DNA from: Bolinopsis microptera
Lineage: Eukaryota > Ctenophora > Tentaculata > Lobata > Bolinopsidae
NCBI RefSeq assembly: GCF_026151205.1
Contig: NC_087072.1
Coordinates: forward strand, 25,385,799 to 25,449,798
Reading direction: 5' to 3'
Length of the DNA: 64,000 bases
Shown: positions 1-64,000 of the stretch, piece by piece
Numbering within the stretch: position 1 is the first letter of the stretch
Layout: every line of letters begins with the position of its first letter
Program-made: the position numbers and the translations under genes
Notes under the pieces: generated by a model
The model's database searches: none
What the model was told of the DNA's origin: nothing
The model's input: the letters and a program-made list of their open reading frames with translations, nothing else

Positions 1-2848
1 ACTAGTAACTACTATGTACGATATTGAAACTAGTAACTACAATGTACGATATTCTAACTAGTAACTACTGTGTACGATATTCTAACTAGTAACTACTATG
101 TACGATATTCTAACTAGTAACTACTATGTACGATATTGAAACTAGTAACTACTATGTACGATATTGAAACTAGTAACTACAATGTACGATATTCTAACTA
201 GTAACTACTGTGTACGATATTCTAACTAGTAACTACTATGTACGATATTCTAACTAGTAACTACTATGTACGATATTCTAACTAGTAACTACTATGTACG
301 ATATTCTAACTAGTAAATACTGTGTACGATATTTTAACTAGTAACTACTATGTACGATATTGAAACTAGTAACTACTATGTACGATATTGAAACTAGTAA
401 CTACTATGTACGATATTCTAAATAGTAACTACTATGTACGATATTCTAAATAGTAACTACTATGTACGATATTGAAACTAGTAACTACTATGTACGATAT
501 TGAAACTAGTAACTACTATGTACGATATTTTAACTAGTAACTACTATGTACGATATTCTAAATAGTAACTACTATGTACGATATTCTAAATAGTAACTAC
601 TATGTACGATATTCTAACTAGTAAATACTGTGTACGATATTGAAACTAGTAACTACTATGTACGATATTCTAACTAGTAACTACTATGTACGATATTGAA
701 ACTATTAACTACTATGTACGATATTTTAACTAGTAACTACTATGTACGATATTTTAACTAGTAACTACTATGTACGATATTGAAACTAGTAACTACTATG
801 TACGATATTGAAACTAGTAACTACAATGTACGATATTCTAAATAGTAACTACTATGTACGATATTCTAAATAGTAACTACTATGTACGATATTTTAACTA
901 GTAACTACTATGTACGATATTCTAAATAGTAACTACTATGTACGATATTTTAACTAGTAACTACTATGTACGATATTGAAACTAGTAACTACTATGTACG
1001 ATATTCTAAATAGTAACTACTATGTACGATATTGAAAGTAGTAACTACTATGTACGATATTTTAACTAGTAACTACTATGTACGATATTCTAAATAGTAA
1101 CTACTATGTACGATATTTTAACTAGTAACTACTATGTACGATATTGAAACTAGTAACTACTATGTACGATATTCTAAATAGTAACTACTATGTACGATAT
1201 TGAAAGTAGTAACTACTATGTACGATATTTTAACTAGTAACTACTATGTACGATATTCTAAATAGTAACTTCTATGTACGATATTGAAACTAGTAACTAC
1301 TATGTACGATATTCTAACTAGTAAATACTGTGTACGATATTCTAACTAGTAACTACTGCGTACGATATTGAAACTAGTAACTACTATGTACGATATTCTA
1401 ACTAGTAAATACTGTGTACGATATTCTAACTAGTAACTACTGTGTACGATATTGAAACTAGTAACTACTATGTACGATATTCTAACTAGTAAATACTGTG
1501 TACGATATTCTAACTAGTAACTACTGCGTACGATATTCTAAATAGTAACTACTATGTACGATATTCTAACTAGTAAATACTGTGTACGATATTCTAACTA
1601 GTAACTACTGCGTACGATATTGAAACTAGTAACTACTATGTACGATATTCTAACTAGTAAATACTGTGTACGATATTCTAACTAGTAACTACTGCGTACG
1701 ATATTGAAACTAGTAACTACTATGTACGATATTCTAACTAGTAAATACTGTGTACGATATTGAAACTAGTAACTACTATGTACGATATTCTAACTAGTAA
1801 CTACTATGTACGATATTCTAAATAGTAACTACTATGTACGATATTCTAACTAGTAAATACTGTGTACGATATTCTAACTAGTAACTACTGCGTACGATAT
1901 TGAAACTAGTAACTACTATGTACGATATTCTAACTAGTAAATACTGTGTACGATATTCTAACTAGTAACTACTGCGTACGATATTGAAACTAGTAACTAC
2001 TATGTACGATATTCTAACTAGTAAATACTGTGTACGATATTGAAACTAGTAACTACTATGTACGATATTCTAACTAGTAAATACTGTGTACGATATTGAA
2101 ACTAGTAACTACTATGTACGATATTTTAACTAGTAACTACTATGTACGATATTGAAACTAGTAACTACTATGTACGATATTGAAACTAGTAACTACTATG
2201 TACGATATTCTAACTAGTAACTACTGCGTACGATATTCTAAATAGTAACTACTATGTACGATATTCTAACTAGTAACTACTATGTACGATATTCTAACTA
2301 GTAAATACTGTGTACGATATTCTAACTAGTAACTACTGTGTACGATATTGAAACTAGTAACTACTATGTACGATATTCTAACTAGTAAATACTGTGTACG
2401 ATATTCTAACTAGTAACTACTGCGTACGATATTCTAAATAGTAACTACTATGTACGATATTCTAACTAGTAAATACTGTGTACGATATTCTAACTAGTAA
2501 CTACTGCGTACGATATTCTAAATAGTAACTACTATGTACGATATTTTAACTAGTAACTACTATGTACGATATTGAAACTAGTAACTACTATGTACGATAT
2601 TCTAACTAGTAACTACTATGTACGATATTCTAACTAGTAAATACTGTGTACGATATTCTAACTAGTAACTACTGCGTACGATATTGAAACTAGTAACTAC
2701 TATGTACGATATTTTAACTAGTAACTACTATGTACGATATTCTAACTAGTAACTAATATGTACGATATTCTAAATAGTAACTGCTATGTACGATATTCTA
2801 AATAGTAACTGCTATGTACGATATTCTAACTAGTAACTGCTGTGTACG
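1..2848. repeat. 28-bp minisatellite, about 101 copies
   Basis: Head-to-tail array whose unit begins ACTAGTAACTACTATGTACG and is exactly 28 bp. The unit starting at base 1 recurs in register at base 2829, giving 101 full units and one partial unit. Variant positions (TATG/TGTG/TGCG; GAA/CTA/TTA at the unit end) are shared in blocks, which suggests local duplication of groups of units. The array runs off the left edge. It lies in the first intron of the minus-strand exon at 2852-2912, and the last partial unit contributes the splice donor. Confidence 0.97.
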
Positions 2849-2851
2849 TAC

Positions 2852-2912
2852 CATCATCAGTAGCAGCAGCTCCAGCGAAGAAGAAGAGGAGAGCTGTGAA
2901 GAAGATAACCAT
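2852..2912 (-). CDS. First coding exon (signal peptide) of an unidentified secreted protein; gene leaves the window
   Basis: On the minus strand, an ATG at 2912 opens a 61-nt exon of 20 codons plus one base. It encodes MVIFFTALLFFFAGAAATDD, a textbook signal peptide with a hydrophobic core and small residues before the likely cleavage site. The exon ends (phase 1) at a GTACGT splice donor read from 2851 to 2846. The next exon would lie beyond the left edge, across at least 2.8 kb of 28-bp repeats, so the mature protein is unknown. A phase-1 intron just after the signal peptide is also seen in the genes at 5861 and 13535, a common arrangement for modular secreted proteins. The start is the only Met upstream of the hydrophobic run. 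Confidence 0.6.
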
Positions 2913-3970
2913 CTTGATACTGCAGTCTAGGACTTGACAGTTGACTACTTCGGTTATCTAACTTTAGATAGCTTTAAAATTGTACTAAGCAGTGTCACAA
3001 ACGAAGGTAAACCGTTGGCTTGTATTGTGGCTACAAAGAGAGCATGCTCCCTCTTTCTAACCTTGTATCACGTGGTTTGCCCGGCGGAGGAAAAGTTAAT
3101 TTGTTAGGGACTAATGGCTCAACAAGCCCAGGTATAATTCCACGTGTGTAATTATAATCAATAACAACGTGCGAGGTTAGCAATCATTGCTGCCCTACAG
3201 TCATCACACAGTCGCCAGTTATCCACGCGAACATACTAAGGACTGAATATTTCAGTTATAACGGCCCATCAGCTGCTCTGGCAGCACATGACTAAATTAT
3301 CTGCGTTACTAATAATTATAGTATCTGTACATAATAAATTAATAAGATCAGGACCTGTGGCCACGTCAGTAGCCAGATGGTTTCACCTGAGATGAGACTC
3401 ACTAGAGTTTTAGCGAATGCCCTGTTTTATGTGCTCTTCAGTGTGGTTCTCAGTTCTGACTATAAGTATATACTATATATATAGAATATAGATGCATTGT
3501 GCACATTCACTCTGTGTCTGTCCTGTGCCATCTTGTTTGTTTGTTTGTTTGTTTATAGAACCCGTCCCCAATCTCGTATCGGAAAATGACTAAACTCAGT
3601 TCTGAGTGTGAATACGGGTGGTACCTGCAAGTGTGTTCATTAAGCATTTAGAGTTCTGTAAAACTGCAGTTACAATTGTACTAGAGTATTTTTAGTATTT
3701 AGTATTTACGATCGATATCAGGTCTATATCCAGGTATATGCTTCCAAAATTTTTAATCTCCAACTTCCTGCACAAAGTACTGAAATGTTTTGAAGAAAGA
3801 AAAAAAAGAAAGTGATATAAAAATAAAATCAACGATTTAATTTTATGAAGGTAAAACTAATTCCCTGGTTTCTTAAGTCAGCTTTAAGGTCGGAAAATCA
3901 AAGTATGTAGCGTCGATACCAAACCGATTATTGAGCGATCATAGCTAAAAAGTTGGTTCCTGGGATACGT
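2913..3970. other. Intergenic, no gene seen
   Basis: Upstream region of the minus-strand signal-peptide gene. No coding exon is recognisable. It holds a short TTTG microsatellite at about 3533-3558 and AT-rich sequence. No clear core promoter motif could be assigned. Confidence 0.5.
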
Positions 3971-3991
3971 AGAGTCCTCCTGATTCCTCAG

Positions 3992-4422
3992 CTAAGATGA
4001 GAAGTACGAATGAGTCGGACTTTTCGATTTACTCGTATCGTACGTACTTTTCAATTCTACTGAAAAGTTGTCCTTCTAGAAATCGATGAAAGAGTTCTAA
4101 ATCGCATGTTACGGACTAATATTGAGCGTTTTCAAAAACTTGTGTTTCTATATTCCAATCGTCGATTAACTTAAAGTTTAACTTTAAGAGTTAAACTTAA
4201 AGGAGCGGCTTGCCTGACCTAAGAATTGTGTGTTTAATTTGTTCGCGAACAGTATATTTTCTCTAACATCGGCGAACAATTATATTTTACCACGGCCCCG
4301 ATGATAATAATTCAAAAACAAAAAAATTCTATCTGAATGGCACGTCGTATGAGTCGGACTTTTCAAAGTTGCGTACAAGTACGTACTTTTCCCCCTAAAC
4401 GAGTCCGTACTTCTCATCTTAG
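3992..4422. repeat. Mosaic of inverted and direct repeats (possible foldback remnant)
   Basis: A perfect 17-bp inverted pair is seen: CTAAGATGAGAAGTACG at 3992-4008 and its reverse complement at 4406-4422. A direct duplication of about 40 bp containing ATGAGTCGGACTTTTC and GTACGTACTTTTC lies at about 4011-4053 and 4349-4391. A further inverted 11-mer (AGAGTCCTCCT) occurs at 3971 and 4639. The spacing is not symmetrical, so this may be a rearranged element and not an intact MITE. Confidence 0.4.
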
Positions 4423-4605
4423 TTCCTCAGTCTTTGAATGTGATTTTTGTTCTTGTTCAGTTCTGTCCATATTTCCTCGTGTTATGTTGAAAGTTTTGGA
4501 GTGTCATGTTGTCCTCAAATTATTTGTTTTTTTAACCGTTTTACAACATCAAATTGCGTCGTGTCTATTTGGACTTTGATAACCACTTGTACTCTTGTAG
4601 ACTGA

Positions 4606-4881
4606 GATCAGCATTTTTCAAGAAACTTTTCCTATTCTAGGAGGACTCTGAATGGACCATATCTAACAAATTATGGTTCATACGTACTACCCACAACCCT
4701 TACCACCCTCATCATCATGTCCTGTGTGATATCTATCTGCTGTTTATTGGTTTCTGGAAGGGCGGATGGGAACACCAACGGTAATAGGAGAAGGAATGTG
4801 CACGCCTCTACAACAGTCCTAATCCTTGCCATGATCTTCTGCCTGTTTAACATCCCCTTAAATTATCCTGCGATCATATGA
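4606..4881 (+). pseudogene. Rhodopsin-class GPCR fragment (TM5-loop-TM6)
   Basis: An open plus-strand stretch from the stop at 4603 to the TGA at 4879 reads like the fifth and sixth membrane segments of a class A GPCR. It has a hydrophobic run (TLTTLIIMSCVISICCLLV), a basic loop ending NRRRNVHAS, then TTVLILAMIFCLFNIPL, where the usual cytoplasmic end of TM6 and the C-x-x-P-like bend would be (here CLFNIP). No TM1-4, no TM7 and no Met-led frame were found around it. It could be one exon of a split gene, but intronless cnidarian-type GPCRs usually carry all segments in one frame, so a truncated pseudogene is more likely. Identification rests on hydropathy and loop pattern only. Confidence 0.35.
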
Positions 4882-4917
4882 AATGTGGTCAATATATAAA
4901 TAGCATATTCTACAATC

Positions 4918-5310
4918 TAGATCTATAAAACAGAGTACGAGTTACGGGGGGAAGGGGGGGGGGGGGGGGGTCACGCCATCGGCCATCTTTTTACATCTTC
5001 TCATAGTTTCCAATTGTGTTAACAAACAATTAAAGGTCAACTTGTAGTGATAAATTCTCTCCTATACAAGCTATGGTTAGAGATAATATAAACAATAGAA
5101 CGACAACATCAGCTTAACGGCTTAACGTTGAAGGACCCGATAGAGACAGAGTGCTGGAGACTAATCCACAGTGATCACTTCATCACCCCGTAATGTGTTA
5201 TATTGAACAACATACCGAGCGGACAATGTTCCAGATCTATAAAACAGAGTACGAGTTACAAGGGGGGGGGGGGGGGGGTCACGCCATCTTTTTACATCTT
5301 GCTTATACAC
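4918..5310. repeat. Direct duplication with long G-runs
   Basis: A segment of about 75 bp occurs twice, at about 4918-5000 and 5233-5306. Both copies begin ATCTATAAAACAGAGTACGA, carry an interrupted or pure run of 18 or more G, and continue GTCACGCCATC. The G-runs could form G-quadruplexes. A related string (GATAAAACGGAGTACGA) occurs at about 9328, where it lies in a short open frame. Confidence 0.6.
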
Positions 5311-5703
5311 TTACCTTCGAGATAGTAGTTGACCAACAAACTAGTGTCCCAACTTTCGAGGGGGTCCCAGCCTTAAAATAACCTCAACATACCCAACATC
5401 TCAGAATTTAAGCGCTGAACTTGTATACAAAAAACCATATATCCATATTTGGGCATACGCACCAAATTTGATAGATTTCAACCTATAAATTGGTCAAATA
5501 TCAACATTTCTATGAAAGGTAAGCCTAAACTACATATTATCTGTGAACTATAGCTCAATATCTATTAAAATGTGGATTGTGGAAACTAGTTTGTGGTCAA
5601 CTACAATCCGAAAACAAGTTTCACAACAAATTTAGGGTTAATCCCCTTAATCCCCTTGTAGAATATTGCTCAGTATGTTGTTCAATATAACACATACGGC
5701 CGT

Positions 5704-5789
5704 ATGGGGTCTCGTGGTATAGTGGATACAGTAGCCACGGCCCACGTGATTGTTAATGTACAAAGTTTGCGATTGTAATAAACAGACAT
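5704..5789 (+). other. tRNA-like fragment (degenerate), possible SINE head
   Basis: GGGGTCTCGTGGTATAGTGG resembles the 5' end and A box of a tRNA, and the bases at 5783-5789 (AGACATC) could pair with six of the seven first bases. The interior does not form a convincing anticodon arm and the B box is degenerate (GTTTGCGATT), so this is not called as a functional tRNA. Confidence 0.2.
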
Positions 5790-5860
5790 CTTTCCAAGAC
5801 GTGCTGATTGGAGCAACGGTGTTCTGATCATCAATCACATTTCTTTCTATCCAAAACATT

Positions 5861-6566
5861 ATGTTTCTTTTATTAGTGGTTGTGAGTCTCGCGTCCCTGC
5901 ATCTTGCAGCAGCAGGTAATATTTCATCTTCACAATATACTCCACCTGAGGATTCTCTCTACAAAAGAGTCTCTTTCTAGACAAATCTTTGTTCAAAAAA
6001 CTGATTTGGACAACTTTTCTAAACATTGGTCGCAACTCGAGCAATGAACCTTAATTGCTTGTAATCTAATATCAATATTAACCAATAACCAGCTCATCTT
6101 ATTCCTGCATTTCAGCAGACAACATTTTGTTGGCGACATGTGATGATCAAATGACAGTCTGGATTGACGGAAAGCAAACATACATAAGGGGCCAAGGGGT
6201 CTATGACGCTATGGGTTATATTAGGGTTAAATCATACACTCAAGTCATTGCCATCAAATGCGTTAACACAGGAAATAGTTATGGGATCATGGCCTCGCTC
6301 CAAAGAGGAGATAGATCAAGGCACATTATTGCGGCCACTGACGAGTCTTGGTCTTGCTCAAATACAGCTGATATAGGGTGGGAGAATCCAGGCTTTGTAC
6401 AAGGAGCAAACTGGAAACCAGCAACTACCCTAGCTACAATGGCCGTATGAGATCCTCCATTTATTTTGGGCCTAATAGAAAAACTATCTGGACTGATAGT
6501 GCCGCAGATACCACTGTTTACTGCCGACTACAAGGCAAGATTCCTTTTACACTGCCAGGCCTGTAA
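5861..6566 (+). CDS. Secreted protein with galactose-binding (jelly-roll) type domain; frameshift near the C-terminus
   Basis: Exon 1 (5861-5915) encodes the signal peptide MFLLLVVVSLASLHLAAA and ends at G|GTAATA. Exon 2 starts at 6116 after TTTCAG, and the phase-1 junction gives Ala. Exon 2 reads DNILLATCDDQMTVWIDGK, then a segment with VIAIKCVNTGNSYGIMASL, DESWSC and W-x-PA. This is the pattern of jelly-roll carbohydrate-binding domains (D-D-x-F-x-V-W-x-D/N-G-K, followed by a V-I-A-V-x-x-x-N strand). Its own frame ends at a TGA at 6448-6450. The expected family ending (YNGRM ... TIWTDSAADTTVYCRL ... LPGL) is in another frame and stops with TAA at 6564-6566. One missing base near 6431 would explain this, either as a real mutation or an assembly error. 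The 3' end lies inside the first unit of the 84-bp array that follows. Confidence 0.6.
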
Positions 6567-7404
6567 ACTATCTGGACTGATAGTGCCGCAGATACCACTG
6601 TTTACTGCCGACTACAAGGCAAGATTCCTTTTACACTGCCAGGCCTGTAAACTATCTGGACGGATAGTGCCGCAGATACCACTGTTTACTGCCGACTACA
6701 AGGCAAGATTCCTTTTACACTGCCAGGCCTGTAAACTATCTGGACTGATAGTGCCGCAGATACCACTGTTTACTGCCGACTACAAGGCAAGATTCCTTTT
6801 ACACTGCCAGGCCTGTAAACTATCTGGACTGATAGTGCCGCAGATACCACTGTTTACTGCCGACTACAAGGCAAGATTCCTTTTACACTGCCAGGCCTGT
6901 AAACTATCTGGACTGATAGTGCCGCAGATACCACTGTTTACTGCCGACTACAAGGCAAGATTCCTTTTACACTGCCAGGCCTGTAAACTATCTGGACGGA
7001 TAGTGCCGCAGATACCACTGTTTACTGCCGACTACAAGGCAAGATTCCTTTTACACTGCCAGGCCTGTAAACTATCTGGACTGATAGTGCCGCAGATACC
7101 ACTGTTTACTGCCGACTACAAGGCAAGATTCCTTTTACACTGCCAGGCCTGTAAACTATCTGGACTGATAGTGCCGCAGATACCACTGTTTACTGCCGAC
7201 TACAAGGCAAGATTCCTTTTACACTGCCAGGCCTGTAAACTATCTGGACGGATAGTGCCGCAGATACCACTGTTTACTGCCGACTACAAGGCAAGATTCC
7301 TTTTACACTGCCAGGCTTGTAAACTATCTGGACTGATAGTGCCGCAGATACCACTGTTTACTGCCGACTACAAGGCAAGATTCCTTTTACACTGCCAGGC
7401 TTGT
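6481..7404 (+). repeat. 84-bp tandem array, 11 copies, derived from the terminal exon of the jelly-roll gene
   Basis: Eleven units of exactly 84 bp, starting AAACTATCTGGACTGATAGT at 6481 and again every 84 bases to 7321. The first unit is the coding 3' end of the gene (TIWTDS...LPGL-stop). Units differ at very few positions: GGACTG versus GGACGG in units 3, 7 and 10, and GCCTG versus GCTTG in the last two. This indicates very recent amplification. In the gene's own frame each unit ends in TAA. In another frame all units are open, which creates a misleading long reading frame (6466-7518). Confidence 0.97.
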
Positions 7405-9317
7405 AAACTGAGAACAGGAGAACATTACGTAGGAGTGCTGATAGGACAACATGACGTACTACTACTACCAGTGCTGATAGGACCCTCACAACAATGGAAA
7501 TGGAATGTGAACTATTAGACGGAGCAGACAACATTAGAAATATTACAAATATTACAAAATATTATAAAATATTACAAATATGTAGTAAAATCCCAATTTA
7601 CCGCAGTTTAAAACAGTTTAAACAGTCCCGGTAAAGGAAGGAGGTGTTTTTCTTTGTGTAAATACGAAGCTCAGCGGCTGTTTAGTGTTTAAACTTGAAT
7701 AGATGGTTTTTTTAGTGTAGTATTTGTCAGTCACGTGACACAGTTTTTTTCGTAAATTCAACTTCAAGATAAAAGTGTATTATTTGTCGTGTTTTCCAAT
7801 GGTTTTAAACTAATTACAGCACTACAAATCTTGTCAAATCTATTACATTAATGAGTCCTAACTCTCCTCGCGTTATAAGATTACGTTTCTCTTGTCTCAT
7901 ATATATTATAATAATAAAAAATAAAACTCGAAAAATGTTTGCAGTGAACATGTTTTGTCAAACTTTATCTTCACAAAAAGAGATATATATTATATATCCT
8001 TAGTGATCATTTAAATCATTAAAAACCTTCTTTTGTCGATATTTTCTTCAGAAAAAGAAATAATAAAAATAACTTTAAATAAATATCTAAAATCACTGAC
8101 CAGTGTAATTCCTCATGTAGATAAGCTGATCAGAGAAGATTTTTTCCATCGACTTCTTTTTTCTTAAAAAAGCATAAGATGGTTAGAAGTGGTAGTATTT
8201 GAGGGTGGGTAGGGTAGGTAGGTAGGTTTTTCGTGGTGTCACAAAGCAAAACATGCATTACCCTCCGCATACATGTGCTCCTTCATAAATGTACACACAG
8301 CGTAAAAAGTGGATTTTGGTAATGCTGCGCCTTACGTTCAAGCCAGGTTCAAGGGATGTAACTTTGAACTTCAATCGATCATAATTGCAATGAATTCAGT
8401 ATTTCATTATTATCATAGCTACAGAATGCGAAACAATTTCGAAAACAGTTGCCAGCTGCAATTACAAAGACGAAATTTAAAAAGCAAACTGATCGCAATC
8501 AAATCCAACATTTTTACCATTTTCTTGACTATCACTAACTCTAAGTAGTAAGTACAGAACATAAAACTAGATTTTGAGAATAACAAAAAATATGTCCGAA
8601 GAACGTAGCCATCATCGAAAACCGATAAAATCACTTTACAATTGTAGAATTGTGCACTTAAAATGACGCAAATCGCTGCTCAGCGGTGCGCAATAAGCGC
8701 ATGGCTGGCGAATCAAACTTTCATTTTCAACGAAAGCAAACAGAACAGAACGCAACTAAATTGTCCGATTATATGCGCGTGAATTTCCTTTAAAAACTGT
8801 ATGCGTCGCATTACGTGACATTCCATATATGGTCATGCGAATCGAAATCAGGACGGGTATAAGATTTAGTTAGTAATGTGAACGTAGTCATACTGCAAAT
8901 TAATCGCGATGCATATATTATATTCGAACGAATTTTGCTAAGTATTATGATATAGAATTGTAATTATAGGACTTATAAAGACAGTTAATGGAAATTTAGC
9001 GTCCGCCTATAGCCTAACGGGCGCAATTCTTGTTGTATTTAATTTTCTCAAATATTGGGTTTCATTTTTATAAAATAAGGAAAAGAAAAAAATCGGTTTT
9101 CGGTAAAATTCCCATATTTTCTTTCCCAAATCATTTAGGTCACCGGAATTACGTCGAACATAAATAATAAATATTTCTCGTAAGGTAGATGGTTACTCCT
9201 TCCTGAATTAAATATAGTCTACAGATGTTTGAAACCGTTCCGATGTATCGGGAGCACCCTGTACATAGTGAAGGTATGTATGTATAACTAACATCATAAG
9301 CTATTATATCCAGGTTG
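7405..9317. other. Non-coding AT-rich region
   Basis: No convincing exon on either strand. It holds a short degenerate palindromic block at about 7575-7640 (TTTACCGCAG ... CCCGGTAAAGG) and a GGTAGG microsatellite at about 8208-8226. A similar CGGTAAATCAGGG motif recurs at about 19305-19360. Confidence 0.5.
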
Positions 9318-9482
9318 ATGCAAATCGATAAAACGGAGTACGACGGAGACTTGAAGTCCTCTATTATCGATCAGCGTGCCTTAAGGAATCTCTTAAAATT
9401 CAAAGCCGAACCGCATGGAGAACGGCACTATACACCTATACACATTGATCCCAGTTCATTTTGTAACGGAGTTTTATATTAA
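9318..9482 (+). other. Short open frame, 54 codons, unrecognised
   Basis: An ATG at 9318 opens a 54-residue frame beginning MQIDKTEYDGDLKSSIIDQR and ending at TAA 9480. Its start resembles MFQIYKTEYEL, read near 5226 in the G-run duplication. The two are therefore probably copies of one dispersed coding remnant, likely of an element. No family was recognised. Confidence 0.25.
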
Positions 9483-10796
9483 CAGGAAACGATGTAACAG
9501 AGTCGATATATTTTAATGTTGCCATGGGGTGGCAAGTCCCCATACATCGTGGTCCGGTAGTTTCATTGCGTCCTAATATAAGACTGCTAATTGGTAACAT
9601 CCCCGATTTTGATCATAAAGAATACTACTTAACATGTGCATTGTGCACGTTCGAGAACTTATAATAAACATATTATGGCTAGCAAGAACTACTGTCTTGA
9701 ACACACTAAACCGCTATTCGCTATTATGAATCCGGAGAATCTGCACATGTATCATACATTCAAGTTCTGCCCTAAAAATGAGAAACTTCTTCTGATCCCA
9801 TTACTGAGATTAGATATGATCCCAACAGAACTTTCTGTACACCTTCACTAAAATTTGGAATGATCTCATCCCTAATAGCAATGTATAGTATAAGTATATA
9901 ACTATTACTATCAGTAAGGCTCAAAAATGCTATTGTCAAAGCCTATTTTGAGAATGACTCAAATCCGTTTGTCACCAAAAAGTACCTTTAACTTACCCAA
10001 AAACATAGTTTTCGGGTATTTTACTTTTTCGGTGGGGGGGGGGGGGCGCCAACAGGCAACTTTACGCCACTGGTGGGCTTTGGGCCGGTGGTATCGGTGG
10101 GATTAAATTAATCCCACTGGGAAACATGAATGAAAAATCACGCTTATAAAGCAATGAACTAGCATGTACCAGAATAAAGACCATTTGTATAAATGATGGG
10201 TCCCCATATCCAATTTCAAACTAGCATCATTGTTGGTGAAGTTTTACTGGAGGAAAGGCGCATGTTTAAAGATATTGTTTGTTAACGATTAACAAGTTGA
10301 GATCCTTTTAGGGTGACATCTAAAGTAAATTGATGTGTAAACCATAAAGATTGGTATAACTGTATAAGATATAAGATTAACACAAAGAATCGCTTCATAA
10401 AGTTAAATCTCGAAATTATCTTCGAAATTGATCAACATCAGCATATATTAGTTAGTTCCAATGTTACTGAGGATATAAATTATAAATAAGTTGCAATATG
10501 CGCCTCAACATAATTATCATTTCCCGAGACATATCTGAATGTTAAACAGGGGGCGCAAAACTGTTTTACGGAAATCTTACTTGATAAAATCAAGTTGTAA
10601 TCAGTTGCAACAAGAACAAGTAATCTGTTTGTAGTGATACTTTTCCAGAAACTTTACTATCTGCCATGCTTATAAGTTATTAATATCACTAATCAGTGAT
10701 TAGAAAAACATTGGTCAATCATTGGACTTCATGGATTTGGATGCTGTTCAGTTTATGATGAGTCAATTCCGCTTCAGCTCAATCTGATTCTTTCCC
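9483..10796. other. Intergenic, no gene seen
   Basis: AT-rich sequence downstream of the TSP1-protein gene. It includes a run of G at about 10036-10047 followed by GCGCC. No exon with flanking splice signals could be supported. Confidence 0.5.
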
Positions 10797-13535
10797 TTAG
10801 CTCCATATTCTGTGAAACGAAGGAGAAGTTGTCTTCACACGACATATGGTAGAGGACTGTTTCAGACCCTCTCCTTTGATCTTGATCTGAACATGTCCGT
10901 CTTTGAAGGAAAAGATCCACTTTGTGCACTCGTCCCAAGGACACATCCTCTCCAAAGCTCTTGGTCTGTAACATCCAATACATCCTGTCAGCACCACACC
11001 CTCACGAGCCCAGTGGAACATTCCTAACATGCTTCCAGCTTCATCAAACAGCGCGATAGAACTGTTATAGAGCCTCTTGATGGTAGAGCGAACTTCAATG
11101 ACCTGGTCTGGATAAGATGTTATACTCTGCTTTACGGTATGAGACAAGTTGGGACAATATCCACACTCTCCATTCCAGCAGGAGCAAGGAGGGTGCTTTT
11201 CTGAAATATGAGAGTCAGCTTGGTATTTACTGCTATGTCATTACAATCTCCTCATGTTCTGTAATTGCGAAATATGATTATGAAAAGAATGATTTATAAC
11301 AATAATAAAGCGTAAACAGGAGGAAATTGTGACAGTTTCAGCATTCCTAATTCAGATCATAACCATACTATATTTTACCCAAGTTATGTAGTGAAGTGTT
11401 CTCCTGCTTGTAGTCCGCTCCTTTAGAGAGTGGGGTAGCGTTATCACAGGATCCGTTTTTAGACTGAGTTCTTACGTCGCATTCTACAGAGCACTTAGAC
11501 CAATCTCCATAGTCACTCCACCCGCCGTCCACGTAAAATGATGTGGACTCCACAATAAGGCCCACGGAGCCACGGCTACTCGTTATTACCGTAGTTATCG
11601 GTAGATAAGTACACAAAGAAGCTCCATCGCTGCTGAAAGTATTCTCTCCACATTGCTGACATCCAGTGTCACTCATGTAGTCTCCAGCGGAGCCTGAAAT
11701 ATTAATCGCATTTTGGCATCAGGAGTGAACATAGGACCCAAAGGACCACAAAAAAATGATCGATTTTATGACACGAATAATCGTTACTTTATTAATATTA
11801 ATCCTTGCTTCAACAAAATCTGAATAATCAAGTATGGGAATTGAATAATCAAGTATTGGAATGCAATACCTATGCCATTAAATTTTTTTTAAGAAGAGAT
11901 AAACATTCAAACAATATACACATAATATAGCAATGACCCTATATAAAATTCTGTAAAAATGGTACAAATTTAAAAACTGAGGTAAAAATAAAAATAAAAC
12001 CCTTTGTAATAATATATATATAAAATCCACTAAATCACATCACAACAAAAAGCAGTTTAGACCCCCATCCAACTAGAGCACTCCATGACCTTTTAGGGTT
12101 TAAGAGTGTTGATCAGGTTAAGGTCCAAATCACTTATTGCCGTGGGTGGAAGGGTTCTGGTACCTCTGTACCCCCTGATAGAGATTATACAGGTTCTGAG
12201 TAGATCAAAACGCAGTCTGCGTCTGACAAATGACATCACATCACAATACCGTTGGCCTTTCTTTAGGCTGATCTTTTCAGCGAGATGTTTTAGAAACTGT
12301 GAAGCCTCAGTTGCCATTCCTCCTGTAGTACTGAACACCAGTGGCGTGAAGGTATGCCATTAAATTCCTACCTAGAACATATTTAAAATTCAAAATTGCC
12401 TTCATGCCTTGCCTAGTTCCCTTTTAACCCTTTCTTTGAATATACTTACAACATTGACTGTCGCAGTTTCCTGTGTCGGAAGATGATCCTGAGCAGGATG
12501 ACCCCCCACAAGATGGTGAGGGGTTGTTGCAGGATCTAGTTCGGGTCCATGTTCCGGTTTCAGAGTTGTAGTTACAGGTACAGCTACCCCATCCAGTCCA
12601 GCTGCTCCATCCTCCATTTATTGTCCTGCCTGTACAAATTTGGGTTTTTGTCAAATGTGACCATGTCGTGTCATATTATACATTATTATTATATACTATT
12701 TGGTCATTCTCAATACATCTAGGAGACAGTTATCATGTCATGAAACAAATTCTTACATTTTCTGGAAAGTCTGTAGTAATGCGTTACTGCAGAATCGGAA
12801 TAGAAGAATACGGGATAACTTCCTGTTCCTAATCTTAGCCACTGTGAATATGATAGGCAGTTAAAATAACTCTCCCGATTAAGTTGTCCTACTCGGATTC
12901 CACTGCAGTAAATACTTAGGTAGTTCGAATCTCTACTGAATTTCCAGGTTCTGGTAGAGGTGCTTGGTACAGGAACATTGGTAAGCGTTGCATCTGTGGT
13001 ACAACCAGAGCTAGTGTCTAATCCTGATGTGTGAATATTTACTGAAATGGTTGTACTGGACGAGCTCAAATCCCATTCAAGGGCTATCCAACCTGATCCA
13101 TACTGAAAATGGATATCAAACTGGCTACCATCACTTCTACTTGCTTGAACTTCCAAATCATAACTGTTGAAGTCCACATTAATCAGATTGCTATCTCCAG
13201 TGCTTTTGTGTATCGTGCTCCAAGTTGAACCTGTGGCAGAGCTCAATTACTAGTTATTCATAATTGTCAATTTCTTAGATGAAGGAAGGGCTTGAATTTT
13301 GCATTGGTGTGCTTTTATCGTGTCAATAACGAAAACATATGAAACGATACAAGCGGGTTTCAAATAAAACTGCCATAGAAACATATTTATGCACCTGTGA
13401 AGTGAAGCTACTGATCTAGCTAAAGTAATTACTTATATTGATTTTTTCAAGTGGAGACTTCATGTTATATAGGTACTCACATTGCTCTGCTCCCATCAAC
13501 AAAATAATTACACCCAGGAGGAATTTATCACTCAT
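10797..13535 (-). CDS. Secreted multidomain protein with two thrombospondin type-1 repeats (5 exons)
   Basis: Minus-strand exons: 13535-13481, 13230-12757, 12629-12450, 11693-11379 and 11200-10797. All four introns are phase 1 and the frame closes throughout (475 residues). Exon 1 is a signal peptide ([18 protein letters not shown]) ending at GTGAGT. Exon 2 is a beta-rich domain of about 158 residues that I do not recognise. Exon 3 is a TSP1 module ([14 protein letters not shown] ... [15 protein letters not shown]). Exon 4 begins with a GCC2/GCC3-like segment ([18 protein letters not shown]) and continues into a degenerate TSP1 ([18 protein letters not shown]), in which a late cysteine is Tyr. 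Exon 5 is a Cys-rich C-terminal domain ([11 protein letters not shown] ... [14 protein letters not shown]). Symmetrical 1-1 exons are the classic sign of exon shuffling. The role is probably extracellular adhesion or recognition. The last 20 residues may be frameshifted, because an adjacent frame ([15 protein letters not shown]) also reads plausibly. Confidence 0.75.
12093..12350 (-). mobile_element. Non-LTR retroelement 3' fragment (C-terminal tail of pol) in an intron
   Basis: On the minus strand, inside intron 3 of the TSP1-protein gene and in the same orientation, the sequence reads [19 protein letters not shown] ... [19 protein letters not shown] ... [10 protein letters not shown]. This is the conserved C-terminal tail seen in many invertebrate non-LTR polyproteins (FTPLIFSTSGGMG ... 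LRFALLRS ... IRGxRG). Only this tail is present; the reverse transcriptase core is missing. The frame is intact over about 85 codons. Confidence 0.6.
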
Positions 13536-14909
13536 GATATCTCGCCAAGATTTGGTATCTTATCTATTTTAAAGTATTCTTAGTTGAATCCATGGACAAA
13601 GTATAAAACTCTGGACAAAACGGACAAGTTAAAAACGGACGAAAGATAAAAGTGTTAAATAACATTCAACAAATCATCTGCATTTCATTCTCAACCCGAA
13701 AACACGATTCTTGACAGGAAATCCAAAAAAACCACGTTGAGAAATAAGATTGAAAGGAAGAACCCATCAACTAATAGCAGGAACCCGTATAACCCTAAAA
13801 TGGTGCCAAGACTCGTAGAAATCATGATTAGTCACCACCGCAGAGGATATTTAAAAACTTTATAATCATATTTGTGACTAGAGATTGGAGTTATTCATCC
13901 GTAAATGCTGAATTTCATTCATTCCTTGTCCGACTAATTTAAATCGTCTCATCTCATCGGGTAATACCACTCACCTGACCCAGTGGACCTCACACCTGGC
14001 AACAACAAAACAAATTTATTCAACACCGAGACAGGAGTATTACTCTAATAAATCGAACTAATTATCGAGTTTTGAGAAATTTCAGAAGTCGAAACTCCCT
14101 CAGAGCAAGCCCAAGCCAATTGAATTATATACAAATTTTGCAACACGAAATTATGAATTATAAATACAAAGTTGGAATGACATCAACGACATCCTTACAA
14201 AGTTACAACAATACAACTATAAGGATTCAAGTAGTTATTCCGATGGAGGTTTTGGAGGAGAAGTATGCCAACGACGTGAAGAAGAACGGTAGTCTATCGA
14301 AGCGTGAGAATTATTTAACGTTTTAATGTAATTTATTAATGTGGTTGAGTTTGTAATATTTACAATATATATATAACATGATAATATTAAGTCCTAGTTA
14401 ATTTGTAGTTCTTCATAGAATTTGGAGTGGAGTTGGGGATGGAATTTTTGATGGAATTTTAAATGAAATTCCATATGGAATTGCACGTAGAAGGGTCGAA
14501 CTTCTTAGACGTCAATCTCACAAGTGAAATTCTGCACATAATTATAAACTTTAAAAGGTGAAATCATGAACAACTGTTTGACAAATATCATACGTACAAA
14601 CAACAATAACTTTCTAAAACAAATACAAAATCAAAAATTGTAAACTAACTGTAAAACATTCTACGATCACACTTTAACTGATTAATGATCATTACATCAT
14701 GTCTCTGCTTACTTATAAAAATCAATCATTGAATGCTACATATAAAAATACAATTAATCATTGAATGCTCACGTATAAAAATCATTGAATGCTTACATTT
14801 TATAAAAATCACCATCGAATTTAAAGCAAAATTGCATACAATTTGAACAAGTCATATTAATATTATTCAAAGAAATGTCAACAGAAAACCACCCATGAGT
14901 CTATCAGAA
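13536..14909. other. Intergenic, no gene seen
   Basis: Upstream of the TSP1-protein gene and downstream of the BPI gene. AT-rich, with short direct repeats such as TATAAAAATCA at 14715-14810. The open frame at 14072-14326 has no family resemblance or splice context. Confidence 0.5.
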
Positions 14910-17900
14910 TCAATTAACTTCATTTGAAAAGTAAGAAAAGATGTCGTCCGCCACTGTGTTTGCCCAGAGGTCTTTATCTTTCATCTTACACTCAAAACCA
15001 TCTTTAGAAAGTGAGTAATATTCTCGCTCCGAGGAGACCCTCTCATTAGGAACGTACTTTATATCAGTGTGGATCTGTATGTAGCCCTGAAGAAGAGACA
15101 CTGTCATGTTGGAGGCTTACTTTGTGTCACGAGGATATGTTACAGATCATAATATTATCTGTATTTGATGGTTCATTGCAATAAATATTGATCTAACTAA
15201 CCAGTTAAACATTTGGGCATACATAATACGGATCCTGATGCAAGTTTCGTGTTTTTAAGGATCCAGCTGGCGCCGTTAGTTCCATATATTATACCACCGA
15301 TGAATTCTATCATTCAGTTATAGTATCATGATATGTTTCCGATAAAGTTCTGATGGCTATCCCGGACCCCGGTAACAGAAGAAGGCCAAGTATATATAGG
15401 GTGTAAAAACTAAAAGAGAGAAGGTACTTACATCCTCCAAGTTGAAGTCAAATCCAGTAAAAGAGACGTAATCAAAGGAAGGCAGAGGAATACCATTCTT
15501 GACAAGAGCATTGACGAATGGGACTATGAGCGCTCTGGAGAACTTGATGAATGATTGGAGGGCGCTGACGGAGAAGTTGCCGATGTTCGAACTCTTCAGC
15601 TGTATGTACGGTCTGAAAGTACAGTTATTTAAATCATAGGCTATCTTAAATAAATATACATACTAGAGAGGCACAGAATAATGGCAAATCTATTCTTTAC
15701 TTATTCTAACTTATCTTGATAAATGGTTGTATGTATGCTTAATTTATACCGTGAATCACACACAAGTAATTAACCAATAAAAGAATAAAAGCTGCGTTGT
15801 TTAACTAACTCGACAGTGATGAGATCAAGGTATATTTCAGAGTTAGATCCAAGTTGCACACTGAGATTAACACAAAGATCAAGTTGAGCGTCCAGGGTAA
15901 AGGCAGGAACTAGAGTATCGTTAACATGGACCAGCCAAGTTATTGTTCCCTCTGCTCTACCACTCACTCCTAGAAATAAATAGATATTAGACATGAGTAA
16001 GTAGCTTTGTTGTTAACTGTGTTACAAATAGTAAATACCATTGTTGTAATCTAAAGGTTATTACTTTGTTTTAAGAGAAATCTAATAACCTGCTTTGTTA
16101 ACGTCGAATGTTACAGGTTTTGTGACATATAACCAGAGAGTGAGATCCTTGTCAGGATATGTCTTGTAAAGGATGGGGACAAAGTATTTGAAGAAACCAG
16201 TGGTCATCTTTATGGGGATCTTGTCCGGAATCTGTGATAAAGTAGACCTTAAGACAGCTTACACTGTATTACAATGGACAATGATACCAGCATTGCTCGC
16301 ATACCAAAGACCGTCAAACTAGTAGTGTATTACCGAAAAGTTGTAAGAGCTAAAAAGTTTAAATTAACACAAAATATTATTTCAATAAAAACTAACATCA
16401 TCGCTGGTGAGGTTGTACTGGAGGAAGCCAGCAGTCTGGTAAGCGTAACCAGCAGTGTTCAACATGTACTCAGTTATCCAAAGTGTTACCATCCTCTCAC
16501 TGTCCACTGTTTCAGGCATATCTTGTTTAGGGGAGGGACACTCTTTTGGATTGGATTTATCGAATATTTCTCCTGAAAAATGAGGTTATTAATATGATAG
16601 AACACGTACGTCGTACATCTACTTTTATGTAGCTGAGACACGTAGAGTTATGCTGGTTCATAAATAAATTTCATGGTTACCACTAAAATCAGATTTCAAC
16701 TTCAAGCATTGGAGATTTATGCCATTAACAGGGTCACGTACCTTTTCCATTGACAAAGATGGCATCTTTAATGACAAAAGGAGGTTGTACAAGAGAATAA
16801 TCAATGTAGCAGTTGTCATCAATGTCCGCCTTGAGGTCTACAGTATCCAGAATATCATTGAGATTAGTATCAACAGCATCTGTTACCAGGGGACACACCT
16901 GACAAACATGTGTAAAGAATAGAATTGTCGATTAAATTAATACTTGTATCTAAAAATACTTTCATTTTAACAGGTTTCTTTACGTGCGATTGAATAAATG
17001 CGATGAGTTAAAAGCTAGTATAAGCGAGGTAAAATGTCTGCACCTGGTCTTTGATAGCATCCTTAAGAGCGTCAGCAATACTGCTGCTGAACAGATTGTA
17101 CAGCCAGCTAGCACCTCCGTGGAAAGTAACATCAACATGACCAATGTTAAAGGAGCATGTTTTAGTGGTCACGTGAGGTTCTCCCTTGTCTGTTGTACCT
17201 TTAATAATAATGAGTCGTTTGTTATATGTAATTAGTGAGTAATTAGTGAGGAATTAGTAGGTATTTACTAAGTAATTAGTATATGATTAGCAGGTGATTT
17301 TAAGAGAACTACTGTCTGCTGCACCAACGATAGCCACATAATTCTTCCACGAAGTCTAAAAGGAGTTAAATCTAAGACCCACAACAATAGGGACTATGGG
17401 TCCCTACTGTGTTAGATGTTGTATCATCATTTGCTGCCGCAATCCTCAGTGGAGTTCCACAAGGCACCGTTCTTGGGCCACTGTTATTCATTCTGTTCAT
17501 AAATGATATGAAGCTATGTGTTAAAGGGTCTGTCATCAGATTCTTTGCTGATGACACTAGGATTCTTAAGCATATCTACAGTTTGGCCGACAAAGATGTC
17601 CTGCAGGATGATCTCAACTCTGTTGTTAATTGGGTTAAGTGCAACAACATGGCACTTCACGAGGATAAGTTCGAGCTTCTTGTTCACAAGCATTGTCCAA
17701 AGAATTCCTTGTTTGATCATCCATTCGCCATCCAAGCTCAAACATATGAAGTGTCTAACGGAAACATGCTGTACCCCACTCAAACGGTGAAAGATCTAGG
17801 AGTGACAGTTTCCGCTGATTTGTCCTGGACCCCACACATCAACAGGATAGCTGAACGTGCAGGAAAAGTTGCTTCTTGGGTACTAAGTGCGTTCAAAACG

Positions 17901-19788
17901 AGAGACAAAGCCACCATGATGACTCTGTACAAGTCTCTCGTTAGAAGCCATCTGGAGTATTGCTGTCCTCTGTGGAATTGCTCTAAGAACAAGGACATCC
18001 AACAGCTAGAAGGGATTCAGCGTACGTTTACATCGAAAATAGATGGCACCCAGCACCTCAACTACTGGCAAAGATTAAAGGCCCTAGATCTGATGTCATT
18101 GCAAAGAAGAATAGAACGGTATTTAATCATCAACATGTGGAAAGTTCTGCATTGCAAGTGCCCTAATGATATTGGTATCCAGTTCTCGGTGACTCTCAGA
18201 CATGGTCAAAAAGCAGTTGTGCCCAGTATAGCTAAGTCCAGCAGTCAACGTAATCAAGCACTACATGACAACTCATTTGCAGTCACTGGACCTCGATTAT
18301 GGAATGTAATCCCATTACATATGCACACCATCGAGGATCCTATGCAATTCAAAGCAGCTTTAACGAACTTTGTGAAGTCATTTCCGGACGAGCCTCCAGC
18401 TCCAGGATACAGCCGTCGGAATGGAAACTCCTTGCTGGATTGGAGTGGTGATAAAACAGTTTCTACACTGTCCGGGGGGTCGACTTTTTCGATGGCCCGA
18501 TAGAGGATTCTATGAAGCCCTACAAAGTAACAAAGTAAGTACACAACAATATCTAACCAATCTGTAGGTTGAGGTTGATGGATATTTGAGTAGCACTGAT
18601 ATCCACTGAACCGTCGTCACTGATGTGGGGCCACGAGTCTTCTCTGTAATTCCAGCGTGCATTTAACTGATAAGATGATTCCTCATTTACTATGATACAC
18701 ATTTAATAAACTGAGCAAGCTGTTAATAATAAATATATAATATAGCTATGATCATTAATATTTGAAAACTTACAGCTATAAAAGCGTCACTAATGGCAGC
18801 CACAGCATTGGAAGGTGTGTCCAGTTCAACAGTTGTGTGAGAAATATCAACATTCCCTATTCTTATACTGAAATAAATACCAATATCATTCCACGGAAAT
18901 TAATTTCTACTAATTAATTATTATCAATTAACAGAATTTTAGAAACGATCGAGGTACTCAAAATTCTATTCCCAAAGAAAGCTTTGATATAAACGGAAAA
19001 TCATCAACATATAAAAAGATATTTAGATTTCAGGAATATTTTTGAAGAGGAGCTTTTCTGCCGTCCCCTTGACCGAAATTTCGCGTTTTTGACTAAATTC
19101 TTGACCAGTGACCAATCAGCAAGGTCGGCGAGAGTGACACAAGTCGCCATCAAGGTATTCGAACCAGTATATCCGGAAAAACGTTGACGGAATGAAATTT
19201 TGAAAATAAAATCCTACAGTTCAGTTGTAACGTTCCTCCTAATATTATGATACATATTACATAACAGTAAAACTCTAATTTACCGCGGAGTTTTTGGGAA
19301 AGGAAACATCCACGGTAAATCGGGGTTTACGGTAAATCAGGGTGCGGTAAATCAGGGTTTTACACAGACCTTGATAATCCGAAGGTGATGTGGCCAATAG
19401 GGGTGTCTACCCTCTGATTTATTGGAGGAATCTCAGCAGTTTTAATCGCATCAGTCACCACGGGGATCAGCACATCACGCACTGAGGGGGGGGGGAGGCA
19501 GTTAAAGTTTCTTACTTTTATCTTCTCATAATTAATGAAGATAGTTAGAACTCAAACCGATTTCTTAATTGAAACATAATTATAAACCTACAAATAACCT
19601 TTTACAATAACATCATATCCGAGCAGTTACTAAAATGTTATTCAGATAAAAACATTTCGCCACTCACAGTAGTTGATGCCTTTCTGAGTGACCTGGAATC
19701 GAAAACCAGGATTTGAATTGTCAGGGTTTGAATTTACAGGTAGAGAGAGCCCACAATGGATAAGTATCGCAAACAGTATCCAATACAT
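14910..19788 (-). CDS. BPI/LBP/PLUNC superfamily lipid-binding protein (11 exons, complete)
   Basis: Exons: 19788-19668, 19481-19370, 18867-18774, 18666-18558, 17198-17044, 16898-16742, 16572-16397, 16231-16090, 15969-15810, 15612-15432 and 15086-14910. Every intron phase closes, giving 527 residues. After a signal peptide (MYWILFAILIHCG) comes the hallmark N-terminus NPGFRFQVTQKGINYL. The BPI core follows: WNYREDSWPHISDDGSVDI, then GGASWLYNLF. The linker holds IDYSLVQPPFVIKDAIFVNG, and the C-terminal barrel holds WITEYMLNTAGYAYQTAGFL, FFKYFVPILYKTYP and ALVKNGIPLPSFDYV. Cys160 and Cys199 match the disulfide pair conserved in BPI. Members of this family bind lipids or bacterial lipopolysaccharide outside the cell; which ligand applies here cannot be told. 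Intron 4 carries a retroelement in the opposite orientation that leaves both splice sites intact. Length and exon plan agree with a functional gene. Confidence 0.9.
17390..18541 (+). mobile_element. 5'-truncated non-LTR retrotransposon (CR1/L2-like RT) with 10-bp target duplication
   Basis: A plus-strand frame (about 17409-18503) encodes the C-terminal part of a reverse transcriptase: SGVPQGTVLGPLLFILFIND, the FADD form of the catalytic box, and a tail with SHLEYCCPLWN, LNYWQRLKALDLMSLQRR and GPRLWNVIP. The element ends in short tail repeats (CAAAGTAA). The sequence CACAACAATA flanks it at 17380-17389 and 18542-18551, a perfect 10-bp target-site duplication. It sits antisense in intron 4 of the BPI gene, only six bases from the splice donor of exon 4. 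The N-terminal RT motifs and endonuclease are missing, so it is not autonomous. A diverged copy of the same family is nested at 56439-57091. Confidence 0.9.
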
Positions 19789-20155
19789 TCTGAGCTTAAA
19801 ATAGTTGTGATGAAGACGTGAAATAGCAGATCAAAAACTACATTATCTCTACAGTCTATTTGGACAGTTAACTCTTTGACTAAACGAGAGGAATGCAGCA
19901 AGTCTACCAATCCATAGTTATATTTTGGAACGAAAGTGAACAATGAATGTTGTATTTGTTAACCTAAACAAGTAGTATAAAATATATTACAAATTACAAT
20001 GTCAACATTTCTAATCATAAAATTACTTAAAGCTGAAAATGATTATATTTATCGATTGAAAATTATGAATAAACATTATTTATATATTATAAGAGAAACA
20101 AAATTTTTAAGAAAAACAAAAAACCGATGGCTAATTCTCTAAGGCTGATATTCTT

Positions 20156-20161
20156 TTTATT
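20156..20161 (-). promoter_or_regulatory. Polyadenylation signal AATAAA
   Basis: Canonical AATAAA on the minus strand, 56 bases past the stop codon of the aminotransferase gene, in a context (ACAAATAAAAAG) suited to 3'-end formation. Confidence 0.5.
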
Positions 20162-20216
20162 TGTACGCCATTATTGTCAAGTATGTTCATGGAAAGTAGA
20201 TATCTTCAGTGAAATA

Positions 20217-22658
20217 TTATTCGAAAGATTCAATGATTTCTACAGCTTTGTCCACTGATTCAGGGGATTTTGCAAAGCACACTCGTAGATACGAGGTTAA
20301 CTTACTCTTAGAATCCGAGCCATAAAAAAGGCTCAAGGGTAAAACTGATAATTTGTATTTATTAACAATACCTTTAGCAATTTTAATATCAAAGGTTTCT
20401 ACAGATGACTGAAATTCAGGCGAATCTTGGAACTTGAACCTTCTTTTTGTGCAGTCCACAATCATGAAAAACCCACCATCCGCTGGTATAACAGGCATAT
20501 TGGCATTAGTAAAAGCTTTTTGAAGTTTGGTATAATTTTCAACGAAAATGTTCCTTGCCCATTGAAAATATGATTCCTTCGGAGGGATACAAAGTCTTTG
20601 CCTCTGCAACATGCCAGCTAAAGCTTCTTGTAGGATAGTGCTAGCTCCAAATGTGTCACATTTACAGATCCTAAAAAGCTTCTCGATCAGATTTGCACCA
20701 CCAAATGCCCAACCGACCCGCCAACCAGTAACTCCAAACATTTTACCGGCACTGCACAGGGTTATCGTTCTCTCCCACATTCCTGACAAACGCCATCTTT
20801 TGAATAAAAACCCTCCATTTATTTATAATTAATTAATGAATAAAATATCGAACGCATATAATTAAGTGTAATATAAACTTCATAAAAAAGGCTAATAGAG
20901 ACAAATGTCATATTCTTAAAAGTAATACAGTTATGTGGATTTGGGAACATCCGTCTGTCTTATTGAATTATTAAACTTAACTAGGATTTAGCAAGCATTG
21001 AACTTTACCAGGTAGGGATGCAATGCTAAGGTGCTCGTGTCCATCAAATACATATCGATCATAAACCTCGTCAGCAAGTATCAAACAATTGTACTCCTTA
21101 CTCAATTTTGAAATAAATTCAAGCTCTTTCCTGAAAATTGAACTTCATTAAAGTCAAATCATTTTTATTTGAATACAATCCACCGTTTATAATTATCAAG
21201 TTAGTAAAACTGTTATGATGCTTGATCATTTAAAACAAGCTTGATATGAGCGTTAAAACAAAGTAAAAAAATTAACCTGGTAAAAACTTTGCCGGTCGGA
21301 TTGTGGGGTGTGTTAACAACAATCATCTTTGTGTTACAATTAAAGCTGTTTTCAAATAATTCCTCATCTAGTACCCATGAACCTGACTTGAAAAATCAAA
21401 GTACATCAAATTTGTATTACTGTACCCTAAAACCCTGACTTTATCATGTGATTGATATTTTATTCGACTATTTTCTCGACTAAACATAATGATAACTTCT
21501 GCTAACGAATAACGATGCTGCCAATGGAACTGTAGTTTGATGAAGTCAGTTTTTGTTGAACTGCTTGTGAAATAATTATCATTATATTTTCAGTATTCTG
21601 CTTTGTGTATGAATCTAGGATTTCACTTACCTCCAACTTAAGTGCTACAGGAACGAATTTTGCTCCTGCTAGGACACAGTCCAAGCGGTATGCATCAAAC
21701 ATAGGATCAAACACAATAACCTCATCCCCAGCTTGAACAAATGCTTCAAATGACCAGAATATTCCCTGATACGCTCCAATAGTTACAATTGCTTCTGTTG
21801 GTTGAATTTCTCGACCAACTAAAGGAGAATATGTTGCAATAATCTCTTCAATAAACTTTGGATGTCCTTGAGCTCGTGTATACCTAAAGTTGATGATATA
21901 CATTAATTGTTGTAATCCTAAATTTTTCTGTGATCTAACAGTGAAACAGAAATTTGAAAATTAAATGATAGGTATGATATCCACTGAGTGTGAATTGAGA
22001 GCTTAATGAATAGTGAAAAAAATAACACTTTATCTAATCCTCTTTTGAAAAGAAGCTGGCTGCTTTTCAAATACATAGCATTACAGCACCTTATCATAGA
22101 TCATATGTGAATACAAATAAAACAACTTGTGACTTTCAGTACCCAGTTTTCTTGAGCCCGAATCTCAGAGTATTAACTAAATACAGAGAAACTATTGACT
22201 AAACTATTATCTAAATACAGACTGAGAAACACCTACCAACAAGTCACAGGATTTTCTGCGGCACTGACAAGTTCTTCCCTCAAATCAGGGTGGAGAGGAA
22301 AATTAGGAAATCCAGATCCTGAAAGTAAACATTTGACAACATGCACCAAGGTGACCTGCCACTACTTTATTGAATTTTATGCGATAATCTCATTTATTTG
22401 TATTGATTGATAAAAATGTGACCATAATATGAAACTAGTGCTGAATCAATTTTTGGTTTGTCTTGTTTAGGTTATTATTTAGGTTATTATTTATGTTATT
22501 ATTAATGTTTTTGAATATAATGGTATGTATCCTTATAACATTAAAAGATGTTGATGACCTAAATTACAAGAGTTGTTCTTCCTTGCTAAGTCCCCCCACT
22601 CTATCCACATGCTGGGTGCTCCCAGTTCAGAGATCTTGTCTGCATGTCCAATTTCCAT
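20217..22658 (-). CDS. KYAT: Kynurenine--oxoglutarate transaminase / cysteine-S-conjugate beta-lyase (6 exons, complete)
   Basis: Exons: 22658-22559, 22318-22237, 21883-21631, 21386-21277, 21130-21009 and 20782-20217. All phases close, giving 410 residues, the usual size of this fold-type I PLP aminotransferase. Diagnostic motifs in order: NLGSGFPNFP (substrate loop), YTRAQGHP, TIGAYQGIF (PLP phosphate loop), NTPHNPTGK with Asn174, ADEVYDRY with Asp202 and Tyr205, LPGMWERTITLCSAGKMF with the Schiff-base Lys236, VTGWRVGW, and YLRVCFAK with Arg389 for the substrate carboxylate. The enzyme converts kynurenine plus a 2-oxo acid to kynurenic acid; paralogues also act on glutamine and cysteine conjugates. 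Exon 4 is read from a TTTTTCAAG acceptor because that keeps phase 0. No targeting peptide is seen, so it is probably cytosolic. Which paralogue (KYAT1 or KYAT3) it represents cannot be settled by eye. Confidence 0.92.
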
Positions 22659-22734
22659 ATTTTCCGAAGGTATCTACACTAAAAGGTAAAGTTCATTAAG
22701 AGAAAATTTGTGGAGTTGTACAGTACAACCTCTT

Positions 22735-22827
22735 TTAACCGGTGATACTCGTAAAATATTTGTTTCAAATATTAGACCGTCGACAAGTACAACTCGGTGT
22801 GCGTCTTGGTAGGTTATAAACCTACAA
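22735..22827 (+). mobile_element. 93-bp miniature element, copy A, with 8-bp target duplication
   Basis: Begins TTAACCGGTGATACTCG and ends GGTTATAAACCTACAA. It is flanked on both sides by AACCTCTT (22727-22734 and 22828-22835). Other copies lie at about 23885-24007 (old), 51019-51076 and 55159-55251. It has no coding capacity. Confidence 0.85.
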
Positions 22828-22835
22828 AACCTCTT

Positions 22836-24600
22836 GCAATCGGTATGCAATTATAGTCAAGTCAGTTATACAAATCGTGAGAGACATTTCATACTTTGAA
22901 GTTTGAAGAGATGCTCCTCTTGGACTCTTCAATCATTTTTGTTTTCAGGAGCTAACAGTCAAATATTGAATATGGATGAGATCTTAAATTTTGCATATCC
23001 CTACTGTTACTTCCCAGGGTTGGATTAGGTTACCACTAATACTAATCCCATACCATGGAAACTCCATTTATAAACCGCTTAATCACATTATTTTTGTTTT
23101 AATCAAGAAAACGGTAAGAGTTAGGAGTTATTTTTATTGTTATTTGCTAGACAATTTTGTTACAGTCTGATGCAGGTTTTCGACTGAGTGGGTTTATACT
23201 TTCGCAATATTGTTTTAACTGCAATAGCGAAATTCAGCCGAAAGTTGGGTTGTACTAGTACCTATACTACTAGTGTAAATTAAGTGTAATGTAAAGACTC
23301 AGCGATTCAATATTTAATATACTTTTTATCATAATATTTTATTACTGGGCGGCGCTCAGCCTGTCATTCCGCCGAATCTTTATTCGGTGTTTATGAACAT
23401 AATAGCCTGGGGTCCCCAGATAAAAGATTTTATTACACACCAGGTTGATTTGATTCGCATTTGGTGCACTGAAGATTTTTATTTTGCAAGTGCAACGTGT
23501 TTTGAAGAGTTTATAACGTGCAGTCTGACACCTGCGTTATGCACTATGCAGCTCATATTATTTCGATTCATGAGTACTTACTAGCTTATATTATTATTTG
23601 TTATTATTATTATATTATTAAGACGGCAGGTTTTATTAATAGGTCTAGGTTATACTCGCAAAATACTTGTTCCAGGACTTCGCAGCTTCGAAACGCCGCG
23701 CGAACTATCATTATTGCTTTGCAGAGCAACTTGATCTGAATTGTATCACGTCATGACACCCATCGTCGTTTCACTATAGTACAGTTTCACTATAGTATAG
23801 TTTCACTATGGTAGAGTTTGTACAATACATGGGGAGCCGCACACTCGTGCACGGCGGGTCATACAACGTATGACAAGATCTGAAAGGGTTGATATCGTCA
23901 ATCAAATTTGTTTCAAATATTAAATTAATTATTAGTCGATAAGATCGACTGAAGACCGCCGACGAGTCCAACTCGGCGCGCGCCTTGGTAGGTTATAAAC
24001 TTACAACAAGTCCTTGATTCACGATGTCAATCCTTTGCATCTCGTCGATCTGCATACATTTGTGGTTGCGATAAGCATTATTTGATGCGCGCGCGACCCA
24101 GTAGTGCATCGCGCTACAAAACAAGTCCTATCGTTATTTGTATCATGTATATTGAAAGCTAGATCCTATTATATTTTTGTTCGAGATGCGGTCTGTTTGT
24201 TGTTAGTATTGATCTTCACATAGCCATGTGTCTACGCGTACTGCGTGACGCGCCTTCGGCGGTCGCGCGCTAGTGCAAGCGAGAGGGCTCTGGTTAGAGC
24301 AAGTATTATTTAATGTGTGCCACTTCAGACGCTCTAGGATCAATCGGAGGGTGATCCTATATTTAATTGTATATATCTGATTAAAACATAATTTACTGGG
24401 CCGCGCTCAGCCTGTCATTCCGCCTAATCTTTATTATCTTTATTGTTTATGAACTTAATTGACGATGTCAATTCATCGTAGCTCGGCGAGGCCCAGTAGC
24501 GCATTTCGCCGATTTAGTGGTCGCGAGAAGCATAATTGAGTGCGCGGCGCGGCCCAGTAACGCATTGCGCCACAATTATAAACATAATCTTTTACTAATT
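22836..24600. repeat. Repeat-rich intergenic island (several dispersed families)
   Basis: No gene seen. Contents: an old copy of the 93-bp element at about 23885-24007 (CCAACTCGGCGCGCGCCTTG); two copies of a block with GCTCAGCCTGTCATTCCGCC at about 23346 and 24404, which is the core of the roughly 560-bp family at 25519 and 36978; and several copies of a GATGTCAAT...CGGCCCAGTAGCGCAT block at about 24022-24120, 24462-24512 and 24536-24580, repeated at about 27690-27745. A tail AATCAAGAAAACGGTAAGAG at 23101 recurs at about 56069. Confidence 0.6.
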
Positions 24601-24660
24601 TGCTCGCCCAAAAATATCACGTGACTTTGGTTTTTATGGTTTTGCAGCCGTGCAAAACGG

Positions 24661-25275
24661 TGTTACAAAAACCCTAATCCCAACCCTAACCCTAAAGTCT
24701 AAACCCTAACCAAAACCCCGAACTACGAAGCTATCCTTAACCCTTCGAGCGTGCTAAATCACTCTACAGTCGATCTTCGAGATTGTTCTAAAAGGGCCCC
24801 CGACAGTTGAAACCAACTTCAATCGATGTATTTTCGGACGCTGATTCCGAATCACCCCCCTGACATAGGGTTAAAATGCTCCCCTGACGAGATATTGGCG
24901 AAAAACTGTCTCGATCACGTGATATGCCCATATAAGGAAGTTAGTCTAATTTTTCGTTAGGGTTAGGGTTTCAGCAAATGCTTTTGTTATGGATTGGGTT
25001 AGGGTTAGGGTTGGGATCAGACTAAAGGGTTAGGGTTCCGAATAGTCTTTTAGGGCCAGCTAGAGAACGGGTTGAAAAAGTCACGTGACAGTCGAGTGTA
25101 GAGTGATTAATCATCATCCTTAACCCTTACCATGTACCACAACCCTAACCCTTACTCGAGTCCTAAACAATCGAATTCATGTTTTACCCATAACTCTCCA
25201 GGGAAACATTTTTACCCTACGTCATGGGGGGTGATTCGGATTTCGGAATCAGCGTCTAAAAAACACCGATCTAGA
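24661..25275. repeat. Mosaic of interstitial telomere-like repeats with inverted modules
   Basis: Imperfect CCCTAA runs at about 24666-24715 and 25117-25155 and the opposite strand form TTAGGG at about 24955-25040 surround two inverted pairs. One is AATCACTCTACAGTCGA (24758) against its complement near 25090-25110. The other is about 45 bp containing CGCTGATTCCGAATCACCCC (24821-24864) against its complement at 25221-25270. Several CACGTGA motifs are present. The order is A-B-A'-B', so it is not a simple palindrome. It is internal to the window, so it is not a chromosome end. Confidence 0.7.
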
Positions 25276-25518
25276 TCAATTTCATACCCAAAGGGCCTTT
25301 TCACACGAATTTTCTTGAAATTTGGGCATGCGATTTAGTAGAAGCGGATAGCCTGAGGTCTCCAGGTAAAACATAAAAAACATCGCAGAAATCGGCCTTG
25401 ACGGATGTTACTTGTCTAAATTTCTTCGAAGTAGCGCGCGCCGCTTTCTTCTCGAAATGTTATGGCCCGATGGCACGTGCTACGAAGTAGCGCGCGCCGG
25501 GCCAGACCATTAACAATG

Positions 25519-26083
25519 GTCAACAAGAAATGCGGCCGCTTTTCTTTTGTGGATGGCCGCTCAATTTCCCGATCTGTGATGGCGTATTTATCATATTTCA
25601 TACAACCTGGGGACGGCCCAGTCTTTACTGTTTATATAAACATGCAAATATGGCGAAGTGACATGCCGACTGCCGCTCAGTTAATATAATTCTATATTGA
25701 ATTTGAAAATCGTGTATACTTCTATGTAACCATATGTTTATTGTTTATGCAACCTGACACGGATCTGTGCAAAATAGTAATACTAACTCAAAATAATAAT
25801 AATATGCTATTAATTAGTGCCTAGTGGGATACGTACATGATGAAATTAATAATGTACTTGGTTGGTTCAGCGCCGCGCGCCAACAATTATATAATTCAGA
25901 TTGTCACGCAAAATAGCTTTGCGCAGGTAGTCACGTGGGCGATAACAGTGCTCGCAGGCACGTACGGTCGCACACTCGCACACACGGTCGCAAAGCTACC
26001 ATATTAAAAAAACCTCGATCGCTAACCCTTGTCCTTGACTCTTTTGTGCCTTCGGCACTTTGAGTCATGGATCGGGGAAAAAT
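25519..26083 (-). repeat. Dispersed element of about 560 bp, copy 1 (reverse)
   Basis: The reverse complement matches 36978-37529 along its whole length. Shared blocks include TTTTCCCCGATCCATGACTC, CCCACTAGGCACT, TGAGTTAGTATTACTATT, GCACAGATCCGTGTCAG, the TTAACTGAGCGGCAGTCGGC core, and GGCCGCATTTCTTGTTGA at the far end. There is no reading frame of note. It is probably a non-autonomous transposon. Confidence 0.7.
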
Positions 26084-26318
26084 CGGCCTTATGACATATG
26101 AGCTGACATGAGTGGCTGTGTATTGTATCGCGATGACGGCACCGGGTACTTAAAGAGGGAGAGTGGAGACTATTGTAAACAGCGCTACTGTTTACATACA
26201 CTACTATAAAGCTATACACTACTATAACTACTGTTACACTACTTCTACACACTATGTTAATGTCTCACTATTTTATTATTGCAGACAGTTCCTTCCTTTC
26301 TACCTTAGTTGATCTTAC
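26084..26318. other. Non-coding spacer
   Basis: Short interrupted tandem motif (ACACTACTATAA/ACTACT) at about 26205-26255; otherwise featureless. Confidence 0.4.
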
Positions 26319-26600
26319 TTAATCAGGTACCGTCACTTGTCTGATCCAAGCTTTAGCACCAATGGATTTGAACTTTTTCTCTGTTTCAGTTAACAAGTTA
26401 AGTATACTCTGTCTGGCAGATCTGTCTGTACTATAACAGTATTTAGTAAGTTTAGATTCTAATACTTCCCTGCACAGGGGGGCTGTATGCATGTACAAAT
26501 GAGTTATTTGTTTGTTTACGGGGTGTTAGAGTGCGGGTGTAAGAACAGTCAGTTCCACAAGAGGAAATGTCCTCTCCGTCACTACATGGGCAACGACTCC
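26319..26600 (-). CDS. Probable last exon of an unrecognised cysteine-rich protein (partial)
   Basis: An uninterrupted minus-strand frame of about 93 codons, lacking a Met start, ends at TAA (26321-26319). It reads RSRCPCSDGEDISSCGTDC, then SYTRTLTPVNKQITHLYMHT, APLCREVLESKLTKYCYS, and a charged helical C-terminus (NLLTETEKKFKSIGAKAWIR). The composition looks like real protein and not random sequence. The first part has C-x-C and C-x3-C spacing suggestive of zinc binding. A possible acceptor (CCGGAG|T) lies beside the 43-bp minisatellite that would occupy the upstream intron. No upstream exon was identified on the minus strand. I do not recognise the family. Confidence 0.4.
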
Positions 26601-26602
26601 GG

Positions 26603-27555
26603 GTCAGTAACATTCAAACTTATCAGGTACATGGTCAGTAACATTCAAATATACACTGCATGTCATCAGGTACATGGTCAGTAACACTCAAATATACACT
26701 GCATGTCATCAGGTACATGATCAGTAACACTCAAATATACACTGCATGTCATCAGGTACATGATCAGTAACACTCAAATATACACTGCATGTCATCAGGT
26801 ACATGGTCAGTAACACTCAAATATACACTGCATGTCATCAGGTACATGATCAGTAACACTCAAATATACACTGCATGTCATCAGGTACATGGTCAGTAAC
26901 ACTCAAATATACACTGCATGTCATCAGGTACATGGTCAGTAACACTCAAATATACACTGCATGTCATCAGGTACATGGTCAGTAACACTCAAATATACAC
27001 TGCGTGTCATCAGGTACATGGTTAGTAACACTCAAATATACACTGCATGTCATCAGGTACATGATCAGTAACACTCAAATATACACTGCATGTCATCAGA
27101 TACATGATCAGTAACACTCAAATATACACTACATGTCATCAGGTACATGATCAGTAACACTCAAATATACACTGCATGTCATCAGGTACATGATCAGTAA
27201 CACTCAAATATACACTGCGCGTCATCAGGTAAATGGTTAGTAACACTCAAAATACACTGCATGTCATCAGGTACATGATCAGTAACACTCAAATATACAC
27301 TGCATGTCATCAGGTACATGATCAGCAACACTCAAATATACACTGCATGTCATCAGGTACATGGTCAGTAACACTCAAATATATACTGCATGTCATCAGG
27401 TACATGGTCAGTAACACTCAAATATACACTGCATGTCATCAGGTACATGATCAGTAACACTCAAATATACACTGCATGTCATCAGATACATGGTCAGTAA
27501 CACTCAAATATACACTGCATGTCATCAGGTACATGGTCGTAACGCTCAAATATAC
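26603..27555. repeat. 43-bp minisatellite, about 22 copies
   Basis: The unit contains CATCAGGTACATGGTCAGTA and ACACTCAAATATACACTGCA and is 43 bp, with little divergence (GGTCAG/GATCAG and GCATG/GCGTG variants). It abuts the minus-strand exon at 26319-26600. Confidence 0.95.
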
Positions 27556-28060
27556 ATCCTTACTAAAGTATGGCCACATTGGCCATACTTTGGTAAAACA
27601 AACTTCTTGGCGACTCTAACTAGGGCCAGAAAAATTTAGTCATTCAAAATTTGTATATAAATGTGTTGATTTAATGTGTTGATTTAATTGACGATGTCAA
27701 TCCTTCGCAATTTGGCGTGGCCCAATGGCCCAGCATCGCGCTACAAATAAATGTGTAGTTTGTACGGGTTCAATCATAGTCTAGAGTGGGTACAGAATTT
27801 GTTTCCCTCTTATTTTTATAAATTTTGTACCAAATGTTGGCCCATGAATGTGGTTTCGATGAGATCTAAAAGCTGAACTTTATAAGAACGTGATTACTTA
27901 AAATGCTAAAATAGTGACCCCCCCCCCCCCCTCACCCACTTCATATTGCAATTTAACAAATAAACCCGTTTACAAAACTTTTCCCAAAAGCTCCAACTAT
28001 CACAAACTGCTCAAATGACAAATATCTCAATGGTCCTACTTACTAACTTCTAGACAGGAC
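27556..28060. other. Non-coding; contains a hairpin, a dispersed repeat and a poly-C run
   Basis: A perfect 12-bp stem with a 3-base loop lies at 27565-27591 (AAAGTATGGCCA, CAT, complement). A copy of the GATGTCAAT/GGCCCA repeat lies at about 27683-27745, and a C14 run at about 27918-27931. No gene seen. Confidence 0.5.
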
Positions 28061-28062
28061 TA

Positions 28063-28272
28063 CCTTATCGGACGTAATTTTGCCGAAAATGTTGATATGA
28101 TTTAGTCCGATGATAGATATTGACAATAAATTCGTAGTGGATTACTTTTGGGACAACATTTTGACGGACTTTGACTGTAAACGGACAGACGTTATTTGAA
28201 CGGACATTAAAATGAACGCTAGGGCCTCCAGCATGCAATTAATGTACCCGTTCAAATAAAGTCCGATAAGGT
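28063..28272. mobile_element. Small TIR element (MITE-like), about 210 bp
   Basis: Starts ACCTTATCGGACGTAATTTT and ends with the complement (AAATAAAGTCCGATAAGGT). The interior contains further GGAC and GTCCG repeats. A diverged fragment of its right part (CAATTAATGTCCGTTCAAAT) occurs at about 59781-59815. Confidence 0.6.
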
Positions 28273-28724
28273 TGTAGTAGTAAGATATGACAGTATGAAT
28301 CCTAATCTTAAACCCTGATTTTCCTACTCAGGTTTCGAAATGAGACACTATTTGTCAAGATTGGGCGCTTCAAGCTAAACGAGAAACAGCTCGTCACCAA
28401 CATATTTCAGGGATTTGATAGCTGTCATTTGAACATTTACCCTCCTTTTAAAAAGGTTATTACGTTTAATTTGATAAATATCATTTGAATTAATTCCTCC
28501 CTTTGAAATAGTAAATTTTATTCTAATAAGCTGTTAAATAATATTATGATTATTAAGATCAGACAATCGAGAATGATTTAAATTTCCCTTATCTTCATAA
28601 ATGTACTGTTTTGAATCATTGTTACTCATTTCATGATTTAAAGAAATACCTTAGTTAATAATGGTCAACATGTTAATTAGAATAAAGTTTATATATACAA
28701 GTATAAAGTATATTTATAATACAG

Positions 28725-29709
28725 TATACTGCAAACACGCTCTTAAACAATCCTCCCAGGACAAGGGGTCTGGACGATGTTTTGTAGACGCCTCCCTGTC
28801 CCAAGAGGGTGTCTCACAAGTCTCTCAAATCACAAGCCTTGTTAGTTCCGAGCTGGCGTCTCCGTTTGTAGAAACAAAAAGACTCTGTCTTTTTCACGAG
28901 GTTGGAACATTTTCGCTTTTATTACTATTTGACTGCTTCCCTCTAGCCGGTGGGTGGGGAACCAGTGTCGTAATATTTGGGAACCTTCTGTCTTTCCACC
29001 TTTACTTTAGGGAACCTTCTGTCTTTCGTCTTTTACTTTAGGGAGACTTCTATTCATCTACCTTTACTTTAGGGAGACTTCTATTCATCTACCTTTACTT
29101 TAGGGAGGCTTCTATTCATTCCACTTTTACTTTAGGGAAGCTTCTATTTATTCCAACTTTACTTTAGGAAGGCTTATATTCTTTCCATGAAATTTAAACG
29201 TTTAACCTTTAGAATCAAATGTTATTTTGCTTAGCTCTCAATCTGGTAAAGATAACGGTACCTTTTCAATCTTCATAAGGTGCTGCCTCTTACAAACCGA
29301 CTAAACAAGAAGTTTGACAGTTTTCCTCTTCAACTGGCTAGGATTGAGATTTATAAGTCACGTAAGTTATTTCTGATATTTTCCTTCTTACCTTTTCAAA
29401 TTCTTCGAATTCTTCAAAACCGAACACAACTAATATTGTTACTAATATTACAGTTGTGTATTACCAGGAGGAATAGCTGGTGGGATGGGATCAGCAGCTG
29501 AAGTGATAATCCCGTGTAGGAAGGATGACACGAGCGAGGCGAGGATGGTGCGACAATCCAAGTGTAAGGAACAAACCAAACACACTACCACCATATTCAA
29601 ATACTGCTGCTGCACTTTCCTCATGCTCATAGGAGCCCTCATACTCATTCCTATCATTGCTACGGAGATGCTTAACAGACAGAAAGCAACTGTTGTGAAC
29701 GGTAGTTAA
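28725..29709 (+). CDS. Possible three-exon gene for a small single-pass membrane protein (unrecognised)
   Basis: Candidate exons 28725-28867, 29280-29361 and 29468-29709, with compatible phases (0, then 1). The last exon is the best supported. It follows TTACCAG and encodes GIAGGMGSAAEVIIPCRKDD, a basic stretch, then a hydrophobic segment KYCCCTFLMLIGALILIPII, and ends NRQKATVVNGS-stop at 29709. The triple Cys before the membrane segment could be palmitoylated. The middle exon gives VLPLTNRLNKKFDSFPLQLA before a GTAAGT donor. The first exon (CKHALKQSSQDKGSGRCFVD) is weakly supported. A 31-bp tandem repeat occupies the first intron. The upstream end of the gene is not found, and no family was recognised. 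Confidence 0.4.
28985..29190. repeat. 31-bp degenerate tandem repeat, about 6-7 copies
   Basis: Units contain TTTACTTTAGGGAGACTTCT followed by ATTCATCTACC, with increasing divergence to the right. Confidence 0.8.
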
Positions 29710-30138
29710 TTAGTTACCATGGTTACTAAATGGTTACTAATTAGGTTATTAACGTCATTCATTATTCAGTGATTATTCGCAACGAAAATTGTTTATTATA
29801 TTGCGAACATAGTTTTCATCGGTCACATATTTATTGGGAGTTTTGATTTTCTAGACAATACATCCCAAAAACGATTCAGATGCTTTTCTGTATTCCTGAT
29901 AGTGAAACACTGAACTGAATTATTTTGTTTTTCTGTAAAGTTTCTAAAACATAACGATAAGTTTAGATTAAATACCCCTAGTAGTAATAGTAATAGTGAA
30001 GATAGTGTCAACTAATAAAAATAAATGTTGAAAATTAGTAATTTTCAATAGCAGCTGGTGGAAATAACTAACTTTAGTAGTGTGGGCTATACAGTATACA
30101 GTATATATACAGTATACACACTACTAACTCTCAACATA
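29710..30138. other. Intergenic, no gene seen
   Basis: AT-rich, with alternating purine-pyrimidine repeats (ACAGTATACAGTATATATAC) at about 30090-30120. Confidence 0.4.
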
Positions 30139-30941
30139 CAGGGTGGCCAAAAAGCAACTACCCTCACGCAACCGGGCGTCGCAACCCTTTAATCGTCACC
30201 CGGCATCTTTAATTGTCACCCGGCATCTCATCGGCATCTCATCGGCAGCTACTCCCAAACGTGGAACAATGAGCCTCATTAGGCGGTACCAAACATGTTG
30301 GGGGATGACGATCTGATCACTCTGAGTGATATTCGCGTTATATCGGTTGCTGCCCTATAAGCAGTCTCGAACCAATCAGACGGTTGATTGAGTGAGGAGA
30401 TCACTGATTAACTGTCCACCAGATCTTAAAATGACCACAACTCGGCTGAAATTCTGGGAAATCACTTGAATTATGAAACCAAATGTGTCTATAAATTTTG
30501 GAGTTCCTAACTCAAAGCGTTCTCACTTTATGGCGACAATAGTGAAAAAGAGGGAGTGGCGTGCCACAACTTTCAGAAAATTCTAAGTTTGACCCACATC
30601 TTTTATATTATCTGAGATTTTTGTGAAATTCTGACACGAATTACGTGAGTTATTAAGGGTTGCGTTGTTTCCCCATTTGGCTGACGGTCGGCCTCCACTT
30701 TTTAAAAAATTACCTTAAGTGAAGGCTGATGGTCAACAAATAGCGATGTTAGAGCTTGGTGTGAATAAATCCTGACCTCCTTTTACACCATTGGAGTCGA
30801 CTCTCGCAAATGCGAGAGGAAAGATCCTGGGGAGGGCACCATCGTTTTTGGTAGGTTGCATATTTTTTTTTCAAATACATAAATAAAAATAAATTTTTTT
30901 AAAAAGGGTTGCGTGTGGGTAGTTATTTTTGGGCCACCCTG
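30139..30941. mobile_element. Non-autonomous TIR element of about 800 bp (Tc1/mariner-like ends)
   Basis: The left end CAGGGTGGCCAAAAAGCAAC, followed by TACCCTCACGCAACC, matches the complement of the right end (GGGTTGCGTGTGGGTAGTTA, then TTTTTGGGCCACCCTG). This gives TIRs of about 35 bp. A TA precedes the left end, but the matching TA on the right is not exact. There is no transposase frame inside. Confidence 0.65.
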
Positions 30942-31053
30942 GATAATATGCAGCTAATAAACATTAAACAGTTGCCTAATTATTCAACCTAATTTTGTGG
31001 AATCAACGTTACACCCCTGTGGGTAAGTGTAACCTTTATTACCTTGAAATGAT

Positions 31054-34000
31054 ATGCCATTAGTGCGTAAGTGTAACCTTTATTACCCTGAAATGAGATT
31101 AGTGATGTTACTACTGTACTCCCAGCAGCTTATGATAGATATGGTAGATAACACGTCCCTCCCCATCTCTACAAAGCAGCTCTCTAGCAGCATGTCAGTA
31201 ACCATGGTAACAAAGCAGCTGTCTTCTCAGAAGAGGCTAGATCTATACGACCCGTGCCACGCCTCCCTCGTGCTAGCTCAGATAAACAAGTACGGAAGTT
31301 TAAATGAAATTTAAATAAACTGTTCTACTTCATACTAACTGTTATCTTACTCTAATGAAGGAAACGTCACTGAAATTCCACTTTTCACTTTTACTGATGA
31401 TTAATATCCGCAGGTTGTTGGTGATAGGGAAACTAAGTGATGTGTGTATCAAGTGTGGAGTCGAGACCTTCACTTCTAGTCAGCTCCTTCTCTCGGCTAA
31501 CAGTCATTACTTCAAAGCAATGTTCCTAAATGAGTACGGCTAAGATCAAAGGACTATCTAATATATTATTATTATGTGTTCTACTAGAGAGAGACTAGTG
31601 TTAGCGTGGCACTACCATTACATGAGCCTTATCAAATTTAGTGAGGTCACATGTTTATTATTGCAAAGAAGTATTAATGAGGTCACATGTTAATTATTGC
31701 AGAGAAGTATTTTTATAGTTTTAAGAATGACAGCATTTGACGATTTTCAGCTTTGGTGAGAGCAGAAAGAGAAAAGTAACTATTGAAGATGTTGACCCCG
31801 AAATCTTGAAATCCCTGATAGACTTCTGTTCCACATCTCGTTTAACAATAACGAGCGACAATGTGTTCGAAATCTTCAATGCTGCCAACAGGTCAAAACC
31901 TTGTTTAATAGTAAAAGTGAAAGTGAAACATTTGCACTTTTAGGTCCGTTTGATATTATGATTGCGATGTATAAAATATAATGGTGGGACAAGTGACATG
32001 ATGTAATGGTGAGACAAGTGACATGATGTAATGGTGGGACAAGTGACATGATGTAATGGTGGGACAAGTGACATGATGTAATGGTGGGACAAGTGACATG
32101 ATGTAATGGTGGGACAAGTGACATGATGTAATGGTGGGACAAGTGACATGATGTAATGGTGGGACAAGTGACATGATGTAATGGTGGGACAAGTGACATG
32201 ATGTAATGGTGGGACAAGTGACATGATGTAATGGTGGGACAAGTGACATGATGTAATGGTGGGACAAGTGACATGATGTAATGGTGGGACAAGTGACATG
32301 ATGTAATGGTGGGACAAGTGACATGATGTAATGGTGGGACAAGTGACATGATGTAATGGTGGGACAAGTGACATGATGTAATGGTGGGACAAGTGACATG
32401 ATGTAATGGTGGGACAAGTGACATGATGTAATGGTGGGACAAGTGACATGATGTAATGGTGGGACAAGTGACATGATGTAATGGTGGGACAAGTGACATG
32501 ATGTAATGGTGGGACAAGTGACATGATGTAATGGTGGGACAAGTGACACAACATTCCTCAGGTTCGGGTTCAGGAGTGTAGAAGATACGTGCTGTGAGTT
32601 TCTGAAGAGTATGCTCTCAGTCGACAACCATCTTAAACTCTGGCACTTTGGTGATGAAAGGTCAGTAGCATGGTGTGTCAATAAGCAAATAAATGACAAA
32701 AGCGAGCGGTACATCTTAGTTGATATCCACCACTGCCCGTTCAAAGGAGCATTATAATTTCAGAGGAGCTGCGGAGTTAGTGGGATGGTGTGATCAGTTC
32801 ATAAGAGAAAATATACTCCGAATATTCGGCACTCAAGCGTAGGATGATTAGTTAATAAATTTGCTGAATTTTATAAGTTAATTATCTGATTATTTCGGTT
32901 GAGTTTTTAAATTGCCGAAATCAAAACTTCATGGTTAGGTTACTAGCACCCAGGGATGAAGATTTTTGCTTATTATGTTGAACTTCTCCCTCTAATAAAC
33001 TTCTCCACCAGATGGCTAGAGTACCCCTTAGAGTTAGTGAGGACGGTAGCTGGGTCCAATTATTTAACTATTTACAACGAGAGTCAACTGTTCGAGGGTC
33101 TTATCACGTGGGTGAAACACGACCCTCATATCAGATCACAGTTTCTTACTGAACTCTTCGCTTGTATCAGGTGTGTACCCTCATATCAGATCACAGTTTC
33201 TTACTGAACTTTTCGCTTGTATCAGGTGTGTGCCCTCATATCAGATCACAGTTTCTTACTGAACTTTTCGCTTGTATCAGGTGTGTGCCCTCATATCAGA
33301 TTACAGTTTCTTACTGAACTCTTCGCTTGTGTCAGGTGTGTACCCTCATATCAGATTACAGTTTCTTACTGAACTCTTCGCTTGTATCAGGTGTGTACCC
33401 TCATATCAGATTACAGTTTCTTACTGAACTATTCGCTTGTATCAGGTGTGTACCCTCATATCATATTACAGTTTCTTACTGAACTATTCGCTTGTATCAG
33501 GTGTGTGCCCTCATATCAGATTACAGTTTCTTACTGAACTCTTCGCTTGTATCAGGTGTGTGCCCTCATATCAGATTACAGTTTCTTACTGAACTATTCG
33601 CTTGTATCAGGTGTGTGCCCTCATATCAGATTACAGTTTCTTACTGAACTCTTCGCTTGTATCAGGTGTGTACCCTCATATCAGATTACAGTTTCTTACT
33701 GAACTCTTCGCTTGTATCAGGTGTGTACCCTCATATCAGATTACAATTTCTTACTGAACTCTTCGCTTGTATCAGGTGTGTACCCTCATATCAGATTACA
33801 GTTTCTTACTGAACTATTCGCTTGTATCAGGTGTGTACCCTCATATCAGATTACAGTTTCTTACTGAACTCTTCGCTTGTATCAGGTGTGTACCCTCATA
33901 TCAGATTACAGTTTCTTACTGAACTATTCGCTTGTATCAGGTGTGTACCCTCATATCAGATTACAGTTTCTTACTGAACTCTTCGCTTGTATCAGGTGTG

Positions 34001-37000
34001 TACCCTCATATCAGATTACAGTTTCTTACTGAACTCTTCGCTTGTATCAAGTGTGTACCCTCATATCAGATTACAGTTTCTTACTGAACTATTCGCTTGT
34101 ATCAGGTGTGTACCCTCATATCAGATTACAGTTTCTTACTGAACTCTTCGCTTGTATCAGGTGTGTACCCTCATATCAGATTACAGTTTCTTACTGAACT
34201 ATTCGCTTGTATCAGGTGTGTACCCTCATATCATATTACAGTTTCTTACTGAACTATTCGCTTGTATCAAGTGTGTACCCTCATATCAGATTACAGTTTC
34301 TTACTGAACTATTCGCTTGTATCAGGTGTGTACCCTCATATCAGATTACAGTTTCTTACTGAACTCTTCGCTTGTATCAGGTGTGTACCCTCATATCAGA
34401 TTACAGTTTCTTACTGAACTATTCGCTTGTATCAGGTGTGTACCCTCATATCATATTACAGTTTCTTACTGAACTATTCGCTTGTATCAGGTGTGTACCC
34501 TCATATCAGATTACAGTTTCTTACTGAACTCTTCGCTTGTATCAGGTGTGTACCCTCATATCAGATTACAGTTTCTTACTGAACTCTTCGCTTGTATCAA
34601 GTGTGTACCCTCATATCAGATTACAGTTTCTTACTGAACTATTCGCTTGTATCAGGTGTGTACCCTCATATCAGATTACAGTTTCTTACTGAACTCTTCG
34701 CTTGTATCAGGTGTGTACCCTCATATCAGATTACAGTTTCTTACTGAACTATTCGCTTGTATCAGGTGTGTACCCTCATATCATATTACAGTTTCTTACT
34801 GAACTCTTCGCTTGTATCAGGTGTGCACCCTCATATCAGATTACAGTTTCTTACTGAACTCTTCGCTTGTATCAGGTGTGTACCCTCATATCAGATTACA
34901 GTTTCTTACTGAACTATTCGCTTGTATCAGGTGTGTACCCTCATATCAGATTACAGTTTCTTACTGAACTCTTCGCTTGTATCAAGTGTGTACCCTCATA
35001 TCAGATTACAGTTTCTTACTGAACTCTTCGCTTGTATCAAGTGTGTACCCTCATATCAGATTACAGTTTCTTACTGAACTATTCGCTTGTATCAGGTGTG
35101 TACCCTCATATCAGATTACAGTTTCTTACTGAACTATTCGCTTGTATCAGGTGTGTACCCTCATATCAGATTACAGTTTCTTACTGAACTCTTCGCTTGT
35201 ATCAGGTGTGCACCCTCATATCAGATTACAGTTTCTTACTGAACTATTCGCTTGTATCAGGTGTGTACCCTCATATCAGATTACAGTTTCTTACTGAACT
35301 ATTCGCTTGTATCAGGTGTGTACCCTCATATCAGATTACAGTTTCTTACTGAACTCTTCGCTTGTATCAGGTGTGTACCCTCATATCAGATTACAGTTTC
35401 TTACTGAACTCTTCGCTTGTATCAAGTGTGTACCCTCATATCAGATTACAGTTTCTTACTGAACTATTCGCTTGTATCAGGTGTGTACCCTCATATCAGA
35501 TTACAGTTTCTTACTGAACTATTCGCTTGTATCAGGTGTGTACCCTCATATCAGATTACAGTTTCTTACTGAACTCTTCGCTTGTATCAGGTGTGCACCC
35601 TCATATCAGATTACAGTTTCTTACTGAACTATTCGCTTGTATCAGGTGTGTACCCTCATATCAGATTACAGTTTCTTACTGAACTATTCGCTTGTATCAG
35701 GTGTGTACCCTCATATCAGATTACAGTTTCTTACTGAACTCTTCGCTTGTATCAGGTATGTATCCTCATATCATATTACAGTTTCTTACTGAACTCTTCG
35801 CTTGTATCAGGTGTGTACCCTCATATCAGATTACAGTTTCTTACTGAACTATTCGCTTGTATCAGGTGTGTACCCTCATATCAGATTACAGTTTCTTACT
35901 GAACTCTTCGCTTGTATCAGGTGTGTACCCTCATATCATATTACAGTTTCTTACTGAACTCTTCGCTTGTATCAAGTGTGTACCCTCATATCAGATTACA
36001 GTTTCTTACTGAACTCTTCGCTTGTATCAAGTGTGTACCCTCATATCAGATTATAGTTTCTTACTGAACTCTTCGCTTGTATCAGGTGTGTACCCTCATA
36101 TCAGATTACAGTTTCTTACTGAACTATTCGCTTGTATCAGGTGTGTACCCTCATATCATATTACAGTTTCTTACTGAACTCTTCGCTTGTATCAAGTGTG
36201 TACCCTCATATCAGATTACAGTTTCTTACTGAACTCTTCGCTTGTATCAGGTGTGTACCCTCATATCAGATTACAGTTTCTTACTGAACTATTCGCTTGT
36301 ATCAAGTGTGTACCCTCATATCAGATTACAGTTTCTTACTGAACTATTCGCTTGTATCAGGTGTGTACCCTCATATCAGATTACAGTTTCTTACTGAACT
36401 ATTCGCTTGTATCAGGTGTGTACCCTCATATCATATTACAGTTTCTTACTGAACTCTTCGCTTGTATCAGGTGTGCACCCTCATATCAGATTACAGTTTC
36501 TTACTGAACTATTCGCTTGTATCAGGTGTGTGCCCTCATATCAGATTACAGTTTCTTACTGAACTATTCGCTTGTATCAGGTGTGTACCCTCATATCAGA
36601 TTACAGTTTCTTACTGAACTCTTCGCTTGTATCAGGTGTGTGCCCTCATATCAGATTACAGTTTCTTACTGAACTATTCGCTTGTATCAGGTGTGTACCC
36701 TCATATCAGATTACAGTTTCTTACTGAACTCTTCGCTTGTATCAGGTGTGTGCCCTCATATCAGATTACAGTTTCTTACTGAACTCTTCGCTTGTATCAG
36801 GTGTGTACCCTCATATCAGATTACAGTTTCTTACTGAACTATTCGCTTGTATCAGGTGTGTACCCTCATATCATATTACAGTTTCTTACTGAACTATTCG
36901 CTTGTATCAGGTGTGTACCCTCATATCAGATTACAGTTTCTTACTGAACTATTCGCTTGTGTCAGGTGTGTACTCATTTTTTCCCGATCCATGACTCATG

Positions 37001-40000
37001 AGTCAAGGAAAGAGTCTTTTTTTGTATATGGTAGCTTGTGTCCGTCGTCATCGTCGTCGTTCGTTTGTGCCCACGCGCACAGTTGTCGCCCACGTTCCTC
37101 ACTCCGCAAAGTTATTTTGCACGATATTCCGAATCAAATTATTATTGGTGAACAGCGCTGAACTGATCAATTAAATCGTTAATTTCACCATGAACGTATC
37201 CCACTAGCCACTTATTTATAAAGTTGGAAGATATAATAAATTATTTTCACTGTATTTCGAGTTAGTATTACTATTATGCACAGATCTGTGTCAGCTTGCA
37301 TAAAAAATGAACGAAATATACGATATTTTCGAAATCAATATGGAATTAACTGGGCGACGCTCGGCCTGTCACTCCGGCATATCTATTTGCTTATAAGTTA
37401 TAAACAGTAAAGCCTGGTGACTGGTGACTGGTGTCCACATGTTGCATGGAATATGATAAATACGCAATCAAGGATCGGGAAATTGAGCGGCCATCCACAA
37501 AAGAAAAGCGGCCGCATTTCTTGTTGAATTGTGCTGAAGTTTACAATCTTGGGAAAGATTGGGTGTTATCCTACTATCTTCAGTAATCAGCCAGCAGCCT
37601 TGACTGCTCTGTAACCGCTCTGTAACCGCTCTGTAACCTCTCTGTAACCACTCTGTAACTGCTCTGTAACCGCTCTGTAACCGCTCTGTAACCTCTCTGT
37701 AACCTCTCTGTAACCTCTCTGTAACCTCTCTGTAACCTCTCTGTAACCGCTCTGTAACCTATCTGTAACCTCTCTGTAACCTCTCTGTAACCGCTCTGTA
37801 ACCTCTCTGTAACCTCTCTGTAACCGCTCTGTAACGTCTCTGTAACCTCTCTGTAACCGCTCTGTAACCTCTCTGTAACTGCTCTGTAACCTCTCTATAA
37901 CCTCTCTATAACCTCTCTGTAACCTCTCTGTAACCTCTCTGTAACCTCTCTGTAACCGCTCTGTAACGTCTCTGTAACCTCTCTGTAACCGCTCTGTAAC
38001 CACTCTGTAACCGCTCTGTAACCGCTCTGTAACCGCTCTGTAACCGCCCTGTAACCGCTCTGTAACCACTCTGTAACCACTCTGTAACCTCTCTATAACC
38101 GCTCTGTAACCACTCTGTAACCTCTCTGTAACCTCTCTGTAACCGCTCTGTAACGTCTCTGTAACCTCTCTGTAACCTCTCTGTAACCGCTCTGTAACCT
38201 ATCTGTAACCTCTCTGTAACCTCTCTGTAACCGCTCTGTAACCTCTCTGTAACCTCTCTGTAACCGCTCTGTAACGTCTCTGTAACCTCTCTGTAACCGC
38301 TCTGTAACCTCTCTGTAACTGCTCTGTAACCCCTCTATAACCTCTCTATAACCTCTCTGTAACCTCTCTGTAACCTCTCTGTAACCTCTCTGTAACCGCT
38401 CTGTAACGTCTCTGTAACCTCTCTGTAACCGCTCTGTAACCACTCTGTAACCACTCTGTAACCTCTCTATAACCGCTCTGTAACCGCTCTGTAACTGCTC
38501 TGTAACCGCTCTCTAACCGCTCTGTAACCGCTCTGTAACCACTCTGTAACCGCTCTGTAACCATTCTGTAACCTCTCTGTAACCGCTCTGTAACTGCTCT
38601 GTAACCGCTCTCTAACTGCTCTGTAACTGCTCTGTAACCTCTCTGTAACCTCTCTCTAACTGCTCTGTAACCACTCTGTAACCGCTCTATAACCGCTCTG
38701 TAACCTCTCTGTAACCTCTCTGTAACCGCTCTGTAACCATTCTGTAACCGCTCTGTAACCTCTCTGTAACCTCTCTGTAACCGCTCTGTAACCGCTCTGT
38801 AACTGCTCTGTAACCGCTCTCTAACTGCTCTGTAACTGCTCTGTAACCGCTCTGTAACCACTCTGTAACCATTCTGTAACCGCTCTGTAACCTCTCTGTA
38901 ACCTCTCTGTAACCGCTCTGTAACGTCTCTGTAACCTCTCTGTAACCTCTCTGTAACTGCTCTGTAACCTCTCTATAACCTCTCTATAACCTCTCTGTAA
39001 CCTCTCTGTAACCTCTCTGTAACCTCTCTGTAACCGCTCTGTAACGTCTCTGTAACCTCTCTGTAACCGCTCTGTAACCACTCTGTAACCACTCTGTAAC
39101 CTCTCTATAACCGCTCTGTAACCGCTCTGTAACTGCTCTGTAACCGCTCTGTAACTGCTCTGTAACCGCTCTGTAACCGCTCTGTAACCGCTCTGTAACC
39201 ATTCTGTAACCGCTCTGTAACCACTCTGTAACCGCTCTCTAACCGCTCTGTAACCATTCTGTAACCGCTCTGTAACCACTCTGTAACCGCTCTCTAACCG
39301 CTCTGTAACCGCTCTGTAACTGCTCTGTAACCGCTCTCTAACTGCTCTGTAACCGCTCTGTAACTGCTCTGTAACCACTCTGTAACCGCTCTGTAACCGC
39401 TCTGTAACCACTCTGTAACCTCTCTCTAACTGCTCTGTAACCGCTCTGTAACCGCTCTGTAACCTCTCTGTAACCGCTCTGTAACTGCTCTGTAACCGCT
39501 CTCTAACTGCTCTCTAACCGCTCTGTAACCGCTCTGTAACTGCTCTGTAACCGCTCTCTAACTGCTCTGTAACCGCTCTGTAACCGCTCTGTAACCGCTC
39601 TGTAACCATTCTGTAACCGCTCTGTAACCACTCTGTAACCGCTCTCTAACCGCTCTGTAACTGCTCTGTAACCTCTCTGTAACTGCTCTGTAACTGCTCT
39701 GTAACCGCTCTCTAACTGCTCTGTAACCGCTCTGTAACCTCTCTGTAACCGCTCTGTAATCGCTCTGTAACCGCTCTGTAACCTCTCTGTAACTGCTCTG
39801 TAACCGCTCTCTAACTGCTCTGTAACCGCTCTGTAACCGCTCTGTAACCTCTCTCTAACCGCTCTGTAACCGCTCTGTAACCGCTCTGTAACCATTCTGT
39901 AACCGCTCTGTAACCACTCTGTAACCGCTCTCTAACCGCTCTGTAACCGCTCTGTAACTGCTCTGTAACCGCTCTGTAACTGCTCTGTAACCGCTCTCTA

Positions 40001-43000
40001 ACTGCTCTGTAACCGCTCTGTAACCTCTCTGTAACCTCTCTGTAACCGCTCTGTAACCGCTCTGTAACCTCTCTGTAACCTCTCTGTAACCGCTCTGTAA
40101 CCGCTCTGTAACCGCTCTGTAACCGCTCTGTAACCGCTCTGTAACTGCTCTGTAACCGCTCTGTAACCGCTCTGTAACCGCTCTATAACCGCTCTATAAC
40201 CTCTCTGTAACCGCTCTGTAACCGCTCTGTAACCGCTCTGTAACCGCTCTATAACCTCTCTGTAACTGCTCTGTAACCTCTCTGTAACCTCTCTGTAACC
40301 GCTCTGTAACCGCTCTGTAACCGCTCTGTAACCGCTCTGTAACCATTCTGTAACCGCTCTGTAACCGCTCTGTAACCTCTCTGTAACTGCTCTGTAACCG
40401 CTCTCTAACTGCTCTGTAACCGCTCTGTAACCGCTCTGTAACCGCTCTGTAACCATTCTGTAACCGCTCTGTAACCACTCTGTAACCGCTCTCTAACCGC
40501 TCTGTAACCGCTCTGTAACTGCTCTGTAACCGCTCTGTAACTGCTCTGTAACCGCTCTCTAACTGCTCTGTAACCGCTCTGTAACCTCTCTGTAACCTCT
40601 CTGTAACCGCTCTGTAACCATTCTGTAACCGCTCTGTAACCGCTCTGTAACTGCTCTGTAACCTCTCTGTAACCTCTCTGTAACTGCTCTGTAACCGCTC
40701 TCTAACTGCTCTGTAACCGCTCTGTAACCGCTCTGTAACCGCTCTGTAACCATTCTGTAACCGCTCTGTAACCACTCTGTAACCGCTCTCTAACCGCTCT
40801 GTAACCGCTCTGTAACTGCTCTGTAACCGCTCTGTAACTGCTCTGTAACCGCTCTCTAACTGCTCTGTAACCGCTCTGTAACCTCTCTGTAACCTCTCTG
40901 TAACCGCTCTGTAACCGCTCTGTAACCTCTCTGTAACCTCTCTGTAACCGCTCTGTAACCGCTCTGTAACCGCTCTGTAACCGCTCTGTAACCGCTCTGT
41001 AACTGCTCTGTAACCGCTCTGTAACCGCTCTGTAACCGCTCTATAACCGCTCTATAACCTCTCTGTAACCGCTCTGTAACCGCTCTGTAACCGCTCTGTA
41101 ACCGCTCTATAACCTCTCTGTAACTGCTCTGTAACCTCTCTGTAACCTCTCTGTAACCGCTCTGTAACCGCTCTGTAACCGCTCTGTAACCGCTCTGTAA
41201 CCATTCTGTAACCGCTCTGTAACCGCTCTGTAACTGCTTTGTAACCGCTCTGTAACCATTCTGTAACCGCTCTGTAACCGCTCTGTAATCGCTCTGTAAC
41301 CGCTCTGTAACCGCTCTGTAACTGCTCTGTAACCGCTCTCTAACTGCTCTGTAACCGCTCTGTAACCTCTCTGTAACCTCTCTGTAACCGCTCTGTAACC
41401 GCTCTGTAACCGCTCTGTAACCATTCTGTAACCGCTCTGTAACCGCTCTGTAACTGCTTTGTAACCGCTCTGTAACCATTCTGTAACCGCTCTGTAACCG
41501 CTCTGTAATCGCTCTGTAACCGCTCTGTAACCGCTCTGTAACTGCTTTGTAACCGCTCTGTAACTGCTCTGTAACTGCTCTGTAACCACTCTGTAACTGC
41601 TTTGTAACCGCTCTGTAACCACAGTTTGCTCAGGTTGGATGTGATCAGTCTGAAGTATTTGTATCACGTAATATCAGAAGAGAAGCTGCTAATGGAAAAT
41701 AAAGAGTGCAGTGCTTTGATAAACCTTGTCAAGGACACCAGGACTCTCCCTCTCTCCCTCTCTCCTTCCCCACCCGAATCAAAGTGTTTGTATACTTATA
41801 CCAGCTTACATTTAGGCATACTTCTATACTACTATGTATATGTATTAACTTATATATGCTAATGTGTCTTATCAACAATAATTTACCTTATCTAGAATAA
41901 TTAATCTTATCAAGAATAATTTACCTTATCCAAAACAATTTATCTTATCTAGAATAATTTATTTGAATAATTGATTGCAGCGACGCGTGATATAGGATGC
42001 GGTGGCTCTCTCTTCATCATGGGAGGACTTGGCTCGGATAGGGAGCCTTCTAGAATGTTCCAGAGATTTTCTCTCAGGGATATGTCATGGCAAAGTATTA
42101 TGAGCGTAAGTTAGAGCGAAATTACAAAAACAAAGTACAGAATATGTACCTTCGGCTGCTTCCCCTGAATGTTCTACAACTTTGTAATTTTAACTCTGTT
42201 TTACCTTTGGGTAGTCCCTTTAGGCTAGCCTAAATGATATATTTTAGTTTCCTGATGCAATGTGGGGTGGTGCTGGAGTAGTGCTGGAGGGTTATTTGTT
42301 AATGAGTGGGGGGGAAGGAACAGAAACAAGAAACAATCTTACTATCTGCAACCCTGCTATGGTAAGCAACATCTCCACTTTTTATATGCACTAATTCTAG
42401 TGTCTAAAATAACGACTGATAAACTGGCTTGTCGCCAATGAATGGAAAACAAACAGACTGACAAACTGACCTACAAACCGACAGTTAGAAGAGAACGATG
42501 GTAGGGAGGTGATTTGGGACGCGCTGTCTCCCATGACTATTGCTAGATTTGGGCACGGAATGGTCGAATGTATGGGTTGGGCTTATGTCGTGGGTAAGCT
42601 ATATATAACAACTTGTAACTTGACAGTACTGTAAAACTTTTTTAACAGCTTTTAACATGACAGTACTGTAAAACTCTATATAACACCTTGTAACTTGACA
42701 GATTTGAAAAAATTCAAGCTAAAATTGGCAGCATTTTAAAATACCTGATCACGTCTTATTTTGATTATGAATGAGTATGATCGTTTTAGCAGCTGCTATC
42801 AAGTCATAATCAACAATATTATGTCAAAATTTGAAGCATTTATTATAATTAATTTGACCAAAACCCATAATTGGATAGAGTGGACTGCTGCCAGTGTCCC
42901 CCTTTCCCAAACAAAAGGGAATGACATTTATTTGAATGACCGTTCTCAAATGCAAAATAATACTGAGAACGAAATCGGTCGCTTGCTTCTACCATTTATT

Positions 43001-46000
43001 CACGGCTTACTAATTGTAATAAGTTTTGGTTTATGACATCAATCACACTCGTGAAAATCTCTAGGATTGCTTTCGGGCCGATACCAGCACTTCGGAATAA
43101 GGGCGGTAGTTAATGTCCAATAAGGTGAGGTTTATCGAATCGATACTGCCGAGTACAGCTGCCTCCGGGCAGTGCTCCTTTATATATTACAATTGTAAAT
43201 GAAAGGGAGACACTGGCAGTCCACTCTACCCAATTATGGGTTTTGGTCAAATATCATCCATTTTGGTTAATGTCAAAATGTAAAATTAATAACTTCATAA
43301 AAAAGGAGGTCATTTCAGCGAGTTCAAATGTTACCTTTTAAAACATTTCCTTGTGTTATTAGAGTCAGCATATCTCTCGAGCACTGACTAAATATGCCAC
43401 TTTATAGTTATTCAAGTTGGCATTAGATTCACATCTGTCATTTATCTGTCGTGGGAAAGCAGGATCTAATGGAAATCACGCATGAGCGAAATTCTCATCT
43501 TTCGCAAACTTTGAGCGGACGTTGCGTGCGCATCCAATACCAAATCACCATAAAATTTATTTGTGTAGTTCTTATAATTATATAGTTTTATAAGCATGCA
43601 AAGTTTCAAAAGATTTCAAGACATCTTCTCACAACTGGATTCCAAAGTTGATTTTTAAAAATCACGAACTTCAATAGCAAATATCTTTATGAAGGAGCAA
43701 GCTAGGAAAACTTTCCGGTAAATTTTCTATATGACCTCAAAAGTTAAATTTAATTACTCTATAATGGATAAAAATCAATTTGAAAAAGTATTATTTTGTC
43801 AAATATCAAGTTTTAAAAATGTTCAACTCATCAAGTGGTGATGATGACGTCAAATTTTTTGTATACAATGTAAAATACAGTGTAACTGTAAAAAATGACG
43901 TGACTAGTCCCAGTGTCACGTCATTGTTCCTGGACTAGTCCCAGTGTCACATCATTGCTCCTGGACTAGTCCCCCGTGTCACATCATTGCTCCTGGACTA
44001 GTCCCAGTGTCACGTCATTGCTCCTGGACTAGTCCCCCGTGTCACATCATTGCTCCTGGACTAGTCCCAGTGTCACGTCATTGCTCCTGGGACCTGGACT
44101 AGTCCCAGTGTCACGTCATTGCTCCTGGACTAGTCCCAGTGTCACGTCATTGCTCCTGGACTAGTCCCAGTGTCACGTCATTGCTCCTGGACTAGTCCCA
44201 GTGTCACGTCATTGCTCCTGGACTAGTCCCAGTGTCACGTCATTGCTCCTGGACTAGTCCCAGTGTCACGTCATTGCTCCTGGACTAGTCCCAGTGTCAC
44301 GTCATTGCTCCTGGACTAGTCCCAGTGTCACATCATTGCTCCTGGACTAGTCCCAGTGTCACGTCATTGCTGGATCACTAGTTTAATGCTGGAGTTTACT
44401 TTTAAACTCTTCTCTGAGTCTACTCTGAACAGTTTAGAGGTCAGTAGAGACATACTGGTCACCATAGTAACCGGTAATGTATACCGTGAATTAGGGTCCG
44501 CCACAGTATTCCTCCGACTAGAGTTGCACATCTGAATGTAAGTGTTGAGGTGCAGTATCGTGGGTGTGAAGGCTGCTCGTCCTGCTGGGAGGACCCACTT
44601 GCACATTAGGTTTAAATAAACATACACTTTTATTGCCTTATTCTCATCTCCCACAGTCTTTATGAACCAGGACCAGCTGATTAACCTCTCTGTGCTCATC
44701 AGGAAGTCAAAGAGGATTAGAAGAGCCTTAGGAAAGTAAGCTATGATAAAAAAGGCAGTGAGGAGTGCGGTTTTCTTTTTAGCGTCGCTGCTCTTATCCT
44801 TCCTTTGAACTCGGGTCACTCGTTTAGCGTGTAGCTTCATAAATACGAAGAAAAGTAAACAGCTTATAACACAAACAAGGAACGGAGTCCACCAGAGCAC
44901 ATCTATCAGTAGGACCATTGCTGGGGCCTTGGTTCCGTCTACTTCATAACTACACTCCCCCAAGTTGGGGGAATACTCGTACCGGGAGACGACCATGTCC
45001 AGGTTAAAGAAGGGCAGAGCACAGATAAGAGCCTGGAACAGGGCTAGTAGAGATAAGATGTAGATGAAGGGGTGGTAAGTGACGCTCCTCAATCTGAGAG
45101 GGCACACTGTTGTCACACATCTATACACCATTATACACGTTATAGTGAACCAGCCGTATCTGTCGCTGAAGTGGTTTACAAAACCGAATATCTTGCAGAA
45201 GATGGTTGGGAAAGACAAGGGTCTTTTAGCTAAAATCAGGATTGCGTTTGGAGAAACTCCCAGTGTACAGAGCAACTGAAATAGAATATTAGTTTTGACA
45301 TCACTTTTACTTTCGATGATTAATAATAAATACACATTACCAGAATTCGAATACACTATAAACATATTGACGATATACTTAAAGAAGTAGGTAATTTACC
45401 AAATCGTTTGCGGCTAAAACCAGTGCACACAGAGTAAAAGGATGAATTTTAACTGTCTTCCTGACAACCCAGAATCTAGAGAGCACAGAACCATTACTGT
45501 AGATACCGACTAGGGCGAACACTAGGTAGACAGTCCCAATAACCATGTCCAGTTCTGCAATGGTGTAGTAGATATAGGCAGGAGGCACTGTACTCGTGTA
45601 GTAGATATAGGCAGGAGGCACTGTACTCGTGTAGTAGATATAGGCAGGAGGCACTGTACTCGCAACTTGGTCCGTTCCATTCATGGCGCCCTTCAAACAT
45701 TCAATGGTTTTAACTAACAACTTAACAAGTTTGAAGCAAAGCAAAAATTGTAGACGATATCATATTGTTAAATTATAAATATATATGTAAATAATTCGAA
45801 CAATTGAAACAAATCAAATTGGCGGGCAAACGATCCGTTTCATGATATGTATAAAAACAATACCAATCATCAGGCTCTGATGATTGGTATTGTTTTTATA
45901 CATATCATGAAACGGATCGTTTGCCCGCCAATTTGATTTGTTTCAATTGTTCGAATTATAATGCTCCTGCTTAACTGCAGTCGAGCACTCTCTTTGGGAA

Positions 46001-49000
46001 ACCAAACAACAACTATTTATTATATATGTAAATATACATATTATATACATATATACATCTCTCTTTATCATTATTTACATGACAAAATATAGAATATTGA
46101 AAAATGTTTCCCGACGACACGTGTTTTATCGACCTTGAAGGAATTAATAGCGTTCTACTGTTATATATATTAAGTCAAGGATGCTCTTGAGGCAACAACA
46201 GAGGCATAATCACAACAGAGGTATGTGTAAGGAAGTTCGCCGCAAAACATAATTCCCGACAGCTTGCTCATGCTGGAGGGAACGCGCGGCACAAAACTTA
46301 AACAGCCAAGGCCCAAGGTATTATTTGTTATAACTATTAGTATTGACGGTGGCTCGATGAACGCATTTGGTTTCTTTGTGGACACAATCGAATGATTTTG
46401 CTGCTGCTGATATAGTAGAAGATATTTAATTTCAATACACTCACTCGACAGAGAGCAAGTAAAAGGGCATGGAAAGTTTTAGCTTCGTAAGGTTGCCCCT
46501 TGATGTCAGTTATTTCAGTTATGAGCTTCGATAGAACAAATGTGATTCTGTCTAAAGGAACGTTGTTGAATTCACTAGGAATGTTGTCCAAGGGGGTCAC
46601 TTCATTGTGGCACTATGCCCAGGCTTTGTATCTGTTTTTCGACCAGTTATTTTGATTCTTTGTCCCCTGACCCTCCGAATCAGCTGCCAGTAGCTGCAAC
46701 TGATCTTCACTCAGTGGTCGGATGTTCATGAATAAAACTCGACAGTCACAATCACAAAAATTGTCTGTTCAACAAAGGATCTAGCAACTGACTAGCGACT
46801 GACAAGTTTGGAAATGTTTAAATTTGGGAGCGTGCCAAAGTGTGCAGCATGGTGCGCGAGCCGCTCATCAAGGTAACGGGGAGATTGTGCTGATAATACC
46901 TTCGCTTCCCTTGCGGGAAATATCTGCAAAGTATCAGCTCTCAGTGTCGACGAGTTTTAGTGCATATAATTCCCGGAAATAGTTATACATTATGAAAGGG
47001 CGGAACCCCCCCAGCAACAAATTGAAAAACAGTTATGAGGGAAATATGATATTAAGGAAATCTTAGTTGTAATATATATAAACTAGATGCCATTTTTGTG
47101 TTGATAGGTCGGTTGAGAATACGATTAGCAGTATCAAGAGAGTTGGTGGAGTACTGTAATAGTTACAAGGTAAACATTCCTGATCAACACAGAAACACCT
47201 GCTTTACCACACGTGTATAATAATGCTACAAGTACACGTGTATAATAATGCTACACGTGTATAATAATGCTACACGTGTATAATAATGCTACAAGTACAC
47301 GTGTATAATGCTACTATGCAGTTCTAAAGTTGAGAACTAGTTGTAATGAGATTACAACTAAGAGTTTGTTCTGATTTCTAACATCGAAATCTAATAACCG
47401 AGTTTTTGTTACAAAATTCAATTTTTTCAGAATGTAGAATTAAATTATAAATAAAAGAAGCGATTATGCAAATTCATTTTTCTTATACATTTCAATTAAG
47501 AACTAACTTTCAGCATTAAATGAAGTTCGATATCAAAAGCCAAACATTTAAAATAACACGACTTCACATGATGGTAATATGATATTCAACTGTAATCAGC
47601 AGATCAATACATCCGCTACTACTGTCTACGCTTAGTAATGGTGTCTACATAGTGCTGCAATTTTAATGTTTCTAATTCTATCACTTATAATATCTACTTA
47701 TATATACTGTGTACGCGCCTCTGCGCTCTCAGCTACTAAAAGAGGCCATATACTTAGGACGTCCGCCAAAATCGCAGATTTTCAGACCACCCCTCCCCCT
47801 GTCCGGGTGTGTCCGAATTTTCAATTCAGACAAATAAGCTATTTAAATAAATTCAGCTATTAATTTCCATTAGAATCTGTCTTCACTGAGTCTATTCAGA
47901 AACAATCAGAAATTTGAATGAAAGAGTAAATAGTGTCAAAGATTTGAAATAAAACTTGTTCGTTAATTCTGCTAAAATTTCCGGACGTTCGGATTTTCAG
48001 AAACCACCCCCCCCTTCCCCCTGTCCGGATTTGTCCGAAATTCCAAAACCACTCCCCCCTCCCTATTTTCCGGACGTCCTAAGTAGATGGCCCAAAAGGA
48101 CGTGGCAGCAAACAAGAGCTCACAAAAGTCAAAACGCGATAAAATAAAATCAGATAATATATAATTATAATATATATTAATGCTTTTTAAACAAAGTTAC
48201 AACGAATTCTTCATGTAGTGCATCCTGGGTTTGGACAGGATATGCCCGTTACATTACATAATTCTGAAACATATATTATATTTACAATAAATTATGCAAT
48301 ATCACAACATTACAATCAACAAAATAAATTAATCACAGAATCTCAGATACAAATAATAATTAATTAAACACAAAAAACAAATTAAACAGGCAATAAATGA
48401 ATATACAAATTCGTATATAATATATGTAATAGTAGTACCAATCATTAGTAGAACTAAGCAATCTAATTGTAACTATTGGCCGTACAAGGAGGAAGTAAAA
48501 TGGTGACCCCTGTTCGCTATGAAATCGTTATGAAATTAGCGATGACGATATCGAGGAGCTCTCGCTTGTATGGTTCATGCAAACTTTGTCCCTGCTCCAC
48601 CCATAAAGTAGGAAGTAAAATGAGGGATATATCACCATTGAGGGATATATCACCATACATTGAGGGATATATCACCATACAATGAGGGATATATCACCAT
48701 TGAGGGATATATCACCATACATTGAGGGATATATCACCATACATTGAGGGATATATCACCATACATTGAGGGATATATCACCATACAATGAGGGATATAT
48801 CACCATTGAGGGATATATCACCATAAAATGAGGGATATATCACCATTGAGGGATATATCACCATAAAATGAGGGATATATCACCATTGAGGGATATATCA
48901 CCATACATTGAGGGATATATCACCATACATTGAGGGATATATCACCATACAATGAGGGATATATCACCATTGAGGGATATATCACCATAAAATGAGGGAT

Positions 49001-52000
49001 ATATCACCATTGAGGGATATAGCACCATAAAATGAGGGATATATCACCATTGAGGGATATATCACCATAAAATGAGGGATATATCACCATAAAATGAGGG
49101 ATATATCACCATAAAATGAGGGATATATCACCATAAAATGAGGGATATATCACCATTGAGGGATATATCACCATAAAATGAGGGATATATCACCATTGAG
49201 GGATATATCACCATAAAATGAGGGATATATCACCATTGAGGGATATATCACCATACATTGAGGGATATATCACCATACATTGAGGGATATATCACCATAC
49301 AATGAGGGATATATCACCATTGAGGGATATATCACCATACATTGAGGGATATATCACCATTGAGGGATATATCACCATAAAATGAGGGATATATCACCAT
49401 AAAATGAGGGATATATCACCATTGAGGGATATATCACCATAAAATGAGGGATATATCACCATTGAGGGATATATCACCATAAAATGAGGGATATATCACC
49501 ATTGAGGGATATATCACCATACATTGAGGGATATATCACCATACATTGAGGGATATATCACCATACAATGAGGGATATATCACCATTGAGGGATATATCA
49601 CCATAAAATGAGGGATATATCACCATTGAGGGATATATCACCATAAAATGAGGGATATATCACCATTGAGGGATATATCACCATACAATGAGGGATATAT
49701 CACCATTGAGGGATATATCACCATACATTGAGGGATATATCACCATACATTGAGGGATATATCACCATACATTGAGGGATATATCACCATACATTGAGGG
49801 ATATATCACCATACATTGAGGGATATATCACCATACATTGAGGGATATATCACCATTGAGGGATATATCACCATAAAATGAGGGATATATCACCATTGAG
49901 GGATATATCACCATACATTGAGGGATATATCACCATTGAGGGATATATCACCATACAATGAGGGATATATCACCATTGAGGGATATATCACCATACATTG
50001 AGGGATATATCACCATTGAGGGATATATCACCATACAATGAGGGATATATCACCATACATTGAGGGATATATCACCATTGAGGGATCACGTGATTTCATA
50101 GCGAACCGGGGTCTTTTTACTTCCTCCTTGTTACGGCCAATTGAGCGACGCAATGTTCACATTTTGCTGATCCTGAGATGATACCTCACCCTTCCCTCAC
50201 CCTTCCTTCACTCTTCCCTCACCCTTCCCTCACCCCTCGCCCTTCCCTCGCCCTTCCCTCACCCCTCGCCCTTCCCTCGCCCTTCCCTTACCCTTCCCTC
50301 GCCCTTCCCTCGCCCTTCCCTCATCCTTCCCTCACTCTTCCCTCACCCTTCCCTCACCCTTCCCTTACCCTTCCCTTACCCTTCCCTCGCCCTTCCCTCA
50401 CCCTTCCCTCACCCTTCCCTCACCCTTCCCTTACCCTTCCCTTACCCTTCCCTCGCCCTACCCTCACCCTTCCCTCATCCTTCCCTCACCCTTCCCTCAC
50501 CCTTCCCTCACCCTTCCTTCACCCTTCCCTCACCTTAACTGCTAACTTGGAATGTGTTCAGGAGGGTATAAAGACGAAGCCTTGTCCTCGTGTGAAATGT
50601 ATGACCTACACTCTGACCGATGGTCTAACATCTCACCCCTCAACTTTGCTAGAGATGGTCCTGGGGTGGTGTCCCTTAATAACTCCATATACGCAGCAGG
50701 TAAGTGGTGGGAGGGTTGTAATGTTATTTACATTGATATCCTTTACCTGTTACCTAGGTAACCTTACCTGTTACCTAGGTAATCTTACCTGTTACCTAGG
50801 TAACCTTACCTGTTACCTAGGTAACCTCACCTGTTATAATACTTAGTGCTACTGTACTTTTTTAAACAAAAGTAAAGTAAAACATATGTACAATGCAAGC
50901 AGCACTACAGCAGTATTAACCCACGTGTCGATCCTTCCCAAGTTTGAACTCGTGGGACGTAGCGGCCTATTATAATGCTACGATATCATGTGAAGCAGTA
51001 TTTGAAGCAGTATTTGATTTAACAGGTGATACTCGTATAATATCTGCGCGCGTCCTGGTAGGTTGTAAACCTACAATATTTGATGCATGGCCAGTTGTGT
51101 ATTGCACTGCATCCCACGTATAACACTTACAGGAGGATATAACGGTAAGGATTACAAAGTGGTTGAAAGGTTTGACCCCCGGGTGGGGATCTGGGAACGA
51201 GTCCCAAACATGGAACAGTCTCGATCTTACGGAGCTACTGCAGTTGCTGACGGCAAAATATTCTGCTTTGGGGGCCGCCAAAAAGATAAAAAGGTTCGAT
51301 TACTAGTTCCTTACAAATTATTTTAACCACTACTTTGCTCGTCAGGAAAACACAAACGATTATTTTTGGACACAACCCAGCAAAACTAACTGACTGGGCG
51401 TGTTACTGTTATTACTATTAGAGATTATCGCGTCTTCACAGTGAGTCCATGCTCGCGCGTCTTATATGTTTATCGACATCGTTAATTCTGCCAAAATTTC
51501 CGGACGTCCGGATTTTCAGAAACCACCCCCGTCCCCTGTCCGTATTTGTCCGAAATTCCAAAACTACCCCCTCCCTATTATAAATGGACCTTAAAAGACA
51601 TATATGCAACGTGCAGCAATTATTTTTCCAAAACTATCCTTCACCAAAACATTAACCTACCAACATTGGCAGGTTGTGTTTGTTGAGTTCTACGACCCTC
51701 GAGCCAGCAAATGGGACAGTTTGGATGATCTAGACACAGAGAAAAGTGATGCGAGGGCTGTATCCATCGACAACACGGTATAAATGTTTTAATTAACAAT
51801 TAAGATCTGAATGGTTAAAATCAGTGAAAAAAGTACGTGTAAATTTATCGAATAATCTGGTTGATCCAAGTTATCCGGTTACCAATTGTTGGCCAATATG
51901 GCCATGCACTTGTGCGTGACGGGCCCACAGCGTGCAAGGATACAAGGATACAAGGATACAAATTTAAGGATACAAGGATACAAGGATACAAGGATACAAG

Positions 52001-55000
52001 GATACAAGGATACAAGGATACAAGGATACAAGGATACAAGGATACAATTACAAGGATACAAGGATACAAGGATACAAGGATACAAGGATACAAGGATACA
52101 AGGATACAAGGATACAAGGATACAAGGATACAAGGATACAAGGATACAATGATACAAGCAACATGGATACAAGGATACAAGGGTACAAAAGTGATAATTA
52201 CATTTATTGAGTTCACAATAGTGGTAATCCTGAAATACACATTGACATCATCGGCAAGTAATACTAATGGCCGCAAAAATTGATGGTTCCTTCAAGATCA
52301 AAATCAACAATAATTTTTAGATTTAGATAAATAGGAATATTAATTTTAGCCAGTCTCGCCTCTACTTTCTACAAAGCTACGTGCAATGTGCATGGGGCAA
52401 TTTACTGGGTATCCGTATATATTTTGTATTTTAACGTATGACAAGTTTCTAGAGGGTTTTCATCGAGCCCAAGCAAGCAATCGTCAGTCCTGCCATTTCT
52501 GATTTAGTACCGAGTTTATACTCAATATGCTCAATAACATTTGGTTGGGGGCCATCTACTTAGGACGTCCGCCAAAATCACATATTTTCAAACCTCCCCC
52601 TGTCCGGGTGTGTCCGAATTTTCAAAACACCCTTCCCCGGCCGGACGTCCGGATTTCCAGCTACTTTGACGATTACGAATAACTCGGCTCTCGTGAGCTG
52701 CTCTGGGAATCTACTTCTCGTTCAAAATACAGGGATCTAAACTTACAAAGTAATTAGTGTCAAAGAGTTGAAATAAATGAGACTTTTTCGTTAATTCTGC
52801 CAAAATTTTTCAGAAACCACCCCCCCCCCCCTCCCCCTGTCCGGATTTGTCCGTAATTCCAAAACCACCCCCTCCCTATTTGCCGGACGTCCTAAGTAGA
52901 TGGCACGTCCTTACCAATGTTATCAGCAATCAGGTTACCATGTTATCAGGTTACCAAGTTATTTGTTACCAAGGTATCTGTTACCAAGGTTTATGTTATA
53001 CCAATGTGTCTGGTTACCGAGTTATCTGTTGCCAAGGTATCTGTTACCAAGGCATATGTTATACCAATGTGTCTGGTTACCAAGTTATCTGTTACCAAGG
53101 TATCTGTTACCAAGTTATCTGTTACCAAGGCATATGTTATACCAATGTGTCTGGTTACCAAGTTATCTGTTGCCTAGGTATCTGTTACCGAGGCATATGT
53201 TATACCAATGTGTCTGGTTACCAAGTTATCTGTTACCAAGGTATCTGTTACCAAGGCATATGTTATACCAATGTGTCTGGTTACCAAGTTATCTGTTACC
53301 AAGGTATCTGTTACCAAGTTATCTGTTGCCAAGGTATCTGTTACCAAGGCATATGTTATACAATGTGTCTGGTTACCAAGTTATCTGTTGCCAAGGCATA
53401 TGTTATACAATGTGTCTGGTTACCAAGGTATCTGTTACCAAGTTATCTGTTACCAAGGCATATGTTATACAATGTGTCTGGTTACCAAGTTATCTGTTAC
53501 CAAAGTATCTGTTACCAAGGCATATGTTATACAATGTGTCTGGTTACCAAGTTATCTGTTGCCAAGGCATATGTTATACCAATGTGTCTGGTTACCAAGG
53601 TATCTGTTACCAAGGCATATGTTATACCAATGTGTATGGTTACCAAGGTATCTGTTACCAAGGCATATGTTATACCAATGTGTCTGGTTACCAAGGTATC
53701 TGTGACCAAGTTATCTGTTAACAAGGCATATGTTATACAATGTGTCTGGTTACCAAGTTATCTGTTGCCAAGTTATCTGTTACCAAGGCATATGTTATAC
53801 AATGTGTCTGGTTACCAAGTTATCTGTTACCAAGGTATCTGTTACCAAGGCATATGTTATTCAATGTGTCTGGTTACCAAGTTATCTGTTGCCAAGGCAT
53901 ATGTTATACCAATGTGTCTGGTTACCAAGGTATCTGTTACCAAGGCATATGTTATACCAATGTGTCTGGTTACCAAGGTATCTGTTACCAAGGTATCTGT
54001 TACCAAGGCATATGTTATACCAATGTGTCTGGTTACCAAGGTATCTGTTACCAAGGCATATGTTATACCAATGTGTCTGGTTACCAAGGTATCTGTTGCC
54101 AAGGTATCTGTTACCAAGGCATATGTTATACCAATGTGTCTGGTTACCAAGTTATCTGTTGCCAAGGTATCTGTTACCAAGGCATATGTTATACCAATGT
54201 GTCTGGTTACCAAGGTATCTGTTGCCAAGGTATCTGTTACCAAGGCATATGTTATACCAATGTGTCTGGTTACCAAGGTATCTGTTACCAAGGCATATGT
54301 TATACCAATGTATCTGGTTACCAAGTTATCTGTTGCCAAGGTATCTGTTACCAAGGCATATGTTATACCAATGTATCTGGTTACCAAGTTATCTGTTGCC
54401 AAGGTATCTGTTACCAAGGCATATGTTATACCAATGTGTCTGGTTACCAAGGTATCTGTTACCAAGGCATATGTTATACCAATGTGTCTGGTTACCAAGT
54501 TATTTGTTGCCAAGGTATCTGTTACCAAGGCATATGTTATACCAATGTGTCTGGTTACCAAGGTATCTGTTACCAAGGCATATGTTATACCAATGTGTCT
54601 GGTTACCAAGGTATCTGTTACCAAGGCATATGTTATACCAATGTGTCTGGTTACCAAGTTATTTGTTGCCAAGGTATCTGTTACCAAGGCATATGTTATA
54701 CCAATGTGTCTGGTTACCAAGGTATCTGTTACCAAGGCATATGTTATACCAATGTGTCTGGTTACCAAGTTATTTGTTGCCAAGGTATCTGTTACCAAGG
54801 CATATGTTATACCAATGTGTCTGGTTACCAAGGTATCTGTTACCAAGGCATATGTTATACCAATGTGTCTGGTTACCAAGTTATCTGTTGCCAAGGTATC
54901 TGTTACCAAGGTTTATGTTATACCAATGTGTCTGGTTACCAAGTTATTTGAGTTGCATATCCCAGATATACTTGCTTGGTGGGCTGGATAAAGATGACAG

Positions 55001-55106
55001 ACCGCTGGATGACGTACAATCTTACGACCCTCTTACCAGAGAGTGGATGCAGCTTCCAAATCTCACAACTAAACGGCGTCTCATGGCAGTAGCCAGTGTA
55101 GGATAG
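31054..55106 (+). CDS. BTB-BACK-Kelch protein (KLHL family), 14 exons across 24 kb, complete
   Basis: Exons: 31054-31289, 31414-31533, 31751-31891, 32562-32660, 32764-32838, 33012-33170, 41634-41785, 41981-42105, 42248-42361, 42485-42593, 50562-50699, 51133-51293, 51673-51777 and 54966-55106. Codon phase closes at every junction (624 residues from the first Met; a start at 31132 or 31141 is equally possible). BTB: GKLSDVCIKCG ... LLLSANSHYFKAMF ... VDPEILKSLIDFCSTSRLTI. BACK: ELVGWCDQFIRENI ... ESQLFEGLITWVKHD ... LDVISLKYLYHV. Six Kelch blades follow (IMGGLGS, LMSGGEG, VVGGYKD, AAGGYNG, CFGGRQK, LLGGLDK). KLHL proteins usually act as cullin-3 ubiquitin-ligase substrate adaptors. The donor of exon 7 (T|GTTTGT) is the weakest junction. 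Introns 3, 6, 10 and 13 are filled with minisatellites or transposons. The stop codon lies inside the first unit of a tandem array. Confidence 0.88.
31979..32548. repeat. 25-bp minisatellite, about 23 nearly identical copies (KLHL intron 3)
   Basis: Unit GGTGGGACAAGTGACATGAT followed by GTAAT, 25 bp, almost without variation. Because 25 is not a multiple of three, all minus frames stay open and give spurious proteins. Confidence 0.97.
33171..36965 (+). repeat. 55-bp minisatellite, 69 copies of the BACK-exon 3' end plus splice donor (KLHL intron 6)
   Basis: The array length of 3795 bp is exactly 69 x 55. Each unit reads GTGTGTACCCTCATATCAGA, TTACAGTTTCTTACTGAACT, then C/ATTCGCTTGTATCAG. It is a copy of the last 48 or so bases of exon 6 (coding HIRSQFLTELFACIR) joined to the first intron bases GTGTGT. 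Every unit therefore carries a copy of the authentic 5' splice site CAG|GTGTGT. Confidence 0.97.
36978..37529 (+). repeat. Dispersed element of about 560 bp, copy 2
   Basis: Direct counterpart of the reversed copy at 25519-26083, with the core TTAACTGGGCGACGCTCGGC at about 37335. It lies between the two minisatellites of KLHL intron 6. Confidence 0.7.
37605..41620. repeat. 11-bp satellite, about 365 units, with higher-order repeats (KLHL intron 6)
   Basis: The basic unit is CTCTGTAACCG with variants (CCT, ACT, TGC, GTC, TAACG). Blocks are repeated at larger scale; for example the block near 40020-40290 recurs near 40877-41150. On the minus strand all three frames read the same 11-residue peptide (VTERLQSGYRA type), which creates many false open frames. 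The last unit runs into the acceptor of exon 7. Confidence 0.97.
42594..42851. repeat. Short duplication in KLHL intron 10
   Basis: CTTGTAACTTGACAGTACTG-type segments repeat about three times at 42609-42705; the rest is AT-rich spacer. Confidence 0.5.
42852..43251. mobile_element. Foldback/MITE-like element, about 400 bp
   Basis: The left arm 42852-42907 (ATTTGACCAAAACCCATAAT, then TGGATAGAGTGGACTGC) is inverted at 43197-43251 with few differences. There is no coding frame. Confidence 0.65.
43252..43901. other. Non-coding intronic sequence
   Basis: Part of KLHL intron 10 and downstream of the antisense GPCR gene. AT-rich; no exon or repeat recognised. Confidence 0.4.
43902..44372. repeat. 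31-bp minisatellite, about 15 copies, containing the GPCR stop codon
   Basis: Unit TCCTGGACTAGTCCCAGTGT followed by CACGTCATTGC. On the minus strand the first unit begins CAATGACGTGACACTGGGAC, and its TGA (44366-44364) is the GPCR stop codon. A few units carry CCCCGTG variants, and one unit has an 8-bp insertion near 44090. Confidence 0.95.
44364..45684 (-). CDS. Rhodopsin-class orphan G-protein-coupled receptor (2 exons), nested antisense in KLHL intron 10
   Basis: Exon 1 is 45684-45400 (an upstream in-frame Met at 45744 is possible). Exon 2 is 45275-44364. The phase-0 junction gives ANDL|LLCT (398 residues). Start choice: ATGAACGGAACG after GCGCC, giving an N-glycosylation site (NGT) at the outside. 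TM1 has the N-x-x-x core (VGIYSNGSVL), TM2 has LAANDL, and TM3 ends in VYRCVTTVCPLR in place of DRY. A second-loop Cys (GECSY) can pair with the TM3 Cys. TM6 is ALLTAFFIIAYFPK, without the CWxP tryptophan, and TM7 ends TPTILHLNTY in place of NPxxY. It is therefore a divergent class A receptor; ligand unknown. The N-terminus contains three 11-residue repeats (STVPPAYIYYT). Confidence 0.8.
45564..45662 (-). repeat. In-frame 33-bp coding repeat, 3 identical copies
   Basis: Three identical 33-bp units in exon 1 of the GPCR encode STVPPAYIYYT three times in the extracellular N-terminus. Identity at the DNA level implies recent expansion. Confidence 0.95.
45791..45959. other. Perfect palindrome: 83-bp arms, 3-base loop
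   Basis: The arm 45791-45873 is, by reading, the exact reverse complement of 45877-45959, separated by GCT. It starts about 107 bases upstream of the GPCR start. The arms include TTGGCGGGCAAACGATCC. The resulting RNA would be a long perfect hairpin. Confidence 0.9.
46337..46729 (-). pseudogene. Remnant of a Crypton/DUF3504-type tyrosine-recombinase protein
   Basis: The minus strand reads MNIRPLSEDQLQLLAADSEG, then NNWSKNRYKAWA, an in-frame TAG, then PLDNIPSEFNNVPLDRITFV, LSKLITEITDIKGQPYEAKT and FHALLLALCRV. This matches the N-terminal SAM-like part common to Crypton-derived proteins (KIAA1958/ZMYM type: W-x-x-W, ... L-x-x-x-L-x-x-F, ... G-x-x-Y-x-x-x-T/S-L). The nonsense codon and the loss of the catalytic C-terminal part mark it as dead. 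The frame becomes meaningless after about 46400. Confidence 0.45.
46730..47744. other. Non-coding intronic sequence with a 20-bp repeat
   Basis: Contains about five to six copies of a roughly 20-bp unit ACACGTGTATAATAATGCTA at 47210-47314; otherwise AT-rich and without recognisable exons. Confidence 0.5.
47745..48092. mobile_element. TIR MITE (GGCCATCTACTTAGGACGTCC family), copy 1
   Basis: Starts GGCCATATACTTAGGACGTC and ends with its complement CGGACGTCCTAAGTAGATGG+CC; about 350 bp. The subterminal parts contain CCCCCTGTCCGG and TGTCCGAA blocks. AAAAG next to both ends may be the target duplication. A second copy is at 52549-52904 and a partial copy at 51477-51590. Confidence 0.75.
48475..50141. 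mobile_element. TIR element with an internal 18/22-bp minisatellite
   Basis: TIRs of about 50 bp: ATTGGCCGTACAAGGAGGAA, then GTAAAATGGTGACCCC, GTTCGCTATGAAATC on the left. The right end is the complement with small differences (GTAACAAGG; AAAGACCCCGG). Between about 48618 and 50086 the element is filled by about 70 units of TGAGGGATATATCACCAT, each either 18 bp or lengthened to 22 bp by ACAT, ACAA or AAAA spacers. No transposase is present. Confidence 0.8.
50183..50537. repeat. 11-bp polypyrimidine minisatellite, about 32 copies
   Basis: Unit CACCCTTCCCT with variants CGCCCTTCCCT and TACCCTTCCCT. It lies immediately before the acceptor of KLHL exon 11 and is entirely pyrimidine/A on the sense strand. 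Confidence 0.95.
50743..50832. repeat. 21-bp palindromic tandem repeat, about 4 copies
   Basis: Unit ACCTGTTACCTAGGTAACCT plus T, centred on the palindrome GTTACCTAGGTAAC, just after exon 11. Confidence 0.9.
51019..51076 (+). mobile_element. 93-bp miniature element, copy C (internally deleted to 58 bp), with 8-bp target duplication
   Basis: Starts TTAACAGGTGATACTCG and ends GGTTGTAAACCTACAA. It is flanked by TATTTGAT at 51011-51018 and 51077-51084. About 35 bases of the interior are missing compared with copies A and D. It lies in KLHL intron 11. Confidence 0.85.
51477..51590. repeat. Fragment of the GGACGTCC MITE family
   Basis: Corresponds to the right half of the MITEs at 47745 and 52549 (CCGGACGTCCGGATTTTCAG, TTTGTCCGAAATTCCAAAA), in KLHL intron 12. 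Confidence 0.6.
51937..52182. repeat. 10-bp minisatellite, about 24 copies
   Basis: Unit AAGGATACAA, with two interruptions (TTTAAGG and TTACAAGG), in KLHL intron 13. Confidence 0.95.
52549..52904. mobile_element. TIR MITE (GGCCATCTACTTAGGACGTCC family), copy 2
   Basis: GGGCCATCTACTTAGGACGT at the left and the complement GGACGTCCTAAGTAGATGGC at the right, about 355 bp, with the same internal blocks as copy 1. Confidence 0.75.
52917..54952. repeat. Composite minisatellite (15/16/32-bp modules, 63-bp main period), KLHL intron 13
   Basis: Built from CTGGTTACCAAGTTAT, CTGTTACCAAGGTAT and CTGTTACCAAGGCATATGTT+ATACCAATGTGT modules. The main period of 63 bp and the optional 15-bp modules are both multiples of three. 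Frames therefore stay open for hundreds of codons on both strands although nothing is encoded. Confidence 0.96.
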
Positions 55107-55495
55107 CGGATAGTGTATCCTACAGTGTAGGATAGTGTGTACTGTGTATCCTACAGTGTTGTAGGTTTACAACCTACCAGGACGCGCGCCGAGTTGGACT
55201 CGTCGACGGTCCAATATATGGAACAGATATTTTACGAGTATCACCCGTTAACTACAGTGTAGGATAGAGTGTATCCTACAGTGTATGATAGTGTGTATCC
55301 TACAGTGTAGGATAGTGTATCCTACAGTGTAGGATAGTGGGTATCCTACAGTCTAGGATAGTGTGTATCCTACAGTGTAGGATAGTGGATAGTGTGTATC
55401 CTACATGCAGTGTAGGATATTGGATATCCTACAGTGTTGGATAGTGCGTATCCTACATGCAGTGTAGGATGGTGGATAGTGATTGAACCAAACAA
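55096..55495. repeat. 22-26-bp minisatellite at the KLHL stop codon
   Basis: Units built on GTATCCTACAGTGTAGGATA. The KLHL stop codon TAG is in the first unit (AGTGTAGGATAG). The array is split by the 93-bp element at 55159-55251. Confidence 0.9.
55159..55251 (-). mobile_element. 93-bp miniature element, copy D, inserted in a satellite, with 8-bp target duplication
   Basis: On the minus strand it begins TTAACGGGTGATACTCG and ends GGTTGTAAACCTACAA. It is flanked by CTACAGTG at 55151-55158 and 55252-55259. The flank also occurs in the satellite unit, so this duplication alone is weaker evidence than copies A and C. Confidence 0.85.
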
Positions 55496-56325
55496 ACATC
55501 CGATTATGGACTATTCGTGAATTGTTACGACATATTTAATGAATTTGCACTACAAGGATTAATTTCTCTTCAGAATTCAGATAATGATTTTATGTCGCAA
55601 AAAACTTGTCATTTGTTATTTTTGTGCTTCAAAACGAAAGTGAAGCACAAACTTTGAAGTATTTGGACTATTTTGAGTTACTGTTTCGATCAATATTATT
55701 TGATTTCAAGGACTAGCACGGAAATGTTTACTTTGTCACACTATAAACATGTGACGGAGTAAATATGGACCCCTTGCTGCTGTGTTTGACCAAATTTTCG
55801 AGTGTCCAGTTGATATACATAATAGGATGGGTACACATGACTATTAACTACATATTTGACGACTTTTTTCGTTAAATGGTGCGCCCAGGTTTACTCCGTC
55901 ACACATTCAAGAAAATATATGAGGAATGTTTAGGGCACCCTGACAAGGAATGCTGAGTAGTGTAGGATTACTTTGTGACCTGGAAGTGCTGGAAATTGTT
56001 ATCTTAAACAATAATCTCCGAATGTGTGTGTGTCTGTCTGTCTGCGTGTAATTTCCGAGCGGGTTAATCAAGAAAACGGTAAGAGTTACGGGGCTGGTTT
56101 TTTGGTATAGTGCCGACAAAACTATGATCGGATTGAGGAAGCCATATGATTAAGCTAAGGTTTTTTAATCGGCCGGTGGTAAGTGGTTTAATTCATAATT
56201 GATGGTTTTGTACCACAAATGTGACATAAAATTGCTCACATTTTCTCTCTCCTCGCTCTCTCTCCCATTACTGCATATTATGTAGCGTTGGTACATATAT
56301 CATAATTAGGTTAGCCTCGATATAG
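55496..56325. other. Intergenic, no gene seen
   Basis: Contains a GTGTGTGTGTCTGTCTGTCT run near 56025 and the block TTAATCAAGAAAACGGTAAG near 56066, which is also found at 23100. It is probably element debris. Confidence 0.5.
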
Positions 56326-57573
56326 TTATACTGTCATTTAATACTATAAGATTAAGATTATTAGGGGAGGGAGCACTCATTGCGGTCTGTTTGTTTACTT
56401 CCATACGACAATGTAATGCATGTTTTCAAATATAATAGCGCTTTTAGATCGAGAAACAAGATCACTATGCTGACCCTCTACAAGTCATTAGTCAGAAGCC
56501 ATCTCGAGTATTGTTGTCCCCTCTGGAATTCAACTAAGCAAGCTGATATCGCTGAGCTAGAGGGAGTACAACGTACATTTACGTCCAAAATACATGGTGT
56601 GCAACATCTGAACTATTGGCAGAGACTGAAGGCCTTAAAATTGATGTCACTTCAACGGAGGAGAGAACGTTACACTATCATTCATATGTGGAAGATCCTA
56701 CACAAGAAGTGTCCTAATGATGTCAACGTTCAGTTTACAGATACACTCCGTTATGGCCAGAAAGCAGTAGTCCCTAGCTTGTCAACGTCCAGTAGCCAAA
56801 GGAATCAATCGATCTTTGACAGCTCATTTGTAGTGATGGGGCCTCGATTGTGGAACATCATTCCCGCAAACCTGCACCTTATCGAGGACCCCCTACGCTT
56901 CAAGTCATTGTTGACGGAGTTTGTTACATCTATTCCGAACGAACCTCCTGTTACTGGATATTGTTGCCAGAACGGGAACTCGTTATTGAACTGGAGCGCA
57001 GAAAAGACAGCAACTTCGCTGCACGGGTGGTCAGCCGTTCTGATGACCCGATAGAGGATCTATGAAGCAACCCCAAGTAACCCCAAGTAAGTAATAGGCG
57101 GGTGTGGTGCGGAGTTAATAAGGGTTAATTTCTAAAATGATTTAAATAAAAATGGAAAGCGGTTCAACTTCAAGACGGGAGTGATGAGGTATAATAGTCG
57201 TGGTACAGGGTGTACGGACCTTATGTTCATGGAATGTGGTGCGTAATAATGACTTAATTATCCACGAGAAAGAACTGACTATGCGATTATGAGTGGATGA
57301 TTAAGTCATTATTAGGCACCACATTCCATGATCATAAGGTCCGTACACTCTGTACCACAACTATTACAGTTACACCTCATCACTCCCGTCTTGAACCGCT
57401 TTAAATCGTTTTAGAAGTTAACCCTTATTAACTCCGCACCACACCCGCCTATTATATTTGAAAACATGCATTACATTGTCGTATGAAACTGAAAGTATGA
57501 ACTCTGTCTACAGTCCAAACAGACCGCAATGAGTGCTCCCTCCCTAATAAGCTTATAGTATTAAATGACAGTG
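56326..57573. mobile_element. Foldback element with arms of about 280 bp, interrupted by a retroelement
   Basis: The left edge (ACTGTCATTTAATACTATAA) and the right edge (complement at 57551-57573) are inverted. The arms continue through GAGCACTCATTGCGGTCTGT, ACGACAATGTAATGCATGTT, GGCGGGTGTGGTGCGGAGTT and GTACGGACCTTATG to a centre near 57285. The left arm is split at 56438 by a 653-bp retroelement copy; the uninterrupted right arm shows the original junction. Confidence 0.85.
56439..57091 (+). mobile_element. 5'-truncated non-LTR retroelement nested in a foldback arm
   Basis: Encodes only the C-terminal tail of the RT protein (TMLTLYKSLVRSHLEYCCPL, HLNYWQRLKALKLMSLQRRR, GPRLWNIIPANLHLIEDPL). 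It is clearly the same family as the element at 17390-18541. The 3' end has CCCCAAGTAA repeats. TAATAG at 56433-56438 and 57092-57097 is the apparent target duplication, confirmed by the intact opposite arm of the host element. Confidence 0.85.
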
Positions 57574-57601
57574 TAATTATGATCCATAACTCCCCGTAAC
57601 T

Positions 57602-59059
57602 CCCATCCATAAAGGAGGCTCTAAACTTGACGTTGAAAATTATAGACCCATCTCTCTCTTAGGTTCCTTCTCAAAAATCTACGAAAAACTGATGCACCGA
57701 CGTGTCTTAGAATTTCTCAACAAAAATAGTTCTTTATTCGAAAATCAGTATGGGTTCCGTCCAGGAAGGTCCTGTGAACATGCTCTTCTTAATGCACAAA
57801 GTACAATTTTACACTCTCTTAGCAAAAACCAAATTTCACTACTGCTATTATTAGATTACAGTAAAGCGTTTGACGTCCTGGATCATGCTACACTGCTAAA
57901 TAAATTACAGCACTACGGCATCCGGGGAATAGCTCTAAAGTGGTTTGAGTCATACCTAAGTGATAGAAGCCAATATGTAGCAATAAACAATTCACATTCG
58001 TCCCACAAGCCTATTGTGCATGGTGTTCCACAAGGGAGCATACTAGGTCCCTTACTTTTCGTCATATACATCAACGATCTTCCCGGTATTTCTAACATGA
58101 TGGTAAAATTCATACTTTATGCAGACGATGCAAATATCATTATTAACGGTTCCAATGTCCAAGAACTAATGCTAAGGGTCAACCAACTAACGGAAACATT
58201 ATCACGGTGGGTTAATAGCAACGGATTAGCACTAAATCTAAAAAAGACGTGTTATATGATTTTCTCGAAAAAGCGCATAGAACCATCATTGATTAAAGTA
58301 CAAATAGAAAATACAGTATTAGAACGTAAAACTGAAGCCCGGTTTCTTGGTGTAATTGTAGATGAAAAGCTTAACTGGAGTAGCCACATAAAAGCACTGA
58401 GGAGCAAGATGTCAAGATTTATTGGGGTGATGTACAGGATAAAACATAAATTGCCAATGAAGGCCCGTTTACAGATTTTCCAAAGTTTTGTTCAGTCCCA
58501 TTTAAACTTCTGCTCACTTGTCTGGGGATTTGCTTCAAAATCTCTTATAGAATCTCTTTTTGCTAAACAAAAACAAGGTATGAGGGCAGTTATGGCCGGA
58601 AATGTGAACTACTACTACAAGGACGGTAAACTGCCAGAGCACACAAAACTAGCATTTAAAGAACACGAGGTCTTAACCGTTCAAGGGGTTATCGTTAAAA
58701 ACGCACTTATTTTACTGCACAAAGTTCGAAATATGTCTAGTTTGTTACCTAAATCGATTTCAGAACTTTTCCCTCCTAACACACCCAAACAAGGAACGAC
58801 ACACGAACAAAACTTAGACTGGTTATCAATTTACTCACAGACTGACCTGAGATCTAGCATCTTTTATAAAGGCCCAATGCTCGCTATTTCAGAGCATAAT
58901 ACTCGCATTACATGCCCATCCAGTATATTTTCTATCAACATATATAAGAATTCGTCAAAAAAAGTACTACTAGACTTGCAAAGTGCTGGCTGCAACGACG
59001 AATGGCCACCTTTTTTACTCCACAACCTACCTGGATTACGTAAATCACAAAGAACATAG
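57602..59059 (+). mobile_element. 5'-truncated non-LTR retrotransposon, long RT-containing pol fragment
   Basis: An open frame of about 485 codons covers almost the whole reverse transcriptase: HKGGSKLDVENYRPISLLGS, YGFRPGRSCEHAL, LLLDYSKAFDVLDHATLL, GVPQGSILGPLLFVIYINDL, the catalytic LYADDANI, and LNLKKTCYMIFSKK. A C-terminal region follows to TAG 59057-59059. It differs from the family at 17390 and 56439 (YADD in place of FADD, and a different tail). The frame has no stop, so insertion is fairly recent, but the endonuclease and N-terminus are missing. It begins next to the right edge of the foldback element. Confidence 0.9.
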
Positions 59060-59831
59060 TCAATAATCACTCAAAACCAAACTCATACAGCTCAAATTAA
59101 ACAATCTGAATCAGGACAACATTTCAAACCACCTGCCATTCTAACAGCACATTCCTTATTTCACTGCCACATAGCGCATATCTACACTGATAACACACCT
59201 AATTGCGGTGAGGCAGCATCATAAAGTTACCAATATCAAATATGTTTGCAGATCAGGGCCAGTCGACTCGACAATAAAATTTTAATCGAATAGTTTTAAT
59301 AGATAACATCACAATTATAATCTGCGTGCCCCTCGGGGATGAATATTTAACTTATTTCAATTATATATTACTTTTGAGTAAACATTGGCTGGTACTACGG
59401 ACCAGTCCCCCAATCAATCATATGATTCATGTACCAACGCTACACCCAGGAAACCTTACTATATACTGGCTGGGGCCTAACTTCGAAAGTAAAAGAGTTC
59501 AAGTAAAAAGAATTCAATATTCTTTCAGAACCAATTGGTAGATTATATTTATTGTCCACCACATCTGCAGAGCTCAAGTTTAACAATGTTAAGTTAAATT
59601 TTGCTAAGTCACTAAAAATGTGACAGAATTAACATTTTTTACCCCAACAATATAAATTTAATACGGAAAACTGGTATGGACTGCTATATTTCTTGTTCTT
59701 GTCTGCCCTATTTTTTGTCCGTCTTGAAAATATAAGGTACCGCACGGACAAAAAAAACATGAGCTGGGGCTTCCACCGTTCAATTAATGTCCGTTCAAAT
59801 AAAGTACGACAAGGTACGTTTAAAAGTAAAT
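59060..59831. other. Non-coding, element debris
   Basis: 3' region of the retroelement, then AT-rich sequence with a fragment of the 28063 MITE family at about 59772-59816. No gene seen. Confidence 0.5.
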
Positions 59832-62800
59832 GTGCTTTTTGCGGAAATATAGTGCGCGCTGTAAATGTGATACGCCCACTATACTTTTAGTTAGGGCAAG
59901 AGTTGATTTTTCTGTGAACAAATTCGTAACAAAGGTTTGTCTACTGGAATGTGTTGTCCATAGTCCCAGGAACCACAAAAAAAAACCGTCCAGCTGAAAC
60001 TTTTGGGCAAAAATTTTTATAGTCATTTTTCTCCAGGAACCCATACGCCCCACCCCTAATATTGGTTATTCGGCTCCCGAAGGTCTTGAGATCTCCATAG
60101 GGGGTGCAAAATGACCGCAATGGCCACATTATGGCAGGCGAATGATAGTTTCAGAACGATTGGGGCTTTATTTTTCGAAATAAATGGAATTTTTCGAAAT
60201 TTTTCTCAATTTTATTGAAATTTCGAAAAAAATACACCAAATTATTTTTAACGCTTATTTCAAATCTTACTCGGGAAATAACTTCAATTAACAAATATCA
60301 AGGCTTACTAACAAACAACAGATTATTGACCAACCCCCAGACAGCTATTCGACGGTACATGCTACTCTGGTTGAATGTCTTAAGTTATCCTACAGTGAGC
60401 CGATGATAATCACATTCGATTTGCCATTGTGGATTAAGGCCACCCGAATAGTACTGGAAACTGGGATGCCTATTGTGGTCAGGCTTGGGGGCTTCCACAC
60501 TCTCACGAGTTTTCTTGGCTGCATAGGCTATATAATGGCAGACTCGGGTTTAGAGGAGCTCATCAAACTCGTGTATCCTGGAGACGTCACGCAAATATCG
60601 GATGGAGGATCTTACTATAAAGCGTTGAGAGCCCACTTTCTGATCGACGCCGCTCTTTGTTGTTTCATTATAGAGGAAGAAGTTTACGACGATGAACTAG
60701 TAGACTTGGAAGGTTACATCAACAAATGTGTGAACGAAAATATAGGTGTTAACTTTAAGACTAAATCTATTCAGGATCTATCAGAGAAAATAACTCTGCT
60801 TCTAAAGAACCTGTTTTCAAACAGTAGAACAGCAGCTCTATGGGTTACTTACCACAACATGATAACACTAGTAAAGGACTTCATAAGAGCAGAGAGGTTG
60901 CACGACTACAATATGCATTTATCAGCAGTAGCTTTGATGCTGCCCTACTTCGCAGCAGCTGGGAGGGGACAGTATGCAACAGCTTTAAGACTGTATTTGG
61001 AGCAGGATGCCATTTTTAAAGTCAAGTATGGGGCGCTATAAAGACCTTTAAAGTAACTGGGCTTCACACGGTTTGTTACAACGACCACGAGTGGGCCGGA
61101 GTGTGGACTGACCTCTCCATAGCATAGAGCAGAGTCTTATGAGGGCAGCTAAATCTAGTGGTGGATTAACAAGTGGAAGGATGCTTAATCGTGAGTCTGC
61201 TCACATGAAGTTATGGGTGGCCACCCTGAATCAGATGGCTTTAATAAATCAGTCTTTTGGAGATTCATTAGCTAATTCATCGAAGCGAGGAGTACCAACT
61301 AAAGCTGCCATCCACTCAGATCTTACCAAGTCATCAATCAAGAAAAACTGTGATGTATTTGGAAAATTATTAACTTGGTTTAAAGTTACTGTCGACTTTA
61401 CAGAATCCGAAGATAAGACTAAGTTAATATCTTTTTCGACTGGTCTTATATCACAGCCTGGGAACGATGAGGTGAATCCCGAGGAATGTTTGGCCGTTGG
61501 GGCTGTCCTTCAACGTGAGCTAGATGGGTTGACATTCATCGATAAGATAAGTATCAAAGGTAAAGCAAAGAATTTGACACAACTAAGAAAGCAGGTTAAA
61601 GTGAATAATAAAAGCGTTGCAGTCGATCCGTTGAAGTGTTTTAACCGTCTAGTCTTGGTTGCTGATAGAGAGACTTCAATAGAGGAATGCCTAACATACG
61701 AGTTAACTGTGGTGCCGATGAGCTTATTTGATCAATATCAGATGATGAGGAAATCTAATAAGGCTGCTCTTGGTATAAACCAATCTACACTTAAATCTTG
61801 CAGCTTCACGATCCCACTAGTCATTGATGGAGGTTGGCTAATTCACCAACTAAGCTCATTTAAAGGGTGGGACAATTATGGTGAGGTAGCAATGGAGTAC
61901 TTGAAGCTTATCCCTAAAAATCGGGAAGTTACTGTGATTTTTGATGGATATGAGCCTTCTACTAAAGATCACGAGCACAAGAGGAGAGTAAAAGCGTTCT
62001 GTGCTAATATTGCTGTAAAGAAATCCACCTTTTGTACTGTCACCAAAACAACATTTCTGAGCAACAACAATAACAAAAAAGAACTGATCGACCTTATCTC
62101 AAGCATTTTTACTGTAAATGGTATTGAAGGGATCAGAGCTTGTAACGATGCTGATACTTTAATTGCAAAGAAAACATTGGAAATGTCATTCCTTGGCGAT
62201 GTTGAATTGAAGGCAGAGGATACCGATATAGTTCAAGTCTATTAGTACATCATTTCAACAGTGACCATCACAATGATATTTATCTAACAACGAAGAAGGG
62301 TAAATATTCAATCAAAGAAATATCAAGTCATCTAGATCATAAAGAAAAGGAGATACTTCTTCTAATTCATAGTATTTCAGGTTGTGATAGCGTCAGTGGA
62401 CTGTTTGGTTTTAGCAAGGTTAAAGTGCTAAAGAAAGCTCTCACCTTTGATGAGCAAGGTCAGTTGGCAACATTACTTTCGGTGAGAGAATCAAAAGAAA
62501 AGATTATTGAGGCAGGCCTCTGTTTCTTGCAGTACATTTATGGTGACAAGAAAAAGACTCTTTCTGCTTTGAGATTCCTAGCATACAATAGGATGGTAGC
62601 GAAAAAGAGTCTCAATCCGAATAGGCTACCTCCAACAATAGCTTCAGCAACGGAGCACATCCTTAGAGCTTACTTACAGTACCATAACTGAGTCATGCTT
62701 AACGCTGACAGTCTGAATCCCCTTGACTACGGCTGGAAATTGGCTCCTGGTGGCACTTACGAACCAGTTGCACCAGAGTCTATTTTGAACCTTATATGTT

Positions 62801-63478
62801 GTAACTGTTCTGTCGATGTGGAACAGGCCTGTTTGACTTTCAGATGTTCATGTAGGAAATATGGCTTCAATTGTTTGCCAGCTTGTTGTATGGTATGAAC
62901 TGCACAAACATTAGACATGATGAACCTGAAGAACAAGCGAATTTTGATTAATATTAACTGTGTATTAATAATTGTCATGGTACTTACTGAGAATACACAT
63001 TTTAGATTAACCGTATTTGTTATTTGTAGATAAGTTTTTAAATAGATTCGAAATAAGCGTAAAAAATAATTTTGTGTATTTTTTTCGAAATTTCAATAAA
63101 ATTGAGAAAAAATTCGAAAAATTCCATTTATTTCGAAAAATAAAGCTCCAATCGTTCTGAAACTATCATTCGCCTGCCATAATGTGGCCATTGCGGTCAT
63201 TTTGCACACCCTATGGAGATCTCAAGACCTTCGGGAGCCGAATAACCAATATTAGGGGTGGGGCGTATGGGTTCCTGGAGAAAAATGACTATAAAAATTT
63301 TTGCCCAAAAGTTTCAGCTGGACGGTTTTTTTTGGTGGTTCCTGGGACCATGGACAACACATTCCTGTAGACAAACCTTTGTTACGAATTTGTTCACAGA
63401 TTGACCCATAAACAGCAATTCTTGCCCTAACTATTTATTTACGTAACTTATCACATTTATATTTCCGCAAAAAGTACC
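59832..63478. mobile_element. DNA transposon of about 3.65 kb with TIRs of about 435 bp
   Basis: The left TIR 59832-60270 and right TIR 63044-63478 are inverted copies. Shared blocks are CTTTTTGCGGAAATATA at the tips, GTGAACAAATTCGTAACAAA, GGAATGTGTTGTCCAT, AACTTTTGGGCAAAAATTTT, CACATTATGGCAGGCGAATG and TTTTATTGAAATTTCGAAAA at the inner end. Outside the tips the similarity stops. The space between carries a decayed transposase-like gene (60284-62898). No clear target duplication was recognised. Confidence 0.85.
60284..62898 (+). pseudogene. Decayed transposon protein with PIN/FEN1-like nuclease domain and C-terminal cysteine cluster
   Basis: Reading across several breaks, the order is: PMIITFDLPLWIKA and VVRLGGFHTLTSFLGCIGY; then GVWTDLS, EQSLMRAAKSSGGLTSGR; then the nuclease-like core LVIDGGWLIHQLSSF, VTVIFDGYEPSTKDHEHKRR, NDADTLIAKKTLEMS and AEDTDIVQ (regularly spaced acidic residues, as in PIN/XPG-FEN folds); then HSISGCDSVSGLFGFSKVK; then LNPLDYGWKLAPGGTYEPVA; and a cluster CCNCSVDVEQAC ... 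CSCRKYGFNC. This domain order is known to me from repeated uncharacterised proteins in many invertebrate genomes. Damage: frameshifts near 61035, 61120 (5-base duplication ATAGC) and 62235, and TGA at 62689 where Trp is expected. The Academ superfamily is a possible assignment, not demonstrated. Confidence 0.7.
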
Positions 63479-64000
63479 ATACGTTTTTAGTGTTGTAATT
63501 AATTTATGAACCATATTAAAATAAACACTTATTTATTATTTGTATGACGAAAATATTACTTTTAAGTATAACAATCACATGAGAATTATTTACATGAATA
63601 TGATACAGTCTGTACAAAATAACATCTTTTAAATTTGTCTAGTAACCCTGCTACTAGATAATATTTGTTTCTTAATACACAGGAGTAAAATAAACGATTA
63701 TAAAATCTCTGGTTATAAATTGAAATGAAGTTAAATAAATATAAGAATAAACACAATATACTAATATCACACTATATATATATATATATACTAATATCAT
63801 ATTTACACTATAATAATGTCTGTCTGAAATGTGACAAAATCCTGACTACTAGTATTATATGTAATATGTAATCGTTATCACTTTATCAGGGCGTTAAACT
63901 GTAAACAATCAGTTAGTTACACATCAGTTAGTAGTAGTGACTCATTAGTTAGTAGTAGTTACACATCAGTAAGTAGTAGTTACACTTTAATTAGTAGTAG
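63479..64000. other. Intergenic; short tandem repeats at the right edge
   Basis: AT-rich with a TA run at about 63774-63790. From about 63906 to the window end, a 26-28-bp repeat with CAGTTAGTAGTAGT begins and continues beyond the edge. Confidence 0.6.

What the first reader, a model, noticed from the sequence alone, without database searches (positions are those of the whole stretch)
1..55500. Minisatellites repeatedly start at exon boundaries or stop codons
At least five arrays begin exactly at a gene landmark: the 28-bp array at a splice donor (2846-2851), the 84-bp array from a terminal exon (6481), the 55-bp array at a donor (33171), the 31-bp array at the GPCR stop codon (44364), and the 22-26-bp array at the KLHL stop codon (55104). 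A sixth (43-bp, 26603) abuts a putative exon. Chance placement seems unlikely. It suggests a process that amplifies sequence at exon edges, perhaps transcription- or RNA-linked, or it is a bias of what selection tolerates.
Basis: partly seen in the sequence, partly recalled or inferred. Interest (0 to 1): 0.8.

Follow-up and report, generated by a model that had tools for sequence, protein, structure and literature searches.

The report
Repeat arrays born across splice donors
In this animal genome (probably a comb jelly), many repeat arrays begin inside the last few dozen bases of an exon and copy the exon's end together with the start of the intron, more often than chance allows, probably because the first copy keeps the gene working while the extra copies are thrown away in the intron.

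Summary
Of the six arrays named, one is firmly tied to a splice donor (55 bp, KLHL) and one to a stop codon (84 bp); two sit at plausible landmarks (GPCR stop; KLHL stop or donor), one at an unsupported exon (28 bp), and one has no support (43 bp). I tested 177 introns of myosin, kinesin, chaperonin, dynein and ABC genes in the same genome. Of 32 arrays, 15 have an edge within 10 bp of a splice site (2.64 expected from placement in the same introns). Seven of 29 repeat units straddle a donor (1.64 expected), one an acceptor. The small validation set alone is weak (3 vs 1.01; donor-straddling 1 vs 0.32). Best reading: a common, nearly homology-free tandem-duplication process filtered by selection. 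A unit straddling a donor or stop codon leaves its first copy working, and later copies become intron or 3' UTR. This explains the geometry. It does not explain the roughly four-fold donor excess over intron-uniform births, which suggests that duplications arise preferentially in exons or at donors.

The parts
33012..33170 (+). KLHL exon coding part of the BACK domain; its last 49 nt are the first part of the 55-bp unit
   Evidence: Pfam BACK 5e-08 alone, 2.2e-11 joined to the next exon; splice sites
33122..36973 (+). 55-bp array, 70 copies, straddles the donor at 33171 (49 nt exon + 6 nt intron); 2 bp overhang at the end
   Evidence: 8.1 copies in the paralogous segment
37606..41620 (+). 11-bp array, 365 copies, ends 13 bp before the acceptor at 41633
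   Evidence: 46.8 copies in paralogue
31979..32548 (+). 25-bp array, 22.8 copies, ends 13 bp before acceptor 32561
   Evidence: 110.8 copies in paralogue
41867..41962 (+). 19/38-bp array ending 18 bp before acceptor 41980
42602..42701 (+). 37-bp array starting 8 bp after the donor at 42594
50184..50534 (+). 11-bp pyrimidine-rich array ending 27 bp before the acceptor at 50561
   Evidence: 322.5 copies counted up to the end of the fetched paralogue piece
52929..54947 (+). 15/63-bp array ending 18 bp before acceptor 54965
54966..55098 (+). last recognised kelch exon of KLHL
   Evidence: Kelch_1 3.8e-09; identical 44-residue peptide in the paralogue
55094..55481 (+). 22-26-bp array starting at the kelch exon end: stop TAG at 55104 or donor GTAGGA at 55099, undecided; interrupted by a non-repeat stretch
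6481..7409 (+). 84-bp array; unit = last 27 codons + TAA stop of a small gene with a signal-peptide-like first exon; 5-bp overlap at the ends
6118..6566 (+). terminal exon of that gene (stop of the intact frame 6564-6566); the window copy is frameshifted upstream of the array, an intact copy exists (L096)
43902..44371 (-). 31-bp array, 14.9 copies, starting at the GPCR stop codon (TGA 44364-44366); one copy in the paralogue; 4-nt filler at the copy junction
45563..45662 (-). 33-bp in-frame coding repeat of the GPCR N-terminus, 3.0 copies here, 2.1 in paralogue
1..2848 (-). 28-bp array (cut by the window start) next to a donor-like site of a signal-peptide-like ORF; no homology tested
26622..27556 (.). 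43-bp array; no coding support for the abutting exon in the frames read

Best explanation
Short tandem duplications with little or no sequence homology at their ends arise often in this genome and grow into minisatellites (copy-number change is shown by paralogues). Where a duplicated unit straddles a 5' splice site or a stop codon, the first copy keeps the exon, the splice signal or the stop codon unchanged, so later copies fall into the intron or 3' UTR and selection does not see them (inferred: no RNA data). Duplications inside exons or across acceptors change the message and are purged (inferred). Surviving arrays that overlap coding sequence therefore begin inside the last 12-84 nt of coding sequence and are anchored at donors and stop codons (geometry shown). 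On top of this filter, duplications seem to arise more often in exons or at donors than inside introns (inferred from the excess over uniform births; cause unknown).
For: Nine donor-straddling repeats: window KLHL 49 exon + 6 intron nt, x70; L014 30+10, x22; L034 26+7, x52; L050 53+12, x12; L038 27+about 26, x about 8; L091 30+5, x25; L058 53+2, x2 (100% identical); L032 12+41, x2; L031 20+18, x2. L014 is outside the intron counts because its next exon was not found. Pooled 177 introns: edge within 10 bp of a donor 10 of 32 (1.32 expected), of an acceptor 5 of 32 (1.32); donor-straddling 7 of 29 (1.64 expected, P 7e-4). True two-copy repeats: 3 of 3 with score >=100 straddle a donor (0.24 expected, P 4e-4), 3 of 9 with score >=80 (0.42 expected, P 0.0065). 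The first donor spacing is no multiple of 3 in any of the nine: measured for L032, L034, L038 and L050, taken from unit length for L031, L058, L091, KLHL and L014. Copies of the donor region within 200 nt downstream 7 of 177, of the acceptor region upstream 1 of 177, P 0.034. Near-integer copy numbers in 7 of 7 donor-straddling arrays, 9 of 17 others of period >=20 (P 0.033; 3 of 17, P 3e-4, if only overhangs above an integer count), which fits births with 0-1 bp of end homology. KLHL overlap is 2 bp, L014 and the 84-bp gene 5 bp; the GPCR array has a 4-nt filler. The KLHL 55-bp array has 70 vs 8.1 copies in two paralogues with the same exon-side edge.
Against: Numbers are small. The validation set alone gives edges 3 vs 1.01 (P 0.047) and donor-straddling 1 vs 0.32 (P 0.28). 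With TRF rows of score >=50 in set 1 the donor excess shrinks to 6 vs 2.25, P 0.02. L050 and L058 are paralogous dynein genes whose repeats start within 1 nt of the same aligned place, so they may not be independent; without L058 it is 6 of 28 vs 1.75, P 0.006. Six of nine two-copy repeats of score >=80, all with short units (19-25 bp), are intron-internal. One acceptor-straddling array exists (L031). Five KLHL arrays (within 27 bp) and four sampled arrays (within 10 bp) hug acceptors without straddling them, which the first-copy argument does not predict. Exon-interior duplications were not counted, so the exon-biased birth step is untested. A constrained first copy could keep donor repeats recognisable for longer. 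Exons come from homology only, without RNA.
Confidence: 0.57

Rival explanations
1. A transcription- or splicing-linked process makes tandem duplications preferentially at 5' splice sites (for example breaks where the polymerase pauses or RNA-DNA hybrids form at exon ends).
For: Donor-straddling units 7 vs 1.64 expected, acceptor-straddling 1; the three strong two-copy repeats all straddle donors; low end homology, filler nucleotides; two dynein paralogues repeat the same 53 exon nt before the donor, within 1 nt.
Against: Units inside introns carry no donor motif; arrays also hug acceptors and stop codons; selection against acceptor duplications gives the same asymmetry; no break or RNA data.
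Confidence: 0.2
2. Duplications arise evenly everywhere and only selection and longer recognisability of copies next to constrained exons create the pattern.
For: Explains first-copy geometry, donors over acceptors, stop codons and frame-breaking spacings; one constrained copy slows divergence; 6 of 9 two-copy repeats of score >=80 are intron-internal.
Against: Interior intron births should then dominate among young, longer units too, but 3 of 3 two-copy repeats of score >=100 straddle donors (0.24 expected); no decayed donor copies were found: the 7 hits of 177 all score >=50, none lies between 36 and 50.
Confidence: 0.15
3. The donor arrays are functional: many donor copies bind U1, buffer splicing or allow stepwise (recursive) removal of long introns through AG|GT units.
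For: The KLHL array holds 55 intact CAGGTGTGT sites; AG|GT is a known dual-specific splice site in tandem repeats (PMC10809524, abstract).
Against: Only 5 of the 9 donor-straddling units have AG before GT; KLHL copy number is not conserved (70 vs 8.1); three of the nine have only two copies.
Confidence: 0.05
4. The introns were created by the tandem duplications (intron gain).
For: Proposed mechanism in Drosophila (PMC2891723, passages).
Against: In the seven counted donor-straddling cases the last copy is followed by at least 95 bp of non-repeat intron before the acceptor; in KLHL by 4.66 kb.
Confidence: 0.02
5. Artefact of short introns or chance.
For: Introns are short (median 221 bp of 147), so any array lies near an exon; the validation set alone is only marginal.
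Against: The test places each array inside its own intron; the excess holds for residual length <=300 (donor 7 of 12 vs 1.11) and >300 (either edge 7 of 20 vs 0.41).
Confidence: 0.05

Closest known systems
Variable internal tandem repeats at exon-intron boundaries in human segmental duplications (De Grassi and Ciccarelli 2009, PMC2812944)
   Same: Minisatellites (on average 30-bp units) at exon-intron boundaries that differ in copy number between recent paralogues; 27 intron modifications, growth more than loss (outline, section 5 part 1 of 2, section 10)
   Different: There repeats were collected because their copy number varies, about 4 copies. Here genes were sampled by protein family, arrays reach 52-70 copies, and the position is tested against placement in the same intron
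Dual-specific AGGT splice sites in tandem repeats (PMC10809524; abstract and outline seen)
   Same: Splice sites repeated once per unit of a tandem array
   Different: Each AGGT there can serve as donor and acceptor; here 4 of 9 units lack AG|GT and later copies lie in the intron
[quoted passage not shown] passages seen)
   Same: Tandem duplication that includes a splice motif
   Different: There the duplication creates the intron; here the intron seems to have existed and only its donor side is repeated
Ordinary intronic minisatellites
   Same: Variable copy number, arrays inside introns
   Different: Donor-straddling units, near-integer copy number

Membership tests
Boundary internal tandem repeats (PMC2812944) | minisatellite lies across an exon-intron boundary | tested here: met
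   nine donor-straddling repeats, three of them with only two copies
Boundary internal tandem repeats (PMC2812944) | copy number differs between recent paralogues | tested here: met
   KLHL 55-bp 70 vs 8.1 copies; not tested for the eight other donor repeats
Boundary internal tandem repeats (PMC2812944) | RNA shows changed intron or exon length | not testable with these tools
   no transcripts held
Intron gain by tandem duplication | repeat copies at both splice sites of the intron | tested here: not met
   at least 95 bp of non-repeat intron between array and acceptor in the seven counted donor-straddling cases
Dual-specific splice-site arrays | AG|GT at each unit boundary | tested here: inconclusive
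   5 of 9 units
Dual-specific splice-site arrays | sites used as both donor and acceptor | not testable with these tools
   no RNA

The most novel reading that the evidence does not exclude
5' splice sites are hot spots for homology-free tandem duplication in the germ line of this lineage: a transcription- or splicing-linked break copies 33-65 bp around the exon end, about 4% of donors (7 of 177 sampled) carry such a repeat at any time, and these births seed a share of its intronic minisatellites.
Probability: 0.2. Interest if true: 0.82.

Novelty: new variant of a known kind. Interest (0 to 1): 0.52.

Why it matters
If donors are places where tandem duplications arise or survive, introns in such genomes can grow from their donor side, and the same events are raw material for new splice variants and new introns. 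Units that straddle a donor carry their own proof of where the event began, so the origin of a minisatellite can be located to the base. That makes the old question of mutation bias versus selection at exon edges testable by counting very young copies.

Tried and rejected
Donor motif in intron-internal repeat units as a cause: no enrichment in 24 arrays. A tile-based similarity count inside introns was dominated by long arrays (253 of 1580 tiles at score 36) and was not used as a control; only its donor-acceptor comparison is quoted. The paralogue of the 28-bp array region was guessed at C1:25656700-25659700 and shows no match to the window (L097). Intron gain by duplication was rejected because the repeat does not reach the acceptor in the counted donor-straddling cases. 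Mended on checking: one search undercounted near-integer arrays by rounding (5 of 17; correct 9 of 17); one search lists 4 of 4 two-copy repeats at donors, but one (L038) is really about 8 copies of about 52 bp, so the figure is 3 of 3; eight KLHL intron ends used were off by one to three bases and were corrected. Because of the weaker two-copy figure I moved the even-births rival from 0.14 to 0.15 and the best explanation from 0.58 to 0.57.

Rows dropped: one search left out L025 and L027 (near-identical duplicates, 4 introns) and 14 of the remaining 143 introns with splice score under 18. One search left out 8 of 56 validation introns for the same reason, among them L076, whose 11-bp array starts 8 bp after its donor (favourable); in set 1 introns with interior arrays were dropped too (L057, one of L022). 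Searches left out L069+L070, whose array is cut by the fetch. L015 and L017 were fetched but not used in the intron test. Sampling was not genome-wide or exhaustive: five Pfam families plus a second dynein domain; spans were chosen for neighbouring exon matches; 53 stretches fetched for set 1, 51 used; 36 for set 2. One 13-kb kinesin gene was left out of set 1 for its length and taken into set 2; it supplied L091, the only donor-straddling case of set 2. Near-identical ABC paralogues were skipped. Several score and period cut-offs were tried.

Literature: eight library searches. I found no report of donor-straddling minisatellites in ctenophores in their listings; that proves little. PMC3152781 was searched for four splice and boundary terms without a hit; PMC4039745 passages concern intronic minisatellites and alternative splicing. 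PMC10232365 was seen only as a listing with the start of its abstract (one search failed). Papers known from recall only (human introns from tandem arrays, 2007; intron creation by tandem genomic duplication, 2011) were not read.
Full report
Setting. The window is G000:C1:25385799-25449798 of an assembly of 264.65 Mb in 232 contigs; C1 is 26.2 Mb long, so the window lies about 0.76 Mb from its end. The lengths of 12 of contigs C1-C13 were seen and add up to about 240 Mb. A table in PMC11797021 gives 265 Mb and 13 chromosomes, but 346 scaffolds, for the ctenophore Bolinopsis microptera (passages). I infer a lobate ctenophore; this is not proven. Arrays (TRF score >=80) cover 29.6% of the window and 10.4% of 250,171 bases of sampled gene stretches.

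The six claims. The 55-bp array is firmly at a donor: the unit is the last 49 nt of a BACK-domain exon plus GTGTGT, and the domain match runs on when this first donor is joined to the exon at 41634. The 84-bp array repeats the last 27 codons and the stop codon of a small gene. The paralogue L096 has the intact frame and 8.1 copies, the window 11.1 copies and an upstream frameshift. The 31-bp array begins at a GPCR stop codon that is the same in the paralogue, where only one copy exists. Contraction of an array would leave the same one-copy sequence, so the direction of change is not proven. The GPCR body has 12 synonymous and 3 non-synonymous differences between the copies, the tail 5 and 4 plus an in-frame gap, so the coding status of the last 40 or so codons is uncertain. 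The KLHL 3' array fits a donor or a stop codon. The 28-bp case rests on an ORF without tested homology. The 43-bp case found no support in the frames read.

In the KLHL gene five arrays end 13-27 bp before an acceptor and one starts 8 bp after a donor. In all, 7 of 12 intronic arrays have an edge within 27 bp of a splice site (1.83 expected); within 10 bp it is 2 of 12 (0.72 expected, P 0.15). This is the discovery gene. The gene and its arrays are duplicated about 290 kb away (L004, L005, L095; most blocks 93-97% identical, one at 85%). There the exon-side edges are the same but the lengths are not: 25-bp 22.8 vs 110.8 copies, 55-bp 70 vs 8.1, 11-bp 365 vs 46.8, GPCR coding 33-bp 3.0 vs 2.1. 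Between the 55-bp and 11-bp arrays the window has about 0.6 kb that the paralogue lacks. Exon-side edges thus seem fixed early, and copy number is what changes.

Genome sample. Stretches were chosen for neighbouring exon matches, not for repeats, though the match tables also list open-frame lengths, which long arrays can stretch. Splice sites were refined by frame, continuity along the profile, and GT/AG scores, giving 147 introns in set 1 (median 221 bp) and 56 in set 2. Each array was compared with uniform placement in its own intron.

Result. Set 1 complete: 30 arrays of score >=80 and period >=10 in 24 introns; edge within 10 bp of a splice site 12, expected 1.74 (donor 8 vs 0.87, acceptor 4 vs 0.87). 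After the quality filter, pooled 177 introns: 15 of 32 vs 2.64, donor 10 vs 1.32, acceptor 5 vs 1.32. Set 2 alone: 3 of 9 vs 1.01 (P 0.047). The excess is present for short residual introns (donor 7 of 12 vs 1.11) and long ones (either edge 7 of 20 vs 0.41). Units that straddle the donor by at least 4 exon nt: 7 of 29 with period >=15, expected 1.64, P 7e-4; set 2 alone 1 of 8, expected 0.32, P 0.28; acceptor-straddling 1 of 29. Two of the seven (L050, L058) are paralogous dynein genes with repeats that start within 1 nt of the same aligned place; without L058 it is 6 of 28, expected 1.75, P 0.006.

Anatomy. The seven counted cases plus L014 and the window KLHL have 12-53 exon nt and 2 to 41 intron nt in the unit. 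In the seven, the intron left after the array is 95-220 bp in four (L034, L050, L038, L032) and longer in three (L031, L058, L091); the first four are close to an ordinary short intron, so the intron was probably there before. The first donor spacing is no multiple of 3 in any of the nine (four measured, five from unit lengths). Copy numbers are near-integer in 7 of 7 donor-straddling arrays and 9 of 17 others (P 0.033). The two-copy cases show 0-1 bp overlap at the ends, KLHL 2 bp, L014 and the 84-bp gene 5 bp, and the GPCR array a 4-nt filler. This fits end joining of staggered breaks better than slippage between long repeats; that step is inference. Donor copies are either strongly similar or absent (7 of 177 at score >=50, none between 36 and 50), so they are young or homogenised.

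Reading. Selection explains the geometry: a straddling duplication leaves the upstream copy of exon, donor or stop untouched. Across an acceptor, an upstream AG would be met first (established view of acceptor choice, recalled), so such duplications should be purged; 1 acceptor vs 7 donor copies of 177 each agrees (P 0.034). The same filter allows in-frame coding repeats such as the 33-bp GPCR repeat. It does not explain why donor-straddling births exceed interior intron births, above all among strong two-copy repeats (3 of 3 with score >=100; but 3 of 9 with score >=80, the other six being short-unit intron repeats). Births may be denser in exons, with exon-interior ones lost, or at donors themselves; the data do not separate these. 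Acceptor-hugging arrays that stop near the pyrimidine tract form a second, unexplained class.

Known ground. Human minisatellites across exon-intron boundaries are described (PMC2812944, parts read), as are tandem AGGT splice sites (PMC10809524, abstract) and intron gain by tandem duplication (PMC2891723, passages). What is added here is the rate (7 of 177 donors), the test against placement, and the nearly homology-free births in a probable ctenophore.

Noticed in passing
window 5969-7709 and about 30015-56085 versus G000:C1:25661850-25663350, 25706001-25726000 and 25730450-25731650: Segmental duplication about 270-290 kb apart on the same contig, most blocks 93-97% identical, one at 85%; it could also be two haplotypes placed in one contig.
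   Followed up: partly
L050 (minus, donor at 1119) and L058 (donor at 3599): Two paralogous dynein genes carry donor repeats with 53 exon nt each, starting within 1 nt of the same aligned place: a shared hot spot or coincidence.
   Followed up: partly
window 45791-45959: Perfect inverted repeat, 83-nt arms, 3 nt between; the paralogue alignment skips 45794-46021.
   Followed up: partly
window 44364-45700 within KLHL intron 42594-47107: A GPCR gene (7tm_1 just under the curated cut-off) lies antisense inside a KLHL intron.
   Followed up: no
window 45563-45662: 33-bp in-frame coding repeat in the GPCR N-terminus, 3.0 copies vs 2.1 in the paralogue.
   Followed up: partly
L006:2612-2803 and 2855-3085: Myosin head exon matched twice side by side (profile 105-167 and 102-167), possibly mutually exclusive exons.
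   Followed up: no
L031:4208-4529 and 5381-5911: A 21-bp unit that contains the acceptor and the first exon bases, in two blocks of one intron; only the last copy continues into the exon.
   Followed up: partly
window 17391-18503 and 57590-59059: Two reverse-transcriptase ORFs (RVT_1).
   Followed up: no
window 59911-63400: Inverted repeats of 357 nt, 97% complementary, 2776 nt apart, around ORFs of which the two scanned had no Pfam match: an unidentified mobile element.
   Followed up: partly
G000, 81 matches to the small protein of the 84-bp array gene: A large family of proteins of about 150 aa on many contigs (81 match rows, some of them repeat copies of one gene); no Pfam match at 0.01 for the paralogue's peptide.
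   Followed up: no
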